Assembly (NCBI RefSeq): GCF_000421745.1
Contig: NZ_ATXP01000007.1
Coordinates: 62,001-126,000, forward strand
DNA: 64,000 nt
Reading direction: 5' to 3'
Source of the DNA: Nesterenkonia alba DSM 19423
GTDB taxonomy: Bacteria; Actinomycetota; Actinomycetes; Actinomycetales; Micrococcaceae
Of this stretch, positions 1 to 64,000 are shown one piece after another (the stretch's first letter is position 1; every line of letters begins with the position of its first letter). The notes beneath the pieces are model-generated. The model worked only from the letters and a program-made list of their open reading frames with translations, had not been told where the DNA came from and did not search any database. A program made the translations under genes and the position numbers.

Positions 1-1371
1 TTCCTCCAGGGTGCCCGAAAGCGTCCCGGCGGTGCGCGCCTGGATGAGCAGATTGCCGATGGCGGTGGCCTCGACCGGGCCGGCGATCACCGGGCGAGAC
101 GAGCGGTCGGCCGTGGCCTGGCACAGCAGGGCATTGAGTGAACCACCACCGACCAGGTGCACCACATCGACAGGCTTTTCGGCCAGCCGGGCGGCATCGT
201 CGAGGGCGCGAGCGAACCCGGCGGCGATCGACTCCACGATCGCTCGGACGATCTGTGGTTTCTCCGTGGGTGCGGGCTGGTCGGTCTCCGCGCACAGGGC
301 GGCGATGCGTTCGGGCATATTCCCCGGTGGCACGAACCGCTCATCTTGGACATCGAAGACGACGACGTCGACATCGGGCACCTGGGCGGCGGCATCGAGC
401 AGGGCGGGCAAGTTCTGTGGCTGCCCGGAATCCTGCTCCCAGATCCGCAGTGTTTCCGAAAGTAGCCAGGTACCCATCACATTGGTGAGGAAACGGGTGC
501 GACCGTCGACGCCGCCTTCGTTGGTGAAGTTCGCCGCCCGCGACTCCTCGGTCACCACGGGAGTGTCGAGTTCCAGGCCGACCAGCCCCCAGGTTCCGCA
601 GGAGATATACGCCGCGTCCCTACTGGAGAGCGGGACCCCGACGACCGCGGAGGCTGTGTCATGTGAACCCACTAAGGTCACCGGTAGTCGCTGTCCGGCC
701 AGCAACCCGGTCAGGGACTCACGGGTCTGCCCCAGGGTGGTGCCCGAGGGTGCCACAGGTGTGAAGAGACCCGGGTCAACGCCGAGTTGACCCATCAGCT
801 CGGTGTCCCAGTCCTGGGTGTGCACATTCAGCAGCCCGGTGGTGGAGGCGTTCGTCGCCTCAGTGAGTCGCTGGCCGGTCAGCCAGTAGCCGAGCAGATC
901 CGGGAGCAGCAGCAGCGCCTCGGCGTCATTCAACAGGTCTTCAGCGGCCAGCTGGTACAGCGTGTTGAACGGCAGAAACTGCAATCCGTTGCGGCGGTAG
1001 AGCTCTTCGAAGGGCACCTTCTGGTGGACCGCTTGCACCCCGCGTTCGGTCCGGGAATCGCGGTAGTGGAACGGGGTGCCGAGCAGGCTTTCGCCGCGCA
1101 ACAACCCGTAGTCCACCGCCCAGGAGTCGATCCCGATGCTGACCGCACCGGTGCCATCCGAGGCGGCCTGCCGTACCGCACTGCTGAGTCCGGCCAGGGC
1201 GTTCTCATAGAGCCCTAACAGGTTCCAGTGCAGCCCGTCGGGCAGGTCCACCGGGCCGTTGGCGAAGCGGGCGGCCTCGTGGAGTTCCAGAGTGTCGGGT
1301 CCGATCCTGCCCATCACCACGCGTCCGGAGGAGGCGCCGAGATCCACGGCGAGATGCGTCGTCGTACTCAT
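1..1371 (-). CDS. rhaB: Rhamnulokinase, C-terminus beyond window edge
   Basis: This would phosphorylate L-rhamnulose to L-rhamnulose-1-phosphate in the cytoplasm. Translation from ATG at 1371 gives 457 residues with no stop before the window edge, so only a short C-terminal part is missing compared with the roughly 480 residues usual for RhaB. The FGGY-kinase phosphate-1 loop is at the N-terminus (LAVDLGASSGR), followed by SIGIDSWAVDYGLL, the ATPase segment GSHDTASAV with YISCGTWGLVG, and the late glycine motif HLVGGGSLN. It lies 36 bp downstream of the aldolase/dehydrogenase gene on the same strand, so the two probably share a transcript. The combination of rhamnulokinase-type motifs and the rha neighbours makes the sugar assignment strong. 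Confidence 0.93.
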   Translation of the reverse strand, partial: MSTTTHLAVDLGASSGRVVMGRIGPDTLELHEAARFANGPVDLPDGLHWNLLGLYENALAGLSSAVRQAASDGTGAVSIGIDSWAVDYGLLRGESLLGTPFHYRDSRTERGVQAVHQKVPFEELYRRNGLQFLPFNTLYQLAAEDLLNDAEALLLLPDLLGYWLTGQRLTEATNASTTGLLNVHTQDWDTELMGQLGVDPGLFTPVAPSGTTLGQTRESLTGLLAGQRLPVTLVGSHDTASAVVGVPLSSRDAAYISCGTWGLVGLELDTPVVTEESRAANFTNEGGVDGRTRFLTNVMGTWLLSETLRIWEQDSGQPQNLPALLDAAAQVPDVDVVVFDVQDERFVPPGNMPERIAALCAETDQPAPTEKPQIVRAIVESIAAGFARALDDAARLAEKPVDVVHLVGGGSLNALLCQATADRSSRPVIAGPVEATAIGNLLIQARTAGTLSGTLEE

Positions 1372-1407
1372 ATCAGTCCTGACTCCTTGCCTGAGCGGTT
1401 CAGTGCC

Positions 1408-3447
1408 TCAGCGCAGGAAGGCTGCGGCCACCCCGGCGTCGACCGGTACGTGCAGTCCCGTGGTGTGGGACATGTCCTGGCTCAGCAGCACGAAGGCGGC
1501 ATTGGCGACGTTCTGGGGCAGCACTTCCCGCTTGAGGATCGTGCGTTGAGCATAGAACTTGCCCAGGTCCTTTTCCTCGATGCCGTAGGTCTTAGCGCGG
1601 TTGGCACCCCAGCCGGAGGCGAAGATGCCCGAGCCCTGCACCACGCCGTCGGGATTGATCCCGTTGACCCGGATCTGGTGCTCACCCAGCTCAGCGGCCA
1701 GCAGGCGCACCTGGTGGGCCTGGTCTGCCTTGGTCGCGGAGTAGGCGATGTTGTTGGGGCCGGCGAAGACGCTGTTCTTCGACGAGATGTAGAGAATGTC
1801 GCCGCCGAGTTCCTGTTCTATGAGAACCTTCGCGGCAGTTTTCGAGACCAGGAAGGAGCCCTTGGCCATGACGTCGTGCTGTAAGTCCCAGTCCTTCTCT
1901 GTGGTCTCCAGCAGGGATTTCGACAGGCTCAGCCCGGCGTTGTTCACCACGATGTCCAGACCACCGAAGGCCAGCAGCGTCTCATCCACCGCCCGCTGGA
2001 CCGCGGCCTCATCCGAGACATCGGCGGCAACCCCAATGGCCTTATCCGGGCCACCCAGTTCCGCGGCAGTCTCCTGGGCCTTGTCAAGATTGAGATCAGC
2101 GATGGCAACCACAGCCCCTTCAGCGACGAGCCGTTCAGCGATAGCCCGTCCGATCCCGGAGGCTGCCCCGGTGACCAGAGCGATGCGGGTGGCCAGCTCT
2201 TTCGGCTTGGGCATCCGCTGCAGTTTGGCTTCCTCCAGCGCCCAGTATTCGATGCGGAACTTCTCCCGCTCGTCGATGGGAGTGTAGGTGGAGATCCCCT
2301 CAGCCCCGCGCATCACGTTGATGGCGTTGATGTAGAACTCACCGGCCACCCGGGCGGTCTGCTTGTCCTTGCCGAAGCTGAACATGCCCACCCCGGGCAC
2401 CAGCACGATGGCCGGGTCCGCCCCGCGGATGGCGGGTGAGTCAGCATCGGCGTGCCGGTCGTAGTAGGCCTGGTAGTCCTCGCGGTAGCTGGCGTGTAGT
2501 TCACGCAGGCGAGCCTTGGCGGTGTCGATGTCGGCATCGGCTGGCAGGTCCAACACCAAGGGCTTGACCTTAGTGCGCAGGAAGTGGTCCGGGCAGGAAG
2601 TACCCAACTCAGCCAGGCGCGGGTGTTCCGCGTGGGCGAGGAAGTCGAGGACGACGTCGTCGTCGGTAAAGTGCCCCACCTGGGGCTTGTCCTGGCTGGC
2701 GATGGCGCGGATAGTCGGCATCAGCGCAGCCGCCTTGGCCCGGCGCTCATCCTCCGGCAGAGCAGCGTAGCCTTCCAGCGCAGGGCCGAAGGGTTCCGGT
2801 GTGGAGTGCTCGTCGATGTAACGCTGGGCGGTGTCGATGATCCACAGCGAGTTCTGCTCGGACTCCTCCGAGGTGTCCCCCCAGGCGGTGATGCCGTGGC
2901 CGCCGAGGATGCAGCCGATGGCCTGCGGGTTCTGCTTTTTGATCTCGGCGATATCCAGACCCAGCTGGAAGCCGGGGCGACGCCAAGGCACCCAGACGAC
3001 CTTGTCACCGAAGATGGTGCGGGTCAGCTCCTCGCCGTCAGCGGCCGTGGCGATGGCGATACCGGAATCGGGGTGGAGGTGGTCGACGTGCTTGGCGTCG
3101 ACCAGCCCGTGCATCGCGGTGTCGATGGAGGGGGCTGCCCCGCCCTTGCCGTGGAGGCAGTAGTCAAAGGCAGCGACCATCTCATCTTCACGATCCACGC
3201 CCGGGTAGACGTCCACCAGGGCACGCATCCGGTCCAGCCGGAGGGTGGCGAGGCCGGATTCCTTCAAGGTGCCGAGGTCACCGCCGGAACCTTTGACCCA
3301 GAGCAGTTCGACGTCCTCACCGGTGACCGGGTCACGGTCGGTGCCCTTGGCGGAGGTGTTACCGCCGGCGTAGTTGGTGTTCTTCGGGTCAGAACCCAAT
3401 CGGTTGGAGCGCTCGATGAGCGCGGAGACGGTGGCCTGCTTGTCCAT
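1408..3447 (-). CDS. rhaEW: Bifunctional rhamnulose-1-phosphate aldolase / lactaldehyde dehydrogenase
   Basis: A 679-residue fusion. The N-terminal 420 or so residues are a class II aldolase/adducin domain with the zinc-binding segment HVDHLHPDSG, expected to split rhamnulose-1-P into DHAP and L-lactaldehyde. The C-terminal third is a short-chain dehydrogenase with TGAASGIG and catalytic YSATK, expected to oxidise lactaldehyde to lactate. Length and order match the RhaE-RhaW fusions of Bacillus and actinobacteria. I chose ATG 3447 because AGAGGA lies about 10 nt upstream. The open frame continues to 3534 but that part overlaps the promoter. First gene of the operon leading into rhaB. Confidence 0.95.
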   Translation of the reverse strand: MDKQATVSALIERSNRLGSDPKNTNYAGGNTSAKGTDRDPVTGEDVELLWVKGSGGDLGTLKESGLATLRLDRMRALVDVYPGVDREDEMVAAFDYCLHGKGGAAPSIDTAMHGLVDAKHVDHLHPDSGIAIATAADGEELTRTIFGDKVVWVPWRRPGFQLGLDIAEIKKQNPQAIGCILGGHGITAWGDTSEESEQNSLWIIDTAQRYIDEHSTPEPFGPALEGYAALPEDERRAKAAALMPTIRAIASQDKPQVGHFTDDDVVLDFLAHAEHPRLAELGTSCPDHFLRTKVKPLVLDLPADADIDTAKARLRELHASYREDYQAYYDRHADADSPAIRGADPAIVLVPGVGMFSFGKDKQTARVAGEFYINAINVMRGAEGISTYTPIDEREKFRIEYWALEEAKLQRMPKPKELATRIALVTGAASGIGRAIAERLVAEGAVVAIADLNLDKAQETAAELGGPDKAIGVAADVSDEAAVQRAVDETLLAFGGLDIVVNNAGLSLSKSLLETTEKDWDLQHDVMAKGSFLVSKTAAKVLIEQELGGDILYISSKNSVFAGPNNIAYSATKADQAHQVRLLAAELGEHQIRVNGINPDGVVQGSGIFASGWGANRAKTYGIEEKDLGKFYAQRTILKREVLPQNVANAAFVLLSQDMSHTTGLHVPVDAGVAAAFLR

Positions 3448-3480
3448 GGGGACCCCTGTTCCTCTGCCAGTTCCACGGGA

Positions 3481-3535
3481 TGTTCGATTCTGTTCAATCG
3501 AACACAAACTATCACTGCTTGTGATGTAGATCAAT
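3481..3535 (-). promoter_or_regulatory. rha operon promoter with DeoR-type operator and CRP-like site
   Basis: On the minus strand a -35 TTGATC (3529-3534) and a -10 TAGTTT (3506-3511) are separated by 17 bp. Directly downstream is a perfect inverted repeat, TGTTCGATT (3481-3489), six bases, AATCGAACA (3496-3504), where a repressor would block initiation. The neighbouring DeoR regulator is the obvious candidate. A CRP/GlxR-like sequence TGTGATGTAGATCAAT (3520-3535) overlaps the -35. The sequences are seen directly; the binding proteins are inferred. Confidence 0.72.
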
Positions 3536-3560
3536 GAGTGGGATGTGACTCATGTCCTGT

Positions 3561-4322
3561 CTACACGAGGTCGATGAGCTCGCGGTAGGGGTCCAGTGCG
3601 GAATCGGAGGGATCCAGCTCAGTGACGAGTAAGTCGACGTCCTCAAGCGCAATTCCCCGGGCGGCGGCACGGGTTTCCAGTTTGGAGGAATCAGCCAGCA
3701 GTACTGTGGAATCCGAGTGCTCGACAACAGTGCGCTTCAGCGAGGCCTCCTCTGGAGTGGATTCAGAACTCCCCCAGGTGGCGTCCAGCGCGGCGGCCGA
3801 GGTGAAGAACCGGCTGCAGTGCACTGACGAGGCCACAAGCTCAGCCAGCGGTCCCACGAAACTGCGGGTGGTGGCCTGCCGATGCCCACCGATGAGCACC
3901 GGGGTGATACCTGGTTTACCAGCCGCAGCCTCGAAGTTCTCCGCTGAATTGGTCACCACGGTCAGGTCGGCTGCCTCACTCAGGCCCGCCAGCAGCACAC
4001 CCGCGGTGGAGGAGGCATCGACCGCGCACATCCCTTCTGCAGGCACCAGTTGCAGGGCCTTCTGCGCGATCGTGCGCTTGGCAGCCGCCCGGCGCGCACT
4101 GCGTTCGGCAAAACTACGCGGCTGGGGTGGGGCGACGGCGCCACCCCGAACCCTGCGGAGCCGACCGGCAGCTTCAAGATCGGCGAGGTCCCGCCGCAGG
4201 GTCATCGGGGAGACGTCGAGGTTATCGGCAGCCTCGGCGATGCTGATCCGCCCCTGCGCCTGCAGGATCTCCAGCAATGTGGCACGGCGGCTCTCCGCAC
4301 CGAGGGAGGATGAGGTCGCCAT
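3561..4322 (-). CDS. DeoR-family transcriptional regulator (probable rhamnose regulator)
   Basis: A 253-residue DeoR/GlpR-type repressor. The N-terminal winged helix-turn-helix (ESRRATLLEILQAQGRISI, then the recognition segment ending LDVSPMTLRRDLADLE) precedes the sugar-phosphate-binding DeoRC domain, with VDASSTAGVLLAGL and the late VLLADSSKLETRA motif. ATG 4322 is used because the open frame upstream overlaps the preceding gene and is not DeoR-like. It sits immediately upstream of the rha promoter on the same strand and probably senses rhamnulose-1-P or a similar phosphosugar. The target operator is proposed at 3481-3504. Confidence 0.88.
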   Translation of the reverse strand: MATSSSLGAESRRATLLEILQAQGRISIAEAADNLDVSPMTLRRDLADLEAAGRLRRVRGGAVAPPQPRSFAERSARRAAAKRTIAQKALQLVPAEGMCAVDASSTAGVLLAGLSEAADLTVVTNSAENFEAAAGKPGITPVLIGGHRQATTRSFVGPLAELVASSVHCSRFFTSAAALDATWGSSESTPEEASLKRTVVEHSDSTVLLADSSKLETRAAARGIALEDVDLLVTELDPSDSALDPYRELIDLV

Positions 4323-4356
4323 AGACCGCGATGCTACCCGAGCCTGGTTGAGGAGC

Positions 4357-5601
4357 TCACTCGGAGCCTGAAGCCTCACGAAAGTCCGGGATGGGTAGAC
4401 GGATACCGCCTTCCAAGGCAGAGGTATGAGCAATGATCCCCGGGGCAGTAAAAATTGCCGCCCGGTGGGCATCTACCGGTGGCTGCTGGCCGGTGACCAC
4501 GGCCCGTGCGAAGTCATCGGCGAGGTAGTGGTGGGAACCTTCATGCCCATTGGGAGCACCGTCGAACTCAGCAGGCAATCGGGCAGTTTCGTGGACCGGG
4601 GCAGTTCCGGAGCTGAAGGCGGCCCGCAGGTCGGGATCAACCTCCTGGAGGGTCTCTGCTCCACGCCGCACCGGAATGAACTGCTCGGAGATGTCGTATG
4701 AGTCCTTCTTGTCATTCCATACCGTGTGGTGGGCCAACTGTTCGAAGCTGGCCTCTGTGCCGAAGAACCGAAACCTTGATTCCCGGATCGGCGAGGGATA
4801 TCCCACTCGTCTCATCTCGTTAGTACGCATCGCTCCGCCATCGGAGAGTTCGAACAACGCGGTGGCATTGGAGAAGCTGTTGTTGAACTGGCTGACCTCG
4901 CGGTCGAAGACCCCGTCGCCGCGATCATCTTCGATTCCTATACAACTGACGCTCACGGCCCGGGCAGGCAATGCTCCCAGCACACCCCCCACCGCGTGGG
5001 TCGGGTACAGCATGGGCGGATACGACGCCGTCGCTTTCCAGTTCTCCCCACCGCTGTACTGATAGGCAGCGTAGAAGCCTAGGTCCATGTCATGGACATA
5101 GTCGCCTTCGGCATAGAAGACCCGGCCGAGCTCTCCGGCTCGGATCTTGTGCCGCATGTACACCGTGGCGGGATTGTAGTAGCTGGTCTCACCCATCATG
5201 TAGATCAGACCGGTGCGCTCAACCTCTGCGATTATCTGCTCAATTTCAGTGATCTCAACCGCCATCGGCACCGCCGAGTAGACGTGCTTTCCCGCCTGCA
5301 GGGCCTGCACCACCAATGGTCCGTGGGTCCAGCGCTGAGTGAAAATCGCCACCGCATCCACATCAGAGGCCAGCATGTCCTCGAAACTGGCGACCACCTC
5401 AGCCCTGGGGAAACGTGCAGCTAGTTTCTCCGCCCGCTCGGGCAGCACATCAGTCACCCTCAACTGGACGACATTCGGGTGCAGATTCCACAGCGCTGCG
5501 AAACTACCGGCGAACTGGCCAGCCCCGACGATGCCCAGGGTGAAACTCCCGGCCTCGCTCGTCATCGGGGTGGTCGGCTCGGGCGGAAGGGTGAACGGCA
5601 C
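4357..5601 (-). CDS. Gfo/Idh/MocA-family protein with altered EKP motif
   Basis: A 414-residue protein with an N-terminal Rossmann fold (LGIVGAGQFAGSF) and the Gfo/Idh/MocA C-terminal domain. GTG 5601 is preferred because AGAGGA lies about 6 nt upstream; an ATG at 5565 is possible. At the position where family members carry the catalytic EKP (as in three paralogues of this window) it reads HVYSAVPMAVEI, so the usual lysine is missing. It may therefore act by different chemistry (GH109 glycosidases also depart from EKP) or on an unusual substrate. It lies between the rha genes and an isomerase-like gene transcribed the other way. Specific substrate unknown. Confidence 0.8.
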   Translation of the reverse strand: MPFTLPPEPTTPMTSEAGSFTLGIVGAGQFAGSFAALWNLHPNVVQLRVTDVLPERAEKLAARFPRAEVVASFEDMLASDVDAVAIFTQRWTHGPLVVQALQAGKHVYSAVPMAVEITEIEQIIAEVERTGLIYMMGETSYYNPATVYMRHKIRAGELGRVFYAEGDYVHDMDLGFYAAYQYSGGENWKATASYPPMLYPTHAVGGVLGALPARAVSVSCIGIEDDRGDGVFDREVSQFNNSFSNATALFELSDGGAMRTNEMRRVGYPSPIRESRFRFFGTEASFEQLAHHTVWNDKKDSYDISEQFIPVRRGAETLQEVDPDLRAAFSSGTAPVHETARLPAEFDGAPNGHEGSHHYLADDFARAVVTGQQPPVDAHRAAIFTAPGIIAHTSALEGGIRLPIPDFREASGSE

Positions 5602-5673
5602 GAGAATTCCTCTTCGCACAGTAGGAGACAGTTTGTGCGATATACCCTGTCACATTTCACGCTCGTCTCTCTA

Positions 5674-5730
5674 TTGACATGCTGATCCTCAGGTGACTAG
5701 CGTCACTGTCAGTTCAATGAAACGATTTAC
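5674..5730 (+). promoter_or_regulatory. Promoter with LacI-type operator and CRP-like site
   Basis: A consensus -35 TTGACA (5674-5679) is followed at 18 bp by TAGCGT (5698-5703). A CRP/GlxR-like palindrome GGTGACTAGCGTCACT (5692-5707) covers the -10. Downstream, TGAAACGATTTAC (5718-5730) matches base for base, in reverse complement, the sequence at the rhaI promoter (21587-21599). The coding start is 62 bp further on, giving a leader of about 80 nt. Confidence 0.65.
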
Positions 5731-5791
5731 GAGGGGCGACGTCGTCGTCGGACTCCCCTTCACCGCCTTTGACTTCTCGAGGAGTAAGCAG

Positions 5792-7063
5792 ATGACCACA
5801 GCAGGGCCGTATCAGGGCGTAACAACCTCTGCACAGGCGATGGACCGAGCCTTCGCCAGCGGTGTGGTGCGATTGGCTCCGGCCTGGGTACCGCGCGCCT
5901 TTTGCACACCTGGTCGGCGACTGAAACTGCACCCTAACGACTATTTCCCACTGGCCAAGGACCGCGGCGGTATTGACGAGCGCTGGCTGGCCTCCGCGGT
6001 GCGAGCTGAGAACGGACCTCTGACTGATCCCTATGAGGGACTATCCCTGGCTGTGGACCCTGACGGCGGCGTCGTCCCCTTCGACGAATTCATCGAACAC
6101 TTCGGTGCTCGGGCGATTGGGGACCTCTGGGAGAGCCACCGCGCCTGGCCGATGTACTCCAAGTTCTTCGACAATCAAGCACCCCTACCCTTCCATATTC
6201 ATCACCGGCATGAGCACGCCCAGCTGGTGGGCAAGGAGCCGAAACCGGAGGCGTACTACTACCCACCGCAGATGAACGACCACTTCGGTGAGGTGGGAGT
6301 CACCTACTTCGGATTGCACCCGGAGGTGACCCGCGAGCAGGTCAAGGACAAGCTGGCCGCCTTCCTCCGCGGCGGGGATAACCGCATCACTGAGCTCTCC
6401 AAGGCTTACCGGATCACCCTGGGGACTGGGTGGGATGTTCCCGCTGGGGTACTGCACGCCCCAGCCAGCGTGTGCACCTACGAGCCGCAGGCCGCCTCGG
6501 ATGTCTTCGCCATGTGTGAGTCTTGGTCCAACCACCGCGAAGTAGGCGATGAACTGCTCTGGAAGGACATTCCCACCGAGCATCACGGTGACCTGGACTT
6601 CGTGGTCGACCTTATCGACTGGGAGCTCAACACCGACCCGAACTTCTGGTCCAGCCGATTCACACCGCCAGTGGAGACCTCCGCCTCTCAGAGCGCTCAC
6701 GACGACGGCGACCCCGGCTACCGAGAGAAATGGGTCACCTATCGCTCGGAAGCCTTTAGCGCCAAGGAGCTCACTGTGGCACCGGGTGCTTCGGTGAGCG
6801 TGGACGATCAGGACGCCTACGGGTTCATCGTGGTGGCTGGGCGCGGGGAGATCACCACCACCGGCGGGGATACCCAGCCTCTGGAATCACCGACATTGAT
6901 CCGCTATGGCCAGCTGACCTATGACGAGTACTTCGTCACCGCCGAGGCTGCTCGTGCCGGCGTCACCGTGAAGAACACCTCCCCCTCGGAGGAATTGGTC
7001 ATCCTGAAGCACTTCGGCCCCACCAGCGCCGAATGGACTCGAGACCAGCACCTCTTCAGCTGA
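5792..7063 (+). CDS. Phosphomannose-isomerase-like cupin sugar isomerase
   Basis: A 423-residue protein starting at ATG 5792, which has CGAGGAG 7 nt upstream; the open frame begins earlier, inside the promoter. The middle contains PFHIHHRHEHAQLVGKEPK, a histidine-rich cluster with a following glutamate like the metal site of type I mannose-6-phosphate isomerases, then KPEAYYYPPQ and GTGWDVPAGVLHAP, which resembles the second cupin metal motif. The C-terminal part is a second beta-barrel. It probably interconverts an aldose and ketose (or their phosphates). Because it shares an operator with rhaI, a role with rhamnose or a related 6-deoxysugar is inferred, not shown. Confidence 0.72.
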   Translation: MTTAGPYQGVTTSAQAMDRAFASGVVRLAPAWVPRAFCTPGRRLKLHPNDYFPLAKDRGGIDERWLASAVRAENGPLTDPYEGLSLAVDPDGGVVPFDEFIEHFGARAIGDLWESHRAWPMYSKFFDNQAPLPFHIHHRHEHAQLVGKEPKPEAYYYPPQMNDHFGEVGVTYFGLHPEVTREQVKDKLAAFLRGGDNRITELSKAYRITLGTGWDVPAGVLHAPASVCTYEPQAASDVFAMCESWSNHREVGDELLWKDIPTEHHGDLDFVVDLIDWELNTDPNFWSSRFTPPVETSASQSAHDDGDPGYREKWVTYRSEAFSAKELTVAPGASVSVDDQDAYGFIVVAGRGEITTTGGDTQPLESPTLIRYGQLTYDEYFVTAEAARAGVTVKNTSPSEELVILKHFGPTSAEWTRDQHLFS

Positions 7064-7073
7064 TACATCCCTT

Positions 7074-7125
7074 CAGGAGCCTGGACGCTCGTCTGCTGAT
7101 GCAGGCGGCTGCGTCTGGGCTCCTG
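7074..7125 (+). terminator. Long hairpin after the isomerase gene
   Basis: A 15-bp stem pairs 7074-7088 with 7111-7125, with two G:T wobbles. The 22-nt loop contains a small second hairpin, CTGC (7093-7096) with GCAG (7101-7104). It begins 10 bp after the stop at 7063. There is no clear T-run, so it may be a terminator that acts without a U-tract or an mRNA-stabilising 3' structure. Confidence 0.5.
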
Positions 7126-7169
7126 CCGTCGAGCAGTCGCGGCGGATGGAGGACTTAAGCGTCCCCACT

Positions 7170-7222
7170 TTGAACGTATGAGCCTCATCACGATAGTCTG
7201 GCGCAAAAGGTTCATTGAACCT
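7170..7222 (+). promoter_or_regulatory. Promoter and palindromic operator of orphan SBP gene
   Basis: TTGAAC (7170-7175) and TAGTCT (7194-7199), 18 bp apart, form a plausible promoter. Downstream is AGGTTCATTGAACCT (7208-7222), seven-base arms around one central base, a likely repressor site. A weaker CRP-like sequence TATGAGCCTCATCACG (7177-7192) fills the spacer. The core TTCATTGAA also occurs, reversed, at 5713-5721. Confidence 0.55.
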
Positions 7223-7254
7223 CTGATGAGTACTCTCTCCGTCCGAAGGAATCC

Positions 7255-8574
7255 ATGTCACGCACCCGTTCTCTGCACTCTGACCGCCATGCCGGCCGCC
7301 GTAACCGCTCCCTCCGCCCCAGCATCCGCCTGGCCGGCGCGGGACTCATCGGCGCACTGGCCCTGACCGCCTGTGGCGGCGGTGACAACGATGACGACGG
7401 CGTCGAACTGCGCTTCGCCTGGTGGGGCTCCGATCACCGCGCCGACCTGACCTACGAGGTCATCGAAGCTTTCGAGGCCGAACACCCCGATATCACCATT
7501 GCCGGCGAATACAGCGACTGGCAGGGCTACTGGGATCAACTGGCCACCCAAACCGCAGCCCAGGATGCACCGGATGTCTTCCAGATGGATGACATGTACC
7601 TCCGCGAATACGCCGACCGGGGCACCCTGCTGGATCTCACCGAGGTCGATGTCTCCGACTTCGACGAGGCGATCGTTGACGCAGGCACCACCGAGGACGG
7701 TCTGGTTGGCGTCACCGTAGGCACCAACACCTGGACCGTGGTGGCCAACCCCGACCTATTCGAGGAGGCCGGCGTTGAGCTACCCGATGACACCACCTGG
7801 ACCTGGGAGGACTTCCACGAGATCTCCGTGGAACTCAGTGACAACCTCGAGGGCGCCTACGGGTCCACCACCGGCGGCGGGATTGCCTCCTTGCAGGCCT
7901 GGCTACGTCAGAACGGCAGCCAACTGGTCACCGAGGACGGCGAACTCGGCTTCGACGCCGCCGAGGCCGAGGAGTTCTTCCAGTACAACCTGGACATGGT
8001 CCAGGAAGGCGGCACTCCGGACCCGGCGCACCTGGCCGAGACCTGGGACGCCGGTCCGGAAGAGAGTCTCATCGGCACCAACGAGGCGGCACTGCACATG
8101 CGCTGGTCCAATGAGATGCCCAGCCTAGAGAACGCCTCGGGCGCAGAACTGCAGCCGCTGCGCCTACCCAGCCAAAGCGGCAGTGCTGAGGACAACGGAT
8201 CCTGGTACAAGCCCTCACAGTTGCTTTCGGTCTTCGCCGGCACCGATCACCCAGAGGAAGCCCAGTTGTTCATCGATTTCTTCGTCAACTCGGAGGAAGC
8301 CGCGGAAATCCTGCAGACCGAGCGTGGACTGACCCCCAACACGGACCTGCAAGAGACCGTCTTGGACAGCCTCGATGGGGCTGATCTGCGTGCCTCGGAG
8401 TTCCTGGTCGACATCGGCGATGAAGTCGGCGAGGCCGAGCCGGTGCCGCCAGCCGGCTACGGCGCCATCCAGGACATCCTGGGCCGCTATGAGCAGGAGG
8501 TCTACTTCGAACGCCAGACTCCTGCAGAAGCCGCGGAAAACTTCATTCAGGAGGCTGAAGACGCTCTGAACTGA
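7255..8574 (+). CDS. Orphan ABC sugar solute-binding lipoprotein (paralogue A)
   Basis: A 439-residue family 1 (MalE-like) extracellular SBP. The lipobox ends in LTACGGG, so Cys40 would be lipidated after signal peptidase II cleavage. ATG 7255 follows GAAGGA by 7 nt. The mature part carries LRFAWWGSD, SDWQGYWDQLATQ, DAPDVFQMDDMYLREYADRG and TDHPEEAQLFIDFFVNSEEAA, all shared with the SBPs at 8591, 16928, 37985 and 63662. It has its own promoter and a strong terminator and no permease gene nearby, so it must dock on permeases encoded elsewhere. Ligand unknown; the setting suggests a deoxyhexose or short oligosaccharide. Confidence 0.9.
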   Translation: MSRTRSLHSDRHAGRRNRSLRPSIRLAGAGLIGALALTACGGGDNDDDGVELRFAWWGSDHRADLTYEVIEAFEAEHPDITIAGEYSDWQGYWDQLATQTAAQDAPDVFQMDDMYLREYADRGTLLDLTEVDVSDFDEAIVDAGTTEDGLVGVTVGTNTWTVVANPDLFEEAGVELPDDTTWTWEDFHEISVELSDNLEGAYGSTTGGGIASLQAWLRQNGSQLVTEDGELGFDAAEAEEFFQYNLDMVQEGGTPDPAHLAETWDAGPEESLIGTNEAALHMRWSNEMPSLENASGAELQPLRLPSQSGSAEDNGSWYKPSQLLSVFAGTDHPEEAQLFIDFFVNSEEAAEILQTERGLTPNTDLQETVLDSLDGADLRASEFLVDIGDEVGEAEPVPPAGYGAIQDILGRYEQEVYFERQTPAEAAENFIQEAEDALN

Positions 8575-8586
8575 ACCCCATGACCC

Positions 8587-8631
8587 GTGAAGGGCCCGAC
8601 GTCGACAGCGCGACGACGTCGGGCCCTTCAC
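8587..8631 (+). terminator. Perfect 18-bp hairpin after SBP gene
   Basis: Positions 8587-8604 and 8614-8631 are exact inverted complements (18 bp, GC-rich centre GGGCCC) around a 9-nt loop, starting 13 bp after the stop at 8574. No long T-run follows. The right arm runs straight into the homologous part of the truncated SBP copy. Confidence 0.8.
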
Positions 8632-9733
8632 GTATATCGACTACCCCCACATCACGGTGGAACCGGAGTACAGCGACTGGCAAGGGTACTGGGACCAGCT
8701 CACCACCCAGGTAGCCGGCGGCGACGCCCCCGATATCCTTCAAATGGACGATGTCTATCTGCGGGAGTACGCCGACCGCGACTCGCTGCTGGACCTCACC
8801 GAGGTCGACACCTCTGGTCTCGATGAGAACGTGGTGGACACCGGCCGTACCGAGGAAGGCCTCTTCGGTATCACCGTGGGGACCAATGCCCTGACCATCG
8901 CGGCTAACGTGGATCTCTTCGACGAAGCCGGAATTGACCTGCCCGATGACACCACCTGGACCTGGGACGACTATTACGAACTCTCCGTGGAGCTCAGCGA
9001 GAATCTTGAGGACGCCTATGGCAGTAGCGGCGCCACCGGCGACGGGATGCTCCAAGCCTGGCTACGCCAACATGGCTCCACCCTGGTGACCGAAGAAGGG
9101 CAACTGGGACTGAGCGAGGATCAGCTGACCGAGTACCTCACCCTCACTGACGAGATGATCGCCGACGGCGGCACCCCACCTATCCAGCTGCTGTCTGAGG
9201 CCTTCGACGGCGGCATTGAGGAACGGCCGGTCAGCACGAACATGACCGCCATGGGGTCCATCTGGTCCAATGAGCTGACCAGTGTGGCCAACGCATCCGG
9301 CTCCGAGATTGAGCTGCTACGCCTGCCTAGCCAGGCTGGCACTGCCACGGAGAACGGAGTGTGGATGAAGCCCTCCCAACAGCTGTCCGTCTATGCCGGG
9401 ACCGACCATCCGGAGGAAGCCCAGTTGTTCATCGATTTCTTCGTCAACTCACCGGAGGCCGGGGAGATCCTGCTCACCGAGCGTGGCGTTCCGCCGAACC
9501 AGGAGGTTCTGGATCACATCCTCGACGACCTGGAAGGCTACGACCAGCGCTCGGCGGAGTTCCTCACCGAGATCGAAGATGAAGTCGGGGAAGCCGAGCC
9601 AGTGCCCCCGGTGGGCTTCAGTGCCGTGCCGGATATCCTCGGCCGCTACGAAGAAGAGGTCTACTTCGATCGCATGAGCGCAGAGGAAGCTGCCTCTGGG
9701 TTCATGGCAGAAGCCGAAGATGTTCTCGACTGA
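8591..9733 (+). pseudogene. 5'-truncated orphan SBP (paralogue B)
   Basis: This frame is open from after the stop at 8588 to the TGA at 9733 and is clearly homologous to the neighbouring SBP from about its residue 70 onward (YPHITVEPEYSDWQGYWDQLTTQ versus HPDITIAGEYSDWQGYWDQLATQ). The signal peptide, lipobox and first strand of the mature domain are absent; in their place is the terminator hairpin. The only candidate start is GTG 8657, without a ribosome site. The rest has no frameshift or internal stop, so the truncation is recent or the product is still used. It looks like the remnant of a tandem duplication. A cytosolic protein without export signal could not act as an SBP. Confidence 0.82.
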
Positions 9734-9785
9734 ACCGAACCGTCCGGTCAGCCCCGTGCTTAGCCCCGGAGAGGCCGGCCGGTGG

Positions 9786-10943
9786 TTAGGCGTTGGCCAG
9801 GCGAGGCCCGGCGGTGGGGTCGTAACTCCAGGAACGGATCTCCTCGGTGACATTGAGCCCCAACCCTGGTGTGTCGGGCAATTGCACCTTGCCATCGACC
9901 AGAGTGAGCGGTTCCTGCAGGGTCTGCTCCCGCAGCGGGTTCGGCACCCTGGGAACCTCCAGGTAAACCGCCGCCGGGGAGGCGGCCACCACTGTCAGGT
10001 TGGCCATCAGCCCCGGGCCGCTGCACCAGGTGTGCGGAGCCAGGCGGGCCCCGTGAGACTGAGCCAGGGCACCCAACTCGACGAGTCGGAGAATTCCACC
10101 GGTGGAGACGGCGTCGGGCTGGATGATATCCACGGCACCGGCTTCCAACATCCGCACAATGTGGTCCGGAGTGCGCTCGGCCTCCCCGAACGCCAGGCGG
10201 GTCTGCATCTCACCGCGGAGAATCGCATGGGCGTGAACTTCAGTCCGCGGTAGGGGGTCTTCGAACCAGTAGAGACGGTACGGCTCGAACCGGGCGGCCA
10301 TGGCGATCACCTGGTGCACATCCGGAGGATCCGGCAGATAGCTGGCCCCCAGGTCCACCATGAGATCACCGTCAGGACCCAGCGCCTCACGGGCCGCGGC
10401 GACGCGCTCTTCATCTCGATCCAGACCGTAGCCAATGCGGATCTTCACCGCCTGGAACCCATCGGCCACATAACCGCGCACTTCCGCGGCGAGCTCCTCA
10501 GGGTCTTCAGCGAGACCCCCGCTGGCATAGGCGGGAAGTTCTCGGCGGTAGGCCCCACCGACCAGCACGTGAGCAGGGACCCCGAGGTGCCGTCCAAGAA
10601 GGTCGAAGCAGGCAGCCTCGATCCCGCTAACCACACTCTGATACAGCCCTCCGTGCCCCCAGCTGGGAGCCGCGCGGGTGAGCTTTTCCAGCACTCCCCG
10701 CGGCTCGGCGGGCAAACCGGTGACCCGTTCAGCAGTCCAGTCAACGATGGGTCGGACCATCTGACGCACGTTGAGCCCGTCACCGATCTCCCCGTAGCCG
10801 ACGGTGCCGTCCTCACCGGTGAGGCGGATAAACCCAGAGGTCCAGCCGTCATAGCGGCCCCCGGGCCAGCCCCAGGCTTCCTGAGGGGTGTACTTATAGC
10901 TGAGCAACTCCAGCTGGCAACTGGTGATGACAGGAACCGACAT
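9786..10943 (-). CDS. Enolase-superfamily acid-sugar dehydratase (mandelate racemase group)
   Basis: A 385-residue mandelate racemase/enolase-family protein. The N-terminal capping domain is followed by a TIM barrel with the lysine motif AVKIRIG, metal ligands in LMVDLGASY, YWFEDPL and AFGEAE, and the Asp/His pair IIQPDAVSTGG and APHTWCSG. It should dehydrate a sugar acid to a 2-keto-3-deoxy acid. The aldose dehydrogenase, lactonase, FAH and Zn-dehydrogenase genes nearby point to L-fuconate or a similar 6-deoxyaldonate. The start overlaps the preceding DapA-family stop by one base (TAATG), which implies translational coupling. Exact substrate unproved. Confidence 0.85.
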   Translation of the reverse strand: MSVPVITSCQLELLSYKYTPQEAWGWPGGRYDGWTSGFIRLTGEDGTVGYGEIGDGLNVRQMVRPIVDWTAERVTGLPAEPRGVLEKLTRAAPSWGHGGLYQSVVSGIEAACFDLLGRHLGVPAHVLVGGAYRRELPAYASGGLAEDPEELAAEVRGYVADGFQAVKIRIGYGLDRDEERVAAAREALGPDGDLMVDLGASYLPDPPDVHQVIAMAARFEPYRLYWFEDPLPRTEVHAHAILRGEMQTRLAFGEAERTPDHIVRMLEAGAVDIIQPDAVSTGGILRLVELGALAQSHGARLAPHTWCSGPGLMANLTVVAASPAAVYLEVPRVPNPLREQTLQEPLTLVDGKVQLPDTPGLGLNVTEEIRSWSYDPTAGPRLANA

Positions 10944-11875
10944 TAGCGTCCTTTCGTCTCGGTGGCCTCAAGACCGGCCACTCGGGTGCAGATGGTCTCC
11001 ACGTGCTCTTCGATCCACGGCGGCACCGCGGCAGCGGGCTGACGCGCGTGCAGACCAGTAGCCACGCCACGGGTCTGCAGCAACCGTTTCTGCGCATAGA
11101 CAAAGGGCACCATGCCCCGGCGGGCGATCTCCAGGGCGGGCCCATACCGGTAGAACAAGGCGGCTGCGGCCTCCGGGTCACCGGCCCGCCACAGAGAGTC
11201 GATCCGAATGAATACATCGGCCAACGCCGGTCCGGGCAGCGTTCCTCCGGCACCGAGTTCCAGTTCCAGCAGGTAGTCGGCACCACCGGCGCCGCCGAGC
11301 ATGAGCACTCCGGCCTCCCGCAGCGGTACAGAAAGCCGAGCCATACGCTCCAGAGCGTCCGGGGATTCGAGCTTGACCCCGATGACCTGCTGCACCTCCA
11401 TGGCCAGCCGGGAGATCGTGTCATCGCTGACGCTCACTCCGGTCTCCTGGGGCGCGTCTTGGACGATGATGCCGACCTCGAGCACTCCAGCCAGGTCCCG
11501 GTAGAAACCCAGCACCGCCTCGGCAGTCAACCCCGGCACTTTCGGCGGGGAGACCATCAGAATCGTGGCTCCGGCGGCAGCGAGCCGGGTGCCGAGATCC
11601 ACTACAACACGGGTGGAGGCGCCGGTGCACGCGCAGATCAGCGGCGTGGCCTGCGGTAACTGGTGCTTCACCGTTTCCACCAGTCCGGCGAGTTCCTTGG
11701 CCGTCAGCCGGGTGACGTCACTGGCCAGCCCCAGGGCAACAGCTTGTGCGCCCTGCTCCAGGAGCCAGTTGACTTGGCGTTTCACCCCGGCATGGTCGAT
11801 ATCGCCTGCTGCGGTGTAGGGGGTCACGAGAACCGGGGGGATCCCGCGCAGGGGCGCAGGCGAATGCGTACTCAT
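10943..11875 (-). CDS. DapA-family aldolase (probable 2-keto-3-deoxy acid aldolase)
   Basis: A 310-residue dihydrodipicolinate synthase/N-acetylneuraminate lyase-type TIM barrel. The Schiff-base lysine is in VIGVKLESPDALERM. The family GTTGE motif is replaced by GLASDVTRLT, and the usual YN-P tyrosine segment reads IIVQDAPQETG, so the catalytic tyrosine appears to be missing or moved. GGAGGA lies 5 nt before ATG 11875. Together with the dehydratase that follows, it could split a 2-keto-3-deoxy acid into pyruvate and an aldehyde such as lactaldehyde. Other aldol or dehydratase reactions of this family are possible. Confidence 0.78.
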   Translation of the reverse strand: MSTHSPAPLRGIPPVLVTPYTAAGDIDHAGVKRQVNWLLEQGAQAVALGLASDVTRLTAKELAGLVETVKHQLPQATPLICACTGASTRVVVDLGTRLAAAGATILMVSPPKVPGLTAEAVLGFYRDLAGVLEVGIIVQDAPQETGVSVSDDTISRLAMEVQQVIGVKLESPDALERMARLSVPLREAGVLMLGGAGGADYLLELELGAGGTLPGPALADVFIRIDSLWRAGDPEAAAALFYRYGPALEIARRGMVPFVYAQKRLLQTRGVATGLHARQPAAAVPPWIEEHVETICTRVAGLEATETKGR

Positions 11876-11886
11876 AGTCCTCCGTC

Positions 11887-11949
11887 AGTATTGTGTGAAG
11901 CACCACAATACTACTAGATTATGAAGTCAGCTACACATTCTTGAAGTTC
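11887..11949. promoter_or_regulatory. Divergent control region with two operator types
   Basis: This short region separates the minus-strand DapA/dehydratase pair from the plus-strand aldo-keto reductase. It holds a 26-bp inverted repeat with perfect 9-base arms, AGTATTGTG (11887-11895) and CACAATACT (11904-11912). It also holds a direct repeat, TGAAGTC (11922-11928) and TGAAGTTC (11942-11949), whose starts are 20 bp apart. The direct repeat recurs with identical spacing at 18322-18349. One regulator for both divergent units is likely, with the IclR protein at 15017 the best local candidate. Confidence 0.62.
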
Positions 11950-11964
11950 CCTTGAGGTGGTCAC

Positions 11965-12909
11965 ATGAGGCACTACGGTCTGGGCACAGCGGCTCTGGCA
12001 GCACACACTCCCGAGCCCGAGGAGTTCACCGCCGTGGTCTCCGCCGCCCTGCACGCCGGGGTGTCTCACGTGGATACTGCGCCGATGTACGCCTGCGGCC
12101 GGGCCGAGCAGCTCCTCGGTGAGAGCGTGCTGCGGCTACGCCAGAAGTCTCCAGACGTACCCGCGCCCCTGCTATCGACGAAGACCGGGCGGCTCGTCCG
12201 CCCCCTGGGGGACCAACGCCCGCAGAATGTGCCGGAGGACCAGTTCACCCGCGACGACGTCCGCACCGTCTTCGACCTCACCGCCGCTGGGGTGCGCACC
12301 TCCTATGAGGAGAGCTTGGCTCGGCTGGGCTGCCCGCGGACTGAAACCCTGTTGCTCCACGATCCGGACTATCACCCACAGCAGGCACTCACTGAGGCGT
12401 TGCCGGAACTGGTGCGGATGCGGGCTGCGGGGCTGACGGATCGGATCGGCCTCGGCTCCAACCGAGTGGACTTCGCCACCGCGGCGGTCAAACAGTTCGA
12501 TCTTGACGAAGTCCTCATCGCCGGGCGGTTCACTCTGTTAGATCAGTCCGCTGCCCAGCTACTACAGCTCTGCGCCCGGCGAGGGGTCGACGTCGTGATC
12601 GGCGGAGTGTTCAATACGGGACTGCTCGCTGATCCGCAGTCGGCCACCCGGGTGGACTACCGGCCGGCCAAGGCCGCAGAGTTGGCCCGCGCCCACTACC
12701 TGCAGACGGTCTGCACCGCAGCCGGAACCAGTCTGCGTGCCGCTGCGGTGCAGTATCCACTGCGGCATCCGGCAGTCTCCCGGGTGCTGTGGGGGCCGCG
12801 CCACCGAGCCGACTTAGAGGACCTCATCGCCTGTGCCTCCGCGGTGGTCCCGGAGACGGCCTGGGAGGCACTCAGCGCAGCGGGGGTCTACGTTCCCGGC
12901 GTGGACTGA
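11965..12909 (+). CDS. Aldo/keto reductase, probable L-fucose-type aldose 1-dehydrogenase
   Basis: A 314-residue aldo/keto reductase with the tetrad Asp37 (HVDTAPMY), Tyr42, Lys74 (LLSTKTGR) and His133 (LLLHDPD). The HVDTAPMY-G-AE-LLG pattern is typical of the D-threo-aldose/L-fucose 1-dehydrogenase branch, which oxidises L-fucose, D-arabinose or L-galactose to the lactone. Convergent with the lactonase gene 29 bp downstream, which would open that lactone. ATG 11965 follows TTGAGGTGG by a few bases. Assigned to the first oxidative step of the deoxysugar pathway here; substrate specificity is inferred. Confidence 0.82.
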   Translation: MRHYGLGTAALAAHTPEPEEFTAVVSAALHAGVSHVDTAPMYACGRAEQLLGESVLRLRQKSPDVPAPLLSTKTGRLVRPLGDQRPQNVPEDQFTRDDVRTVFDLTAAGVRTSYEESLARLGCPRTETLLLHDPDYHPQQALTEALPELVRMRAAGLTDRIGLGSNRVDFATAAVKQFDLDEVLIAGRFTLLDQSAAQLLQLCARRGVDVVIGGVFNTGLLADPQSATRVDYRPAKAAELARAHYLQTVCTAAGTSLRAAAVQYPLRHPAVSRVLWGPRHRADLEDLIACASAVVPETAWEALSAAGVYVPGVD

Positions 12910-12938
12910 GGACCGGACTGTTGATTGAAGTCGCCCAC

Positions 12939-13817
12939 TTACTCCGCGGGGGCCAGCAGGTCAGCCTCGTCGATGCGGTAGATCCGCAGTGCGTTCTCCG
13001 CATAGAAGGCCGCCCGCTCGGTCACTGACCAATCAGCGGTAACCCGCAGGAAAGCATCCAGTTGGTTCGTGAAGCTCACGTGCTGTTTTTCTACCGGTAC
13101 ATTGCTGCCCCAGAGGAGGCGTTCGACGCCGAACACTTCGGCCAGTTCGGTCACGTAACGTGTGAGCCCCTCCTCGGAGAATGCCGGTTCCACGGACCCG
13201 TAGGCTGAGGCTTTGACCACGACGTTCTCCGAAGCAGCCAGGGCGCGCAGTCCCGCCCGCCACAGGTCATCCCGTTCATCAGTAGCCTGTTGGAGGTATC
13301 CCCCGTGGTTGAGGATGAAGAGCACCTCCGGGTGAGCGGCGACCACTTCGGCGGCCCGCTGCAGCTGGGAGGGGAAGACCTGCAGGTCGAAGCTGAGCTC
13401 ACGCCGAGCCAGCTCATCCAGTCCGGCCTCCCATGCGGGGTCGTCGAGGAGACCTGGCCGTCGGGCGATCTGGTCCTGGGGTTCCCAGTTGAGCATCTGT
13501 CGGATGCCGCGCAGCCGCGGGCTGGCGGCGGCATGGTCATCGAGCAACTGGCGCAATGCGGCGGATTCCAGCGGCGCGTAGGCGACGATGGCCTGCGGGA
13601 AACCGCTGTGTTGGGCTACCTCCTCCAACCATCGGGTTTCCGCCACCGGGTGATGTGGATCGTGGGCGGCCTCCACGTGCACGGTGCCGACCACCGGGGC
13701 GGCTCCGACATCCGCGGTGTAGTCCTGCGCCAGATAAGAGAAGTCCCAGGGATACCGGTTGCGTTCGATATCCCACAGGTGGTGGTGGGCGTCAACGATG
13801 CGCTGTGGCTGAGGCAT
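12939..13817 (-). CDS. Amidohydrolase, probable L-fuconolactonase
   Basis: A 292-residue member of the COG3618 amidohydrolase family (2-pyrone-4,6-dicarboxylate lactonase/fuconolactonase group). The N-terminal metal motif is IVDAHHHLWD, followed by the early tryptophan/tyrosine segment RNRYPWDFSYL, a mid-protein LFILNHGGY histidine and a late LLWGSNVPV. In known fucose pathways a protein of this family opens L-fuconolactone to L-fuconate. Its start overlaps the stop of the upstream oxidoreductase by one base (TGATG), so the two are co-translated. Confidence 0.85.
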   Translation of the reverse strand: MPQPQRIVDAHHHLWDIERNRYPWDFSYLAQDYTADVGAAPVVGTVHVEAAHDPHHPVAETRWLEEVAQHSGFPQAIVAYAPLESAALRQLLDDHAAASPRLRGIRQMLNWEPQDQIARRPGLLDDPAWEAGLDELARRELSFDLQVFPSQLQRAAEVVAAHPEVLFILNHGGYLQQATDERDDLWRAGLRALAASENVVVKASAYGSVEPAFSEEGLTRYVTELAEVFGVERLLWGSNVPVEKQHVSFTNQLDAFLRVTADWSVTERAAFYAENALRIYRIDEADLLAPAE

Positions 13818-14875
13818 CAGGCGTGCTCCTTGATCTCAATGGGCTGACCGTTGGTGCGGGCGGACTGCCGGGCGGCGGCCAGCACCTCCACCACTCGGGC
13901 CCCGAGCCGCCCGGGGGCGATCACCTCGGCTCCCTGGGCGGAGGCGATGAGCTGTTGGGGTGGGCTCACGGCAATATCAGTCGCGGCGAACCGCTCCTGC
14001 TCACACGCACCGGAACCCTCCCGAGATCCATGGCGCAGTTCGACCGTGGAGGCAACCGTGTCGAGCAGTAGCGTTCCACTCTCACCGAAGAACCGGTACT
14101 CCTCGACCCGCTGGTCATTGGCGGGCACAGTCCCCGCCCCCGCCAGGGTGAGCACCATGCCGGAGGCGGTGGTCATGGTCAGTCCGTCGGCGATGTCCAC
14201 CTCGGCTCCGCCGCGATGCTCCAGCGCACAGACGCGCACAACCGGCTCATCGAGGATGAACAGCAGCACCGCCACCGCGTGGCTGAGCTGGGTGTAGAGA
14301 TGACCCCCGGAGTCCGGGTCGGCGTAGGTGGCGGGCATGGGTGCCGCCAGCGCCCCGGTATTGGTGCGAGCCGGCTCCGTGTTGCCGTAATAGAGGTGGG
14401 ACACCGCAGTGGAGAACAGTCCAGTGGCAAGCACCCGACCGCCGAGCCTCCCGGAGGTGAGGATCTCGCGCGCCCGCTGCACTGCCGGCTGATAGGGGAA
14501 AGTATTACCCACGTGCAGCCGAGCCCCACTGCTTTCAGCACGGGCGACTAAGTCCCAGGCCTCCGCCGGGTCCACTGTCAACGGTTTCTCCACCAGGGTG
14601 TCGATTCCCGCATCAAGAAGTACGGCGGCGGGCTGGTGGTGGGCTCCCTGCGGAGTGGCGACGACGGCGGCGTCGACCAGTTCTGTCAGCTGATGCACAT
14701 CGGAGAACACCTCAGGAACACCGAAGGCCTCGGCGGCAGCGGAGGCGCGCTCGGCGTCGAGGTCACAGAGCGCCACAACCTCGGCGTCGGGGTGGGTCGT
14801 CAGCACTGGCAGGTGCGTTTTAGTGGTCCACCAGCCGGCGCCGACGACGCCGACACGCACCGGTTCGCGGCTCAT
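13817..14875 (-). CDS. Gfo/Idh/MocA-family sugar oxidoreductase
   Basis: A 352-residue NAD(P)-dependent oxidoreductase with N-terminal RVGVVGAGWW, catalytic LVEKPLTVDPAEAW and the C-terminal alpha/beta domain. It is the first gene of a two-gene unit with the lactonase and is divergent from the IclR regulator, so it is probably induced with the deoxysugar pathway. It could be an alternative aldose 1-dehydrogenase or could act on a keto intermediate. The sequence does not decide between these. Confidence 0.82.
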   Translation of the reverse strand: MSREPVRVGVVGAGWWTTKTHLPVLTTHPDAEVVALCDLDAERASAAAEAFGVPEVFSDVHQLTELVDAAVVATPQGAHHQPAAVLLDAGIDTLVEKPLTVDPAEAWDLVARAESSGARLHVGNTFPYQPAVQRAREILTSGRLGGRVLATGLFSTAVSHLYYGNTEPARTNTGALAAPMPATYADPDSGGHLYTQLSHAVAVLLFILDEPVVRVCALEHRGGAEVDIADGLTMTTASGMVLTLAGAGTVPANDQRVEEYRFFGESGTLLLDTVASTVELRHGSREGSGACEQERFAATDIAVSPPQQLIASAQGAEVIAPGRLGARVVEVLAAARQSARTNGQPIEIKEHA

Positions 14876-15007
14876 CGCACCTCACTCACGCTAGTGAGCA
14901 GAGGGGAGTCTCTGTGACGGAGGCGGGCCGGCGGCGTCGGGCGGATCGGTAGGGTGTGCACAGGGTGATTCAAGCACCGCACCCCGGCATGGTCAACTAT
15001 GTGATAG

Positions 15008-15026
15008 GAACTTCACATGAGTGAAG
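15008..15026 (+). promoter_or_regulatory. Possible autoregulatory site at IclR start codon
   Basis: CTTCAC (15011-15016) and GTGAAG (15021-15026) form an inverted repeat straddling the ATG at 15017, and GAACTTCA (15008-15015) is the reverse complement of the TGAAGTTC half-site found at 11942 and 18342. AGGA (15007-15010) serves as ribosome site. This suggests that the IclR protein binds over its own start. Confidence 0.4.
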
Positions 15027-15814
15027 AAAAAGCTGCGCGGCGCGCATCCACCGGTGAAGGCGCCGTGAAATCAGCGGTCCGCGCCCTGGCGATCCTGGAC
15101 TTACTCGCCCAGCGAGGGGCCCCCATGCGGTTCCCGGAGATCGTCCGGGAACTCGGTTACCCGCAGTCCAGCTTGCACGCGCTCATCAAAACCCTGCATG
15201 CGGCTCAGTGGGTGGAGTTCGACGAATCAACCCGCGAGTACACCCTGGGGATCCGCGCCTGGGAGGCCGGCAACGCCTATCAGCGGGCGCTGAGCCTGGC
15301 CGAACGCGCCCAGCCATTCATGAACTCCGCCCGCGATGAACTCAATGAGACCATCCAGCTGGCGGTGCTCGATGGTGGTCGCCATAACGTCTACCTCGCC
15401 AAGGCCGAAGGCGATCAGCGCCTGGTGTTGGAATCGCACGTGGGCGGCCGGCTTCCGGCCCATGCAACTGGGGTCGGGAAGGTGCTGCTGGCCGCGCTGG
15501 AGGACACTGAGGTCCGCCGCCGCATCGGGGACGCCGAACTGGAACAGTACACCGAGACCACCATCAAGGACATCGACGAACTCCTCGAGCACCTGCGCGG
15601 TGTCCGCCAGCGCGGTTACGCCACCGACCACGAGGAGTACACCGTGGGGGTGCGTTGCGTGGCCGTGCCGGTGAAGGACCACCGCGGCACAGTGGTGGCG
15701 GCGATGAGCGTCTCCGTACCGGTAGTCCGCTTCACTGAGGAATTCGAACAGCAGAGCCTGAAGGTCATCCAGCGGGCAGCCGAAGGGTTCTCCGCCGCCC
15801 TGGGCCACCGGTAG
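15017..15814 (+). CDS. IclR-family transcriptional regulator
   Basis: A 265-residue IclR-type regulator. The N-terminal winged helix-turn-helix (KSAVRALAILDLLAQRGAPM, then IVRELGYPQSSLHALIKTL) is followed by the effector-binding GAF-like domain with LPAHATGVGKVLLAAL and GYATDHEEYTVGVRCVAVPV. It is divergent from the Gfo/Idh-lactonase unit and lies in the middle of the deoxysugar genes, so it is the best candidate regulator of them. The ligand is probably a sugar acid or lactone intermediate (inference). Confidence 0.9.
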   Translation: MSEEKAARRASTGEGAVKSAVRALAILDLLAQRGAPMRFPEIVRELGYPQSSLHALIKTLHAAQWVEFDESTREYTLGIRAWEAGNAYQRALSLAERAQPFMNSARDELNETIQLAVLDGGRHNVYLAKAEGDQRLVLESHVGGRLPAHATGVGKVLLAALEDTEVRRRIGDAELEQYTETTIKDIDELLEHLRGVRQRGYATDHEEYTVGVRCVAVPVKDHRGTVVAAMSVSVPVVRFTEEFEQQSLKVIQRAAEGFSAALGHR

Positions 15815-15818
15815 CGCC

Positions 15819-16856
15819 TCAGGGGGCCTCGCGGGTCTGCTCGCTGATGCGGATGAGCACCTTTCCGGGGGCGACCTCACCGGCAGCCTGACGGGTGAAC
15901 TCTGCCTGGGCCTCCTCCATGGGGATCGTGGCGGAGAGTAACGGAGCGAAGTCGGTGACTTGCTGGGCAACCCACTCAGCGGCGCGGCGGAAGTCTTCGG
16001 CGGTATAGGTGAAGCTGCCCACCAGTGCGCGCTCTTCGGTGGAGATGGCGTAGGCGCTGATTTCCACAGTGGGTGTGCCCATCCCGACCAGGCAGACGGT
16101 GCCGCCGTCACGGGTGCTGCGCAGAGCCTGCCGCAGGGTGGTAGTGACACCCACAGCATCGACCGTCACATCAGCGGGCGTTTCCAGCAGCTGATCCCCG
16201 GTGGCGCCGGCCGGGTCCAGGACCATGGCTCCCAGTTGCGCACAAAGGTCCCGGCGGCGCGGGTCGAGTTCGCTGACGATGATGCTGTCCGCACCGGCCT
16301 GCTGGGCGGCGACGATCACCGACTGTCCGATGGGCCCGCCGCCGACGATGAGCACCCGATCCCCGGGATGAATCCCGGCCTGTGTGACCGCGTGAGCGGC
16401 CACGGCCAAGGGTTCGATCAGAGCCCCATAGTCGATATGGACTTCCTCCCCCACCAGGATCACATTGCGGGCGGGCACGCTGATGTACTCCGCGAAGGCG
16501 GCGGTGACGTGCGGATGCACCCCCAGGACCGTCTTTCCCGGAGCCTGCTGCTCCCGGCCCCGGTAATCCTCCAGCTGGTCTTCGGGTACCACCACCGGGT
16601 TGAAGGTCGCTGCCGCCCCGAGGGGAAAGTCGGCGGGGTTGACCCCCTCACCGAGTTCGGCGATGCGTCCGACGGCCTCGTGCCCCATGATCTGCCCGGG
16701 GTGGCGACGGCCGTTCTCCCCGGTGAATCCGTGCAGATCAGATCCGCAGATCCCGACGGCGATGATGCGCAGCAGCACGTGCCCCGCCTGAAGCTGCGGT
16801 TTCGGCACATCGTGGACGGCCAACCGGCCGAAGTCCTCCAGAACCAGTGCGCGCAT
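15819..16856 (-). CDS. Zn-type alcohol dehydrogenase without the structural-zinc cysteines
   Basis: A 345-residue medium-chain dehydrogenase. ATG 16856 follows GAAGGAG by 7 nt; the longer frame upstream is not used. Catalytic zinc ligands are visible in GICGSDLHG and MGHEAVG, and the nucleotide-binding motif is VLIVGGGPIGQS. The lobe that normally carries four closely spaced cysteines reads FNPVVVPEDQLEDYRG and continues without any, so the structural zinc is missing. In this cluster it could oxidise 2-keto-3-deoxy-L-fuconate before the FAH-type hydrolase acts. It lies 71 bp downstream of an SBP gene on the same strand. Confidence 0.83.
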   Translation of the reverse strand: MRALVLEDFGRLAVHDVPKPQLQAGHVLLRIIAVGICGSDLHGFTGENGRRHPGQIMGHEAVGRIAELGEGVNPADFPLGAAATFNPVVVPEDQLEDYRGREQQAPGKTVLGVHPHVTAAFAEYISVPARNVILVGEEVHIDYGALIEPLAVAAHAVTQAGIHPGDRVLIVGGGPIGQSVIVAAQQAGADSIIVSELDPRRRDLCAQLGAMVLDPAGATGDQLLETPADVTVDAVGVTTTLRQALRSTRDGGTVCLVGMGTPTVEISAYAISTEERALVGSFTYTAEDFRRAAEWVAQQVTDFAPLLSATIPMEEAQAEFTRQAAGEVAPGKVLIRISEQTREAP

Positions 16857-16927
16857 TATTCTCCTTCGCTCTCGAGTCCTTCGTCTCACAGGGGGTCGAA
16901 TAGTCCGCTGAAGCGGATCAACCGGTC

Positions 16928-18226
16928 TTAGTTGATGGCCTCGGTGATTTCGCGGTGGACGCCTTCGGCGGCCTCGGCAGCGCTGACCCGACCGAAGAGG
17001 AACTCCTCTTCATAGCGGAAGACGATGTCTTCCACCGCGCCGTAGCCCTCGGGCGGCAACGGCGGGGGTTCAGTGGCCACATCAGCGATGGATTCGTTGT
17101 ATTCGAGGACGTCACGTTCAATGTCGTCGAGGTCGTCACGAATGAGGTCCCGGATCGTTTCATTACCGGGGATTCCGCGTTCGATGAGTTGGATCTGCCC
17201 GGCTTCTTCGTTGTTACCCAGGAAGTCCACCAACAGCTGAGCCTCTTCGGGGTGCTCACTGCCGGAGTACACCGAGAAGAACATCGAAGCCCGGTAGAAC
17301 AACTCCGCATCAGCCGAGGAGCCCGTGGGGCTGGGCCAGCGCAAGGCCGTCAGTTCCAGATCCCCCGCTGCAGAGATCCCCACGGCATTGGCATCGAATC
17401 CCGGGCTCAAGGCCGCCTGACCCGTACCGATAAAGGTCTGCTCATTGCCCGCAGCCCGGTCCTCGGAGACTTCCTCAGCCGAGGGCAAAGCGCCGCTATC
17501 CGACATCTGTTGCAACAGGTCGAAGTAGGACTCCGCGTCCTCTGGCTGCCAACTGAGTTCCCCTTCCCCGTCGACCAGGTTGACTCCGGCGTGCTGGCGC
17601 AACCACAGCTCCAGTCCGGCATCACCGGGAGGACGCCCCAGACCATACCCGTCCGTATTGGCGGAGATCTCTGCGGTGATCTCCGTGAAGTCCTCCCACG
17701 TCCAGGTCTCGTCGTCGGGCAGCTCGAGCCCAGCCTCAGTGAACAGTTCCTCGTTAGTCACCAGCGCAAAAGAGTTCGACGTCACCGGTAGGGCATAGAG
17801 GCTGCCTTCATGCAGCCCGTTTTCCAGCAGCTCCTCGGCGTATTCGCTGGTCTCGACCGCGTCGAGTTCCAACAGGACTCCGTTTTCGATGTACTCGCGT
17901 AAGTAGCGGGTATCCATCTGAATGACATCTGGCGCATCCCCGGCAGCGGCCTGAGTGGCCAGCTGGTCCCAGTAGCCCTGCCAGTCGGCGTACTGGATAT
18001 CCACGGAGATATGGGGGTACTCCTCTTCGAAGAGGTCAACCATCTCCTGGGTGTTCTGGTAGCGCGCGTCCCCGCCCCACCAGGTAAACGAGATGGTGAC
18101 GTCTTCGGCTTCGCCGTTGCCGGCGTCGTCGTCGGAGCCTTCGGCCTCTCCCTGGGCACATGCGGAGAGCAGCAGAGCGGCGGTGCTCAGTGCACCCGTA
18201 ACCGTGAGGGCCTGTTTGAATCTCAT
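16928..18226 (-). CDS. Orphan ABC sugar solute-binding lipoprotein (paralogue C)
   Basis: A 432-residue SBP starting at ATG 18226 (AAAGGA 6 nt upstream); the frame extends to 18265 but that part is promoter. The lipobox LLSAC puts the lipidated cysteine at residue 23. The mature part has ISFTWWGGD, ADWQGYWDQLATQ, DAPDVIQMDTRYLREYIENG and SEHPEEAQLLVDFLGNNEEAG, close to paralogues A and D. There are no permease genes nearby. Its position inside the deoxysugar cluster and the TGAAGT-type site in its promoter suggest that it binds that sugar or its glycoside. Confidence 0.9.
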   Translation of the reverse strand: MRFKQALTVTGALSTAALLLSACAQGEAEGSDDDAGNGEAEDVTISFTWWGGDARYQNTQEMVDLFEEEYPHISVDIQYADWQGYWDQLATQAAAGDAPDVIQMDTRYLREYIENGVLLELDAVETSEYAEELLENGLHEGSLYALPVTSNSFALVTNEELFTEAGLELPDDETWTWEDFTEITAEISANTDGYGLGRPPGDAGLELWLRQHAGVNLVDGEGELSWQPEDAESYFDLLQQMSDSGALPSAEEVSEDRAAGNEQTFIGTGQAALSPGFDANAVGISAAGDLELTALRWPSPTGSSADAELFYRASMFFSVYSGSEHPEEAQLLVDFLGNNEEAGQIQLIERGIPGNETIRDLIRDDLDDIERDVLEYNESIADVATEPPPLPPEGYGAVEDIVFRYEEEFLFGRVSAAEAAEGVHREITEAIN

Positions 18227-18248
18227 GACGGATCCTTTGGTCGATCGC

Positions 18249-18349
18249 GATGAAATATTCATCATGGTGAAGTTGACTTCTGGAGTCTATAGTGATGCGT
18301 GCCACTCTGGCAACAGGATGTTGAAGTCTATTTCTGTATGCTGAAGTTC
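18249..18349. promoter_or_regulatory. Divergent promoter region, SBP C / FAH hydrolase
   Basis: For the minus-strand SBP a -35 TTGCCA (18308-18313) and -10 TATAGA (18286-18291) are 16 bp apart. Downstream lie TGAAGTTGACTTC (18268-18280), a short palindrome built from the same half-sites, and GATGAA-ATA-TTCATC (18249-18263). For the plus-strand hydrolase the leader has the direct repeat TGAAGTC (18322-18328) and TGAAGTTC (18342-18349), spaced exactly as at 11922-11949. Confidence 0.6.
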
Positions 18350-18430
18350 TGGCGGGTGGGTGGCCCCTTCCGTCGAGGCCCCAACCCCTTGTTCTGCACG
18401 AATCACTCCCCTGAAGAAGGAGACCTCAGG

Positions 18431-19279
18431 ATGCACCTGAAGAGAATCGGCCAGCCTGGCGCCGAACAACCAGTGGTCACCGGCGACGACGGCCTCGACT
18501 ACGACCTGACACCGCTGACCACCGACATCGACGGCGCTTTTCTCGCCGGCGACGGGATCGCTCGGGTCCGTGAAGCCCTGGGCACGGGAGCACTGAAACG
18601 AGTCAGCACCGAGGACCAGCGCGTGGGTGCCCCTATCGCCCGACCTTCGGCTGTGCTCTGCATCGGCATGAACTACAGGGCTCACGCCGCCGAATCAGGG
18701 GCTGAACCGCCTGAGCAGCCGGTCATCTTCCTCAAGACCCCGAATACAGTGGCCGGGCCCCATGACGACGCCTACATCCCCCGCGGCAGCACCACCACGG
18801 ACTGGGAGGTGGAACTGGGCATCGTGATTGGCCAACGTGCCCTCTACCTGTCCAGCGAAGAGGACGCTCGCCAACACATCGCCGGCTACCTCACCGGCAA
18901 TGACCTCTCCGAGCGGACCTTCCAGCTGGAAACCTCCGGCGGTCAGTGGTCCAAGGGCAAATGCGCCCCGGGCTTCTCCCCCTTGGGCCCGTGGCTCGTT
19001 CCAGCCGATGAGATTGATCCTCATCACCTCCGGCTGCGGTCCTGGGTCAACGGTGAACCGCGCCAGGACTCCACCACCGCCGACATGATCTTCGGCGTAG
19101 AGCACATCGTCTACCACCTCAGCCAGCACATGGCCTTAGAGCCGGGGGATGTGATCCTCACCGGCACACCAGAGGGAGTAGCACTCTCCGGGAAGTACCC
19201 GTACTTAACGGCCGGGGACGTCGTCGAGATCGAGGTGGAGGGGTTGGGCCGTCAGCGGCAGGTCTTTCACCAGACCTGA
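18431..19279 (+). CDS. FAH-family hydrolase, probable 2,4-diketo-3-deoxy-L-fuconate hydrolase
   Basis: A 282-residue fumarylacetoacetate-hydrolase-family protein. ATG 18431 follows AAGGAGA by 8 nt; the longer open frame has no family similarity. The C-terminal catalytic domain shows CIGMNYRAHAAE, metal ligands in TTDWEVELGIVIG, YLTGNDLSERTFQ and GDVILTGTPEGVALS. This family cleaves 2,4-diketo-3-deoxy acids to pyruvate and a hydroxy acid in non-phosphorylative fucose and rhamnose pathways. With a dehydratase and a dehydrogenase nearby that role fits, giving pyruvate and lactate. Convergent with the LacI gene only 6 bp away. Confidence 0.87.
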   Translation: MHLKRIGQPGAEQPVVTGDDGLDYDLTPLTTDIDGAFLAGDGIARVREALGTGALKRVSTEDQRVGAPIARPSAVLCIGMNYRAHAAESGAEPPEQPVIFLKTPNTVAGPHDDAYIPRGSTTTDWEVELGIVIGQRALYLSSEEDARQHIAGYLTGNDLSERTFQLETSGGQWSKGKCAPGFSPLGPWLVPADEIDPHHLRLRSWVNGEPRQDSTTADMIFGVEHIVYHLSQHMALEPGDVILTGTPEGVALSGKYPYLTAGDVVEIEVEGLGRQRQVFHQT

Positions 19280-19285
19280 GGTGGT

Positions 19286-20317
19286 TCAGGTGGTATCCCG
19301 GGCGACCAGCTCAGGGGTCAACACAGCGTGTTTGGGTGATCCAGCCGGGGGGGCGCCGTTTTCGGCCCCGTTGCGGTCAAAAAGTTCCAGCAGCATCTCC
19401 ACCGCGGTCGCCCCGAGTTCATACCGTGGCTGCCGCACCGTCGTCAGGGGCGGGTTGGCGGCTGCGGCCCACTGCAGGTCGTCATAACCCACCACGGCGA
19501 TATCTTCGGGAACCCGCAGTCCGGCCCGGCTCAGACTCTGCAGAACCCCGAGGGCCATATGGTCGTTGGCGCACAGCAGGGCCGCCGGGCGCTCCTCGGC
19601 GGGCATATCCACCACGTGCTCAGCGGCCTCCCGACCCGACTCCACAGTCCAGGTGCCGGTGGAGATGACCTCAAGGACGACGTCGTCGTGCCCGGCAAGG
19701 ACTTCTTTGACTCCCCGCAAGCGCCGCCGCACTTTAGGGGAGATCTCCGGATCCCCGGCGAACCCTAACCGCCGGTACCCGCGCTCCAGGACATGTTCGG
19801 CAGCCAGTCTGCCACCGGCGACGTCGTCGACCACCACGCTCCAGGCGTGCTGGTATTCCTCCCCGACCCGGTCCACGAACACCATGGGCACCCCACGGTC
19901 GTGCATCATCTGCAACCGGGAACTGAGTTCATCCACCGGGGAGATAATGAGCCCCTGAACCCGCTGCTGGGTGAGCAGCTCGAGGTTTTGGTTTTCCCGT
20001 TCGGCATCGTCAGCGCTGTTGGAGATCACGACGCCGACTCCGCGGCTGCGCGCGGCCTCTTCGGCTCCTAACGCCACATCCACGAAGAACGGATTGCCCA
20101 GGTTAGCTACCGCCACCCCCAGGGACCGCACCCGGCCAGGGCGGAACTGGCGCGCCCGCTGCTGGGGCACAAAGTTCAGTTCCCGGATGGCTTCCAGTAC
20201 CCGCTGGCGGGTATCGGCGTTGACATAGAAGGGCCGGTTGAGCACATTGCTCACCGTGCCGGCTGAGACTCCCGCGCGCTGCGCGACGTCGCGAATCGTC
20301 GTCTTCGTTTGACTCAT
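19286..20317 (-). CDS. LacI-family transcriptional regulator (near rhaI)
   Basis: A 343-residue LacI/GalR repressor. The N-terminal helix-turn-helix TTIRDVAQRAGVSAGTVSNV with hinge segment is followed by the periplasmic-binding-protein-like effector domain (SLGVAVANLGNPFFVDVALG, GLIISPVDE, DLQWAAAANPPLTTVRQP). It is 34 bp downstream of rhaI on the same strand. The identical operators at rhaI and at 5718 are its likely targets. Rhamnose or an isomer is the likely inducer (inference). No strong ribosome site is visible. Confidence 0.9.
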   Translation of the reverse strand: MSQTKTTIRDVAQRAGVSAGTVSNVLNRPFYVNADTRQRVLEAIRELNFVPQQRARQFRPGRVRSLGVAVANLGNPFFVDVALGAEEAARSRGVGVVISNSADDAERENQNLELLTQQRVQGLIISPVDELSSRLQMMHDRGVPMVFVDRVGEEYQHAWSVVVDDVAGGRLAAEHVLERGYRRLGFAGDPEISPKVRRRLRGVKEVLAGHDDVVLEVISTGTWTVESGREAAEHVVDMPAEERPAALLCANDHMALGVLQSLSRAGLRVPEDIAVVGYDDLQWAAAANPPLTTVRQPRYELGATAVEMLLELFDRNGAENGAPPAGSPKHAVLTPELVARDTT

Positions 20318-20351
20318 GTCACGAGCATCTCACCGCTGCGAGCAGCTGGCC

Positions 20352-21512
20352 TTACCAGGACATCTGCGTGCCGCCGACGCGCTCGGCTTCGATCTTCTCC
20401 TGATAGCCGGACTCGGCATAGGCGCGCATCGGCTCTGCAGGCAGTCCACGGGACTCCCGCCAGGCAGCCAGGTCGGCCCGGACGTCGGTGTAGAAGGCAT
20501 CCATGAAGATCTGGTGGGCTTGAAGTACATCACCAGCCTGTTGGGCGGCGGCCAGGGCGTCCCGGTCCACCAGCAGTGCCCGGGCGGTCATCTCCTGAAC
20601 GTTGAGCACGCTGCGGATTTGCCCCGGGATCTTCTTCTCGATGTTGTGGCACTGGTCCAGCATGAAGGCGACCTCGGACTCGGGTCCGTAGCCGCCACCG
20701 CGGATCACTTCGAAGAGGATGCGGAACAGCTGGAAGGGGTCAGCGGAGCCGACGATGAGGTCGTCGTCGGCGTAGAACCGGGAGTTGAAGTCAAAGGAAC
20801 CGAGTTTGCCGACCCGCAGTAGCTGGGTGACGATGAACTCCACATTGGTGCTGGGGGCGTGGTGGCCGGTGTCGAGGCAGACCACGGCGTTGTCCCCCAG
20901 GGCCTGGACGTGCACCAAGGCGGTGCCCCAGTCCGGCACATCGGTGTGGTAGAAGCTGGGCTCGAAGATCTTGTACTCCAGGACCAGACGTTGCTCACCG
21001 CTGAGCTGGGCGTAGATTGTCTGCAGGGAGTCGGCCAGCCGGTCCTGCCGGCCGCGCATATCCGCCTGCCCGGGGTAGTTGGAGCCGTCAGCTAACCAGA
21101 TTTTCAGGTCCCGCGACCCGGTGGCGTTCATAATCTCGATGCACTCCAGGTGGTGGTCAATGGCCTTTCGGCGCACGGAGTCATCGTGATGGGTCAACCC
21201 ACCGAGCTTGTAGTCATCATCCTGGAATGTGTTGGAGTTGATCGTGCCGATCTCAATGCCCTGGTCCTGGGCGTAACGGGTCAGCGCACCGAAATCGTCC
21301 ACCTGGTCCCAGGGGATATGCAGAGCCACTTTGGGGGCCAGTCCGGTGAACCGGTGGACCGTGGCGGCGTCGGCGATTTTTTCCTCGACCGTTCGCGGGG
21401 TGCCGGGGGATCCGAAAACCTTAAACCGGGTTCCTGAGTTCCCGTAGGCCCAGGAGGGCACTTCGATGGCCTGGTGCTCCAGTTGGGGAGCAATCTCTGC
21501 GAAGGTCGGCAT
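20352..21512 (-). CDS. rhaI: L-rhamnose isomerase
   Basis: A 386-residue TIM-barrel isomerase of the Pseudomonas stutzeri-type rhamnose isomerase family. Metal-ligand segments are visible in LVLEYKIFEPSFYHTD, VVCLDTGHHAP and SFDFNSRFYADDD, the last being a hallmark of this type. It converts L-rhamnose to L-rhamnulose, the substrate of the kinase at 1-1371, so the rhamnose pathway is complete though split over 22 kb. The gene has its own canonical promoter with a LacI-type operator. Confidence 0.94.
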   Translation of the reverse strand: MPTFAEIAPQLEHQAIEVPSWAYGNSGTRFKVFGSPGTPRTVEEKIADAATVHRFTGLAPKVALHIPWDQVDDFGALTRYAQDQGIEIGTINSNTFQDDDYKLGGLTHHDDSVRRKAIDHHLECIEIMNATGSRDLKIWLADGSNYPGQADMRGRQDRLADSLQTIYAQLSGEQRLVLEYKIFEPSFYHTDVPDWGTALVHVQALGDNAVVCLDTGHHAPSTNVEFIVTQLLRVGKLGSFDFNSRFYADDDLIVGSADPFQLFRILFEVIRGGGYGPESEVAFMLDQCHNIEKKIPGQIRSVLNVQEMTARALLVDRDALAAAQQAGDVLQAHQIFMDAFYTDVRADLAAWRESRGLPAEPMRAYAESGYQEKIEAERVGGTQMSW

Positions 21513-21586
21513 TGGTCCTCTTCTCTTCCAGCCCCGTTCGGCAGCTGGGTCACAGGTCGTGGCCCACGCAGGCGTCCCCCACGCGA

Positions 21587-21650
21587 GTAAATCGTTTCAA
21601 TGCCACGATGTTATGACTCAGGTCACAGCAGTGTCAATCATGTGTTCGAC
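21587..21650 (-). promoter_or_regulatory. rhaI promoter with LacI-type operator and CRP-like site
   Basis: On the minus strand TTGACA (21632-21637), a 17-bp spacer and ATAACA (21609-21614) form a near-ideal promoter. The CRP/GlxR-like sequence TATGACTCAGGTCACA (21612-21627) lies in the spacer. The LacI-type operator GTAAATCGTTTCA (21587-21599), read as TGAAACGATTTAC on the minus strand, follows the start point. TGTTCGAC (21643-21650), upstream of the -35, resembles a half-site of the DeoR operator at 3481. Confidence 0.75.
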
Positions 21651-21725
21651 GCCGCCACAGAAGTCACTCACCCAGGGTCGACTCGCAGGCGACGACATAA
21701 GGTTGCTAAACGCTCGAAGAGTCGT

Positions 21726-21899
21726 TCACAGCTGCTGTAGTTTTTCGACAGCAGGCTGTGGGGGTGCTTGGTTCGAATGAGTCCACTCCACGGGATATCC
21801 CAGAGCTCGCAATGTCGTTGCTGCATGTTCCGGATCATCTCGAACTGCTGCTGCTAGTCGGTCTTGTTTATAGATTCCCGGAGGGAAGGACACGGACAT
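21726..21899 (-). CDS. Small hypothetical protein, 57 aa
   Basis: A short open frame from ATG 21899 to TGA 21728-21726 in the 455-bp gap between rhaM and rhaI. The product starts MSVSFPPGIYKQDRLAAAVR, continues with acidic and alanine-rich sequence, and ends PAVEKLQQL. It has no signal peptide or membrane segment. No good ribosome site precedes it. It could be a genuine small protein or the C-terminal relic of a lost gene; codon use is somewhat AT-richer than its neighbours. Not recognised. The rest of the gap holds only the rhaI promoter. Confidence 0.35.
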   Translation of the reverse strand: MSVSFPPGIYKQDRLAAAVRDDPEHAATTLRALGYPVEWTHSNQAPPQPAVEKLQQL

Positions 21900-21967
21900 C
21901 ACCGTTCAACGACGGATAAGCAGGTCCAATGACTCGATTTCATCGATGCCGGGAACCCACGGCGGCT

Positions 21968-22315
21968 TTAGTCGTCTTCGACGGCGGCCAGCTGCTCCTC
22001 CAAGTTGAAAACCTCTTTGAGCTCCACGAAGCCGGTGTCGGGGCGGGCGCCCTCGAGGGCCACGAAAAATTCGGCCATCTCCGCCTGCCACCGGGCGTTG
22101 ACTTCCTCGGTTTCCATGGCAGCTTGAGCGGCCTGAAGGGATTCGGTCTCGAAGTAGCCGATGAGTAGCCCATCCTCACGAATGAACAGCGAGTAGTTGT
22201 TCCACCCATTGCGCTTTAATGCGCGCAGCATCTCGGGCCACACCGCAGCGTGACGCTCGATGTATTCATCCATCCGCTCGGGTTTGACCTGGAGCTGGAA
22301 GCAGACCTTACGCAT
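21968..22315 (-). CDS. rhaM: L-rhamnose mutarotase
   Basis: A 115-residue dimeric alpha/beta-barrel protein (COG3254). It starts KVCFQLQVKPERMDEYIERH with the active-site histidine at residue 22, then HAAVWPEMLRALKRNGWNNY and LIGYFETES. It speeds anomer exchange of L-rhamnose before isomerisation. ATG 22315 has a strong AGAGGAG 5 nt upstream; the longer frame is not used. Lies 17 bp after a small membrane-protein gene on the same strand. The C-terminal extension FNLEEQLAAVEDD is slightly longer than in the E. coli protein. Confidence 0.92.
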   Translation of the reverse strand: MRKVCFQLQVKPERMDEYIERHAAVWPEMLRALKRNGWNNYSLFIREDGLLIGYFETESLQAAQAAMETEEVNARWQAEMAEFFVALEGARPDTGFVELKEVFNLEEQLAAVEDD

Positions 22316-22332
22316 GTGTTCTCCTCTGGTGG

Positions 22333-22824
22333 TTACTGGTAATCGGCCATACCGCCGCGGCTGGTGGGGCCGTCGTCGGTGTTCATCGGTTCGGTGGGGT
22401 CCAGACGTTGATCGAGCCGGTATCCGCCCCATCCGGCGCCGGCGGCGACCAGCAGCATCCACGCAATATCGAAGACCGGGTCACCGGTACCGAAGACGAA
22501 TCCGAAGGTCACCGCCAACCCGATGGCCGCGGCAGCAGCTCCGGCGGCAATCGCTGACTCCAGTGGCGTAGAACTCCACAACCACCGGCCCACGGCAGAG
22601 ATGAGCCCGGCGAAGATTCCCGCCACGACCCCGAGCGGGACATACACCCCCAGATAGGCCCATAAGGCTTCGACGAGGGCATCAGCGCCGAAGCGTCCGA
22701 TGAGCATGTGATACGGCATACCCACCAGGACGACCACGAGCGTGCCGCATAGGGCACCGAGGACGCAGTGGAGGAGACGACGAAGGGTCTTGGGGGGCGG
22801 GACCTTATCAGGCATAGTGACCAT
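22333..22824 (-). CDS. Small integral membrane protein, function unknown
   Basis: 163 residues with about four hydrophobic stretches (HCVLGALCGTLVVVLVGM, YLGVYVPLGVVAGIFAGLI, an alanine-rich helix AIAAGAAAAAIGLAVTFGF and FDIAWMLLVAAGAGWGGY) and a polar C-terminal tail with LDQRLDPTEP. No recognised motif. Just upstream of rhaM on the same strand, so possibly co-transcribed, and divergent from a LacI gene with only 33 bp between start codons. Confidence 0.65.
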   Translation of the reverse strand: MVTMPDKVPPPKTLRRLLHCVLGALCGTLVVVLVGMPYHMLIGRFGADALVEALWAYLGVYVPLGVVAGIFAGLISAVGRWLWSSTPLESAIAAGAAAAAIGLAVTFGFVFGTGDPVFDIAWMLLVAAGAGWGGYRLDQRLDPTEPMNTDDGPTSRGGMADYQ

Positions 22825-22844
22825 CGTGCCTGAAATGTGAGCTG

Positions 22845-22860
22845 TATCCTAAACCGCATG
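22845..22860 (+). promoter_or_regulatory. Likely leaderless start of LacI gene
   Basis: A -10-like TATCCT (22845-22850) ends 7 nt before the ATG at 22858 and there is no Shine-Dalgarno sequence. Transcription from such a -10 would begin at or next to the start codon, as in leaderless mRNAs, which are common in actinobacteria. Confidence 0.5.
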
Positions 22861-23874
22861 GCTTCGGCACAGGTGCGGGACGTAGCGGCACGGGCGGGCG
22901 TCTCCCCAGCAACGGTCTCCAACGCCCTCAATCACCCCGAAAAGGTCTCGGCCGCCACCCTGAAGCGGGTACAGGTGGCTATCGAGGAACTCGACTACGT
23001 CCGCAATGACGCGGCCCGGCAACTGCGCCAGCAGCGCAACCGCGCGGTCGGCATGATCGTGATGGACTCGTCCAACCCGTTCTTCACCGGTGTGGCCCAG
23101 GGTGCCGAGGACACCCTGGCCGAACTGGGACGACCCATGCTGCTGGGCAACACCGACCAGGACACTGCTCGGGAGTTGACCCATCTGCAGCTCTTCGAGG
23201 AGCAGCGCCTGGCTGGGATCCTCATCTCGCCGGTGGGCAATGTCCTCGCTCGGCTGCGCAAAGTCGCCGCACGCGGCACGGCGGTGGTGATCGTGGACCG
23301 CAAAGCCGGTACCGATGAGTTCTCCTCAGTCTCCGTCGATGACACCCTCGGGGGCCGGCTTGCTGCGGAGCACCTGTTGCAGCTGGGACGGCGACGCATT
23401 GCGGTGATCGGAGGCCCCGGCACGATCCGTCAGGTGGCCCACCGGTATGGCGGGGCGAAAACCGCTGTGGAACGCTCCGAACTCAACGGCACGGCACTGG
23501 TGGAATTCTTTGACACCGGCGCGATGAATATTGAGGCCGGCCGACGGGGCGTACAGGAACTGCTCAGCCGCCCCGTCTCAAGCCGACCCGACGCCGTCTT
23601 CGCGACCAACGATTTGGTGGCCCTCGGGGCGCTGCAACAGCTCACCCGCTCCGGGGTCACAGTGCCTGAGGATATTGCCCTCATCGGCTATGACGACATC
23701 GAGTTCGCCGCCTCAGCCACAGTGCCGATCAGTTCGATCGCCCAGCCCACCGCCGATATGGGTCGCCGGGCTGCGCAACTGCTGCAGACCGCGATCGAAA
23801 ACCCGGAAGCTCCCGTGGAGCACGTGGTGTTCACTCCCAGCCTCGTCGCCCGTGAGTCGACCCTGGGTGAGTGA
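22858..23874 (+). CDS. LacI-family transcriptional regulator
   Basis: A 338-residue LacI/GalR protein with N-terminal AQVRDVAARAGVSPATVSNAL, effector-domain landmarks VGMIVMDSSNPFFTGVAQG, GILISPVGNV and the late IALIGYDDIEFAA. ATG 22858 is chosen because the family alignment begins there. It is followed by a hairpin and then the acid-sugar dehydratase gene on the same strand. It may control the galactarate genes or the divergent rhaM unit. No matching operator pair was found for it. Confidence 0.9.
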   Translation: MASAQVRDVAARAGVSPATVSNALNHPEKVSAATLKRVQVAIEELDYVRNDAARQLRQQRNRAVGMIVMDSSNPFFTGVAQGAEDTLAELGRPMLLGNTDQDTARELTHLQLFEEQRLAGILISPVGNVLARLRKVAARGTAVVIVDRKAGTDEFSSVSVDDTLGGRLAAEHLLQLGRRRIAVIGGPGTIRQVAHRYGGAKTAVERSELNGTALVEFFDTGAMNIEAGRRGVQELLSRPVSSRPDAVFATNDLVALGALQQLTRSGVTVPEDIALIGYDDIEFAASATVPISSIAQPTADMGRRAAQLLQTAIENPEAPVEHVVFTPSLVARESTLGE

Positions 23875-23878
23875 TCCC

Positions 23879-23909
23879 ATGCCGGTGTGGTGAGATACCG
23901 TACCGGCAT
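23879..23909 (+). terminator. Hairpin after LacI gene
   Basis: ATGCCGGT (23879-23886) and ACCGGCAT (23902-23909) pair perfectly, and inside them GGT pairs with ACC across a symmetric GT/GT bulge, leaving a 5-nt loop. It starts 5 bp after the stop and is followed by CTCTTGT, so termination is likely, although an operator role for the next gene cannot be excluded. Confidence 0.5.
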
Positions 23910-23966
23910 CTCTTGTCCGGCCCGCGTCACTGCCGCAGAGTGGCTCCCCTCGCTAGGATCCACCAT

Positions 23967-25100
23967 GTGACTTCCACCACTGATGCCATTCGCCATATCC
24001 GCCTGTCCTCCGTCACGCTGCCGCTACACACCGCCATCTCAGATGCCAAAGTCTTCACCGGTCGCCAAAAACCGATGACCGAGGTGGTCTTCCTCTTCGC
24101 AGAGATCACCAGCGAGCAAGGGTTCGAAGGCGTTGGCTTCTCCTATTCCAAACGCGCCGGTGGGCCGGCCCAATACGCCCATGCCAAGGAAGTCGCAGCT
24201 CACGCGATCGGCGAAGATCCCAACGACATCGGCAAGCTCTACACCAAGCTGCTGTGGGCCGGGGCCTCAGTGGGGCGTAGCGGAGTGGCCACACAAGCTC
24301 TGGCGGCCATCGACGTCGCCCTCTGGGATATGAAAGCCAAGCGAGCCGGCCTGCCGCTGGCCAAGCTACTCGGTGCCCACCGGGACGCGGTCCGGACCTA
24401 CAACACCTCCGGAGGCTTCTTGCACGCCAGTGTTGAGGAGATCACTGCCCGGGCCGATGAGGTGCTCGCCGCCGGCGTCGGCGGAATCAAAATCAAAGTG
24501 GGCTTGCCGGATTCGGCTGAAGACATCCGGCGCGTCACCGCCGTGCGGGAGCATCTGGGCGAGGACGTTGCGCTCATGGTCGATGCCAATCAACAGTGGG
24601 ACCGCACCACCGCGCTGCGAATGGGTCGCCGACTCGAGGAATTCAACCTGGTGTGGATTGAGGAACCGGTGGATGCCTATGACGCCGAAGGTCACGCCGC
24701 GCTGGCTGACGCCCTCGACACTCCCATCGCCACCGGCGAGATGCTGGCCTCGGTGGCTGAACACGAACGACTCATCGCGACCGGCGCCTGCGACATCATC
24801 CAGCCAGATGCACCCCGGGTCGGCGGTATCACCCAGTTTTTGCGGCTGGCGGCCTTCGCCGATCAGGCCGGATTGGATCTGGCTCCACACTTCGCCATGG
24901 AGATCCACCTCCACTTGGCCGCCGCCTACCCGCGGGAGACCTGGGTGGAGCACTTCGACTGGCTGGACCCGCTCTTCAACGAACGCCTGGAGATCTCGGA
25001 GGGACGGATGCACGTCCCGGACCGCCCAGGCCTGGGATTGACCTTCAGCGAGCAGTCGCGTGCCTGGACCACAGACGCCGTCGAGTTCGGCACTCCCTAA
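23967..25100 (+). CDS. Enolase-superfamily dehydratase, galactarate/L-talarate type
   Basis: 377 residues from GTG 23967 (AGGA about 10 nt upstream). The barrel carries the KxK motif IKIKVG, metal ligands MVDANQQWD, WIEEPVD and TGEMLAS, then IIQPDAPRVGG and the histidine segment LAPHFAMEIHLHLA, as in galactarate/L-talarate dehydratases of the mandelate racemase group. With KdgD and dioxovalerate dehydrogenase downstream it would start the galactarate-to-2-oxoglutarate route. Glucarate or another aldarate is an alternative substrate. The LysR gene lies between it and the following steps. Confidence 0.86.
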   Translation: MTSTTDAIRHIRLSSVTLPLHTAISDAKVFTGRQKPMTEVVFLFAEITSEQGFEGVGFSYSKRAGGPAQYAHAKEVAAHAIGEDPNDIGKLYTKLLWAGASVGRSGVATQALAAIDVALWDMKAKRAGLPLAKLLGAHRDAVRTYNTSGGFLHASVEEITARADEVLAAGVGGIKIKVGLPDSAEDIRRVTAVREHLGEDVALMVDANQQWDRTTALRMGRRLEEFNLVWIEEPVDAYDAEGHAALADALDTPIATGEMLASVAEHERLIATGACDIIQPDAPRVGGITQFLRLAAFADQAGLDLAPHFAMEIHLHLAAAYPRETWVEHFDWLDPLFNERLEISEGRMHVPDRPGLGLTFSEQSRAWTTDAVEFGTP

Positions 25101-25240
25101 ACCGACGACGTCGCAGGCTCCGCTCATCGGCTTCCTTGCCACACCGCGACACACCTAGGGACTTGATATGACACACACCACATGGCACGATGATGCACAC
25201 TAGGTTTGTTTTTCTCGTCTATTGATACCTGGAGGGCATC

Positions 25241-26131
25241 GTGTTTACCCTCGATCAGGTGCGTTCCTTCGTCGCCGTGGCGGAAGAGCTGCACTTCGGG
25301 CGGGCCGCTGAGCGGCTCAATATGACCCAGCCCCCGCTGAGCCGCCAGATCCAGAAGTTGGAGAAGTCCGTCGGCGTCAAGCTGGTCGAACGAGATAACC
25401 GCCGGGTGGCCCTGACCCCCGCTGGAACCGCCTTCCTCGAGCAGGCCCGCAAAGTCCTCATTACCGCTGAACAGGCCCCTCAGGCCGCCCGACGGATTGC
25501 CCGCGGCCAGGCGGGGGTGCTGCGGATCGGCTTCACCGCGGCCTCCGGGTTCAGCGTGCTAGGGCAATTACTGGCCGATCTGGCCGAGACCGCTCCCGAG
25601 GTCGACGTCGACTTACGGGAGATGGTGACCAGTGAACAGATCGCGGCCCTGTCCAAGGACGAGATCGACGTCGGACTCGCCCGCCCACCCTTCGATTCAG
25701 ACCTCTTTGACTCCCGTCTGCTGCACGCCGAGCCCTTAGAACTTGCGGTCCCGGCCGGGCACCGGCTCACCGAGTTAGGCCGCCCAGTAGCCGCCAAAGA
25801 CCTCAAAAACGTGCCGCTCATCATGCACCACCCTTCCAAAGCGCGGTACTTCTACGATTTGTCCATCCGCAATGTCCCCATCCACCACGGCAATGTGGTC
25901 CACACCGTCAGTCAGATCCTGACGATGATCTCGTTGGTCGCTGCCGGCCGGGGCGCCGCCTTTGTGCCGGCTTCGGCCCGCAAGCTCGGCATCGACGGCG
26001 TGGAGCACCTGAGCCTGGAGGCCTCTCCGGACAATGTGGTTGAACTGCACGCGGTGTGGAACCGCCAGCGGTTCAACCCTGCGCTGCGCCGGCTGCTGAC
26101 CGCTCTTGAGCGCGATGCCTCCGGCACATAA
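25241..26131 (+). CDS. LysR-family transcriptional regulator
   Basis: A 296-residue LysR protein starting at GTG 25241 with GGAGG 5 nt upstream. The N-terminal helix-turn-helix is FVAVAEELHFGRAAERLNMTQPPLSRQIQKLE, shown here in parts: HFGRAAERLNMTQPPLSRQ; the C-terminal effector domain includes LRIGFTAASGFSVLGQLL and the DLREMVTSEQI hinge region. It sits between the dehydratase and the kdgD gene and probably activates them on an aldarate signal. The 140 bp before it holds ACCTAG (25155-25160) and CTAGGT at about 25200 as a distant inverted pair but no firm T-N11-A box. Confidence 0.9.
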   Translation: MFTLDQVRSFVAVAEELHFGRAAERLNMTQPPLSRQIQKLEKSVGVKLVERDNRRVALTPAGTAFLEQARKVLITAEQAPQAARRIARGQAGVLRIGFTAASGFSVLGQLLADLAETAPEVDVDLREMVTSEQIAALSKDEIDVGLARPPFDSDLFDSRLLHAEPLELAVPAGHRLTELGRPVAAKDLKNVPLIMHHPSKARYFYDLSIRNVPIHHGNVVHTVSQILTMISLVAAGRGAAFVPASARKLGIDGVEHLSLEASPDNVVELHAVWNRQRFNPALRRLLTALERDASGT

Positions 26132-26224
26132 GCCCATACAAAACAAGGCGTGGACTACGCCGGAAACCATCCATAGGGTGAGGGCAGCATTGCCGCGCCC
26201 TGACTGATCGCAAGGGAGATCTTC

Positions 26225-27178
26225 GTGCCCCAGTACACCCCGCAGGAACTAGCCGACCACCTCAAGGACGGTCTGCTCTCTTTCCCCGTCACCGCCTTCA
26301 CACAAGACCTGCAGATCGATGAAGACGCCTACCGGGCCCATGTGAATTGGCAGGCCCGGCAGGGCGTGGCCGGGCTCTTCGCCGCCGGCGGCACCGGTGA
26401 GGGATTCAGCCTCTCGGTGGAAGAGAACGCCCAGGTGGTCCGCGCCGCAGCAGAAGAGGCCGCCGGGGCGGTGCCAGTGCTGGGCTCCGCCGGAGGTGCC
26501 ACCTACCAGGCTGTAGCCAACGCCCAGGCGGCCGAGGCTGCCGGCTGCGAGGGCCTGCTGCTGCTGCCGCCGTACCTGACCGAATGCGATCAGGCCGGGC
26601 TTGAGGCGCACGTCGACGCCGTCTGCGAGGCCACCAGCATCGGGGTCATCGTCTACAACCGAGCCAACGCGGTCTACAAAGCGGAGACCGTGGCCCGCTT
26701 GGCGGAGAAACACGAGAACTTCATCGGCTTCAAAGACGCCACCGGGGACATCGAGGCGGTCACCCGGGTGGTGGCCACCAACGGTGACCGGCTGTTCTAC
26801 CTGGGCGGACTGCCCACAGCGGAGACCTTCGCCCTACCGATGCTGCAGCTGGGGATGAGCACCTACTCCTCAGCCATGTACAACTTTGTCCCCGAGTTCG
26901 CCCTGGAGTTCTACGCCGATGTGCGCCGCCAGGACCGTGCCGCGGTGACCGAGAAACTCAACCGGTTCGTGCTGCCCTACCTTCAGATCCGTGACCGGGT
27001 GAAGGGCTACGGGGTGAGCATCGTCAAAGGAGGACTGAAGGCCGTGGGACGGGACGTTGGCCCGGTTCGCCCACCGCTGCAGGATCTCACCGAGCAGGAT
27101 GTCCAGGATCTCTCCGATCTCATCGACGCCGCCGGCATCCGTCCCACCAGTGGGGCCGAAGCACTCTCGGCTGTCTGA
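26225..27178 (+). CDS. kdgD: 5-dehydro-4-deoxyglucarate dehydratase
   Basis: A 317-residue DapA-family protein of the decarboxylating dehydratase type, converting 5-keto-4-deoxyglucarate to 2,5-dioxovalerate with loss of CO2 and water. Visible are LLSFPVTAFTQD, AAGGTGEGFSLS, IVYNRANAVY with the catalytic tyrosine, and FKDATGDIE with the Schiff-base lysine, all typical for KdgD. GTG 26225 follows AAGGGAGA by 5 nt. The next gene encodes the enzyme for its product. Confidence 0.93.
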   Translation: MPQYTPQELADHLKDGLLSFPVTAFTQDLQIDEDAYRAHVNWQARQGVAGLFAAGGTGEGFSLSVEENAQVVRAAAEEAAGAVPVLGSAGGATYQAVANAQAAEAAGCEGLLLLPPYLTECDQAGLEAHVDAVCEATSIGVIVYNRANAVYKAETVARLAEKHENFIGFKDATGDIEAVTRVVATNGDRLFYLGGLPTAETFALPMLQLGMSTYSSAMYNFVPEFALEFYADVRRQDRAAVTEKLNRFVLPYLQIRDRVKGYGVSIVKGGLKAVGRDVGPVRPPLQDLTEQDVQDLSDLIDAAGIRPTSGAEALSAV

Positions 27179-27271
27179 TCCCCCGCTTTATCATCCATGC
27201 TCCACCGCCCCGGGGCCCCTCAGCTGCGGGGCTGAAGACCCTCTGATCCGTTCACCACAGGAGTCACGACT

Positions 27272-28870
27272 ATGCCGCAGAATCTCACCGGATCCTCCCT
27301 CATCGCTGGTCAGCAGGTGCCCGGCACTGGCCGCACTGTCCACGGCCACAACCCCGCCACCGGGGAACAGCTGGAGCCCGGCTACACCCTCATTGACGAA
27401 TCACAGTTGAGCCAGGCCACCGCCGCTGCGGCAGAGGCCTACCCGAGCTTCTCCACGCTGGAACCGGAAGCCCACGCGAGCTTCTTGGAGTCCATCGCCG
27501 CCAATATCGAGGCCGTGGGGCAGGAACTGGCCGCCCGGGTGATGGCCGAGACGGGGTTGCCCGAGGCCCGGGTGACCATGGAACGCGGTCGCACGGTGAA
27601 CCAGTTGCGCCTGTTCGCCTCTGTGGTCCGCGCCGGGGATTTCCGCGGGGTCCGTTGGGATCCCGCGATTCCAGACCGCACGCCGCTGCCGCGCCCGGAT
27701 ATTCGCCAGCGCCGTATCCCCTTGGGTCCGGTGGCCGTCTTTGGTGCGAGCAACTTTCCGCTGGCCTTCTCGGTGGCCGGTGGAGACACCGCCTCCGCCC
27801 TAGCTGCCGGTTGTCCTGTGGTCTTCAAAGCCCACAACGCCCACCCGGGAACCTCAGAGATCGTCGGTCAGGCGATCACCCAGGCGGTGGCCGATGCCGA
27901 CCTTCATCCTGGGGTCTTCAGCCTGATCTACGGTCCGGGTGCTTCGATCGGCCAGGCCCTGGCCTCTGATCCGGCGATCACCGCGGTGGGCTTCACCGGG
28001 TCCCGCGCCGCCGGGGTTTCGCTGATGCAGGCCGCCGCTGCCCGTGAGGTTCCCATTCCGGTGTACGCGGAGATGAGCAGTATCAACCCGGTGTTCTTCT
28101 TCCCCGGTGTTCTGGAGAAGAACGACGACGACGTCGCCGCACTTGCTCAGGCGTACATCACCTCGGTCACCGGCTCCTCGGGTCAGCTGTGCACTCAGCC
28201 GGGTCTGGTCTTTGTGCCATCCGGCACAGCTGGTGACCGCTTTGTCACCGCTGTGGGTGAGGCCGCCGCCCAAGTGGAGGGACAGACGATGCTCACTGCC
28301 TCAATCTGCCAGTCCTGGAAGCAGGGCGTGGAGCAGTTGGCCGCCCAGACGGGAGTGGAGTTGGTCGGCCGGGGAGCCGAAGGGCCCCATGACAACGCCC
28401 CGGCGCCGGCGGTGTACCAGGCCTCGGCTGAGCAGTTCCGGAACAACCCGGTCCTCCACGAGGAGATCTTCGGTGCCGCCTCCCTGGTGATCCGCTATGA
28501 CTCCCCGGCCGATTTGGCCGAGGCGACTCAGCGGCTGGAAGGCCAGTTGACCGCCACTATTCATGTGGCCGAGTCCGACTACGCTCAGGCTGCCCCGCTG
28601 GTGCCACTGCTGGAGCAGAAAGCGGGCCGGATTCTTGCCAATGGCTGGCCCACCGGGGTGGAGGTCAACCACGCCATGGTGCACGGCGGCCCCTTCCCGG
28701 CCACCTCGGATTCCCGCACCACCAGTGTGGGGACCCTAGCCATTGAGCGTTTCTTGCGTCCAGTGGCGTATCAGAACCTGCCGGAGGAGCTGCTGCCGGA
28801 ACCGGTCAAGGCCGACAACCCGTGGAACCTCAACCGGCGCATCGACGGCGACCTCCAGCTCGAGTCCTGA
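27272..28870 (+). CDS. 2,5-dioxovalerate (alpha-ketoglutarate semialdehyde) dehydrogenase
   Basis: A 532-residue NADP-type aldehyde dehydrogenase. The catalytic cysteine is in TGSSGQLCTQPG and the general-base glutamate in YAEMSSINPVFFF, which is characteristic of the ketoglutarate semialdehyde dehydrogenase branch (many ALDHs have ELGG here). The length also fits this branch. It completes the aldarate route to 2-oxoglutarate. It lies 93 bp after kdgD. ATG 27272 has an AGGAG about 9 nt upstream. Confidence 0.92.
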   Translation: MPQNLTGSSLIAGQQVPGTGRTVHGHNPATGEQLEPGYTLIDESQLSQATAAAAEAYPSFSTLEPEAHASFLESIAANIEAVGQELAARVMAETGLPEARVTMERGRTVNQLRLFASVVRAGDFRGVRWDPAIPDRTPLPRPDIRQRRIPLGPVAVFGASNFPLAFSVAGGDTASALAAGCPVVFKAHNAHPGTSEIVGQAITQAVADADLHPGVFSLIYGPGASIGQALASDPAITAVGFTGSRAAGVSLMQAAAAREVPIPVYAEMSSINPVFFFPGVLEKNDDDVAALAQAYITSVTGSSGQLCTQPGLVFVPSGTAGDRFVTAVGEAAAQVEGQTMLTASICQSWKQGVEQLAAQTGVELVGRGAEGPHDNAPAPAVYQASAEQFRNNPVLHEEIFGAASLVIRYDSPADLAEATQRLEGQLTATIHVAESDYAQAAPLVPLLEQKAGRILANGWPTGVEVNHAMVHGGPFPATSDSRTTSVGTLAIERFLRPVAYQNLPEELLPEPVKADNPWNLNRRIDGDLQLES

Positions 28871-28906
28871 CCCTCCAGCGACGTTCTACCGAAGAAGAGC
28901 TGGGGC

Positions 28907-29419
28907 TCACAGCCCGGGCGGCTGGTGGACGCCCTGGCCGAGATTGCTGAAGGGGATCCTGCTCTGGAAGGTGTCGTCCTTGACGATCCGCCCCATGTCT
29001 AAGCGCGACTGAGGTTCCTGGGTCGCGCGGACGAACGCGTTGCTCGCAGGCACCCAGAGAAGCACCAGGCCCACCAGGGCCGGCAGGACCGTCAACACCA
29101 ATGCGGGATGCAGCAGCAGGAGGGCCGGTGTGAGGGCGATCATGGCAGTGGCCGCCACTCGCCACCGTCGCGAACCGCTGGTGCCGCGAGCCGCAACCAG
29201 CAGGAGCGGGACGCCCACAAGTGCGGCGATGCCGAGGCGGCCTACTGCGCGAATGAAGGGCCCGAGCTCCGCGGGGTCTGGGGCGGCAAGGCCGAAGAGC
29301 GCTCCAGACACGATGATGGTGACCCCGGCGGCCGCGATCAGAAACGCCGCCGCCTTCATGGTCCCCGGCCGCCGGGGCTGCACGCGCGGCACAGAGGGCC
29401 GGTCCGTTGTCCGACTCAT
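28907..29419 (-). CDS. Small four-helix membrane protein, function unknown
   Basis: About 170 residues: a basic N-terminus (PSVPRVQPRRPGTMK), then hydrophobic segments AAAFLIAAAGVTIIVSGALF, LGIAALVGVPLLLVAARG, VAATAMIALTPALLLLHPAL and LTVLPALVGLVLLWVPA, and a polar tail. ATG 29419 has GGAAGG about 8 nt upstream; a GTG at 29428 is also possible. Not part of an obvious operon; convergent with the aldehyde dehydrogenase gene. Not recognised. Confidence 0.6.
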   Translation of the reverse strand: MSRTTDRPSVPRVQPRRPGTMKAAAFLIAAAGVTIIVSGALFGLAAPDPAELGPFIRAVGRLGIAALVGVPLLLVAARGTSGSRRWRVAATAMIALTPALLLLHPALVLTVLPALVGLVLLWVPASNAFVRATQEPQSRLDMGRIVKDDTFQSRIPFSNLGQGVHQPPGL

Positions 29420-29511
29420 GGCCACCACCTTCCTGATCGCTGGGTTCAGCTATATGATCCAGGACACATTCTCCTGACTGCGCCTGGGCAGCAGCTGGGC
29501 ACGGCGGGCGG

Positions 29512-31617
29512 CTATGTCTCCTGGACGACGGCGATTCCTCCAGCAGGGACGTTCAGCTTGCCTTTGATCTTGCTGTCGCTGAGCAGTTCGTGCCCCTTGA
29601 CCTTGAGCTTGGCGTCATTGCCGGTGTGGTTGAAGACGAAGAGGAAGCTTTCGGTCTCGCTGCGGCGCCGGACCACTTCGATCCCTTCGGGCGCGTCTTC
29701 ATGCTCCGGGGCGACACCGGCTTCGGTGAGCACCTCGGTGAGAATGCTCTTCACCGCGTCGTCGTCGGGCCGGGTGCCCACGTACCACCCTGCCCCTTCG
29801 CCGACGGTGTTGCGCGTCACCGCGGGTAGCCCCGCCAGGGTGAAGATACCGGTCGGCGCTGTGGTCGCAGCGGCAGCGGCAGGGTCATCGACCCGTTGAA
29901 GGGTCGCGAAACGGCGCACCACCTCAGCGGCACCAGAACCGGAGTCGGTGACGGTGATCTTCTCGCTCCAGAAGTCAGCGGTGCTGCCATCATCCAGGGT
30001 GATTCGCTCGTTCGGCTGCACAGGCCAGAACTCCTCGGTGCGGATACCGAGCAGTTGGCGGAATGCCCCCGGGTAACCGCCCAGGCGGACATTGTCGTAC
30101 TCGTCAACGATGCCGGAGAAGTAGGTGACCAGCACGCTAGCTCCTCGGGAGGCGGCCTCGGCGATCCGCTCCGCTGTGGCGTCGTCGGTGAGGTAAAGCC
30201 CCGGGACGATGATGCTGCGGTACCCGCTGAGGTCATCACTGGGATGTACGACGTCGGTGGTCACCCCGAGATTCCACAGGCCGCGGTACCAGCGCAGCAC
30301 CTCCTCCGGATAGGAGTAGTCATTATTGGGATGGGAGTCCAGTTCGGCTCCCCACCAGGCCTCGTAGTCGAAGAGCACCGCCACCTCAGCGGTGACCTCA
30401 GTGCCCTTGACCGGCTCCAACTGCTTCAGCGCATCCCCGAGGCGCACGGTGGTGCGGTAGACGTCAGTGTCACGGCCCCCGTGGGGCACCATCGCCGAGT
30501 GGTATTTCTCCGCACCGGCTTTGGACTGCCGCCACTGGAAGAACATCACCGCATCAGCTCCCCGGGCCACGTGCCCCAGGGAGTCGCGGAGCATCTCCTC
30601 CGGGGGCTTGGTGTGGTTCCGCGGCTGCCAGTTCACCCCGGAGGTGGAGTGCTCCATGAGCATCCACGGCTTGCCGCGGGCCACACCGCGGGTGAGGTCA
30701 GCACTGAAGGCCAGTTCAATGTGGCGCTGCGGGTCATCGGCGATGGTGTAGTGATCGGTGGCGATGACATCCATGTCGTCGGCCCAGTCGAAGTAGTCCA
30801 TGTTCTTCGAACGGGTGGTGCACATGAAATTAGTGGTCACCGGGACATCAGGGGTGACCTCACGCAGTACGGCTTTCATGTCCCGGAAGTAGCTGAGCAG
30901 CTCATCGGAGGAGTACCGGTAGAAGTCCAACTTCTGGGTGGGATTGACGAACATGGGCGCAGTGCGCGGAGGCAAGATCTCCTCAAAACTGGAATACCGC
31001 TGGGACCAGAAGGCCGTTCCCCACGCGGCGTTGAGATTTTCCACTGTCCCGTAGCGGGACTCAAGCCACCGGCGGAAGGCCGCAGCGGCGTCGTCGGAGA
31101 AGTCATGGGAATTGTGGCAGCCGATCTCATTGTCCACGTGCCACAGTGCCAGGGCGGGGTGGTCGGCATAGCGTTCTGCCATAGCTCGGGTCATGCCCAC
31201 GGCGTAGTCGCGGAAGACCGGGTTGGAGACCGAGTATGCCTGGCGGGCCCCAGGCCACAGGGTGACACCCTCAGCCGTCTGGGGCAGGATCTCGGGGTGC
31301 TGATGGGTCAACCATGGCGGCGGGGAGGCCGTGGCGGTCGCCAAAGCCGCGTAGATACCGGCCTCAGCGAGCCGGTCGAGGGTCTCATCGAGCCAGCCCC
31401 AGTCGTACTCGCCCTGACGTGGTTCGAGCATCGCCCAGGAGAAGATACCCACGCTGACCAGATTCACTCCGGCTTCGGTCATCAACTCGATGTCTTCTAG
31501 CCGGGTCTGCTGGGGCCACTGCTCGGGGTTGTAGTCCCCGCCATAGGCCAGTCCGGGGACTTTCTCCGGCCAGCGGTATTCAGGTGCTGAGTCAGTGCGT
31601 GCGCGGTTGGTGCTCAT
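29512..31617 (-). CDS. GH42 beta-galactosidase
   Basis: A 701-residue family 42 glycoside hydrolase without signal peptide, so cytoplasmic. The barrel starts GLAYGGDYNPEQWP. The acid/base glutamate is Glu164 (HVDNEIGCHNS) and the nucleophile Glu321 (MLMEHSTSGVNWQ). The trimerisation and C-terminal domains follow. GH42 enzymes typically remove galactose from beta-galactosides and from galacto- or arabinogalacto-oligosaccharides, which fits the adjacent GH127 gene and galKT. ATG 31617 has AAGGAGAG 4 nt upstream. Confidence 0.94.
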   Translation of the reverse strand: MSTNRARTDSAPEYRWPEKVPGLAYGGDYNPEQWPQQTRLEDIELMTEAGVNLVSVGIFSWAMLEPRQGEYDWGWLDETLDRLAEAGIYAALATATASPPPWLTHQHPEILPQTAEGVTLWPGARQAYSVSNPVFRDYAVGMTRAMAERYADHPALALWHVDNEIGCHNSHDFSDDAAAAFRRWLESRYGTVENLNAAWGTAFWSQRYSSFEEILPPRTAPMFVNPTQKLDFYRYSSDELLSYFRDMKAVLREVTPDVPVTTNFMCTTRSKNMDYFDWADDMDVIATDHYTIADDPQRHIELAFSADLTRGVARGKPWMLMEHSTSGVNWQPRNHTKPPEEMLRDSLGHVARGADAVMFFQWRQSKAGAEKYHSAMVPHGGRDTDVYRTTVRLGDALKQLEPVKGTEVTAEVAVLFDYEAWWGAELDSHPNNDYSYPEEVLRWYRGLWNLGVTTDVVHPSDDLSGYRSIIVPGLYLTDDATAERIAEAASRGASVLVTYFSGIVDEYDNVRLGGYPGAFRQLLGIRTEEFWPVQPNERITLDDGSTADFWSEKITVTDSGSGAAEVVRRFATLQRVDDPAAAAATTAPTGIFTLAGLPAVTRNTVGEGAGWYVGTRPDDDAVKSILTEVLTEAGVAPEHEDAPEGIEVVRRRSETESFLFVFNHTGNDAKLKVKGHELLSDSKIKGKLNVPAGGIAVVQET

Positions 31618-31643
31618 CTCTCTCCTTGGTTCGGAGGTCTCCG

Positions 31644-31709
31644 GGCACCCTCAGGTGCCAGGCTGTATCTACCCCTGAAGGGCAGTGGCTCGGCACCACC
31701 CTATCGATA
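31644..31709 (-). promoter_or_regulatory. Control region of the beta-galactosidase gene
   Basis: TATCGATA (31702-31709), in the context CTTTATCGATA on the minus strand, is a palindrome that recurs with the same left flank at 62501-62508 before another sugar operon, so it is a likely LacI-type operator. Nearer the gene, GGCACC (31644-31649) and GGTGCC (31654-31659) make a small perfect hairpin in the leader. No confident -35/-10 was found. Confidence 0.45.
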
Positions 31710-31768
31710 AAGTGATGTCCCCCTCATCCAAGGTGCTCACGGCAGCGGGGCACCTCACCAGGGTCACA

Positions 31769-33745
31769 TCAGGGGGAGGCCTCGGTGTGCCGCTGACGTA
31801 GCTGAGCACTGGCTGCTGGCACCTCGGGCAACCAGACGCGCATGGTGGCGGGCCCGCGGTTGCCCCAGCGGTGGTAAGGGATCAGCGGGATGAAGAGCAC
31901 ATCATCACTCTCACCGGGTTCGGGGGTGGCCGTCGGCGCATAGGGCCAGGCACGGTCGGTGTCCCGATGGGCCCGCACCGGCACGTAGACGGTCTTACCT
32001 TCCCCGCGTAACGGGTATCGGGGATCAGCGCGCACTCCGGAGACATCACTGACTCCCTGGCGGACCATCTCTGCTGGCAGGTCCGTGGATTCCAGGGCCA
32101 TGACCACCGGACCGCATTCGACCGCGACGTGTGTGCGCACGGCATCAACCCGGGGGTCGGCCCAGGTCCAGCGGGGGGCCACCGGTAATTCCACGGTGAC
32201 CGTGTCCCCGGCTGCCAGGCCCGTCTGCGACTCACCGGTCCCGGGAATGTGGAAACTGCCAGGATCAGCGCTGACCGGCTCGTGGCTGCCCCACCAGATG
32301 CGAGTCCCCTGCGCCCATGCTGGGACGCGTAGGCTCAGTCGCCAGTCTTCGGGGGCCTGCACCACGTGGATGCGCACACTGCCGGCATAGGGGTAGTCGG
32401 TCTCGATACGCAGGGTGACCCTCCGGCCACCGGCAAGTGTGGTCTCCACCGTACCTGGCATGTACTGATGCACCTGGAGACCGTCATCATCGGCAGTGGC
32501 CACGTAGGCGCCCAAGGACGCTAATGTGCGGGTTAAGTTAGTGGGACAACAGGAGACGTCGAACCAGGCAGCCCGCACACTGGAGGCGGCTCGGGGGCTC
32601 GGTTCCTCCTGGTCCGGGGAGTCCCCGGCAACACGCTGATACAGGGTGTTCGTATAGAAGAAACTGCGCCCATCCTGCGCCACGGCGGCAGCGATGACGT
32701 TATAGAGCGTGCGTTCGATGGCATCAGCGTGCACCGGATCACCGGTGGCCAATAGCAGACGATGGTTCAGCTGGACCGAGGCGATGCCGGCGCAGGTCTC
32801 AGAGTAGGAGCGGTCGGGGGGAAGCACGAAGTCCCCACCGAAGGCCTCCCCTTCGTGGTGGGCGCCCATTCCGCCGGTGAGGTACGTGCGCCGGGCCAGT
32901 GCGCTGGTGAGCTGATTCGACACGGCGGTGAGAAGTTCGTCATCTCCAGTATCGATGGCGACGTCGGCCGCTCCAGAGGAGAGGTACAGGGCCCTGACCG
33001 CGTGCCCCCGTAACGTGGTCGCTGTCCGGACCGGTGTGTCGTCCTGGAAGTACTCCTGTCCAAAGAAGATCTTCCCCAGCGCGCCCCGTCCCCGCCGCTC
33101 GATAAATTGCTGCGCCTGGCGGAGGTATTTCGTGTCCCCGGTGACCCTAGAGAGTTCGGCCAGTGCTGTTTCGATTTCTGGGTGTCCGCAGATGCGCGGG
33201 TCATCGGGCGCGCCGAACTCTCGGCACACGTGCTCAGCAGCCGCCACCGCAGTGCGTACCAGCAGGTCCTCTCCGTAGCAACGGGCCCGCGCGACCCCGG
33301 CCTGAATGAGGTGACCGAAGCAGTAGAGTTCGTGCCCCCATTCCAGATCAGAGTAGCGGGGCTGTTGCCCTGGTCGTCCGAACATGGTGTTGAGGTAGCC
33401 GTCGCTTTCCTGCGCGGCAGCGACCCGGGCGCTGAGGGCCTGGAAACGCGCTTCGAGGTGTTGGTCTCCGGTGCGGCCGATTTCCCAGGCCATCCCTTCG
33501 AGCAGCTTATAGACCTCAGAGTCGGAGAACTCCCGACCGCTTCTTCCCGCAGGGAGCGTACCGGCTGCTGCACGGTCGAAATTCGCCGCCCACCCTGTCT
33601 TCTCGATCCAGTGCTCGACATGCGGAATGACCGCCGAGTGGGTCAGCTCCTGGCGCTGCCCCCAGAAGCCACCCTCGAGGGTGACCTCCTCGATGCCGAG
33701 CGGTCGGAAGCGGCCGGCACGGGGTTGAACGGGGGAAATAGTCAT
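31769..33745 (-). CDS. GH127 beta-L-arabinofuranosidase
   Basis: A 658-residue DUF1680/GH127 enzyme, the same length as the Bifidobacterium enzyme HypBA1. Starting at ATG 33745, it has the early GFWGQRQELTHSAVIPHVEHW segment (in parts GFWGQRQE and VIPHVEHW), SETCAGIASVQLNHRLL with the glutamate/cysteine pair, and FDVSCCPTNLTRTL with the zinc-binding cysteines. It removes beta-L-arabinofuranose from short oligosaccharides in the cytoplasm. It is the last gene of the SBP-permease-permease operon, 23 bp after the second permease. A weak GGAG about 12 nt upstream supports the start; the frame runs open much further, through the permease gene, but that part is a shadow. Confidence 0.93.
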   Translation of the reverse strand: MTISPVQPRAGRFRPLGIEEVTLEGGFWGQRQELTHSAVIPHVEHWIEKTGWAANFDRAAAGTLPAGRSGREFSDSEVYKLLEGMAWEIGRTGDQHLEARFQALSARVAAAQESDGYLNTMFGRPGQQPRYSDLEWGHELYCFGHLIQAGVARARCYGEDLLVRTAVAAAEHVCREFGAPDDPRICGHPEIETALAELSRVTGDTKYLRQAQQFIERRGRGALGKIFFGQEYFQDDTPVRTATTLRGHAVRALYLSSGAADVAIDTGDDELLTAVSNQLTSALARRTYLTGGMGAHHEGEAFGGDFVLPPDRSYSETCAGIASVQLNHRLLLATGDPVHADAIERTLYNVIAAAVAQDGRSFFYTNTLYQRVAGDSPDQEEPSPRAASSVRAAWFDVSCCPTNLTRTLASLGAYVATADDDGLQVHQYMPGTVETTLAGGRRVTLRIETDYPYAGSVRIHVVQAPEDWRLSLRVPAWAQGTRIWWGSHEPVSADPGSFHIPGTGESQTGLAAGDTVTVELPVAPRWTWADPRVDAVRTHVAVECGPVVMALESTDLPAEMVRQGVSDVSGVRADPRYPLRGEGKTVYVPVRAHRDTDRAWPYAPTATPEPGESDDVLFIPLIPYHRWGNRGPATMRVWLPEVPAASAQLRQRHTEASP

Positions 33746-33768
33746 ATCGAATACGTCTCCAGACGGGG

Positions 33769-34584
33769 TCACTTGACTGCCCCGACGGTTAATCCGTCGC
33801 GGAGCAGCCGGTAGCTTGAAACGAACACAATGAGGATGGGAATCGAGGTCAGCACCGCTAAGGCCATCAAGCCAGGCCAGTCGATGCCGAAGGCGGAGAC
33901 TTGCTGGGCCAGCAGAGCCGAGAGGGGGTAACCGCCGGGGCTGAGCATGAAACTCACCGCGTAGAGGAACTCTCCCCAGGCCAGCAGGAACGTGATCGAT
34001 CCGACGGTCAAGACCCCGTTGCGCGCCAATGGCAGCACGATGGACCAGAAGGTGCGGAACATACCGGCCCCATCGAGAGAGCCTGATTCTTCCAATGACA
34101 TGGGAACCGCTCGGAAGAAAGGTCTCAGTAACAAGGTGGCAAAGGGTGCCAGCAGGGCTGTGTCGGCGATGATGACCCCGGTCAAGGAGTCCAACAGTCC
34201 CCACTGGCCGAAGTGCCGAAACAATGGGATAACCAGTGCGGTCTGGGGCATCATTTGCAGCACGATGAGGGCCACCAGCCCCAGCGTGACCGACCAGTGG
34301 GCCACTCGTGCCAGGGCATAGGCCGCCGGAACCGCAATCAGCAGCACCAGGGCCGTGGTTCCCACTGCGATGCTGACCGACTGCTGGAGCGCATCGAAGA
34401 GGTTGCTGTTGAGATTCCGGGTATAGGCCTGGACCGTGGGTTCGAAGACGAAGGCCGCAGAAGGATCGAAGACATCCGAGGAACGTTTGAAGGAGGTCAG
34501 AACGATCCACACCATCGGTACCCCGTAGAGCAGGGTGAAGAACAGCTTGGTCAGGATCGCGACCGGTCCGGCGCTGGTATTCAT
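33769..34584 (-). CDS. ABC sugar transporter permease, MalG type
   Basis: A 271-residue inner-membrane permease with six hydrophobic segments. The ATPase-contacting EAA loop is visible as MSLEESGSLDGAGMFRTFWSIVLPL. The first residues overlap the preceding permease by four bases (ATGA). It would import arabinosyl oligosaccharides with the partner permease and SBP. No ATPase gene is present, so a shared MsiK-type ATPase is expected. Confidence 0.92.
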   Translation of the reverse strand: MNTSAGPVAILTKLFFTLLYGVPMVWIVLTSFKRSSDVFDPSAAFVFEPTVQAYTRNLNSNLFDALQQSVSIAVGTTALVLLIAVPAAYALARVAHWSVTLGLVALIVLQMMPQTALVIPLFRHFGQWGLLDSLTGVIIADTALLAPFATLLLRPFFRAVPMSLEESGSLDGAGMFRTFWSIVLPLARNGVLTVGSITFLLAWGEFLYAVSFMLSPGGYPLSALLAQQVSAFGIDWPGLMALAVLTSIPILIVFVSSYRLLRDGLTVGAVK

Positions 34585-35495
34585 GACCGTTCCTCCTTTC
34601 CGATGGTGCGTGCGTAGACCCCCGCCAGCACGAGCACGCCGACGACGGCGAGGAACGATGTGGCCGAACCCAGGCCGTAGTCGTATCGGTTGAAGGCTTG
34701 GAGGTATCCCAGGAAGGGCAGGGTCGCTGTCGCCGTCCCCGGGCCGCCGAAGGTCATCACGTAGATGAAGTCAAAACTGCGGAAACCGTAGACGACCGTG
34801 AGCACGAAGAGCACCAGCGTGGTTCCACGCACTGCAGGGAGCATGATGTGACGGATTTCCTGGAATCGTGTGGCGCCGTCGACGGCCGCTGCTTCGAAGA
34901 TCTCCGGTGGGATGGCCATCAGCGCGGCCCGGAAAACCAGGGCGTTGAATGGGATGACGGCGAAGGCCGCCACCGAGGCGACCGAGATCAACGCCCACTG
35001 CGGGTCATAAAGGAAGGGCACCGGGCTGATCCCGATGAAGCCCAGCAGCGTGTTGACCAGTCCACTTTCGGCCAAGAGGAACTTCCATACCGAGCCATTG
35101 ACCACCGGGGGCAAGGCCCACACAAAGACCATGAGCGCTAACAGTGCTGCCGACCACCACCCCTTAGTGCGCAAGGCGATCGCCACAGCGAGGCCGAGCA
35201 GCATACCCGCGACGGTCACGATGCAGACCACCACCAGGGTGCGCACAATGGCGGCGGGACTTTCTCCGGCGGTGAAGCCGCGCAGGAAATTATCCCAGGC
35301 GACGAAATCCCAACCGCCTTGGTTCAACGTGGCCTGGGTGACGTCGTGGACGCTCATCCAGGCCAGCTGCAGCAGCGGGTAGACGGCGAAGACCGCCATG
35401 AACAGGGCTGCCGGAAGCGCGAAGATCAGGTGCCGGCGGGAGTTATGCCACCCCCGCCGGCGAGCCCGACTGGGAACAACCGGAACTGCTGTCAC
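34581..35495 (-). CDS. ABC sugar transporter permease, MalF type
   Basis: A 304-residue permease with an N-terminal basic stretch, six membrane segments and the EAA loop IPPEIFEAAAVDGATRFQEI. It overlaps both the SBP gene upstream and the MalG-type gene downstream by four bases, so the three are translationally coupled. Partner in the GH127-linked uptake system. Confidence 0.92.
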   Translation of the reverse strand: MTAVPVVPSRARRRGWHNSRRHLIFALPAALFMAVFAVYPLLQLAWMSVHDVTQATLNQGGWDFVAWDNFLRGFTAGESPAAIVRTLVVVCIVTVAGMLLGLAVAIALRTKGWWSAALLALMVFVWALPPVVNGSVWKFLLAESGLVNTLLGFIGISPVPFLYDPQWALISVASVAAFAVIPFNALVFRAALMAIPPEIFEAAAVDGATRFQEIRHIMLPAVRGTTLVLFVLTVVYGFRSFDFIYVMTFGGPGTATATLPFLGYLQAFNRYDYGLGSATSFLAVVGVLVLAGVYARTIGKEERS

Positions 35496-36727
35496 TGCTC
35501 AGGCAGGCTCTCAAGGACCGACATGGCGTCAGCGGCGGCATCCTCTGGTGAGGACTGCTTGCCGATGACGGCACTCCAGGCCTGGGCCATTCCCACCTGA
35601 ACGTCTCCCACCGATTCCGGCGGAATGACGCCATCGGGGTAGGTCGCCCCGAACTGGGAAACCGTTTCACTGAAGGGTGCGAGAATCTCATCCTCAGTGA
35701 CGAGATCTTCCTCCGCAGCATCTGAGCGTGATGGCAGCGATCCCACGATCTCGAGGGCTTCCAACTGTCCGTCGGGGTCGAGGTAGGTGGACTCGAGGTA
35801 CTCCCAGGCGAGATCTGGGTTCTCGCTGTTGACCCCGATGCCCTGTCCCTCACCGCCCAGGTAGACCTGGCCGCTCTCGGACAGGGGCAGTGGCACCACG
35901 CCGTAGTTGAAGTCGGCGTCGGCCTCGGCGTTACCGCGCTGCCAGTTGCCGTTCACCGCGAAGGCGGTGTCCCCGGCGGACCACTCCTGGAAGGGAACAG
36001 TCTGGTCCCAGGTGACCGCTTCTTGGGAGAGCCAGCCTTCATCGACCCACTGTTCGACCCGGGTGAAAGCATTGACCAGAGCTTCCTCCTCCGGGGATTC
36101 GTAGCTGAACCCCTCTTCGCTGAGGAAGGGATAGGCCTGCCACTCCCCTTGAGAGTTAGGCAATCCCGTGAGGGTGATTCCGCGGTACCCCGCTTCGGAG
36201 GCCTCGGCCATGGCCGCTTCCAGTTCCTCCATGGTGGTGGGCGCCTCCACATCGATCTCCTCGAGGATTTCTGCGTTGTACCAGAGACCCAGCAAATTGA
36301 CGTAACCCTGCACGGCGTAGAGTTCCTCGTCGACTTCGTGCAACACCGAGTCGGAGATGAGGTCGGCATCGGAGAAGCCTTCCCAGTACTCATCGATAGG
36401 GGCCAGCGCTCCACCCAGGGCCAAGATGGAGGCTTCGGCTCCGTTGAAGACCGCGACGTCGGGACCTTCCCCCGCGCCGGCGGAGTTGACCAAGCGGGAG
36501 TTCATCTCGTCATAGGGGACGTAGACGTTCTCCACGGTGACGCCGTCATGGGCTTCTTCGAATCTCTCTTTGTAGGTATCCATCAGCTCGACCTGAGCAT
36601 CTTCGGCGAAGTAATGCCAGACGGTCAGCGTCTGTTCCTCATCCCCGGCGGCGTCTCCACCGCAGGCTGAAACGGCCAGCAATCCGGTGAGCGCTGCCCC
36701 GGTAGCAAGGCTTCGAGTGGGTGACAT
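35492..36727 (-). CDS. ABC sugar solute-binding lipoprotein of the GH127 operon
   Basis: A 411-residue lipoprotein; lipobox LLAVSACGGD places the modified cysteine at residue 22. The mature part starts TLTVWHYFAEDAQVELMDTY and belongs to family 1 SBPs but is only distantly related to the orphan SBP group (no DWQGYWDQ segment). It delivers the oligosaccharide processed by GH127. GAGGAAT lies 6 nt before ATG 36727. Confidence 0.92.
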   Translation of the reverse strand: MSPTRSLATGAALTGLLAVSACGGDAAGDEEQTLTVWHYFAEDAQVELMDTYKERFEEAHDGVTVENVYVPYDEMNSRLVNSAGAGEGPDVAVFNGAEASILALGGALAPIDEYWEGFSDADLISDSVLHEVDEELYAVQGYVNLLGLWYNAEILEEIDVEAPTTMEELEAAMAEASEAGYRGITLTGLPNSQGEWQAYPFLSEEGFSYESPEEEALVNAFTRVEQWVDEGWLSQEAVTWDQTVPFQEWSAGDTAFAVNGNWQRGNAEADADFNYGVVPLPLSESGQVYLGGEGQGIGVNSENPDLAWEYLESTYLDPDGQLEALEIVGSLPSRSDAAEEDLVTEDEILAPFSETVSQFGATYPDGVIPPESVGDVQVGMAQAWSAVIGKQSSPEDAAADAMSVLESLPEQ

Positions 36728-36762
36728 GGGATTCCTCCTCTATGAGCGGTGCGAGAAACGAC

Positions 36763-36808
36763 CGAAATCGTTTTCGCTCAACATAGCAGTGAGGTAGATC
36801 ACATGCAA
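36763..36808 (-). promoter_or_regulatory. GH127-operon promoter with LacI operator and CRP/GlxR-like site
   Basis: On the minus strand TTGCAT (36803-36808), 17 bp, TATGTT (36780-36785). The palindromic LacI-type operator CGAAATCGTTTTCG (36763-36776) follows directly. AGTGAGGTAGATCACA (36788-36803) in the spacer fits the actinobacterial GlxR pattern TGTGANNTANNTCACA at all fixed positions except the first. The divergent LacI gene is the likely repressor. Confidence 0.7.
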
Positions 36809-36880
36809 TACCTTATTGAGGGGATATAGCAGGTATCCTTGTCAGGCCTACTGCCATGGAAGGTACATCCGGGAGCTGCA

Positions 36881-37897
36881 ATGGAAATACACCGAAAACG
36901 CGTGACACTGCGTGATGTGGCCGCAACGGCCGGCGTCTCCCCCAGCACGGCTTCCAAAGCATTGAACGGTCGCCGTGGTCAGGTCAGCGAGGCGACCCAA
37001 GCCCGCGTACGGCACGTTGCCGAAGACCTTGGCTTCACACCCAATGCTCTGGCTCAGGCGATGCACACCACCCGCACTGGCACCGTCGGGCTCATCACCG
37101 ATGATCTCGAAGGACGGTTCAGCCTGCCCATCCTCATGGGTGCTGAGGATACTTTCGGTGCGGACCGGACCTCGGTCTTCCTCTGCGATGGACGGGGTGA
37201 TCCCATCCGGGAAAGTCACCACCTCCGCGCGCTGGTCAGTCGACAGGTCGACGGGCTCATTGTGGTCGGCGCCCGTCCGGACACCCGGCCGTCGGTGAGC
37301 CATCGAGTTCCCATGCCTGTGGTCTACGCTTATGCGGCCTCCGAAGATGACAACGACCACTGCGTCACCACTGACAATGTCCGGGCCGGAGAGCTGGTCG
37401 CCGAGCACATGCTGGCTTTGGGACGGCGGAACATCGCCCACATCTCCGGGGACCCGGCCTACTCCGCAGCACAGGAACGCGTGGAAGGAATTACCTCTGT
37501 GCTGGCGGAGCACAATCTGAACCTCACAGCGAGACCACTGTTCGGCTCCTGGACTGAAACCTGGGGACGTGCCGCTGCCCGTGTACTCATGGAGGGGGAT
37601 CATCCGGTCGATGCCATCATCGGGGGCAGTGATCGGATCACCCGGGGGATCATCGAAACCGTCAAGGCCATGGGCTATCGCATCCCTGAGGACATTGCGG
37701 TGGCCAGCTTCGACAACTGGGATCCGCTGGTCAGCGGTGGTCAACCCCCGGTGACCAGCGTCGACTTCCGGTTCAAGGAGATTGGCCGCCGGGCCGCCCG
37801 GCTTCTGTCCCTGGCGTTGGACAGTGCCGTACCGGAAGGCTCCCGCGAGGTGGTCGAGCCACAGTTGGTCATCCGCGAATCCTCCGTGGGCCTTTAA
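36881..37897 (+). CDS. LacI-family regulator of the GH127 operon
   Basis: A 338-residue LacI/GalR protein. The helix-turn-helix is VTLRDVAATAGVSPSTASKAL; the effector domain shows TVGLITDDLEGRFSLPILMG, GLIVVGARPD and IAVASFDNWDPLVSGGQPP. ATG 36881 has GGGAG 6 nt upstream. It is divergent from the SBP-permease-GH127 operon, and the CGAAATCGTTTTCG site lies between them, so local control is very likely. Terminated by the hairpin at 37916. Confidence 0.92.
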   Translation: MEIHRKRVTLRDVAATAGVSPSTASKALNGRRGQVSEATQARVRHVAEDLGFTPNALAQAMHTTRTGTVGLITDDLEGRFSLPILMGAEDTFGADRTSVFLCDGRGDPIRESHHLRALVSRQVDGLIVVGARPDTRPSVSHRVPMPVVYAYAASEDDNDHCVTTDNVRAGELVAEHMLALGRRNIAHISGDPAYSAAQERVEGITSVLAEHNLNLTARPLFGSWTETWGRAAARVLMEGDHPVDAIIGGSDRITRGIIETVKAMGYRIPEDIAVASFDNWDPLVSGGQPPVTSVDFRFKEIGRRAARLLSLALDSAVPEGSREVVEPQLVIRESSVGL

Positions 37898-37915
37898 CCC
37901 CTCACCACAGACAAC

Positions 37916-37947
37916 GGTGGGGTGCCACCATACGGCGACACCCCACC
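37916..37947. terminator. Hairpin between convergent LacI and SBP genes
   Basis: GGTGGGGTG (37916-37924) and CACCCCACC (37939-37947) are perfect complements, 9 bp, with a 14-nt loop. It sits in the 87-bp gap between two convergent genes and could stop transcription from both sides. Confidence 0.7.
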
Positions 37948-37984
37948 TGCTCAGGGATTGCTCATCCCGTCCTCGTTGTCATGC

Positions 37985-39283
37985 TCACGGAGCGCCGACT
38001 TCGGACTCCATCTCAGCGATCATGGCCTCAGCGGCCTCGGCCGGGCTCTGGCGTTCGAAGAAGACCTCAAGCTCATAGCGGCGGAGGATCTCCTGCATCG
38101 CGCTGAAGCCCATAGCCGGAACCGGCTCAGCATCCTGGGCGGCCACCTCATCCTCGATCTCCAGCAGGAACTCCGCGGAGGTCAGGTCCGGCCCGTCGAG
38201 CTCCTCGAGCACGGCCTCCCGTCCGGCCGGGTGGGAGGGCAGCCCACGGTCGGTACCGTTCATCAGGGCGACATCCTCGGAGTTGACCATCCACTCGATG
38301 AAGTCCTGGACTTCCTCTGGATGGTCGGTGCCGGCATTGGCCGACCACAGCATGGTGGACTTGAACCACATGCCGTTCTCCTCGGCATTGCCGGTCTGGG
38401 ATGGCATCCGCAGCGGCACCATGTCCACTCCAGCAGCCTCGGAGATCGCCGGCACCTGGTTGGTCCACCACATCCCCATGGCAACCTCATTGGAGCCGGT
38501 CATCGACTCATCCGGACCCGGGGTCTGGTCCTCAGCAATGACCGCAGCCGGCGGATAGGCACCCTCCTCCATGAACTGCAGGAGGTGCTCAAAGTACTCT
38601 TCGGCGTCGGCGGCGTCGAAACCGAGTTCACCCTCTTCGGTGGTCAGGTGCTGGCCCTGTTGGCGCAGCCACATCTGCAGGTCCGGCGGCTGTCCGGGGC
38701 CCGTGGCCCCATAGACGTCCTCAACCTCTTCGGTGATGGTGGCGGCGATCTCCCGGTAGTCATCCCAGGTCCAGGTGGTGTCGTCGGGAATCTCCACACC
38801 GGCCTGCTCAAAAATGTCCGGGTTGGCCAGCAGCACCATGGCGTTGATACCGGTGGTCACACCGATGAGGCCTTCGTTCTCGGTGCGACCGTTCTCCACG
38901 GCATCCTCGTCGAGCTCGGAGACGTCCACCTCGGTCAGCTCCAGCAGCTGCCCGCGCTCACCGTATTCGCGCAGGTAGTTGTCGTCCATCTGGATGACAT
39001 CGGGGCCGTCTCCGCCGGCGAACTGTGTGGCCAGTTGGTCCCAGTACCCGTCCCAGTCGCCGTACTGCGGCTCAATGCGGATTCCGGGGTTCTCTTCTTC
39101 GTAGGCCTCGATGATGTCGTAGGTGTTCTGGTGGCGAGTGTCGGAGCCCCACCAGGCCACGGTCAAGGTGATCTCGCCGTCGTCGTCTCCGCCGTTACCG
39201 CAGGCGCTCAGGGCCAGGATGCCCGCACAGGCAGCGGCAGTGAGCTTGAGAGCACGACGGCGCACAGGGGTGTTGTCAGTCAT
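37985..39283 (-). CDS. Orphan ABC sugar solute-binding lipoprotein (paralogue D)
   Basis: A 432-residue lipoprotein with lipobox LALSACGNG (cysteine 28). It carries the group signature: LTVAWWGSDTRH, GDWDGYWDQLATQFAGG, PDVIQMDDNYLREYGERG, TDHPEEVQDFIEWMVNSEDVA and the C-terminal FERQSPAEAAEAM. GAGGA lies 8 nt before ATG 39283. It has its own promoter and no permease partner, like paralogues A and C. It is downstream of the ThuA/Gfo-Idh operon, which may hint at its ligand. Confidence 0.9.
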   Translation of the reverse strand: MTDNTPVRRRALKLTAAACAGILALSACGNGGDDDGEITLTVAWWGSDTRHQNTYDIIEAYEEENPGIRIEPQYGDWDGYWDQLATQFAGGDGPDVIQMDDNYLREYGERGQLLELTEVDVSELDEDAVENGRTENEGLIGVTTGINAMVLLANPDIFEQAGVEIPDDTTWTWDDYREIAATITEEVEDVYGATGPGQPPDLQMWLRQQGQHLTTEEGELGFDAADAEEYFEHLLQFMEEGAYPPAAVIAEDQTPGPDESMTGSNEVAMGMWWTNQVPAISEAAGVDMVPLRMPSQTGNAEENGMWFKSTMLWSANAGTDHPEEVQDFIEWMVNSEDVALMNGTDRGLPSHPAGREAVLEELDGPDLTSAEFLLEIEDEVAAQDAEPVPAMGFSAMQEILRRYELEVFFERQSPAEAAEAMIAEMESEVGAP

Positions 39284-39312
39284 GGTGCGTCCTCAGGGGT
39301 GGTGATACGGAT

Positions 39313-39364
39313 TAAATCGATTTACAACCGTATGTCCCGCATCAGACATGTGTCAAAACTCACC
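39313..39364 (-). promoter_or_regulatory. Promoter of orphan SBP D with palindromic operator
   Basis: TTGACA (39351-39356), 17 bp, ATACGG (39328-39333) on the minus strand, then the perfect 12-bp palindrome TAAATCGATTTA (39313-39324), a LacI-type operator. A weak CRP-like TGTGTCAAAACTCACC (39349-39364) overlaps the -35. Confidence 0.62.
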
Positions 39365-39418
39365 GGTAACGCCTGCTCGCCAGCCTCCACGGAGCGCCGC
39401 CGGAGAAGCGGAGATCCT

Positions 39419-40549
39419 CTACCGGGGGTCGAGTGCGACCGCAGCCGCGCGCTGGACAGAGGTGGTGAGGGTGACTGCCTGAGAAGTCTCTGCCGCTAAG
39501 AGCACGCTCTCCATGACCTCAAGCACGTGCAGGCCCAGCTCGCCCCGAGCCCGTCCGGCCTGCGGGGCACCAGTGAAAGCCCCGGACCAGTACAGATCGG
39601 CCAGTCCATACCCACGGGCGGCCTGGCGGTACCCAGCAGCAACGGGGAGCTGTTGCCACTGGTGGCCTGTGGTGATAGCTGAGACCGTGCCGCCGAAGGT
39701 ATTGGGGTCCGGAACGGCCAGAGACCCTTCGGTGCCGTGGATCTCGATCGGGGCCGCCTGCGTGGCGGTGCCGTCAAAGCTGGTCACCAGCGTGGAGATC
39801 GCCCCACTGGTGTGGATCAGGATGCCGGTGACGTGGCTGGCGGTACGCACGGGGATCTGTTCCCCGGCCCGGGGCCCGGAGCCAATGATTCGCTCCTTCC
39901 GGAGTGCGGAGGTTGCTCCCATCACGTGGCTCACCGGCCCCAGCAGCGTCATCAGGGCGGTGATGTAGTACGGACCCATGTCCAGCAACGGTCCCCCGCC
40001 GGGCTGGTAGTAGAAGTCCGGGTGGGGGTGCCACCGTTCGTGTCCGGGGGTGACCATGGTCGCGGTGGCGCTGACTGGGGTGCCGATGACGCCGTCGTCG
40101 AGCGCGTGGCGGGCGGTCTGCACCCCGGTACCGAGGAACGTATCGGGGGCGCAGCCGACCACCAATCCGGCCTCCTGAGCGGCGGTGAGCATCTGATGCC
40201 CCTCAGCGGTGTTGGCGGCCAGGGGTTTCTCCCCGTAGACGTGTTTCCCCGCGGCCACCGCCGCCAGGGTGATCTCCGCGTGGGCGGCGGGGATGGTGAG
40301 GTTGAGGACGACGTCGACGTCCTCGGCTTCCACTAACTGCTCCACGGTGAGGGCGCGGGCACCGTGGGGTTCGGCCGCCGCGCGCGCCCGCTGCAGGTCA
40401 AGATCAGCCACTGCGGTCAGCCGCAGGTCCTGCAGTCGGGCGATCGTGGCGAGGTACTGAGCACTGATGACCCCGGCGCCGACGATGCCGATGCGCAGCC
40501 CCGCTGATGTGCTGACCGCGGACCCTGCCGTGTTCACCCTGGGAGTCAC
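39419..40549 (-). CDS. Gfo/Idh/MocA-family oxidoreductase downstream of thuA-like gene
   Basis: A 376-residue NAD(P)-dependent sugar oxidoreductase with LRIGIVGAGVISAQYL and the catalytic YGEKPLAANTAEG. GTG 40549 overlaps the preceding stop (GTGA); a second GTG at 40537 is possible. Third gene of the Gfo/Idh-ThuA-Gfo/Idh unit. By analogy with rhizobial ThuB, one of the two oxidoreductases may interconvert a disaccharide and its 3-keto form. Confidence 0.83.
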   Translation of the reverse strand: MTPRVNTAGSAVSTSAGLRIGIVGAGVISAQYLATIARLQDLRLTAVADLDLQRARAAAEPHGARALTVEQLVEAEDVDVVLNLTIPAAHAEITLAAVAAGKHVYGEKPLAANTAEGHQMLTAAQEAGLVVGCAPDTFLGTGVQTARHALDDGVIGTPVSATATMVTPGHERWHPHPDFYYQPGGGPLLDMGPYYITALMTLLGPVSHVMGATSALRKERIIGSGPRAGEQIPVRTASHVTGILIHTSGAISTLVTSFDGTATQAAPIEIHGTEGSLAVPDPNTFGGTVSAITTGHQWQQLPVAAGYRQAARGYGLADLYWSGAFTGAPQAGRARGELGLHVLEVMESVLLAAETSQAVTLTTSVQRAAAVALDPR

Positions 40550-41238
40550 CGGCTGGCCCAGAGCATGCCGCGTTCTATGAGGGTCCGCACACTGGGGTGC
40601 TCGAGGTTCTCCACCCGGTGGCCGGGGGTGGCCACGAAGATCCGGCCTTTGCCCCACTGCCGGGTCCACACCGCGGGGCTGACGTGTTCACGGTGCCAGG
40701 GGTCGAATTCTCGGGCCGGCAGGGTGGTGGTGGCCAGCACGTCGATGAGCTGGTCGTGGAGCACCCAGTACTGCTCGGTGACCAGCTCGAAACTGTCGAT
40801 ACCGCGGGTGATGGGGTGCTCGGCAGCTGCCGGGAGCATGTCGATGCGGTGGGGGATGTAGTTGTCTGACTGTTCCCCGATACGCTCCTCGGGGTGTTTT
40901 CCGGGGTGGTGGGCGAACTGAGCGCCCATCAGGTGGAGGTAGTCATCGCTGGCCCGGAAGGAGTCGATGATGCCACCGTGCCAGCCGGCCAGCCCCGTGC
41001 CGGCCTCCACGGCGGTGCGCAGCCCGGCGATCTGTTCCTTCTCGATGGTCGATTGGGTTAAACACTGCACGATGAGGTCAGTGGCAGCCATCGTCTGCTC
41101 ATCGGCGTAGATCTCCGGGGAGTCGTGGATGGTGTACTCGTAGCCGCTGGCGGTGAGGAAGGGGCGGAAGAAGTCGGTGGTCTCCACCGGTTGGTGGCCC
41201 TCCCAGCCGCCGCGGACGATGAGCGCTCGTTTGGTCAT
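40546..41238 (-). CDS. ThuA-domain protein
   Basis: A 230-residue member of the ThuA (trehalose utilisation) family with a glutamine-amidotransferase-like fold. Landmarks are RALIVRGGWEGHQP, GTGLAGWHGGIIDSF, AQFAHHPGKHPEE and VWTRQWGKGRIFVATPGH. ThuA proteins take part in catabolism of trehalose and related disaccharides via 3-keto derivatives, probably binding or rearranging the keto sugar. Overlaps both flanking oxidoreductase genes by four bases. Confidence 0.87.
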   Translation of the reverse strand: MTKRALIVRGGWEGHQPVETTDFFRPFLTASGYEYTIHDSPEIYADEQTMAATDLIVQCLTQSTIEKEQIAGLRTAVEAGTGLAGWHGGIIDSFRASDDYLHLMGAQFAHHPGKHPEERIGEQSDNYIPHRIDMLPAAAEHPITRGIDSFELVTEQYWVLHDQLIDVLATTTLPAREFDPWHREHVSPAVWTRQWGKGRIFVATPGHRVENLEHPSVRTLIERGMLWASR

Positions 41239-42419
41239 ACCTGGTGCCTTTCCACGGGGGTGTATCGGCTGTTCTCACCGGCGGAGGTCTCCACGGCGTG
41301 AAGGACCCGCTGGACATCGAGCGCCTCGGCGAAGTCCGGCTGAGCCGGGTGCCGGCTGTGCAGGGAGGCGACGACGTCGGCGACTTGGTGGACGAAGAGA
41401 TCCCCGTAGCCCAAGCCGTGTCCCACCGGCCACCAGTGGTCGGTGTAGGGGTGGACGGCGTCGGTCACCTGGATGGTGCGGAAACCTTGGGCGGCCTGCT
41501 CCTCTCGGCCGTCGAAGTACTGCAGCTCGTTCATCCGCTCGAAGTCGAAGGCCACCGACCCGTGGGATCCGTTGATCTCCAGGCGGTTGGCGTTGCGCCG
41601 ACCCAGGGCGAAGCGGGTGGCTTCGAACACTCCGACTGCCCCGCCGCTGAACCGGGCGGTGAAGGCGGCGGCATCGTCGACGGTCACGGCTCCGCGGGCG
41701 GCTTCTGCGCTGCCGGTTCCCCCGAGCCCTTGGGTGTCTCCGGTGAGCGGGCGGGTGGGCACAAACGTGTGGAGCATCGCCGAGACCCCCTCGATCCGCT
41801 GCCCGGCGACCCACTGGGCGGCGTCGATAGAGTGAGCGCCGATATCGCCTAAGGCTCCACTTCCAGCGGTGTCCTTATCCAGCCGCCAGGTCAGCGGTGC
41901 ATCCGCATCGGCTAACCAGTCCTGCAGGTATTGGGCACGGACGTGTCGGATCTGACCGAGTCGACCTTCGGCGACGAACTGCTGGGCCAGGGCCAGTGCG
42001 GGGGCGCGGCGGTAGCTGAATCCGCAGAAGCTGTGGACTCCGCGGTGGGCTGCTCGCTCTGCGGCGGCGGTCATCTGTTCGGCCTCGGCGACGGTATTGG
42101 CGAGAGGTTTTTCACACAGGACGTGCTTACCGGCTTCGAGCGCGGCCACCGCGATCTCCGCGTGAGTGTTGCCGGGGGTGCAGATGTCGACGACGTCGAT
42201 ATCCTCCCGGTTCACCGCCTGAGAGAAGTCGGTACTGGTCTCAGCGATGTTCAGCCGAGTCGCGGCTGCGGCGGTGCGTTCGGGGTCACGACCCACCAGC
42301 AACGTCACCTCAGGCGTGTACGGCAGGTCAAAGAACCGGGAGGCGGTGCGCCAGGCATGGGTGTGGGCGGCTCCCATGAAGGCGTGGCCGATCACCGCTA
42401 CCCGCAGCGGTTGAGTCAT
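41235..42419 (-). CDS. Gfo/Idh/MocA-family oxidoreductase upstream of thuA-like gene
   Basis: A 394-residue oxidoreductase starting at ATG 42419 (CGGAG 6 nt upstream). It has LRVAVIGHAFMGAAHTHAW, VDICTPGNTHAEIAVAAL, catalytic LCEKPLANTVAEAEQ and a GDIGAHSIDAAQW segment. It opens the three-gene coupled unit with ThuA and lies just downstream of galK with a 16-bp gap, so it may be part of the gal transcript. Substrate unknown; a 3-keto-glycoside role is inferred from ThuA. Confidence 0.84.
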   Translation of the reverse strand: MTQPLRVAVIGHAFMGAAHTHAWRTASRFFDLPYTPEVTLLVGRDPERTAAAATRLNIAETSTDFSQAVNREDIDVVDICTPGNTHAEIAVAALEAGKHVLCEKPLANTVAEAEQMTAAAERAAHRGVHSFCGFSYRRAPALALAQQFVAEGRLGQIRHVRAQYLQDWLADADAPLTWRLDKDTAGSGALGDIGAHSIDAAQWVAGQRIEGVSAMLHTFVPTRPLTGDTQGLGGTGSAEAARGAVTVDDAAAFTARFSGGAVGVFEATRFALGRRNANRLEINGSHGSVAFDFERMNELQYFDGREEQAAQGFRTIQVTDAVHPYTDHWWPVGHGLGYGDLFVHQVADVVASLHSRHPAQPDFAEALDVQRVLHAVETSAGENSRYTPVERHQV

Positions 42420-42435
42420 AGCGGCTCCGATCGTC

Positions 42436-43596
42436 TCACTCGATGCGCCGGGCACCGGCCGAGGGCACCGCGACGAACGGACCCGGCTCGGTGTAGCCGG
42501 CTTGGGCGTAGGCATCCTGCACCGCTGCGGCGAGCCGGTCAGTGTCTCCGGTCCGCACGAGGGCGATCACACAGCCACCGAACCCGCCACCGGTGATTCG
42601 GGCGCCGTAGGCTCCGGCCTCCACCAGGGTCTCCTGGGCGAGGTCGACCTCCGGGACGGTCACCTCGTAGTCGTCCCGCAGCGAAGCGTGGGAGGCGCTC
42701 ATCAGTTCCCCGGCGGTGACCAGGTCACCGGCGGCCAGTGCCTGCCCGGTTTCCAGCACCCGTTGGTTTTCGGTGACCTGGTGGCGGACTCGCTTGCGCA
42801 GCACCTCGTCCTCAAGACGGGTGAGGACATCGCTGAGGGTCGGGGCACCGGGGTCGTTGAGTTCGCGCAGCTGGCCGATGCCCAGCAGCTCGGCGGCCTG
42901 CTGGCACTGTTGGTGGCGTGCGGCGTACTCCCCATCAACCAGCCGGTGCGGGGCCTTGGTGTCGACCACCAGGATCTGCGCACCTTCGGCGTTGAACGGC
43001 ACGATATCGGCCTCAAGGCTACGGTTGTCGAACTGCACCACGTGTCCTTCGCGGCCCAGCATGGCGATCATTTGGTCCATCAACCCGCAGGGCATGCCGA
43101 CAAAGTCGTTCTCTGCTCGCTGAGCGATCTGCGCCAAGGTGAGGGGGGCGACGTCGTGCCCGTTGAGCTCAGCGACTGCCAGCCCGGTGGAGCACTCAAG
43201 GGCCGCCGAAGAGGAGAGCCCCGCCCCCTGAGGCACCGCGGTCTCGATGACCAGGTCCGCCCCGGAGACTTCATACCCGGTCTGTTTCAGGGACCAGAAC
43301 ATGCCCAGCACATAGGCCGGCCAGCCCTGGACGGACTGCGGGTGCAAGGCTGCGACCTCGGCCTGGTGAGTCTCTCCGTTGTTCGCCGAGTGGACCCGGA
43401 TCACCCCGTCGTCGCGGCGGGCGGCCACCGCGTAGGTGGCGTGCGGTAGGGCGAAGGGCATGACGAACCCACCCTGGTAGTCGGTATGTTCTCCGATGAG
43501 GTTGACCCGGCCGGGGGCGGCCCACACGCCGTGGGGGTCACGTCCGTAGAGTTCGGTGAAGGTCTGCTTCAGCGCGGTGATGTCGACAGTGGGCAT
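42436..43596 (-). CDS. galK: Galactokinase
   Basis: A 386-residue GHMP kinase. The signature GRVNLIGEHTDYQGGFVMP is at the N-terminus, the ATP-binding PQGAGLSSSAALE in the middle and ARITGGGFGGCVIAL near the end, all diagnostic for GalK. It makes galactose-1-phosphate for GalT. ATG 43596 immediately follows the galT stop (TGAATG), so the genes are coupled. Confidence 0.97.
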   Translation of the reverse strand: MPTVDITALKQTFTELYGRDPHGVWAAPGRVNLIGEHTDYQGGFVMPFALPHATYAVAARRDDGVIRVHSANNGETHQAEVAALHPQSVQGWPAYVLGMFWSLKQTGYEVSGADLVIETAVPQGAGLSSSAALECSTGLAVAELNGHDVAPLTLAQIAQRAENDFVGMPCGLMDQMIAMLGREGHVVQFDNRSLEADIVPFNAEGAQILVVDTKAPHRLVDGEYAARHQQCQQAAELLGIGQLRELNDPGAPTLSDVLTRLEDEVLRKRVRHQVTENQRVLETGQALAAGDLVTAGELMSASHASLRDDYEVTVPEVDLAQETLVEAGAYGARITGGGFGGCVIALVRTGDTDRLAAAVQDAYAQAGYTEPGPFVAVPSAGARRIE

Positions 43597-44646
43597 TCAG
43601 GCGCTCACCTCGGCGTCGTCGGCGGTGATGGTGGTCTGGCGCAGCCGGGCGGCCATGTGCTCCGGGGGGATGTCATTGATGAAGACGCCCATCCCGGATT
43701 CGGAGCCGGCCAGGTATTTCAGTTTGTTGTCCGCCCGGCGGATGGAGAACAGTTGCAGGTGCAGGCGGAAGTCCCCTGTTGCGGAGGCCGGCGCCTGCTG
43801 CCAGCCGGAGATGTACGGCAGCGGGGTGGCGAAGAGCTTGTCCCCCCGGCGCAGCACGTCCAGGTAGAGGGTGGCGAAAGCGTCGCGTTCGGCCTCGGTG
43901 AGCTCCGGCAGGGTGCGAACGTCACGGTGCGGGTAGATGTGGATCTCCACCGGCCAGCGCGCCCATGAGGGCACAAACGCGGTCCAGTGCTCATTGCTGG
44001 CCACGATCCGTTCCCCTGCGGCCTGCTCGGCGGCCAGGGTGGTGGCGAAGAGGTCCTCACCTGTGGCCTCCCGGTGTGCCGCCGCCGAGGCGAGGATCTT
44101 TTCCGTGCGTGGGGTGATAAAGGGGTAGCCGTAGATCTGGCCGTGGGGGTGGTGCAGGGTCACCCCGATCTCCTCGCCGCGGTTTTCAAAGCAGTAGACC
44201 TGTTCCACCCCATAGTTGCCCAGCAGCGCTTCAGTCCGATCTGCCCAGGCGTCGACCACTGTGCGTAGCCGCCGGGTGTTCAGCTGCGCCAGGGAGGTGG
44301 TGTGCTCGGGGGTGAAACAGACGACTTCACATCGGCCGTGGCCCCCGGAGAAGGAGGGGAAACGATTTTCAAAGACGACGACGTCGTAGCTCGCCTGGGG
44401 CACCTCGGTGGGTCGGTCCTCTGTGGATGGGCAGAGCGGGCAACTGTCCGCTGCGGGTTTATGGGTGCGGTTCTGCCGGGCCGCAGCCACGGCGACGTAC
44501 TCGGCGAGGAACGGGTCCCAGCGCAGTTCAGAACCTCCACCGGCGTATTCGATATCCCGAGGGTCGACGACGGTGCGCTGCCTGGGTTCGTCGTCGTAGA
44601 AGAAGATCTCCCGGCCATCGGCCAGATTCGCCGTCGTCTTGTTCAT
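43597..44646 (-). CDS. galT: Galactose-1-phosphate uridylyltransferase
   Basis: A 349-residue HIT-superfamily enzyme. The zinc-site CPLCPS and active-site HHPHGQIYGYP are clear, and the C-terminal NIHIYPHRD-like segment reads VEIHIYPHRDVRTL. It transfers UMP from UDP-glucose to galactose-1-P in the Leloir pathway. GGGAG precedes ATG 44646 by 3-4 nt. The 88-bp gap to the lactonase gene contains no obvious promoter, so read-through from the De Ley-Doudoroff operon is possible. galE is not in this window. Confidence 0.97.
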   Translation of the reverse strand: MNKTTANLADGREIFFYDDEPRQRTVVDPRDIEYAGGGSELRWDPFLAEYVAVAAARQNRTHKPAADSCPLCPSTEDRPTEVPQASYDVVVFENRFPSFSGGHGRCEVVCFTPEHTTSLAQLNTRRLRTVVDAWADRTEALLGNYGVEQVYCFENRGEEIGVTLHHPHGQIYGYPFITPRTEKILASAAAHREATGEDLFATTLAAEQAAGERIVASNEHWTAFVPSWARWPVEIHIYPHRDVRTLPELTEAERDAFATLYLDVLRRGDKLFATPLPYISGWQQAPASATGDFRLHLQLFSIRRADNKLKYLAGSESGMGVFINDIPPEHMAARLRQTTITADDAEVSA

Positions 44647-44734
44647 GTCTCCCTCAGCTGGTGGTGGCGGTACGAGGCAGGTCCGGTCCTTCAGCGGTGC
44701 ACAGACCCCGCATAAGCATGCCAGCTTCGGTGGC

Positions 44735-45724
44735 TCAGGTCACGTCTATTGCGCCCAACCCGTAGACCGGGGTGCTGATGCCGGCCACGGTGACCGGTGC
44801 GGTGAGCACCCGACCGTCGTGCGCAGCGGAGGTCTCCAGACCGATGGCGGCGGTAGTCACCAGCGCCCGGTACGGGGGTTCGGCGGTGAGCGCCACACTG
44901 GTGGGTTGCCGCGCCGGGACAGGAATCCGCTCCAGCAGGTCACCGGTGGGGCTGTACCGGTGCAGGCAGGCGGCACCCCAGACTGCGGACCAGAGGCAGC
45001 CTTGAGCATCGACAGTCATTCCATCGGGGCCGCCCTCTTCCACTTGAACGAAAGGCCGTGGTGCGCTGAGGCTGCCAGTGGCGGGGTCGACATCGTAGGT
45101 TGTGATCTGGCCAGTGGGAGTATCCGCTAAGTACATGGTGCGCCCGTCGGGACTGAAAGCCGGCCCGTTGGGGATCGACATGTCCTCCAGGACGATCTCG
45201 ACGCCGCCGTCGGGGTCCAGACGGGCCAGGAAGCCCTGCCCCTCGTCGCCCTCGTAGGCCATGGCTCCGACCCAGAAGCGGCCGTGCGGATCGGCGACGG
45301 CGTCGTTGACGCGCAGCTCGGGCTGGGCCTGACGCTCCGCCGGGGAGGCCAGCACCTCGGACTCCTGCAGGACGCCGTCCTCGGCGCGCAGCAGCGAGAG
45401 CCCCTTCCCGAGGGCGGCGACCCAGGTGCTCTCCTCCCAGCTCCCGGCTCTGCCCGACCGCAGGGCGACAGCACCCAGCGGACGGTCCAGCTCTGCGCGC
45501 AGGGTCAGCTGGGCGTCCGGCTCGCCCAATGTGCTGAAGAGCCGGCCCCGCAGCAGGTCCACGCAGACGAAGCCGCCGGGGCCCTCGGAGGCCGGACCGA
45601 GGTACCGAGCGCCCTCACCGAGCTGCCAGCGGCGCTGGTCCACTGGCTCCCAGCTGCCGGCGACCACAGAGCCCTCGGCCTGGTTCTGACCCGGGCGCTT
45701 CTGATCCGTCACGTTCTCGCTCAT
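44735..45724 (-). CDS. SMP-30/gluconolactonase-type sugar lactonase (probable galactonolactonase)
   Basis: A 329-residue six-bladed beta-propeller of the SMP-30/LRE family. Metal ligands are visible in LRVNDAVADPHGRFWVGA, DMSIPNGPAFSPDG and GGPDGMTVDAQGCLWSA, with an N-terminal GEGARYLGP segment. It would hydrolyse galactono-lactone made by the SDR dehydrogenase. Last gene of the oxidative galactose operon; its start overlaps the kinase stop by four bases. The 3' part seems less GC-rich than the 5' part. Confidence 0.85.
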   Translation of the reverse strand: MSENVTDQKRPGQNQAEGSVVAGSWEPVDQRRWQLGEGARYLGPASEGPGGFVCVDLLRGRLFSTLGEPDAQLTLRAELDRPLGAVALRSGRAGSWEESTWVAALGKGLSLLRAEDGVLQESEVLASPAERQAQPELRVNDAVADPHGRFWVGAMAYEGDEGQGFLARLDPDGGVEIVLEDMSIPNGPAFSPDGRTMYLADTPTGQITTYDVDPATGSLSAPRPFVQVEEGGPDGMTVDAQGCLWSAVWGAACLHRYSPTGDLLERIPVPARQPTSVALTAEPPYRALVTTAAIGLETSAAHDGRVLTAPVTVAGISTPVYGLGAIDVT

Positions 45725-46677
45725 CGGATGCTCTCTCCTTCGTCGACGTCGAGCAGGGCAAGCTCCTCCCGTGTCGGCAGGCCCTCCCAGTCTCCCGCGC
45801 TGGCCACCGCGAAGGCCCCGAGCGTCGCCCCGCGCGCCAGGCGCTGGTCCACCTCACATCCGTCCAGCACCCCGGAGAGATAGCCCGCACTGAAGGCGTC
45901 CCCGGCACCGATGGTGTCCACCACCTGCACCCGCCGCGCCGGCACGGAGACCTCGCCCTCACGGGTCAGCGCAGAGGCTCCTGCCGCGCCGCGCTTGGTC
46001 ACCACCTCGCCCACCCCGGCCTCCAGGAGCTCCTCCGGCTCGGCGGCCACCAGCTCCAGCTCGTCCTCGGAGGCGATGACGACGTCGGCCCGGCGGGCGA
46101 GATCCCGCAGCATGGGCCGGGCCTGATCCCGGCTCCAGAGCCTGCCGCGGAAGTTCACGTCCACGCTGACCAGCGCACCCTGTCCGCGTGCACCGGCCAC
46201 CAGGTCGCTCAGCGCCTCCCGGGCCGCACCAGAGAGTGCGGCAGTGATGCCGGTGACGTGCACGATCCTGGGCCTCAGGGCAAGCGCAGGCTCGATGTCC
46301 CCGGCGTTCCACCGGGATCCGGCCGAGCCGGCCCGGTGATACTCCACGCGGGTGAGGTCCGCCAGACGCCGCTCAAAGAGCAGCAGCCCCGTCCCGGCCT
46401 CCGGGTCCCGGGCCACGGTGCTGGTGTCCACGCCCTCCGCACGCAGGGTGCGCAGGATCAGCTCGGCGGACTCATCGGGCCCCAGCCGGCCGGACCAGGC
46501 CGCACGATGGCCCAGCCGCGCCAGGCCGATCGCCAGGTTGCTCTCCGCCCCGGCCACGGTGATCTGGGCCGGACCGCCCAGCCGCAGAGGCCCTGCGCAG
46601 CGCACCGCCGTCATGGTCTCGCCCACGGTGAGCACGTCGATGCCGTCGGATCCTTCGGCCACAGATGCGCCGCTCAC
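45721..46677 (-). CDS. PfkB-family 2-keto-3-deoxy sugar-acid kinase
   Basis: A 318-residue ribokinase-family protein. The N-terminal glycine motif region reads VTVGETMTAVRC and VAGAESNLAIGLARLG, SVDVNFRGRLWS lies mid-protein, and the anion-hole/catalytic DTIGAGDAFSAGYLSG is at the C-terminus. In this operon it would phosphorylate 2-keto-3-deoxygalactonate. KDG kinase specificity is the alternative. Four-base overlaps with both neighbours. Confidence 0.86.
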   Translation of the reverse strand: MSGASVAEGSDGIDVLTVGETMTAVRCAGPLRLGGPAQITVAGAESNLAIGLARLGHRAAWSGRLGPDESAELILRTLRAEGVDTSTVARDPEAGTGLLLFERRLADLTRVEYHRAGSAGSRWNAGDIEPALALRPRIVHVTGITAALSGAAREALSDLVAGARGQGALVSVDVNFRGRLWSRDQARPMLRDLARRADVVIASEDELELVAAEPEELLEAGVGEVVTKRGAAGASALTREGEVSVPARRVQVVDTIGAGDAFSAGYLSGVLDGCEVDQRLARGATLGAFAVASAGDWEGLPTREELALLDVDEGESIR

Positions 46678-47303
46678 CGCGCCACAGCCCGCAGGAACTC
46701 TGCGGCACGGGCCTGCAGACCTTCGAGGCTGCCGCCGTCGGGCGCGTCGCCGCAGAGCGGGCTGGCCACCCCGACGGCGAGCGCGCCGTGCGCGAGATAG
46801 CCCGGCACGTCCTCCGCCCCGACTCCGCCGACCGGGATCAGCGGGACCTCCGGGAACGGCCCGCGCAGGTCCTTCAGATAGCCGGGACCGAACCGCCCTG
46901 CGGGGAAGATCTTGACCGCATCCGCTCCCTGCTCCACTGCGCTGAGCACCTCGGTGGGGGTCAGTGCCCCGGCCAGCACCGGCACCTGGGCAGAGACCGC
47001 ATACGGCACCGAGGGCGCCAGGGCCGGGGTCACGATATAGCCGGCCCCGTGCTCCAGAGCGGCGTCGACCTCGGCCGCGGTGAGCACCGTGCCGGCACCG
47101 ATCTCGACCTCACGGCCCGCCTGCCGGGTGACCTCTCGGAGGACCTGGAGTGCCCCGGCGCTGGTCAGCGAGATCTCGAAGAACCGAACGCCCGCCTCGG
47201 CGAGCGCCAGCGCCGAGGCGATGCTGGCCTCCGGGTCGCTGCCCCGGATGATGCCGAGCAGCCGGTGATCGCCCAACCGGTCGATGAAGCTCTGCTGTGT
47301 CAT
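46674..47303 (-). CDS. 2-keto-3-deoxy-6-phosphogalactonate/gluconate aldolase
   Basis: A 209-residue class I KDPG-type aldolase. The catalytic glutamate region VRFFEISLTSAGAL, phosphate-binding GAGTVLTAAEV and Schiff-base lysine DAVKIFPAGRFGPGYL are all present. ATG 47303 follows GAGGAG by 6 nt. It splits the phosphorylated keto-deoxy acid to pyruvate and glyceraldehyde-3-P. Assignment to the galactonate form rests on DgoD and the kinase next to it. Confidence 0.9.
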   Translation of the reverse strand: MTQQSFIDRLGDHRLLGIIRGSDPEASIASALALAEAGVRFFEISLTSAGALQVLREVTRQAGREVEIGAGTVLTAAEVDAALEHGAGYIVTPALAPSVPYAVSAQVPVLAGALTPTEVLSAVEQGADAVKIFPAGRFGPGYLKDLRGPFPEVPLIPVGGVGAEDVPGYLAHGALAVGVASPLCGDAPDGGSLEGLQARAAEFLRAVAR

Positions 47304-47313
47304 GGCCTTCTCC

Positions 47314-48462
47314 TCACCACTCCGCGAAGGAGCCGTCGGGGTGCTCCCAGACCGGGTTGCGCCAGCTGCCGCCGCGGGCGTCGGCGGCCCGCACGGCCTC
47401 CTCATCGACCTCCACCCCCAGGCCGGGGGCGTCCCACCGCTGGATCCAGCCGTCGGGGAACTGCAGCGGGGCGGTGTCGAGCACGTAGTCCAGGGGCTGG
47501 GCCGCGCCGTCGTTGTAATGGATGCCGATGGACTGCTCCTGGATCAGGAAGTTCGGCGTGGCGAAGTCCACCTGCAGGCAGGAGGCCAGTGCCAGCGGCC
47601 CCAGCGGGCAGTGCGGGGCGAACAGCGCGCCGTGCATCTCTGCCAGGGCGGCGATGCGCCGAGACTCGGAGATCCCTCCGGCATGGGAGAGGTCTGGCTG
47701 GACGACGGCGACGCCGGCCTCGAGCACCGGCTGGAAGCTGACCCGGTCGTAGAGCCGCTCCCCGGTGGCCAGCGGGATGGTGGTGGAGGCGGCCAGCGCC
47801 GGCAGCCGGGAGCCGAGCTCCGGGAGGACCGGCTCCTCCACGAAGAGCGGGGAGACCGGCTCCAGGGCGTGCAGCAGCCTGCGGGCGTCGGCCGGACCGA
47901 CCCTGCCGTGGAAGTCCAGGGCGATGCCGAAGTCCTCACCGACCGCCTCCCGCACCGCCTCGGCACGCTCGACCACCTCGCGGATGCTGGGGGCTGCGGC
48001 GATGCGGTCCCACCGGCCGGTGGCGTTCATCTTCACCGCGGTCAGCCCGGCCTCGGCCTGCCGCCGCGCGGAGTCGGCGACCCCGGCCGGGTCGTCCCCA
48101 CCGATCCAGCCGTACATACGGACCCTGTCCCGCACCGGGCCGCCGAGAAGCACGTGCACGGGCACGCCGAGGGACTTGCCCAGGATGTCCCAGAGCGCCT
48201 GGTCCAGCCCGGAGACCGCGCTGGAGAGGATCGGTCCGCCGCGGTAGAAGCCCGCCTTGGTCATCTTCTGCCAATGGCGCTCGATCTGCCGAGGGTCCTG
48301 GCCGATGAGCATCTCGGACAGCTCTCCGACGGCGGCGCGCACCGTCTCCGAGCGGCCCTCGATCACGGGCTCGCCCCAGCCGACGATGCCCTCATCGGTC
48401 TCCACACGGCAGAAGACCCACCGCGGCGGCACGGAGAATGTCTCGATCCTGGTGATCTTCAT
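47314..48462 (-). CDS. dgoD: D-galactonate dehydratase
   Basis: A 382-residue enolase-superfamily enzyme, the same length as E. coli DgoD. The catalytic lysine/asparagine segment AVKMNATGRWD, the DFHGR aspartate/histidine pair, metal ligands EEPVLPE and ATGERLYDR, and the histidine in APHCPLGPLALA match the galactonate dehydratase pattern. It makes 2-keto-3-deoxygalactonate. Its ATG overlaps the GntR stop (ATGA). Confidence 0.94.
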   Translation of the reverse strand: MKITRIETFSVPPRWVFCRVETDEGIVGWGEPVIEGRSETVRAAVGELSEMLIGQDPRQIERHWQKMTKAGFYRGGPILSSAVSGLDQALWDILGKSLGVPVHVLLGGPVRDRVRMYGWIGGDDPAGVADSARRQAEAGLTAVKMNATGRWDRIAAAPSIREVVERAEAVREAVGEDFGIALDFHGRVGPADARRLLHALEPVSPLFVEEPVLPELGSRLPALAASTTIPLATGERLYDRVSFQPVLEAGVAVVQPDLSHAGGISESRRIAALAEMHGALFAPHCPLGPLALASCLQVDFATPNFLIQEQSIGIHYNDGAAQPLDYVLDTAPLQFPDGWIQRWDAPGLGVEVDEEAVRAADARGGSWRNPVWEHPDGSFAEW

Positions 48463-49178
48463 GCTTTCTCTCCTCGCTCGTCGCCCAGCACGCGGGTGAC
48501 GTCTTCGACGCTCTGCTCCAGCAGCGACATCGCCGCATCGGCGGCCTGCATGGGCTCTCGGGCCACGATCGCCTCGACCACCCGCTGGTGGGAGGGGACC
48601 GGATCGGCGACCTTGTGATCGTGGACGAGCTGATCGCGGACCATCAGGGCAGGCTCCACGAAGACCCTCATCTGGGCGAAGAGCTCGTTGCCGGTGGCGC
48701 GCAGCAGCACCTGGTGGAACACGAGGTCGGCGCGGGCGGCTTCGTCGGCGCTGCCGCCGCGGGCGGCCTTCATCCCTTCCAGCGCCTCCTGCAGCGCGGC
48801 GACGTCCTCCTCCGTGCGGCGCTCGGCGGCCAGTGCGGCGGCCCGGGGCTCGATGGCGGTCCTGACCTCGGCGAGGTCCCGCAGCACCGCCTCGGAGTCT
48901 CCCACGGTCTGCCGCCAGCGCAGCACGTCGCTGTCCAGGGCGTTCCACTCAGAGCGGGGGCGTACGAAGGTGCCCTTCTTCTGACGGGCGTCCAGCAGCC
49001 CCTTGGCCATCAGCACCTTGATCGCCTCCCGCAGCGAGGTCAGCGAGAGGTCGAGCTCCTGGCCGATCTCCTGCAGGTCCAGGACCTCTCCGGGAGCGAT
49101 GCTCCCGTTGACGATCCGGGCACCCAGCAGCTCCACGGTGCTGCCGTGCACACCTCGTCCCTTATAGCCGCTCACCAC
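48459..49178 (-). CDS. FadR-type GntR regulator of the galactonate operon
   Basis: A 239-residue GntR-family regulator. The winged helix (LDLQEIGQELDLSLTSLREA with IKVLMAKGLL) precedes an all-helical FCD effector domain with metal-type histidines (DLVFHQVLLRATGNELF, SHQRVVEAIV). Translation starts at one of two adjacent GTG codons at 49178. It probably represses the operon in the absence of galactonate or KDGal, as DgoR does. The paired sites at 49975 and 55292 are its likely operators. Confidence 0.88.
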   Translation of the reverse strand: MVSGYKGRGVHGSTVELLGARIVNGSIAPGEVLDLQEIGQELDLSLTSLREAIKVLMAKGLLDARQKKGTFVRPRSEWNALDSDVLRWRQTVGDSEAVLRDLAEVRTAIEPRAAALAAERRTEEDVAALQEALEGMKAARGGSADEAARADLVFHQVLLRATGNELFAQMRVFVEPALMVRDQLVHDHKVADPVPSHQRVVEAIVAREPMQAADAAMSLLEQSVEDVTRVLGDERGEKA

Positions 49179-49212
49179 TGTCTCTTCAGCTCCTCACACA
49201 CGTTCTGCTCGC

Positions 49213-49938
49213 TCATGCCGAGTCCTTGGTGATGCTCCAGCCGCCGTCGACGGCGACCGTGGCCCCGGTCATGTAGGAGGACTTCTCCGAGAGGAGGAAG
49301 GCGATCACCTCGGCGACCTCCTCCGGCTCCCCCAGTCTGCCCAATGCGGTCTGGGCCGCGCTGTGTTCCCTCTGGTCCTCGGTCACCCTGTCCCACTGCG
49401 CTGTGCGGATGGGGCCCGGGGTGACACAGTTGACCCGCACCTGCGAGCCGTACTGCGCGGCCAGCTGACGGGTGAGCCCGGTCTGCCCCGCCTTGGAGGC
49501 TGCATAGCCGGGGACGTCGGGCAGCCCGAAGTGGGCGTGCACCGAGGAGACGATGACGACGCCGCCCCTTCCCTCGCGCAGATCCGGCAGGCAGGCGCGT
49601 ACCCCGTGGAAGGCCCCGGTGAGGTTGACGTCGAGCTGACGCTGCCATGACTCCGGGGTCATCTCATGCAGAGGCGTGACATCGGTGGCCAGCGCGTTGA
49701 GCACCAGCGCACCGACCGGGCCGAGCTCCTCACGCACCTCGCCGACCAGCCGCTGCCAGTCGGGCGCGGAGGCGACGTCGGCCGCCCATCCCCTCGCACC
49801 GGCGCCCAGGGCAGAGGCGCGCTCGGCCACCAGGGGGTCGACATCGGTCAGCGCCACCTGCCAGCCTGCGGCATGCAGGGTCTGCGCGGTGGCCAGGCCG
49901 ATCCCGCGGGCGGCACCGGTCACGACTGCCGTAGGCAT
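49213..49938 (-). CDS. Short-chain dehydrogenase, probable galactose dehydrogenase
   Basis: A 241-residue classical SDR with cofactor motif TGAARGIG, active-site serine VIVSSVHAH and YAASKAG. ATG 49938 follows AAGGAG by 7 nt. It heads the operon SDR-GntR-DgoD-aldolase-kinase-lactonase, which in order makes a full De Ley-Doudoroff route if this enzyme oxidises D-galactose to the lactone. Other sugar substrates cannot be excluded. Confidence 0.85.
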   Translation of the reverse strand: MPTAVVTGAARGIGLATAQTLHAAGWQVALTDVDPLVAERASALGAGARGWAADVASAPDWQRLVGEVREELGPVGALVLNALATDVTPLHEMTPESWQRQLDVNLTGAFHGVRACLPDLREGRGGVVIVSSVHAHFGLPDVPGYAASKAGQTGLTRQLAAQYGSQVRVNCVTPGPIRTAQWDRVTEDQREHSAAQTALGRLGEPEEVAEVIAFLLSEKSSYMTGATVAVDGGWSITKDSA

Positions 49939-49974
49939 GGGCCATCTCCTTCCTAGGACCTGCTCCACTGTAGG

Positions 49975-49991
49975 CCTATTTAATGATTTAT
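49975..49991. promoter_or_regulatory. Operator CCTATTT..GATTTAT upstream of the oxidative galactose operon
   Basis: The 17-mer CCTATTTAATGATTTAT lies 36 bp upstream of the SDR start and overlaps the last codon of the GH36 gene. It matches 15 of 17 positions with the sequence at 55292-55308 before the SBP operon. The GntR regulator in this operon is the likely binder. Confidence 0.55.
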
Positions 49992-52012
49992 GCGCTCCGC
50001 GGCAGCAGGACGGCGTCACAGTCCCCCCACCGCCATCGGATCGGCACCGGCGGCATGCTCCGGCCGGCCTCCCCCTTCAGGGGGAGCTCCACCGGCTCGG
50101 GCCCGCCGGGCCGCCTGTAGGCCAGGACGAAGACCGCCTCCTCACCGGTGTACTGCACCGCGCAGAACTCCCCGGCGGGGTCGCCGTGGCGGTGCACGGT
50201 CCCCTCGAAGACCGTGGCGCGGGCCTGCTTGTAGAGCTCCACGAGCTCACGTGCCCTGCCCAGGGCAGCCTCGTCCCAGCCCAGCAGGTCCGCCCCGATG
50301 CCGAGCACCCCGGCCATCGCCACGGCGAACCGGAACTCCAGGCTCGCGGGATCCCGGTCGAGCACATCGGGCTCGTCGGTCACCCAGGAGCTCATCACCC
50401 AGCTGGGGAAGGCGCCCAGGAAGCCGTGCTGCACGGCAAGCCTGTCCCGCGGTCCCGTCTCGTCGCTGGGCCAGACCACATCGGTGCGGGCGAGCACCTC
50501 GTGATCGATCCTGCCTCCACCTCCGGCACATCCTTCCACGGTCACCTGAGGGAACTCCCGGCGGATCATCTCCAGGATCCGGTAGTAGGCCCGGGTGTGC
50601 CGCCAGGACCAGTCGTCCCCGCCAGGGGCCGACTGCCCGCCGTCCTCGATGGAACGGTTCATGTCCCACTTCAGATAGGTGATGTCGTACCGGGAGAGGA
50701 GGCCGCGCAGCATGTCCGTCGCCCAGTCCTCGACCTCCGGGCGGCCCAGGTCCAGCATGTACTGGTTCCGCAGGGTGCGCAGGGGCCGGCCTCGGACCTG
50801 ATGGACCCACTCGGGGTGGGCGCGGTACAGGTCGCTGTCCGGGTTGACCGCCTCCGGCTCCACCCAGAGGCCGAACCGCATCCCGCGTGCCTGCACTCCG
50901 TGGATCAGCTCCTCCAGGCCTCGCGGGAACTTCTGGGAGTCCACCTCCCAGTCGCCCAGTCCGGCCCGGTCCGAGGTCCTGCCTCGGAACCACCCGTCGT
51001 CGACCACGAAGACCTCTGCGCCGATGTCGGCGGCGGCCTGGGCCAGCCGCAGCTGGTGGTCCACCTCCACGTCGAAGCCGGTGGCGTACCAGGAGTTGCA
51101 GACCACCGGACGATGCTCGGGACCGGTGCTACGGCTCAGACTGCGCTGATAGCGGTGCCACTCCTGGGCCACCGCGTCGGCGTCTCCGCGGACCTGGAGA
51201 CCGGCCAGCACCGGGGTGCTCAGCGATTCCCCGGGGCCCAGGGTGAGCACGCCGGACTCGTCGTCGGGCCCTCCTGCGATGCGTATCCGGCCGGTGAACG
51301 GCGGCGCATCGGCGCTCATCCGCCAGGAGCCGCTCCACCCCAGCGCCGCCGAATGGGCGAGCTGCGGGTCCCGGCCGCCGCGCACCGTCATGACCGGGGC
51401 GTAGGTGTGCGAGGTGATGCCCTGCCGGCTGCCGATGCTCAGCGTGCCGGCGCCCAGCTGCACCTGTGCCTGTCCGTACTCCCGGGACCAGGCCCCGTGG
51501 AGCAGGTCCACCGTCGCCCCCTGGCCGCCGGGCACCTCGAAGGCCCCGCCCCAGGCGCGCAGCAGCTCCAGATCGGTCTCGCCGGTGTTGCGCAGCACCG
51601 TCCACTTCTCCACGACCTCGTGCTGGGGCCGGGTGCGGAGGTGCAGCTCGACCTGCAGACCTATGAGGGGGTCGGCCAGCGGGCAGATCAGATGACCTTC
51701 GTCGAGGACGACCTCGCCGTCGAGCTCGAGACGGGCCCCACGCAGCCCGTCGGCTCTGCGGACCACGAGCTCGGCGCTGTGCACCGAGCGCGTGCCCAGG
51801 GCGGTGGCCTCCAGGGGCAGGAGGTCCAGAGGGTCCTCGAAGGAGGTGCTGCGGCGGGGCAGCCGCGCCTCGCCGGCGGCCTGTCCCGCCTCCCCCCAAT
51901 GCAGCAGCACCAGACCCCTGCGCTCGGGCGCGAGGCCCACCACATACTCCCCGGAGCGGGTGGCCAGCCGCCATGCCTCAAGGCCGTGCTGCTCGATGTC
52001 CTGGCCGCTCAT
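49988..52012 (-). CDS. GH36 alpha-galactosidase
   Basis: A 674-residue family 36 enzyme without signal peptide. The N-terminal beta-supersandwich precedes a TIM barrel with VVCNSWYATGFDV, VFVVDDGWFRGR, the nucleophile aspartate in YLKWDMNRSIED, VEGCAGGGGRIDHEV and the acid/base region WPSDETGPRDRL. It releases alpha-linked galactose from imported raffinose-type oligosaccharides or galactosides, feeding the adjacent galactose oxidation operon. Its ATG overlaps the permease stop (ATGA). Confidence 0.95.
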   Translation of the reverse strand: MSGQDIEQHGLEAWRLATRSGEYVVGLAPERRGLVLLHWGEAGQAAGEARLPRRSTSFEDPLDLLPLEATALGTRSVHSAELVVRRADGLRGARLELDGEVVLDEGHLICPLADPLIGLQVELHLRTRPQHEVVEKWTVLRNTGETDLELLRAWGGAFEVPGGQGATVDLLHGAWSREYGQAQVQLGAGTLSIGSRQGITSHTYAPVMTVRGGRDPQLAHSAALGWSGSWRMSADAPPFTGRIRIAGGPDDESGVLTLGPGESLSTPVLAGLQVRGDADAVAQEWHRYQRSLSRSTGPEHRPVVCNSWYATGFDVEVDHQLRLAQAAADIGAEVFVVDDGWFRGRTSDRAGLGDWEVDSQKFPRGLEELIHGVQARGMRFGLWVEPEAVNPDSDLYRAHPEWVHQVRGRPLRTLRNQYMLDLGRPEVEDWATDMLRGLLSRYDITYLKWDMNRSIEDGGQSAPGGDDWSWRHTRAYYRILEMIRREFPQVTVEGCAGGGGRIDHEVLARTDVVWPSDETGPRDRLAVQHGFLGAFPSWVMSSWVTDEPDVLDRDPASLEFRFAVAMAGVLGIGADLLGWDEAALGRARELVELYKQARATVFEGTVHRHGDPAGEFCAVQYTGEEAVFVLAYRRPGGPEPVELPLKGEAGRSMPPVPIRWRWGDCDAVLLPRSA

Positions 52013-52899
52013 TTGTCCGTCCCGACGAGCAGCCCGGAGACGAACTGCTTCTGGAAGATGAAGAACACCACGGCGGTGGGGATCGCTGCGACCAGCGCAC
52101 CGGCGGCGATCACGTTCCAGGAGCTGCCGAACCCGCCCATCATGTTCAGCAGCTGGGCGGTGATCGGGAACTTGTCCTCGGTCCGCAGCACCGTCATCGC
52201 CCAGATCAGGTCGTTGAAGATCCAGGTGGTCGACAGTGCGCCCAGCGCGGCCATCGAGGGCCGGGACAGCGGCAGCACGATGGCCCAGAAGATCTTGCCC
52301 GCTCCGGCACCATCGATGCGGGCGGCCTCGAAGACCTCGTCGGGCAGGTTCCGCATGAACCCGTAGAGCACGAAGGTGTAGAAGCCGATGCCGAATCCGA
52401 CCTGCACGATGGTCAGGGCGAACAGGGTGTCGTAGATCCCCAGGCTGTCGGTGATCGCCGAGACCGGCACCAGCAGGATCTGCGGGGGAAGCAGGTTCCC
52501 GGCGAGCATCGTCAGCAGGATGGTCTTGCGCAGCGGGATCTGGAAGCGGCTGAGCGCATAGGCCGCCACCGCGGAGAGCGCCAGCGAGAGGAAGACTCCC
52601 CCGGCGGTCACCACGATGCTGTTGCCCAGCGCCCTCCACAGCCCGCCGCCCTCGAACGCGGTCACGAACCCCTCGAAGGAGATCGAGGCCGGCAGCGCAC
52701 CGATGCCGCGGGTGGCGATGTCGTCGAAGGAACGGATGGAGACGAACCCGACGAAGACGATGGGGCTGATCCACAGCAGCGAGATAGGGACCATCGCCAC
52801 GTGCAGCCAGGGCGAGCGCGCCGGACGACGCCGCCTGCGCACCTGCCGCGCGCGGGCCGTGGGGGGCGACGACGTCGTCGTTGTCGTCGTTGATGTCAT
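52009..52899 (-). CDS. ABC sugar transporter permease, MalG type
   Basis: A 296-residue permease with a threonine-rich then arginine-rich N-terminal cytoplasmic tail (SPPTARARQVRRRRRPAR), six membrane helices and the EAA loop LPDEVFEAARIDGAGAGKIF. Coupled to the GH36 gene downstream and 15 bp from the MalF-type gene upstream. Imports the alpha-galactoside. Confidence 0.93.
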   Translation of the reverse strand: MTSTTTTTTSSPPTARARQVRRRRRPARSPWLHVAMVPISLLWISPIVFVGFVSIRSFDDIATRGIGALPASISFEGFVTAFEGGGLWRALGNSIVVTAGGVFLSLALSAVAAYALSRFQIPLRKTILLTMLAGNLLPPQILLVPVSAITDSLGIYDTLFALTIVQVGFGIGFYTFVLYGFMRNLPDEVFEAARIDGAGAGKIFWAIVLPLSRPSMAALGALSTTWIFNDLIWAMTVLRTEDKFPITAQLLNMMGGFGSSWNVIAAGALVAAIPTAVVFFIFQKQFVSGLLVGTDK

Positions 52900-52914
52900 G
52901 GTGAGCTCTCCTCC

Positions 52915-53877
52915 TCAGTCCTCGTTGCGGGACTGGCGGACCAGGTAGGTGATGATGAAGCCGATGGCCAGGGCGAAGATCACCACGGAGATCGCCGAGG
53001 CGTAGCCCAGGTTTCCGGTGGTGAAGGCCTGCTGGAACATGTAGGTGCTCAGCAGCTGGGTCTCGTTGTACGGGCCGCCGCGGGTCATCGCCCAGACGAT
53101 GTCGAAGGTGCGCAGCGAGTCGATCACGGTGACCGCGAAGACCACGGTGTGCACCCCTTTGAGCTGAGGCATCACGATCCGCCAGAACCGCGTCCACGCG
53201 TTGGCGCCGTCGACGGCGGCGGCCTCCTCCAGCGACTCGTCGCAGCTCTTCAGCCCGGCCAGGTAGAGGACCATGATGTAGCCGACCTGCCGCCAGACCG
53301 CGGCGATGAGCACCGCGTAGAGCGCCAGGTCCGGATCGGCCAGCCACTGCCGCTGCCACGACTCCAGCCCCACGAGCCCCAGGGAGGCGTTGATCGGACC
53401 GTCGGGGGCGTACATCACCCGCCAGAACAGACCGGTGACCGCCAGGGAGACCACCATCGGCAGGAAGATCGCGCTGCGGTACAGCCCGACCATGGGCCCC
53501 GGCCTGTTCAGCGCCACGGCGAGCGCCAGGCCGATCACCACCGAGAGCCCTCCGAACCCGATGATCCAGATGACGTTGTTCTCCAGGGCGGTCCGGAAGA
53601 TCGGATCGGCCCAGAGGTCGACGAAGTTCTGGATCCCGACGGGCTCGGCGGGGGTGATGCCGTCCCACCGGGTCACCGAGAGGGAGAAGGAATTCAGCGC
53701 CGGCCAGAAGACCCAGAAGACCTCGAAGACCACCGGGACCAACAGGAACAGCCAGATCAGCAGCGGGACCCGGCGCAGTCGCGAGAGGATCCGGGCGCCG
53801 AACCCGGGGGCCCGCTGCGGGGCCGGCGGGGAGGCGGTCCGGGGCTCCTCGGTGCGGGAGGGTGCTTCCACCGCCAT
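52915..53877 (-). CDS. ABC sugar transporter permease, MalF type
   Basis: A 320-residue permease with an extended N-terminus (TEEPRTASPPAPQRAPG), six membrane helices and the EAA loop CDESLEEAAAVDGANAWTRF. The start overlaps the SBP stop by one base (TGATG). Part of the GH36-linked uptake operon. Confidence 0.93.
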   Translation of the reverse strand: MAVEAPSRTEEPRTASPPAPQRAPGFGARILSRLRRVPLLIWLFLLVPVVFEVFWVFWPALNSFSLSVTRWDGITPAEPVGIQNFVDLWADPIFRTALENNVIWIIGFGGLSVVIGLALAVALNRPGPMVGLYRSAIFLPMVVSLAVTGLFWRVMYAPDGPINASLGLVGLESWQRQWLADPDLALYAVLIAAVWRQVGYIMVLYLAGLKSCDESLEEAAAVDGANAWTRFWRIVMPQLKGVHTVVFAVTVIDSLRTFDIVWAMTRGGPYNETQLLSTYMFQQAFTTGNLGYASAISVVIFALAIGFIITYLVRQSRNED

Positions 53878-55175
53878 CAGTCGAACGTCCCTTCAGCGGC
53901 GCGCTGCCAGTCCTCCAGGATCTGGGTCAGCGACTCAGGCTCGGCCAGGAACCGGGTCAGCGCGTCGTCGGCCGTGGCCTGCAGCGCGTCGGATCCGTCC
54001 CTGTTGAAGAACTGGGTGATCTCCTCGGTCTCCTCCAGCAGCTCGATGCCCTTCTGCACGAGCGGGCTGAAGTCGGAGGTGTCGACGTCGGGCGAGGTCG
54101 GCAGGTTGGAGCTGTCGGCCATCTCGATGAAGGTCTCCTGGCTCTCCGGGGAGGCCATGTAGTTCAGGAAGGCCAGGGTCTCCTCGTGGTTGTCCCCCCT
54201 GGCCGCGGCGAAGTATCCGTCGGTGGGAGCCTCTTCGGCGGTGGGCACCGAGTCGTTGATGACCGGCACCGAGAAGAAGTCCAGGTCGTCGCGCTGGTCC
54301 TCGGGGAAGTACTGGGTGACGAAGGCGCCCACGAGGTACATGGCCGCCTCGTTGTTGGCCATCGGGGTGACCGCCTCCTGGTTGTCGTAGGAGGTCATGT
54401 TGGGGTCGAAGTGCGGGATGAGACGCTCGTACTCCTCCATCACGTCGACCACCTCCTGGTCTGTGAAGGAGTGCTCCCCGGCCAGCAGCTCCCGGTGGTA
54501 CTCCGGGCCGTTGATCCGCAGGTTGAGATAGTCGAACCAGCCCGAGGCCATCCACGGGGTGGGGCCGATGCCGTTGGCCAGCGGGATGACCCCCTGACCG
54601 CTGAGGTTCTCGCAGAGCGCATGGAACTCGTCCCAGGTGCTCGGCGGCTCCACGCCCCACTCCTCAAAGGCGGACTTCTTGTAGAAGACCGACCACCAGT
54701 AGTACTGGGTGGGCACGAAGATCTGGTTGCCGTCGTCGTCGCTGGAGAGGCTGCGCAGCGCGTCCGAGAAGTTCGCACAGGCACCGTCGCCCTCCCAGAG
54801 CGAGGAGACGTCCAGCAGCAGCCCCTCACGGGCGTAGTTGCGGGCGACCGAGCCCGCGTACCAGGTCATCACGTCCGGCGGGTTGTTCGAGCGCAGGTAG
54901 TTGGTCAGCTGCGCCCGGAACTGCTCGGTGGCCACCGAGTTCATCGTGACGTCGCCGTCGTCGTATTCGCTGACCAGGTGCTCCAGCGCTGCGCGAGGGT
55001 TGGTGTCCTGGATGGAGTTCTGGAAGGTGATCCCTCCGCCACCGCCTCCTCCGCCGTTCTGCGATCCGCCGCCGCTGCCGCCTCCGACGCATCCGGCCAG
55101 GATTCCTGTCAGGCCGAGTGCGCCGCCGCCGAGCAGAAGGTTCCGGCGCGACATCGTTGTCTGCGAGTGATTCAT
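53877..55175 (-). CDS. ABC sugar solute-binding lipoprotein of the GH36 operon
   Basis: A 432-residue lipoprotein starting at ATG 55175 (GAGGAGG 5 nt upstream). The N-terminus SRRNLLLGGGALGLTGILAG with cysteine 29 has both a twin-arginine-like pair and a lipobox, so Tat export of a lipoprotein is possible. A glycine-rich linker follows the cysteine, then a family 1 SBP. It delivers alpha-galactosides to the permeases downstream. Unrelated in detail to the orphan SBP group. Confidence 0.93.
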   Translation of the reverse strand: MNHSQTTMSRRNLLLGGGALGLTGILAGCVGGGSGGGSQNGGGGGGGGITFQNSIQDTNPRAALEHLVSEYDDGDVTMNSVATEQFRAQLTNYLRSNNPPDVMTWYAGSVARNYAREGLLLDVSSLWEGDGACANFSDALRSLSSDDDGNQIFVPTQYYWWSVFYKKSAFEEWGVEPPSTWDEFHALCENLSGQGVIPLANGIGPTPWMASGWFDYLNLRINGPEYHRELLAGEHSFTDQEVVDVMEEYERLIPHFDPNMTSYDNQEAVTPMANNEAAMYLVGAFVTQYFPEDQRDDLDFFSVPVINDSVPTAEEAPTDGYFAAARGDNHEETLAFLNYMASPESQETFIEMADSSNLPTSPDVDTSDFSPLVQKGIELLEETEEITQFFNRDGSDALQATADDALTRFLAEPESLTQILEDWQRAAEGTFD

Positions 55176-55264
55176 GATTCCTCCTCGGGGAGAGGCCGCC
55201 ATCGGCCCTCCCTGTCCCTACCCGGGGCTCCGGGGGTTCCCGGCTCGCCCACTGACAGCATCAG

Positions 55265-55308
55265 TGTGACCCGGGTCACCTACTGTGTCAACCTATTTTA
55301 GGATTTAT
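55265..55308 (-). promoter_or_regulatory. GH36-operon promoter with CRP/GlxR-like and GntR-type sites
   Basis: A consensus -35 TTGACA (55286-55291, minus strand) is followed by the palindrome GTGACCCGGGTCAC (55266-55279), within TGTGACCCGGGTCACC (55265-55280), which fits TGTGA-N6-TCACA except for the last base. Just upstream of the -35 is CCTATTTTAGGATTTAT (55292-55308), the partner of the operator at 49975. The -10 is weak (CACACT), which suggests dependence on an activator. Confidence 0.66.
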
Positions 55309-55357
55309 TTTTGGTCAGACTTCTAGGCCCTGGTCCTCGGACCTGAAGCGTTCGGAT

Positions 55358-58207
55358 TCAGCCCAGGACGCTGGCCAGCTGGTCGGCGTCGAGGGTGGTC
55401 TGCGGATCGAACTGCGGGCCGGCCATATAGGCCAGCAAGCTGCGGCGGAACTGCTGCGCGGCCAGCCGTCCCTGGCCGGGGGCGATGTTCAGCGAGGTCA
55501 CCACCAGACGTCCGGCACCGATCCTCGCCTCGAAGAGCGCGCCGAGCCTGCGGGCCTCGAACCAGGTGTCAATGGGCTGCACGAGGGGCCGCAGGGACTG
55601 CGGAAGGCCCTCCAGGCGCATCGCCGTGGCCCCGTGGAGCAGCTCCCACCACTGCCAGTCGGTGGAGCCCCGGGTGGGGAACTCGCCGAAGAGCGGGTGC
55701 GCGGGATCGTGCAGCAGCCCCAGGGTGTGGGGCGCCTGTCCGCCGGTCCACGCGGTGTTCCAGAAGGCCGGGGTGAAGCCCAGGGCGACGTCGTTCTGCA
55801 CCGCTTCGGGGGGCAGCTCCAGCAGGACCCGCCCGCCGCTCTCGGCGCGGCGCACCGCCTCGTCGAGCTCTGAGGTCACATGGACCTCCTCCGCGGAAGG
55901 CGCGGCATGTGTCCCGGCGGACTCCTCCGGGTAGACCCACAGGGGCCAGTCGTTCTCATACCGGGCGCCGTCGTCGGACTCGAGGGTGAGCACCAGGCTC
56001 AGCTGCTCCGGGTCCTCGAAGGACTCCAGCGGGACCGCCACAGGGCCCCAGCGGGTGCCGTTGCCGATGGGCACGGCGATCCCTCGGGCCACCGGCCCTT
56101 CGGCACGGGCCTCCCCCTGCGGGGTGCGCAGGCTCCAGGTGAGGTCTGCCTGCAGGGGCGTGGGGCCGAAGTGTGCGATCTGCGCCTCGAAGACCAGGGA
56201 CTCACCCTGCCGGAAGATCCGCCGCGGCAGCCTGGCCAGGGGCACGGTGGGTCCGCAGAACCGGGAGAACTCCTCGGGCGTGCAGTAGCCCTTGGACTCC
56301 CAGAAGGCGTTGAGCACGCCCACCAGTGCGGTGCCCTGGCCGGGGAAGTCGGTGATCCCGAGCAGGTGGAACCCGCCGAAGCCCTCCGTGCGCAGGGCGG
56401 TCTCGATGTCCTCCTTGTAGCAGAGCGCCTGCAGCTCCCCGGAGCTTCGCAGGAAGTCCTGGGCCTGGTCGGCCATACCGGCCTGTTCGAGGAAGTCGGC
56501 GAAGATGTCGAAGTTCTTCGGGCGCATCAGCCCGGTGTACTTCGAGCGTTCCGCGAGGTCCGGGTACGCGCACCACTGGCCGATCTCGTGGCTGATGATC
56601 GGCCGAGGCCGCGAAGCCACCCACTCGCCGTAGTCGGTCAGGGTCTCGGGGGCGGCGGCATTGAGCCTGGAGTCCAGGCCCTCTCCCCACCGGTGGGCCC
56701 GCGGCTGGGGGATGTTGTCGAAGTCGTTCTGCTCCACGGCGGGCCAGCCGGCGCCGGTGGTGTACAGCCTCCGCGGATCTTCTCGGCGCCATCCCTCCAC
56801 CCAGGCGCTGAGAAACTCGGCGTCCCGGCCGCCGGGCTCGTTGCCGTGGGCCATCATGAGGAAACAGGGGTGGTTGCCGTAGTCCCGCAGGATCCTGCGG
56901 GTCTCCTCGTGCAGGAACCCGTCCACCGGCCGGCCCTCGCCGACGGCGGCGCCCTGGTTGGCCCAGATGGGTCCTTCGACCTGGAGGTACATGCCGGTCT
57001 CATCGGCGGCGAGGAAGGCCGCCTCGGGCGGACACCAGGAGTGGAACCGCAGCAGGTTCAGCCCTGCGGTGCGTGCGGTCTCCATGATCTCGCGCCAAGG
57101 CCCGACGTCGGTGGGCGGATAGCCGGTCAGGGGGAAGACGCAGGACTCCAACGTCCCGCGGATGAAGGTCCGCCGGCCGTTGACGGTCACCTGAGTGCCC
57201 TCGACGCCGACCTCGCGCAGTCCGAAGACCGTGCTGCTCCAGTCGCGGTGCTCGACGCCGTGGGTCTCGGCGACGAGTTCGACGTCGAGGTCATAGAGGG
57301 CCGGGCGGAACTCGTCCCAGGTGGCGGCCTCGGGGCCGAGGGGCAGCTCGATGTCGAGATGCTCCCCGCCTGCGGTCAGGCCACGCTCCGCGAGGTCGCG
57401 CCCGTAGTCCACGGTGAAGGGAGCACACACCGGCCCGATCGTCGGAGCGCCCTCGAGGTCCCGGCGGCGGGCGGAGACCCGCACCTGGCCCTTCTGGACG
57501 CCGGGCGTCTCGGTGTTGATGTCCACCTTCACCAGGGCGGAGGACCGTGCGAGATCGGGGAAGACCCGCACCCGCGAGAGGCGCGCCGCGGGCACGGCGG
57601 TGAGGCTGAGCTCGCCGATGATGCCGTTCCAGTTGCCCTGCGTGTGGTCGGAGACGCTGTGGGCATTGGGCCCGACGTCGACGACGGCGCGGTTGTCCAC
57701 GCGGATGGTGAGGCGGTGGCAGCCGGGGGCGAGCCGGCCCAGGACATGTCGGTGGGCGGTGCTCAGGCTCCGCTCCGCGCCCACGCGGTGCTCGTCGATC
57801 CAGACCGTGGACTCCCAGTGCACGCGCTCCAGGCTGAGCAGGACCTCGCGTCCGTCCCAGCTCTGGGGGACCTCGATCTCCCGCTGGAACCAGGCCGCGC
57901 CCTGGTAATAGACCTCGGGCTGCAGCCAGAAGGGGACGCTGATCTTCCCCGGTTCGCGGTAGGGGGCGTAACGCTCCTCGGTAAAGAAGGACCGGTCCAC
58001 GATGCCGCCGGTCCAGGGCGTCTCGAGGGTGATCTGATCCCCGATCCCCTGATGCTGCAGCGAGCCCGGCAGGGAGACCTCGACGACGTCATCGGCCAGC
58101 GGAGCCCGGAACCACTGCTCCAGCTCTCCGACGGACTCGGGGTCAAGCCGGCAGCGCCAATGCCCGGCCAGATCAAGGCAGTATTCAGCAGAAAGCAGAG
58201 TCTTCAA
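55358..58207 (-). CDS. GH2-family glycoside hydrolase
   Basis: A 949-residue family 2-type enzyme without signal peptide. A jelly-roll sugar-binding domain (LAGHWRCRLDP, GAAWFQREIEVP, RLTIRVDNRAV) is followed by an immunoglobulin-like domain, a TIM barrel with the acid/base glutamate in MMAHGNEPGG and the nucleophile in PIISHEIGQW, and a long C-terminal region with further beta-sandwich parts. The start is a TTG at 58207 without a good ribosome site; in-frame ATC/ATT codons just upstream are alternatives. Substrate unknown; a beta-galactoside or beta-glucuronide type is possible. Confidence 0.85.
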   Translation of the reverse strand: MKTLLSAEYCLDLAGHWRCRLDPESVGELEQWFRAPLADDVVEVSLPGSLQHQGIGDQITLETPWTGGIVDRSFFTEERYAPYREPGKISVPFWLQPEVYYQGAAWFQREIEVPQSWDGREVLLSLERVHWESTVWIDEHRVGAERSLSTAHRHVLGRLAPGCHRLTIRVDNRAVVDVGPNAHSVSDHTQGNWNGIIGELSLTAVPAARLSRVRVFPDLARSSALVKVDINTETPGVQKGQVRVSARRRDLEGAPTIGPVCAPFTVDYGRDLAERGLTAGGEHLDIELPLGPEAATWDEFRPALYDLDVELVAETHGVEHRDWSSTVFGLREVGVEGTQVTVNGRRTFIRGTLESCVFPLTGYPPTDVGPWREIMETARTAGLNLLRFHSWCPPEAAFLAADETGMYLQVEGPIWANQGAAVGEGRPVDGFLHEETRRILRDYGNHPCFLMMAHGNEPGGRDAEFLSAWVEGWRREDPRRLYTTGAGWPAVEQNDFDNIPQPRAHRWGEGLDSRLNAAAPETLTDYGEWVASRPRPIISHEIGQWCAYPDLAERSKYTGLMRPKNFDIFADFLEQAGMADQAQDFLRSSGELQALCYKEDIETALRTEGFGGFHLLGITDFPGQGTALVGVLNAFWESKGYCTPEEFSRFCGPTVPLARLPRRIFRQGESLVFEAQIAHFGPTPLQADLTWSLRTPQGEARAEGPVARGIAVPIGNGTRWGPVAVPLESFEDPEQLSLVLTLESDDGARYENDWPLWVYPEESAGTHAAPSAEEVHVTSELDEAVRRAESGGRVLLELPPEAVQNDVALGFTPAFWNTAWTGGQAPHTLGLLHDPAHPLFGEFPTRGSTDWQWWELLHGATAMRLEGLPQSLRPLVQPIDTWFEARRLGALFEARIGAGRLVVTSLNIAPGQGRLAAQQFRRSLLAYMAGPQFDPQTTLDADQLASVLG

Positions 58208-58323
58208 CGAGATAGTAGGAATCCTCTCTCAGATGTCTCCCGGATAAACCCAGGAGAAAAGCAGTATGTGATCTACAACATGGATTAGATGGTGGTCTTT
58301 TGTGACGGTAGAATATGATGAGA

Positions 58324-58384
58324 CCGGACGGAAGGGATCATGTGATGCCTTGACATGGATATTTCGATGAATACTCCCGTCCGG
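58324..58384 (+). promoter_or_regulatory. AraC-gene promoter flanked by an inverted repeat
   Basis: TTGACA (58350-58355) with TACTCC (58372-58377) at 16 bp is a candidate promoter. It is bracketed by CCGGACGG (58324-58331) and CCGTCCGG (58377-58384), perfect 8-base inverted arms 45 bp apart. The whole 193-bp gap (58208-58400) between GH2 and AraC is AT-rich and holds nothing else recognised. Confidence 0.45.
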
Positions 58385-58400
58385 CGGTTACTGTGAAGCG

Positions 58401-59330
58401 ATGAGCACCCGCGATGACGGATTTCCCGGTGAACGGCTCCGGATTCTTCCCGAGCACGTCATCAATGCCGCTACGAGCAGGCCAATCACCAGAAACCTTC
58501 TGGTGACCGATGTTGGATGGTTCCCTCGCGCCCGGGACCACGGACGACGCCGCCCTCACGGCACCCCGACTGCGGTGGTCATGGTGTGCGCAGCGGGCCG
58601 GGGATGGTGTCAGGTCTCACAAGAACGCGTGGTGGTCCGGGCAGGCCAGGCACTGGTGATTCCCTCGCACCTTCCGCACAGCTATGGGGCGAGCCGAGAT
58701 GACCCGTGGAGCATTGCGTGGATGCACGTTAGCGGAGACGACTTAGAGCACTTTGAGACCGCTTTTTCCCCGAGGGAACGCCGCGCTGTAGTCGTTGACA
58801 TGCACGACCCGGTCTCGATTCAGGCGCTTATGGAAGACCTGATGAGCACGCTCGAAGTAGACGACACTACTCCCTCGCTGATGCGGGCAAGCGGTACGGC
58901 AGCACATGTGCTCGCCCAGTTGGCTGCCGACCATGAAGCTGGGCCACCGGATCGTCACGAGCCGGTACGTCTGGTCTTATCCCATCTACGCACTCATTTC
59001 CACCACCCGGTCGTGGTCTCGGAACTGGCATCCATGGCAGGAGTCTCCCGATCCCACTTCGCTGCGCTTTTCCGGCAAGCCACCGGATGCGGCGTCGTCG
59101 AGTACGTAAAACGCCTCCGCATGGCTCGCGCAAGCGAACTACTGCTGACCACGGAACTCTCCGTCAGTGCGATCAGTCGACTCGTGGGCTATCAGGATCC
59201 GCTCTACTTTTCCCGCCAGTTCCGCTCAGTCCATGGCCTCAGTCCCAGCAGTTTCCGTCGTCAGGAGAACGTCACACTACACACCGCAGACACTTTCTCC
59301 GCCTGGGTTGCACTCCAGGGCCCTGACTAA
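58401..59330 (+). CDS. AraC-family transcriptional regulator
   Basis: A 309-residue regulator with an N-terminal cupin-like effector domain (TAVVMVCAAGRGWCQV, ALVIPSHLPHSYGAS) and a C-terminal AraC double helix-turn-helix (ELASMAGVSRSHFAALFRQ, then AISRLVGYQDPLYFSRQFR and HGLSPSSFRR). It is divergent from the GH2 gene and convergent with an ABC operon, so it most likely activates GH2 on its sugar. No strong ribosome site precedes ATG 58401. Confidence 0.9.
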   Translation: MSTRDDGFPGERLRILPEHVINAATSRPITRNLLVTDVGWFPRARDHGRRRPHGTPTAVVMVCAAGRGWCQVSQERVVVRAGQALVIPSHLPHSYGASRDDPWSIAWMHVSGDDLEHFETAFSPRERRAVVVDMHDPVSIQALMEDLMSTLEVDDTTPSLMRASGTAAHVLAQLAADHEAGPPDRHEPVRLVLSHLRTHFHHPVVVSELASMAGVSRSHFAALFRQATGCGVVEYVKRLRMARASELLLTTELSVSAISRLVGYQDPLYFSRQFRSVHGLSPSSFRRQENVTLHTADTFSAWVALQGPD

Positions 59331-59336
59331 GCCTGA

Positions 59337-60236
59337 CTAAGACTTCACAGCGCCAGCTGTCAGCCCGGAGACCATGTGCTTACGTAGCAGGAAGAAGACG
59401 ATGAGGGCGGGAACAGTCGCCAAAACCGCCCCGGCCATCACCAAATCATACTGTCGACCCTCGGCGGCGAAGAGCGTCTGCAACCCCAGCGGCATCGTGT
59501 AGAACTGCGGTTCAGCCACAATGACCAGCGGCCACAACAGGTTGTTATAGCTGTTGAGGAAGCTCCACACCCCCAGAGCCCCCACGGCCGGTTTCAGCAG
59601 TGGGAACACGATCGACAGAAAGATCTTGAATTCCCCGCACCCATCAATGCGTGCCGCATCCAGTAGTTCGGAGGGCACCGACTGCTCGGTGTACTGCCGC
59701 ATCATGAAGATACCGAAGGCCGGCGCCACCCAAGGAACGATGAGGGCGATGAACGGATGAGACAGCCCCATGATCGACACGAGGACGAACAGCGGCACCA
59801 AAATTACCGCGAAGGGCAAAGCCATTGAGGAGAACATCGTGTAGAAGAGGACGTTCTTCCCTTTGAAGTCGTACTTCGCGAATCCAAATCCCGCCAAGGA
59901 GCAGAAGAAGACGGTGGCAATAGTGGCGATGAGCGCCACCGAGGAACTCATGATCATCCAGCGCCAGAATGGCTGAGTCTCTAGGAGAGTGGCGTAGTTC
60001 TCCAAGGTGACCGGGTCCGGAATGAGCTGCGGCGGGAAAGAAAAGATGTCACCGCGCACTTTGAACGAGGAGGACACCGCCCACAGCATTGGCCCGACAT
60101 ACACCACCACCAACCCGGCCAGGACCACGTAAAGCAGGCTGCGCCCGAGCGGATTGGATCCAGGTTTGATCGCCCGCTGCCGTGACCTACCCCTGCGTTG
60201 CCGCCGTGTCTCAGGCTGCGTTGTGGATTGACTCAC
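59337..60236 (-). CDS. ABC sugar transporter permease, MalG type
   Basis: A 299-residue permease with a basic N-terminus (RRQRRGRSRQRAIKPG), six membrane helices and the EAA loop VPSELLDAARIDGCGEFKIF. It overlaps the MalF-type gene by four bases. Third transporter in the window without an ATPase gene. Confidence 0.92.
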   Translation of the reverse strand: MSQSTTQPETRRQRRGRSRQRAIKPGSNPLGRSLLYVVLAGLVVVYVGPMLWAVSSSFKVRGDIFSFPPQLIPDPVTLENYATLLETQPFWRWMIMSSSVALIATIATVFFCSLAGFGFAKYDFKGKNVLFYTMFSSMALPFAVILVPLFVLVSIMGLSHPFIALIVPWVAPAFGIFMMRQYTEQSVPSELLDAARIDGCGEFKIFLSIVFPLLKPAVGALGVWSFLNSYNNLLWPLVIVAEPQFYTMPLGLQTLFAAEGRQYDLVMAGAVLATVPALIVFFLLRKHMVSGLTAGAVKS

Positions 60237-61108
60237 TGGTTGGACCTCCCCACTCCGAAGACCCGGGCCGCGGCCAGCCCCAGGACGAAAACGATGATGA
60301 ACATCATGACGCCGGCAGCGGCGGCGTAGCCCAGTTCCTGCTGTTCGAAGCCCGCACGGTAAATGAACATCGCAATGGACACTGTGGACTGGCCCGGGCC
60401 ACCTTCAGTCAGCAGGAAGGGTTCTTCAAAGATTTGAGCGGTGTTGAACAGCATCGTCACCGCAATGAAGGCAGTCACCGGACGCAGTTGTGGCATCGTC
60501 ACCGAGAAGAAGCGCCGGAGCGGTCCTGCGCCGTCGATCTCGGCCGATTCGTAAAGCTCTCGCGGGATTCCCTGCAGTCCAGCCAGAAAGAAGATCGTTA
60601 AGAACCCGGTCCAGCGCCACAGCACAAGGATGACGACGACGACTCGCGCCCACAGCGGGTCAGTCAGCCAGTTGATGCCCGCGTACCCAAACAGCGCCTG
60701 GAGAATCGCGTTGAATAGCCCGTATTCGCCGTCGAAGATGAGGCCGAAAATCAGGGCGATGATGATCGGAGAGAGCACCACCGGCATGAAGTAGATCATT
60801 CGGAAGAAGTCCCGCAGTTTCAGGCCGCGGGCGTTGAGTGCCACCGCCATGAGTAGGGCCGCGGGGAAAACGATCAGCAGCGCACAGAGGGTGTAGAAGC
60901 CGGTATTGAACAGTGAGATCCCGAAGACCGGGTCATCCATGAGCCGCCGGTAGTTGTCCAACCCGATGAACTCCGGTGTCCCGAGCCCGGCCCACTCCGT
61001 AAGGCTCAGATAAGCCCCGGCCCCGACAGGCACGATCATGAAGACGAAGAACAGGATGAAAAACGGTGAGATGAAGACATACGGTGTCCATCTGGTCCTG
61101 GAGGTCAT
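60233..61108 (-). CDS. ABC sugar transporter permease, MalF type
   Basis: A 291-residue permease with six membrane helices and the EAA loop IPRELYESAEIDGAGPLRRF. Coupled by four-base overlaps to the SBP gene before it and the MalG-type gene after it. Confidence 0.92.
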   Translation of the reverse strand: MTSRTRWTPYVFISPFFILFFVFMIVPVGAGAYLSLTEWAGLGTPEFIGLDNYRRLMDDPVFGISLFNTGFYTLCALLIVFPAALLMAVALNARGLKLRDFFRMIYFMPVVLSPIIIALIFGLIFDGEYGLFNAILQALFGYAGINWLTDPLWARVVVVILVLWRWTGFLTIFFLAGLQGIPRELYESAEIDGAGPLRRFFSVTMPQLRPVTAFIAVTMLFNTAQIFEEPFLLTEGGPGQSTVSIAMFIYRAGFEQQELGYAAAAGVMMFIIVFVLGLAAARVFGVGRSNQ

Positions 61109-62424
61109 TCGTCCACCTGCCTGTGGTAGCTGTCCGCTGCGGCCTGTAGAGCGTCTTCAGGGGCGACGTTGCCGTGGATCGCATTCAGCAGGGGACCGGC
61201 GAATGCCTCGCGCATCTGCGGTGAATTCTCCGACTGGTAATAGGGCGGTAAATCCTCCGCTGCGGGTCCATAGACCTCGAAGATTCGTTGCCCACCGAGA
61301 AATTCCGATTCAATGCTGAGGAACTCATTGGTCTGGTAAAGGTCCACCAAGGTAGGGAGGTACCCGCCGGCGTGGTAGCGCGCGAGTTGCCCTTCGGGAC
61401 TGAGGTACGTGCGGTCGAGGAAGTCAACGGCGGCGTCGGACAGGGGCTGATCGGCGACCACGCCGAAGGCTGTCCCACCGATGGTGGAGGCGATATGCCC
61501 GCCCCCAGAAAATCGAGGAATGGTCCTGGCCCGCCATAGTCCCTCTTGTTCAGGCACATTGGCCTGGAGACCGTAGGCCTCGTACCAGTTGGGCATGACG
61601 ATGGCGATGAGCCGGTCGTCCCCTAATGCGGCGGCGGTGGCACCCCCGTAGGGATCGCCCATGGAGAGGAAGGCGCCACTGCGCACCCCTTCGGCCATCA
61701 TCTCCAGAGCGTCCACGGCTTCCTCAGACACCACGGAGAGCTGCCCTTCGGCGTCGTAGAAGGAGCCGCCGCGCTGCAGCAGCATCTGCCCGAAGGACTG
61801 CACCACTGCGGTGCCGCTGTTCGAAACCATGCCAATGGCATAGCCACCGTCGGCAGCGACCTCTGCGCCGATTTCCAACATCTCTTCCCAGGTCTCGACA
61901 TCCTCTGGGATGCCTAGCTCCTCGAAGAGGTCCTGCCGGTACCACATGACGGAGATGCAGTTGTCGGATTCGATTGCGAAGACACGTCCCTCGGATGAGT
62001 AGGCTTCTGTGCGGAGGAGGTTCTCCCCGTGCTGGTCAGCTAGCGAGGTGAGGTCGACCAGGAGATTCTCGGCGATTCCGGAGCGCAGCATACGGGCGAA
62101 CTGGTCGATTTCCAGGCCCGCCATATCCGGCAGTGGTCGGCGAGCGACGGCCTGGGTAATGAGCCGGGTCACGACCCCATCTGCAGAGACGGAGGTGACA
62201 TTAACGTCAAAGTCCCATGGACTGCCCCCTACGAGTTCTTCGTCTGCCGCAGCCTGAGTGAAGAATTCGGCGTATCCGGGGTCATGGGTCCACATTTCGA
62301 TGGGTGCTTGCCCTGAGGTGACGGTCTGAGTCTCACCGACGAAACGACATCCGGTCAGCCCGACGACCCCCAGTCCGGCCAGCCCCATCGTCTGGAGCGC
62401 TCGACGCCGTGACATCGGCTTCAT
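61105..62424 (-). CDS. ABC sugar solute-binding lipoprotein
   Basis: A 439-residue SBP from ATG 62424 (AGGGGG 8 nt upstream); the longer frame is not supported. The N-terminus MKPMSRRRALQTMGLAGLG has a twin-arginine-like stretch, and VVGLTGCRF gives a lipid-anchored cysteine 26. The mature part (PIEMWTHDPGYAEFFTQAA) is a divergent family 1 SBP distinct from the orphan group. No glycosidase is attached to this operon, so the ligand is open; the shared TATCGATA operator links it to the GH42 gene. Confidence 0.91.
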   Translation of the reverse strand: MKPMSRRRALQTMGLAGLGVVGLTGCRFVGETQTVTSGQAPIEMWTHDPGYAEFFTQAAADEELVGGSPWDFDVNVTSVSADGVVTRLITQAVARRPLPDMAGLEIDQFARMLRSGIAENLLVDLTSLADQHGENLLRTEAYSSEGRVFAIESDNCISVMWYRQDLFEELGIPEDVETWEEMLEIGAEVAADGGYAIGMVSNSGTAVVQSFGQMLLQRGGSFYDAEGQLSVVSEEAVDALEMMAEGVRSGAFLSMGDPYGGATAAALGDDRLIAIVMPNWYEAYGLQANVPEQEGLWRARTIPRFSGGGHIASTIGGTAFGVVADQPLSDAAVDFLDRTYLSPEGQLARYHAGGYLPTLVDLYQTNEFLSIESEFLGGQRIFEVYGPAAEDLPPYYQSENSPQMREAFAGPLLNAIHGNVAPEDALQAAADSYHRQVDE

Positions 62425-62478
62425 CGATAAACCCCCTAGCCTGCGCCATCCCCGCACTCGACACCAATCACGCGTAAA

Positions 62479-62520
62479 TGTGATCTGAATCACTATGGCA
62501 TATCGATAAAGCACACACAA
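62479..62520 (-). promoter_or_regulatory. Promoter with TATCGATA operator and CRP/GlxR-like site
   Basis: On the minus strand TTGTGT (62515-62520), 17 bp, CATAGT (62492-62497). TATCGATA (62501-62508) lies in the spacer, so a bound repressor would exclude RNA polymerase. TGTGATCTGAATCACT (62479-62494), one base from the CRP consensus, overlaps the -10 and start region. Confidence 0.66.
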
Positions 62521-62587
62521 GAGATCTCTACAGAAGTGCAACCTCAACGATGGAGCCCCGGCACTCCCCAAGCACCTCGGGGCTGGT

Positions 62588-63607
62588 TCATCCCCCGGTG
62601 GATTCGCGGATGGCCACCGTGAAAGGCGCTCGTTCCTCATTGCCCGTCCGGGAGGGCTTCTCCATTCGGGCCAGGAGTAATTCCACGGCTCGCCGCGCGG
62701 TCCACTCATGGTCCGGAGCCACTGTGGTCAGTGAGGGAACCAGGTATTCAGACTCCGGGACGTCGTCGAACCCGGCGACCAGCAGATCCTCGGGCACGCG
62801 CACACCGCGGTCGGCCAGGCCACGGACGACCCCCAGCGCCACTGTGTCCGTGATGGCGAAGACCGCATCGGGCAGCTGCGGCGATTCGGCAATCTGCCAA
62901 CCGGCCCGGCGGCCTTCCTCCATGGTGATGAGCTGAGTCTCAAACCGCAGTGGATCCTCACCCCCGCGGGGAACCTCGAGCCCGGCGTCGGCCAGACCGG
63001 CCTCGAACCCCTCACGGCGCAGACTGAAGATGGACACCGCCTCCGTGGATGGACCTCCCACATAAGCGATGCGTCGGGCCCCGCGCTCAGCCAGATGCCT
63101 GGTCACCGCGCGGGCACCCTCCACATTGGGCAAGGCAATGTGGTCGGCGCCAGTGGGGTTATCCCGCTCCCCCAGCAGCACGATCGGGAAGGACTGCACC
63201 CCGCCGATCTTCCGCAAGTCCATATTCACCGAGGAAAGGATCAGCCCGTCATACTGCAGAGACTGGGACAACTGGATCGCATCGATCTCCCCGGCCTCCC
63301 CCGCACCGGTTTCCTCCACGGCGATGCGATACCCGGCATCCTTGGCCACTCGAGTGATGTGGGAACCGAGCGCACCGAAGTAGGGTCGGTCCAGCTCCGG
63401 AACAGCTAGTCCGATCACCCCGCTGCGCCCCGAGCGCAACTGCCGGGCCGCAGCGTTCATCCGGTAACCTGTGGCCTCGATCTGCTCTAGCACACGCCGG
63501 CGCACCGCCTCGCTGACGCCGGGGCGCCCGTTGACCACATTGGACACGGTCATTGGGGACACCCCAGCGGCGCGGGCGACATCGCTCATGGTCACTGTGC
63601 GCAGCAT
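62588..63607 (-). CDS. LacI-family transcriptional regulator
   Basis: A 339-residue LacI/GalR protein with VTMSDVARAAGVSPMTVSNVV, VIGLAVPELDRPYFGALGSH, GLILSSVNMD and LLVAGFDDVPESEYLVP. It is upstream of the third ABC operon on the same strand and probably represses it through TATCGATA; the GH42 promoter would be a second target. No clear ribosome site before the ATG. Confidence 0.9.
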   Translation of the reverse strand: MLRTVTMSDVARAAGVSPMTVSNVVNGRPGVSEAVRRRVLEQIEATGYRMNAAARQLRSGRSGVIGLAVPELDRPYFGALGSHITRVAKDAGYRIAVEETGAGEAGEIDAIQLSQSLQYDGLILSSVNMDLRKIGGVQSFPIVLLGERDNPTGADHIALPNVEGARAVTRHLAERGARRIAYVGGPSTEAVSIFSLRREGFEAGLADAGLEVPRGGEDPLRFETQLITMEEGRRAGWQIAESPQLPDAVFAITDTVALGVVRGLADRGVRVPEDLLVAGFDDVPESEYLVPSLTTVAPDHEWTARRAVELLLARMEKPSRTGNEERAPFTVAIRESTGG

Positions 63608-63661
63608 GTCTAAGACGCTACGTCAGGTCTGACCAGAACGGGTGGTACGACGCCGACTTCA

Positions 63662-64000
63662 TCACTCCCCTACGGCGTCAGAAGCTTCTGCCACCACAGC
63701 TTCAGCAGCCTCCGCGGGACTCATCCGCTCGAAGTAGACCTCCTCGGAGTAGCGGCCCAGGATATCCTGCAGCGCGCTGGCCCCCATAGCGGGAACCGGC
63801 TCGGGGTCCTGGGCCTCGATGTCCGGTTCGATCTCATCCATCCACTCAGCCACGGCGAGGTCATTGCCCTCCAAATCGGCGACGACGGCGTCGCGCACCT
63901 GTTCATTGGCGGGCAGTCCACGGTCCATACCCTGAGCCCGGCCGGCCTCTTCGTTGTTGACCAGGCAGTCGATAACCGCCTGGGTCTCCTCCGGGTGGTC
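63662..64000 (-). CDS. Orphan-type ABC solute-binding protein (paralogue E), 3' end only
   Basis: The last 112 codons of an SBP whose start lies beyond the window. The visible part reads DHPEETQAVIDCLVNNEEAG, LADLEGNDL-like VVADLEGNDLAVAEWMDEI and DILGRYSEEVYFERMSPAEAAEAVV, which matches the C-terminus of paralogues A to D. It has a cysteine in DCLVNN where the others have phenylalanine or tryptophan. Directly upstream of the LacI gene on the same strand. Whether permeases accompany it cannot be seen. Confidence 0.85.
   Translation of the reverse strand, partial: DHPEETQAVIDCLVNNEEAGRAQGMDRGLPANEQVRDAVVADLEGNDLAVAEWMDEIEPDIEAQDPEPVPAMGASALQDILGRYSEEVYFERMSPAEAAEAVVAEASDAVGE

What the first reader, a model, noticed from the sequence alone, without database searches (positions are those of the whole stretch)
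7255..64000. A family of at least five paralogous sugar-binding lipoproteins with no adjacent permeases
The SBPs at 7255, 8591 (truncated), 16928, 37985 and 63662 share the segments D-x-GYWDQL-TQ, PDV-QMD--YLREY and HPEE-Q and a common C-terminal pattern, while the three SBPs that sit with permeases lack these. The three complete orphan genes have or appear to have their own promoters and operators; none has a permease next to it. The simplest model is interchangeable receptors feeding one permease pair encoded elsewhere, each switched on by its own sugar. This would be an unusual hub-and-spoke ABC uptake system.
Basis: partly seen in the sequence, partly recalled or inferred. Interest (0 to 1): 0.78.

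Follow-up and report, generated by a model that had tools for sequence, protein, structure and literature searches.

The report
Twenty-odd sugar receptors, one permease
This Nesterenkonia bacterium appears to feed about twenty different, scattered sugar-catching lipoproteins into one shared membrane importer for plant-wall sugar acids, an unusually large case of a known but uncommon receptor-swapping design.

Summary
The genome (Nesterenkonia, 2.59 Mb draft) holds 36 solute-binding proteins (SBPs); 21 form one branch, and none of the 21 has a PF00528 permease domain within 2.2 kb, whereas all 15 others have one within 1.3 kb. Of 11 sugar-type (CUT1) permease pairs, exactly one lacks an SBP: C5:153500-155414, outside the window. 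I take that pair as the hub. Support: homologous pairs elsewhere carry an SBP of this family next door (65 of 74 named non-hub loci); SBP and permease trees single out the same three non-Nesterenkonia genomes as closest; within the genus, 100 of 101 family SBPs (E<=1e-100) lie in the 11 of 30 genomes with the hub. The closest solved relative is Bacillus subtilis YesO, receptor for rhamnogalacturonan fragments. On the YesO map, residues holding the unsaturated galacturonate are conserved among the 21, while residues facing the other two sugars are hypervariable (a split made after a first look). Best reading: one YesPQ-like permease, driven by a shared ATPase, served by about 20 receptors that clamp a uronate and differ in the rest. 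Orphan SBPs sharing a permease are known; scale, family and joint inheritance look new. No function was tested.

The parts
7255..8574 (+). Orphan YesO-like SBP lipoprotein (spoke; C7:69255-70574)
   Evidence: Member of the 21-SBP branch; nearest PF00528 domain 25 kb away
8591..9733 (+). Truncated tandem copy of the SBP at 7255; no signal peptide, lipobox or first part of the mature protein; probable pseudogene
   Evidence: Translation with stops shown; paired with 7255 in the tree
16928..18265 (-). Orphan YesO-like SBP lipoprotein (spoke; C7:78928-80265)
   Evidence: neighbours are a zinc dehydrogenase and a FAA hydrolase
37985..39283 (-). Orphan YesO-like SBP lipoprotein (spoke; C7:99985-101283); the permease pair at about 33.8-35.4 kb has its own unrelated SBP at 35492
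   Evidence: AF2 model pLDDT 89.8, best fold match YesO
63662..64000 (-). 3' part of an orphan YesO-like SBP (spoke) that continues to C7:126948 beyond the window
1408..3447 (-). Class II aldolase/short-chain dehydrogenase fusion, sugar catabolism near spoke 7255 (rhamnulose-1-phosphate aldolase type, label recalled)
   Evidence: Pfam Aldolase_II and adh_short
20352..21512 (-). L-rhamnose isomerase (RhaI)
   Evidence: NCBIfam TIGR02635 619 bits, cut-off 531
21968..22315 (-). L-rhamnose mutarotase family protein (RhaM)
   Evidence: Pfam PF05336
23967..25100 (+). L-talarate/galactarate dehydratase (oxidative uronate pathway)
   Evidence: NCBIfam NF047820 685 bits, cut-off 500
26225..27178 (+). 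5-dehydro-4-deoxyglucarate dehydratase KdgD (oxidative uronate pathway)
   Evidence: NCBIfam TIGR03249 382 bits, cut-off 374
42436..44646 (-). Galactokinase and galactose-1-phosphate uridylyltransferase, in the same-strand gene run upstream of spoke 37985
   Evidence: Pfam GalKase/GHMP kinase and GalP_UDP_transf

Best explanation
A hub-and-spoke type I sugar importer. The hub is one CUT1 permease pair of the YesPQ type (C5:153500-154435 and 154428-155414, outside the window), presumably energised by the free-standing MalK-type ATPase at C5:7048-8193. The spokes are 20 (perhaps 21) YesO-like lipoproteins scattered over the genome near different catabolic or glycan-cleaving genes. Each would catch a different uronate-containing oligosaccharide from pectin-like polymers, gripping the uronate with a shared subsite and reading the other sugars with a diversified one, and deliver it to the same permease. 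Shown: gene inventory, lack of adjacency, co-inheritance with the hub, matching trees, the residue pattern. Inferred: docking, transport, the ligands, use of the shared ATPase.
For: (1) Inventory: 21 of 21 family SBPs have no PF00528 domain within 2.2 kb, 15 of 15 other SBPs have one within 1.3 kb; the hub is the only one of 11 CUT1 pairs without an SBP. (2) Ancestral pairing: among 74 named non-hub loci with a homologous permease (from the best 80 of 426 kept), 65 have an SBP matching the family model within 1.6 kb. (3) Trees: 11 Nesterenkonia hubs are one clade (100), joined with G352, G273 and G293 (99); in the SBP tree 39 of the 42 Nesterenkonia rows labelled orphan fall in one clade (100) whose 7 other rows all come from those three genomes. 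(4) Co-inheritance: 100 of 101 family SBPs (E<=1e-100) lie in the 11 hub-bearing genomes of 30; on a ClpX tree of 27 of the 30, over 7 independent contrasts SBP presence goes with the hub in 6.7 on average, against it in 0 (median p 0.016, range 0.016-0.031). (5) G352 has one family SBP and one such permease, with a P-loop ATPase, read by eye, between them within about 10 kb. (6) YesO is the closest solved protein by sequence (332 bits) and by fold; nine anchor residues are conserved in the spokes (mean entropy 0.77 against 1.48 bits for all sites, P 0.006) and eleven outer residues hypervariable (2.49; 0 of 50000 random sets as high) (contacts from PMC7596534 Table 1). (7) Galactarate dehydratase and KdgD in the window, a pectate-lyase-like protein beside one spoke.
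Against: No binding, docking or transport was measured. A family SBP occurs without the hub in G021. One of the 21, C5:178572, and two SBPs of G003 group with SBPs of other lineages in the wider tree. Two of 31 family SBPs in four near-closed relatives lie within 1.5 kb of a CUT1 permease. All 21 YesO contact sites taken together are not more variable than other sites (P 0.12); the split into anchor and outer residues was made after seeing that result. The outer residues are also above average, and the anchor below, in the relatives from other genera (P 0.003 and 0.009). Neighbouring catabolic genes need not name the ligands. Permeases of other types (CUT2) were not searched; a CUT2-looking set with its own binding protein lies 9 kb before spoke 7255 (C7:56538-60530, read by eye). 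The genome is a 36-contig draft (98.5% complete).
Confidence: 0.8

Rival explanations
1. Promiscuous network: the orphan SBPs dock to several of the ten other CUT1 permease pairs, whichever is expressed, rather than to one hub.
For: Ten other CUT1 pairs exist and some lie 2-3 kb from spokes.
Against: Each of the ten has its own SBP outside the family; spokes share ancestry with SBPs that sit beside hub-type permeases and are inherited with the hub.
Confidence: 0.1
2. Surface capture or sensing: the orphan lipoproteins bind glycans at the cell surface or signal, and most do not deliver to a permease.
For: No adjacent permease; SBPs that activate sensor kinases are in print (PMC11113362, listing and start of abstract only).
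Against: It gives no reason for the co-inheritance with one permease pair. Adjacent sensor kinases were not searched for.
Confidence: 0.07
3. Decaying redundancy: duplicated SBPs with the same ligand, many on the way to loss, like the truncated copy at 8591.
For: One truncated tandem copy in the window; neighbouring pairs at C8:58881/60205 and C2:218839/220402.
Against: 20 of 21 are open frames of 404-445 codons; the others aligned are 39-57% identical to the SBP at 37985 yet keep the anchor residues; several have their own close partner in G003, G015, G020 or G022.
Confidence: 0.08
4. Missing data: dedicated permeases sit in assembly gaps.
For: Draft genome of 36 contigs.
Against: In four relatives of 1-3 contigs, 29 of 31 family SBPs also lack a CUT1 permease within 1.5 kb.
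Confidence: 0.02

Closest known systems
YesOPQ of Bacillus subtilis (rhamnogalacturonan-fragment importer, thought to be energised by MsmX or YurJ; PMC7596534: section 9 and passages; PMC5730181: passages)
   Same: YesO is the closest solved SBP by sequence and fold; a separately encoded MalK-type ATPase; pectin-related genes nearby.
   Different: yesO lies with its permease genes, one receptor per pair; here the pair has no receptor beside it and about 20 receptors lie elsewhere.
Cbc choline/betaine/carnitine transporter that recruits multiple SBPs (Chen et al. 2010) and the commentary 'Homes for the orphans' (Thomas 2010)
   Same: SBPs with distinct ligands share one core permease.
   Different: Quaternary ammonium compounds and a few receptors (number recalled). 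Both works seen only as reference-list entries of PMC12838199.
DppA1-5 with DppBCDF of Pseudomonas aeruginosa (PMC12728205: passages)
   Same: Five receptor paralogues with different ligand profiles, one permease; one receptor gene is distant.
   Different: Peptides; four of five receptor genes stay beside the permease.
Bifidobacterium LT-SBP orphans (PMC8110962: passages) and Athe_0597/0598 of Anaerocellum bescii (PMC12838199: passages)
   Same: Sugar SBPs that are orphan in some strains, or two SBPs in one transporter locus.
   Different: One or two receptors rather than about twenty; use of distant membrane parts by the Bifidobacterium orphans is only suggested there.

Membership tests
CUT1 carbohydrate ABC importer, YesOPQ-like | SBP homologous to YesO | tested here: met
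   332 bits to 5z6b, E 6e-98; top three Foldseek hits 4r6k, 5z6c, 5z6b
CUT1 carbohydrate ABC importer, YesOPQ-like | Pair of MalF/MalG-type permeases of the YesPQ lineage | tested here: inconclusive
   MalF/UgpA and MalG/UgpE/GlcU relatives, all below NCBIfam cut-offs; homologous pairs in Bacillaceae and other phyla sit beside SBPs of this family; no direct comparison with YesP/YesQ was made
CUT1 carbohydrate ABC importer, YesOPQ-like | SBP encoded with the permease pair | tested here: not met
   In the 11 Nesterenkonia hubs the nearest full-length family SBP seen is 2.6 kb or more from the pair (G015), two or more genes away, or not in the 15-20 kb read
CUT1 carbohydrate ABC importer, YesOPQ-like | Binding of an unsaturated-galacturonate oligosaccharide | not testable with these tools
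   Only residue conservation at YesO contact sites
Shared-permease (orphan SBP) system | Several separately encoded SBPs of one family | tested here: met
   21 in this genome
Shared-permease (orphan SBP) system | One permease pair that lacks its own SBP or is shared | tested here: met
   C5:153500-155414 lacks an adjacent SBP
Shared-permease (orphan SBP) system | Genetic or biochemical proof that several SBPs feed the permease | not testable with these tools
   Needs deletion or reconstitution
Shared multipurpose ATPase (MsmX/MsiK type) | Free-standing MalK-type ATPase | tested here: met
   Two OB_MalK ATPases found: one with the C9 permease set, one alone at C5:7048-8193; orthologue at 79% or more in 25 of 30 genus genomes, own included

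The most novel reading that the evidence does not exclude
A receptor repertoire on one channel: a single uronate-oligosaccharide permease served by about twenty receptors that share a uronate-clamping subsite and have diversified the outer subsites, spread as scattered plug-in genes beside different glycan loci and gained or lost together with the hub across the genus. Adding a sugar to the diet would then need one receptor gene, not a transporter.
Probability: 0.5. Interest if true: 0.78.

Novelty: new variant of a known kind. Interest (0 to 1): 0.63.

Why it matters
If true, it is the largest receptor-to-permease ratio that I know of in a sugar ABC importer (from memory, not surveyed), and a natural system for asking what on an SBP is read by the permease (shared) and what by the ligand (diversified). 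It would also correct transporter annotation: counting permeases would miss about 20 uptake specificities, and orphan SBPs could be assigned to a permease by co-inheritance.

Tried and rejected
A second lone pair at C12:47654-49254 as another hub: it follows a P-loop ATPase and a different binding protein and gave no match to the hub permeases; read by eye as a phosphonate-type importer. The motifs as chance or a general CUT1 signature: rejected by the tree and by 0 of 15 other SBPs carrying them. A shared operator linking hub and spokes: the hub site GGAAAGCGATTTCC is conserved, with variants, in the hub promoters, but in the stretches of this genome that were scanned only one spoke (C7:131302) carries it within one mismatch, so no regulon is claimed. 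Operators at the window genes: not beyond chance. The first ClpX tree was wrong because about half of the loci were in reverse orientation; replaced (the Fisher figure printed does not use the tree). Limits: one search scored only 4 candidates per genome and its counts are not used; searches scored at most 30 and 58 candidates per genome, so their counts may be low in genomes with more; listings were cut and are not used for adjacency counts; distances are between stop-to-stop frames. Lone permease loci L079, L084, L086, L090 and L134 were not followed. Searches for a described system of this kind; none of the listed titles or abstract starts told of a Nesterenkonia or YesO-family shared-permease system, but the library lacks most subscription journals.
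Full report
WHAT WAS CLAIMED.

CHECK. The window is C7:62001-126000 of a 2.59-Mb, 36-contig genome, 98.5% complete. The nearest named relatives of its hub permease are in Nesterenkonia. All five SBPs are present; the one at 63662 runs past the window end, and the one at 8591 lacks its N-terminal part. The three window SBPs that sit with permeases lack the motifs. Own operators are not supported for the three complete genes.

GENOME-WIDE INVENTORY. A PF01547 search gave 36 SBPs and a PF00528 search 51 permease domains. I called genes with a simple script on fetched stretches around all 36 SBPs. In a quick tree of the 36, 21 form one branch (SH-aLRT 99, stem 0.85 changes per site, which warns of long branches among the other 15). 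For 21 of 21 the nearest PF00528 domain is 2.2 kb or more away, or there is none on the contig; for 15 of 15 others it is within 1.3 kb (Fisher p 1.8e-10, treating related genes as independent). All 51 PF00528 domains lie in stretches that I fetched. With the two C5 permeases as queries, 11 CUT1 pairs come out: the C5 pair and ten that each have one of the 15 other SBPs; the PF00528 loci fetched gave no match at E 1e-3. The C5 pair (C5:153500-155414) has no SBP beside it: upstream lie 0.4 kb and a divergent enolase-superfamily gene, downstream a Gfo/Idh/MocA oxidoreductase and an NAD-dependent epimerase-family protein. Read by eye from protein starts, this gene order recurs in other hubs and in G273, G293 and G352.

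WHO PAIRS WITH WHOM ELSEWHERE. A scan of named genomes with the hub permease kept the best 80 of 426 loci. Six are Nesterenkonia hubs. Of the other 74, 65 carry an SBP matching the family model within 1.6 kb of the permease (Arthrobacter, Isoptericola, Microbacterium, Paenibacillus, Bacillaceae, Devosia and others), 4 (a second, 66-69% identical Nesterenkonia system) at about 4 kb, and 5 show none, three of them on contigs under 10 kb. In the 11 Nesterenkonia hubs the nearest full-length family SBP is 2.6 kb or more from the pair, or not in the 15-20 kb read.

MATCHING TREES. In a quick tree of both permeases (53 loci chosen from those fetched) the 11 Nesterenkonia hubs form a clade (100), joined with G352, G273 and G293 (99). 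In a quick tree of 97 SBPs one clade (100) holds 46 rows: 39 of the 42 Nesterenkonia rows labelled orphan (one of the 42, G003:1645021, lies 1.4 kb from another CUT1 permease), among them 20 of this genome's 21, and 7 rows that all come from G273, G293 and G352. Outside it lie C5:178572 of this genome, two SBPs of G003, and one further SBP of G273. G352 has one family SBP and one such permease, within about 10 kb, with a P-loop ATPase (by eye) beside the SBP: a complete set.

CO-INHERITANCE. Of the 30 genomes held for the genus, 11 have the hub at 82% identity or more. At E<=1e-100 those 11 (G000, G003, G007, G008, G009, G015, G020, G022, G023, G024, G026) hold 21, 14, 8, 9, 11, 9, 4, 3, 6, 11 and 4 family SBPs, in all 100; the other 19 hold one, in G021 (Fisher on presence p 2e-7, printed, treating genomes as independent). 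At E<=1e-60 three hub-less genomes hold 1, 2 and 3 (G010, G021, G029); these carry the second system. On a ClpX tree of 27 of the 30 genomes (G007 and G025 gave no match; G016, a broken match, was left out) the hub needs 9 changes; over 7 independent contrasts the SBPs follow in 6.7 on average, never the other way, median p 0.016. Near sisters G015 (hub, nine SBPs at scattered places) and G010 (no hub, no SBP at 1e-100, one at 1e-60) illustrate it. In the four near-closed relatives G003, G015, G020 and G022, 29 of 31 family SBPs (E<=1e-60) have no CUT1 permease within 1.5 kb, so the pattern is not an assembly gap.

WHAT THEY MAY BIND. The closest solved protein is YesO of B. subtilis, also first in a fold comparison with an AF2 model of the SBP at 37985 (pLDDT 89.8). 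From Table 1 of PMC7596534 (section 9 read) I took 21 residues touching the trisaccharide. Taken together they are no more variable in the spokes than other sites (P 0.12). After that look I split them by the sugar they touch: nine that hold the unsaturated galacturonate are more conserved than average in the 21 spokes (entropy 0.77 against 1.48 bits, P 0.006), eleven that face rhamnose and galactose far more variable (2.49; none of 50000 random sets as high); Trp52, which touches two sugars, was left out, and Gln255, which touches all three, was counted as outer. Without C5:178572 and the truncated copy the result holds (P 0.007 and 2e-5). In 35 relatives from other genera (two of 37 left out as too distant; most, not all, beside a homologous permease) the same trends appear more weakly (anchor 1.36 against 2.02, P 0.009; outer 2.62, P 0.003). 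Gln255 is Gln in 30 of the 35 relatives and is the site whose variability rises most in the spokes.

CONTEXT. Genes beside or near spokes include an L-rhamnose isomerase, a galactarate dehydratase and KdgD above NCBIfam cut-offs, galactokinase and its transferase, GH35, an arabinofuranosidase C-terminal domain, a sulfatase, two GH106, a GH43 and a pectate-lyase-like protein beside spoke C5:185055. This fits pectin-type carbohydrate and different partners for different spokes; it does not fix any ligand, and some of these genes may belong to neighbouring systems.

ENERGY. Two OB_MalK ATPases were found, one with the C9 permease set, one free-standing at C5:7048-8193, the latter with an orthologue at 79% or more in 25 of 30 genus genomes, with or without the hub. 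A shared ATPase, MsmX, is proposed for YesOPQ in B. subtilis (PMC5730181, passages).

VERDICT. The hub-and-spoke model is the best-supported reading (0.8). The principle is in print (PMC7731109 passages; reference entries for Thomas 2010 and Chen 2010 in PMC12838199); the number of receptors, the sugar family and the joint gain and loss are what would be new. I found no description of it in the searches.

Noticed in passing
G000:C5:153380-153503 and the hub promoters of 10 other Nesterenkonia genomes: All 11 hub promoters share TTGAC...CTTAC.GT and an operator-like site (GGAAAGCGATTTCC in 8, variants in 3). In 10 of 11, and in two sister-genus hubs, a short leader reading frame (MLS[QRH]... 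in 7) ends on the permease start (ATGA overlap); in G026 no such frame was found.
   Followed up: partly
L061 (G021:C15:8999-10267): A family SBP stranded between housekeeping-looking genes in a genome without the hub; a leftover, or a user of the 69%-identical second permease pair.
   Followed up: partly
L079, L084, L086, L090, L134: Homologous permease pairs without an SBP in the stretch held, in metagenome-assembled genomes (Propionibacteriaceae, another actinomycete, a spirochaete): possible further hubs.
   Followed up: no
G273, G293, G332, G390: Other Micrococcales genomes have one hub-type permease (E<=1e-60) and 4-7 family SBPs, most of those examined not adjacent to a permease: possible intermediate stages.
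   Followed up: partly
window 8575-8640: A long hairpin (GAAGGGCCCGACGTCG...CGACGTCGGGCCCTTC, seen by eye) lies between the SBP at 7255 and its truncated copy, like a terminator fused to the middle of the second gene.
   Followed up: no
G000:C5:178572-179876: The one family member of this genome that groups with SBPs of other lineages (Microbacterium, Cellulomonas, G042) in the wider tree although it is also an orphan.
   Followed up: no
whole genome G000: Nested sharing: about 31 sugar-type SBPs (21 plus the ten beside CUT1 pairs), 11 CUT1 permease pairs and two MalK-type ATPases.
   Followed up: partly
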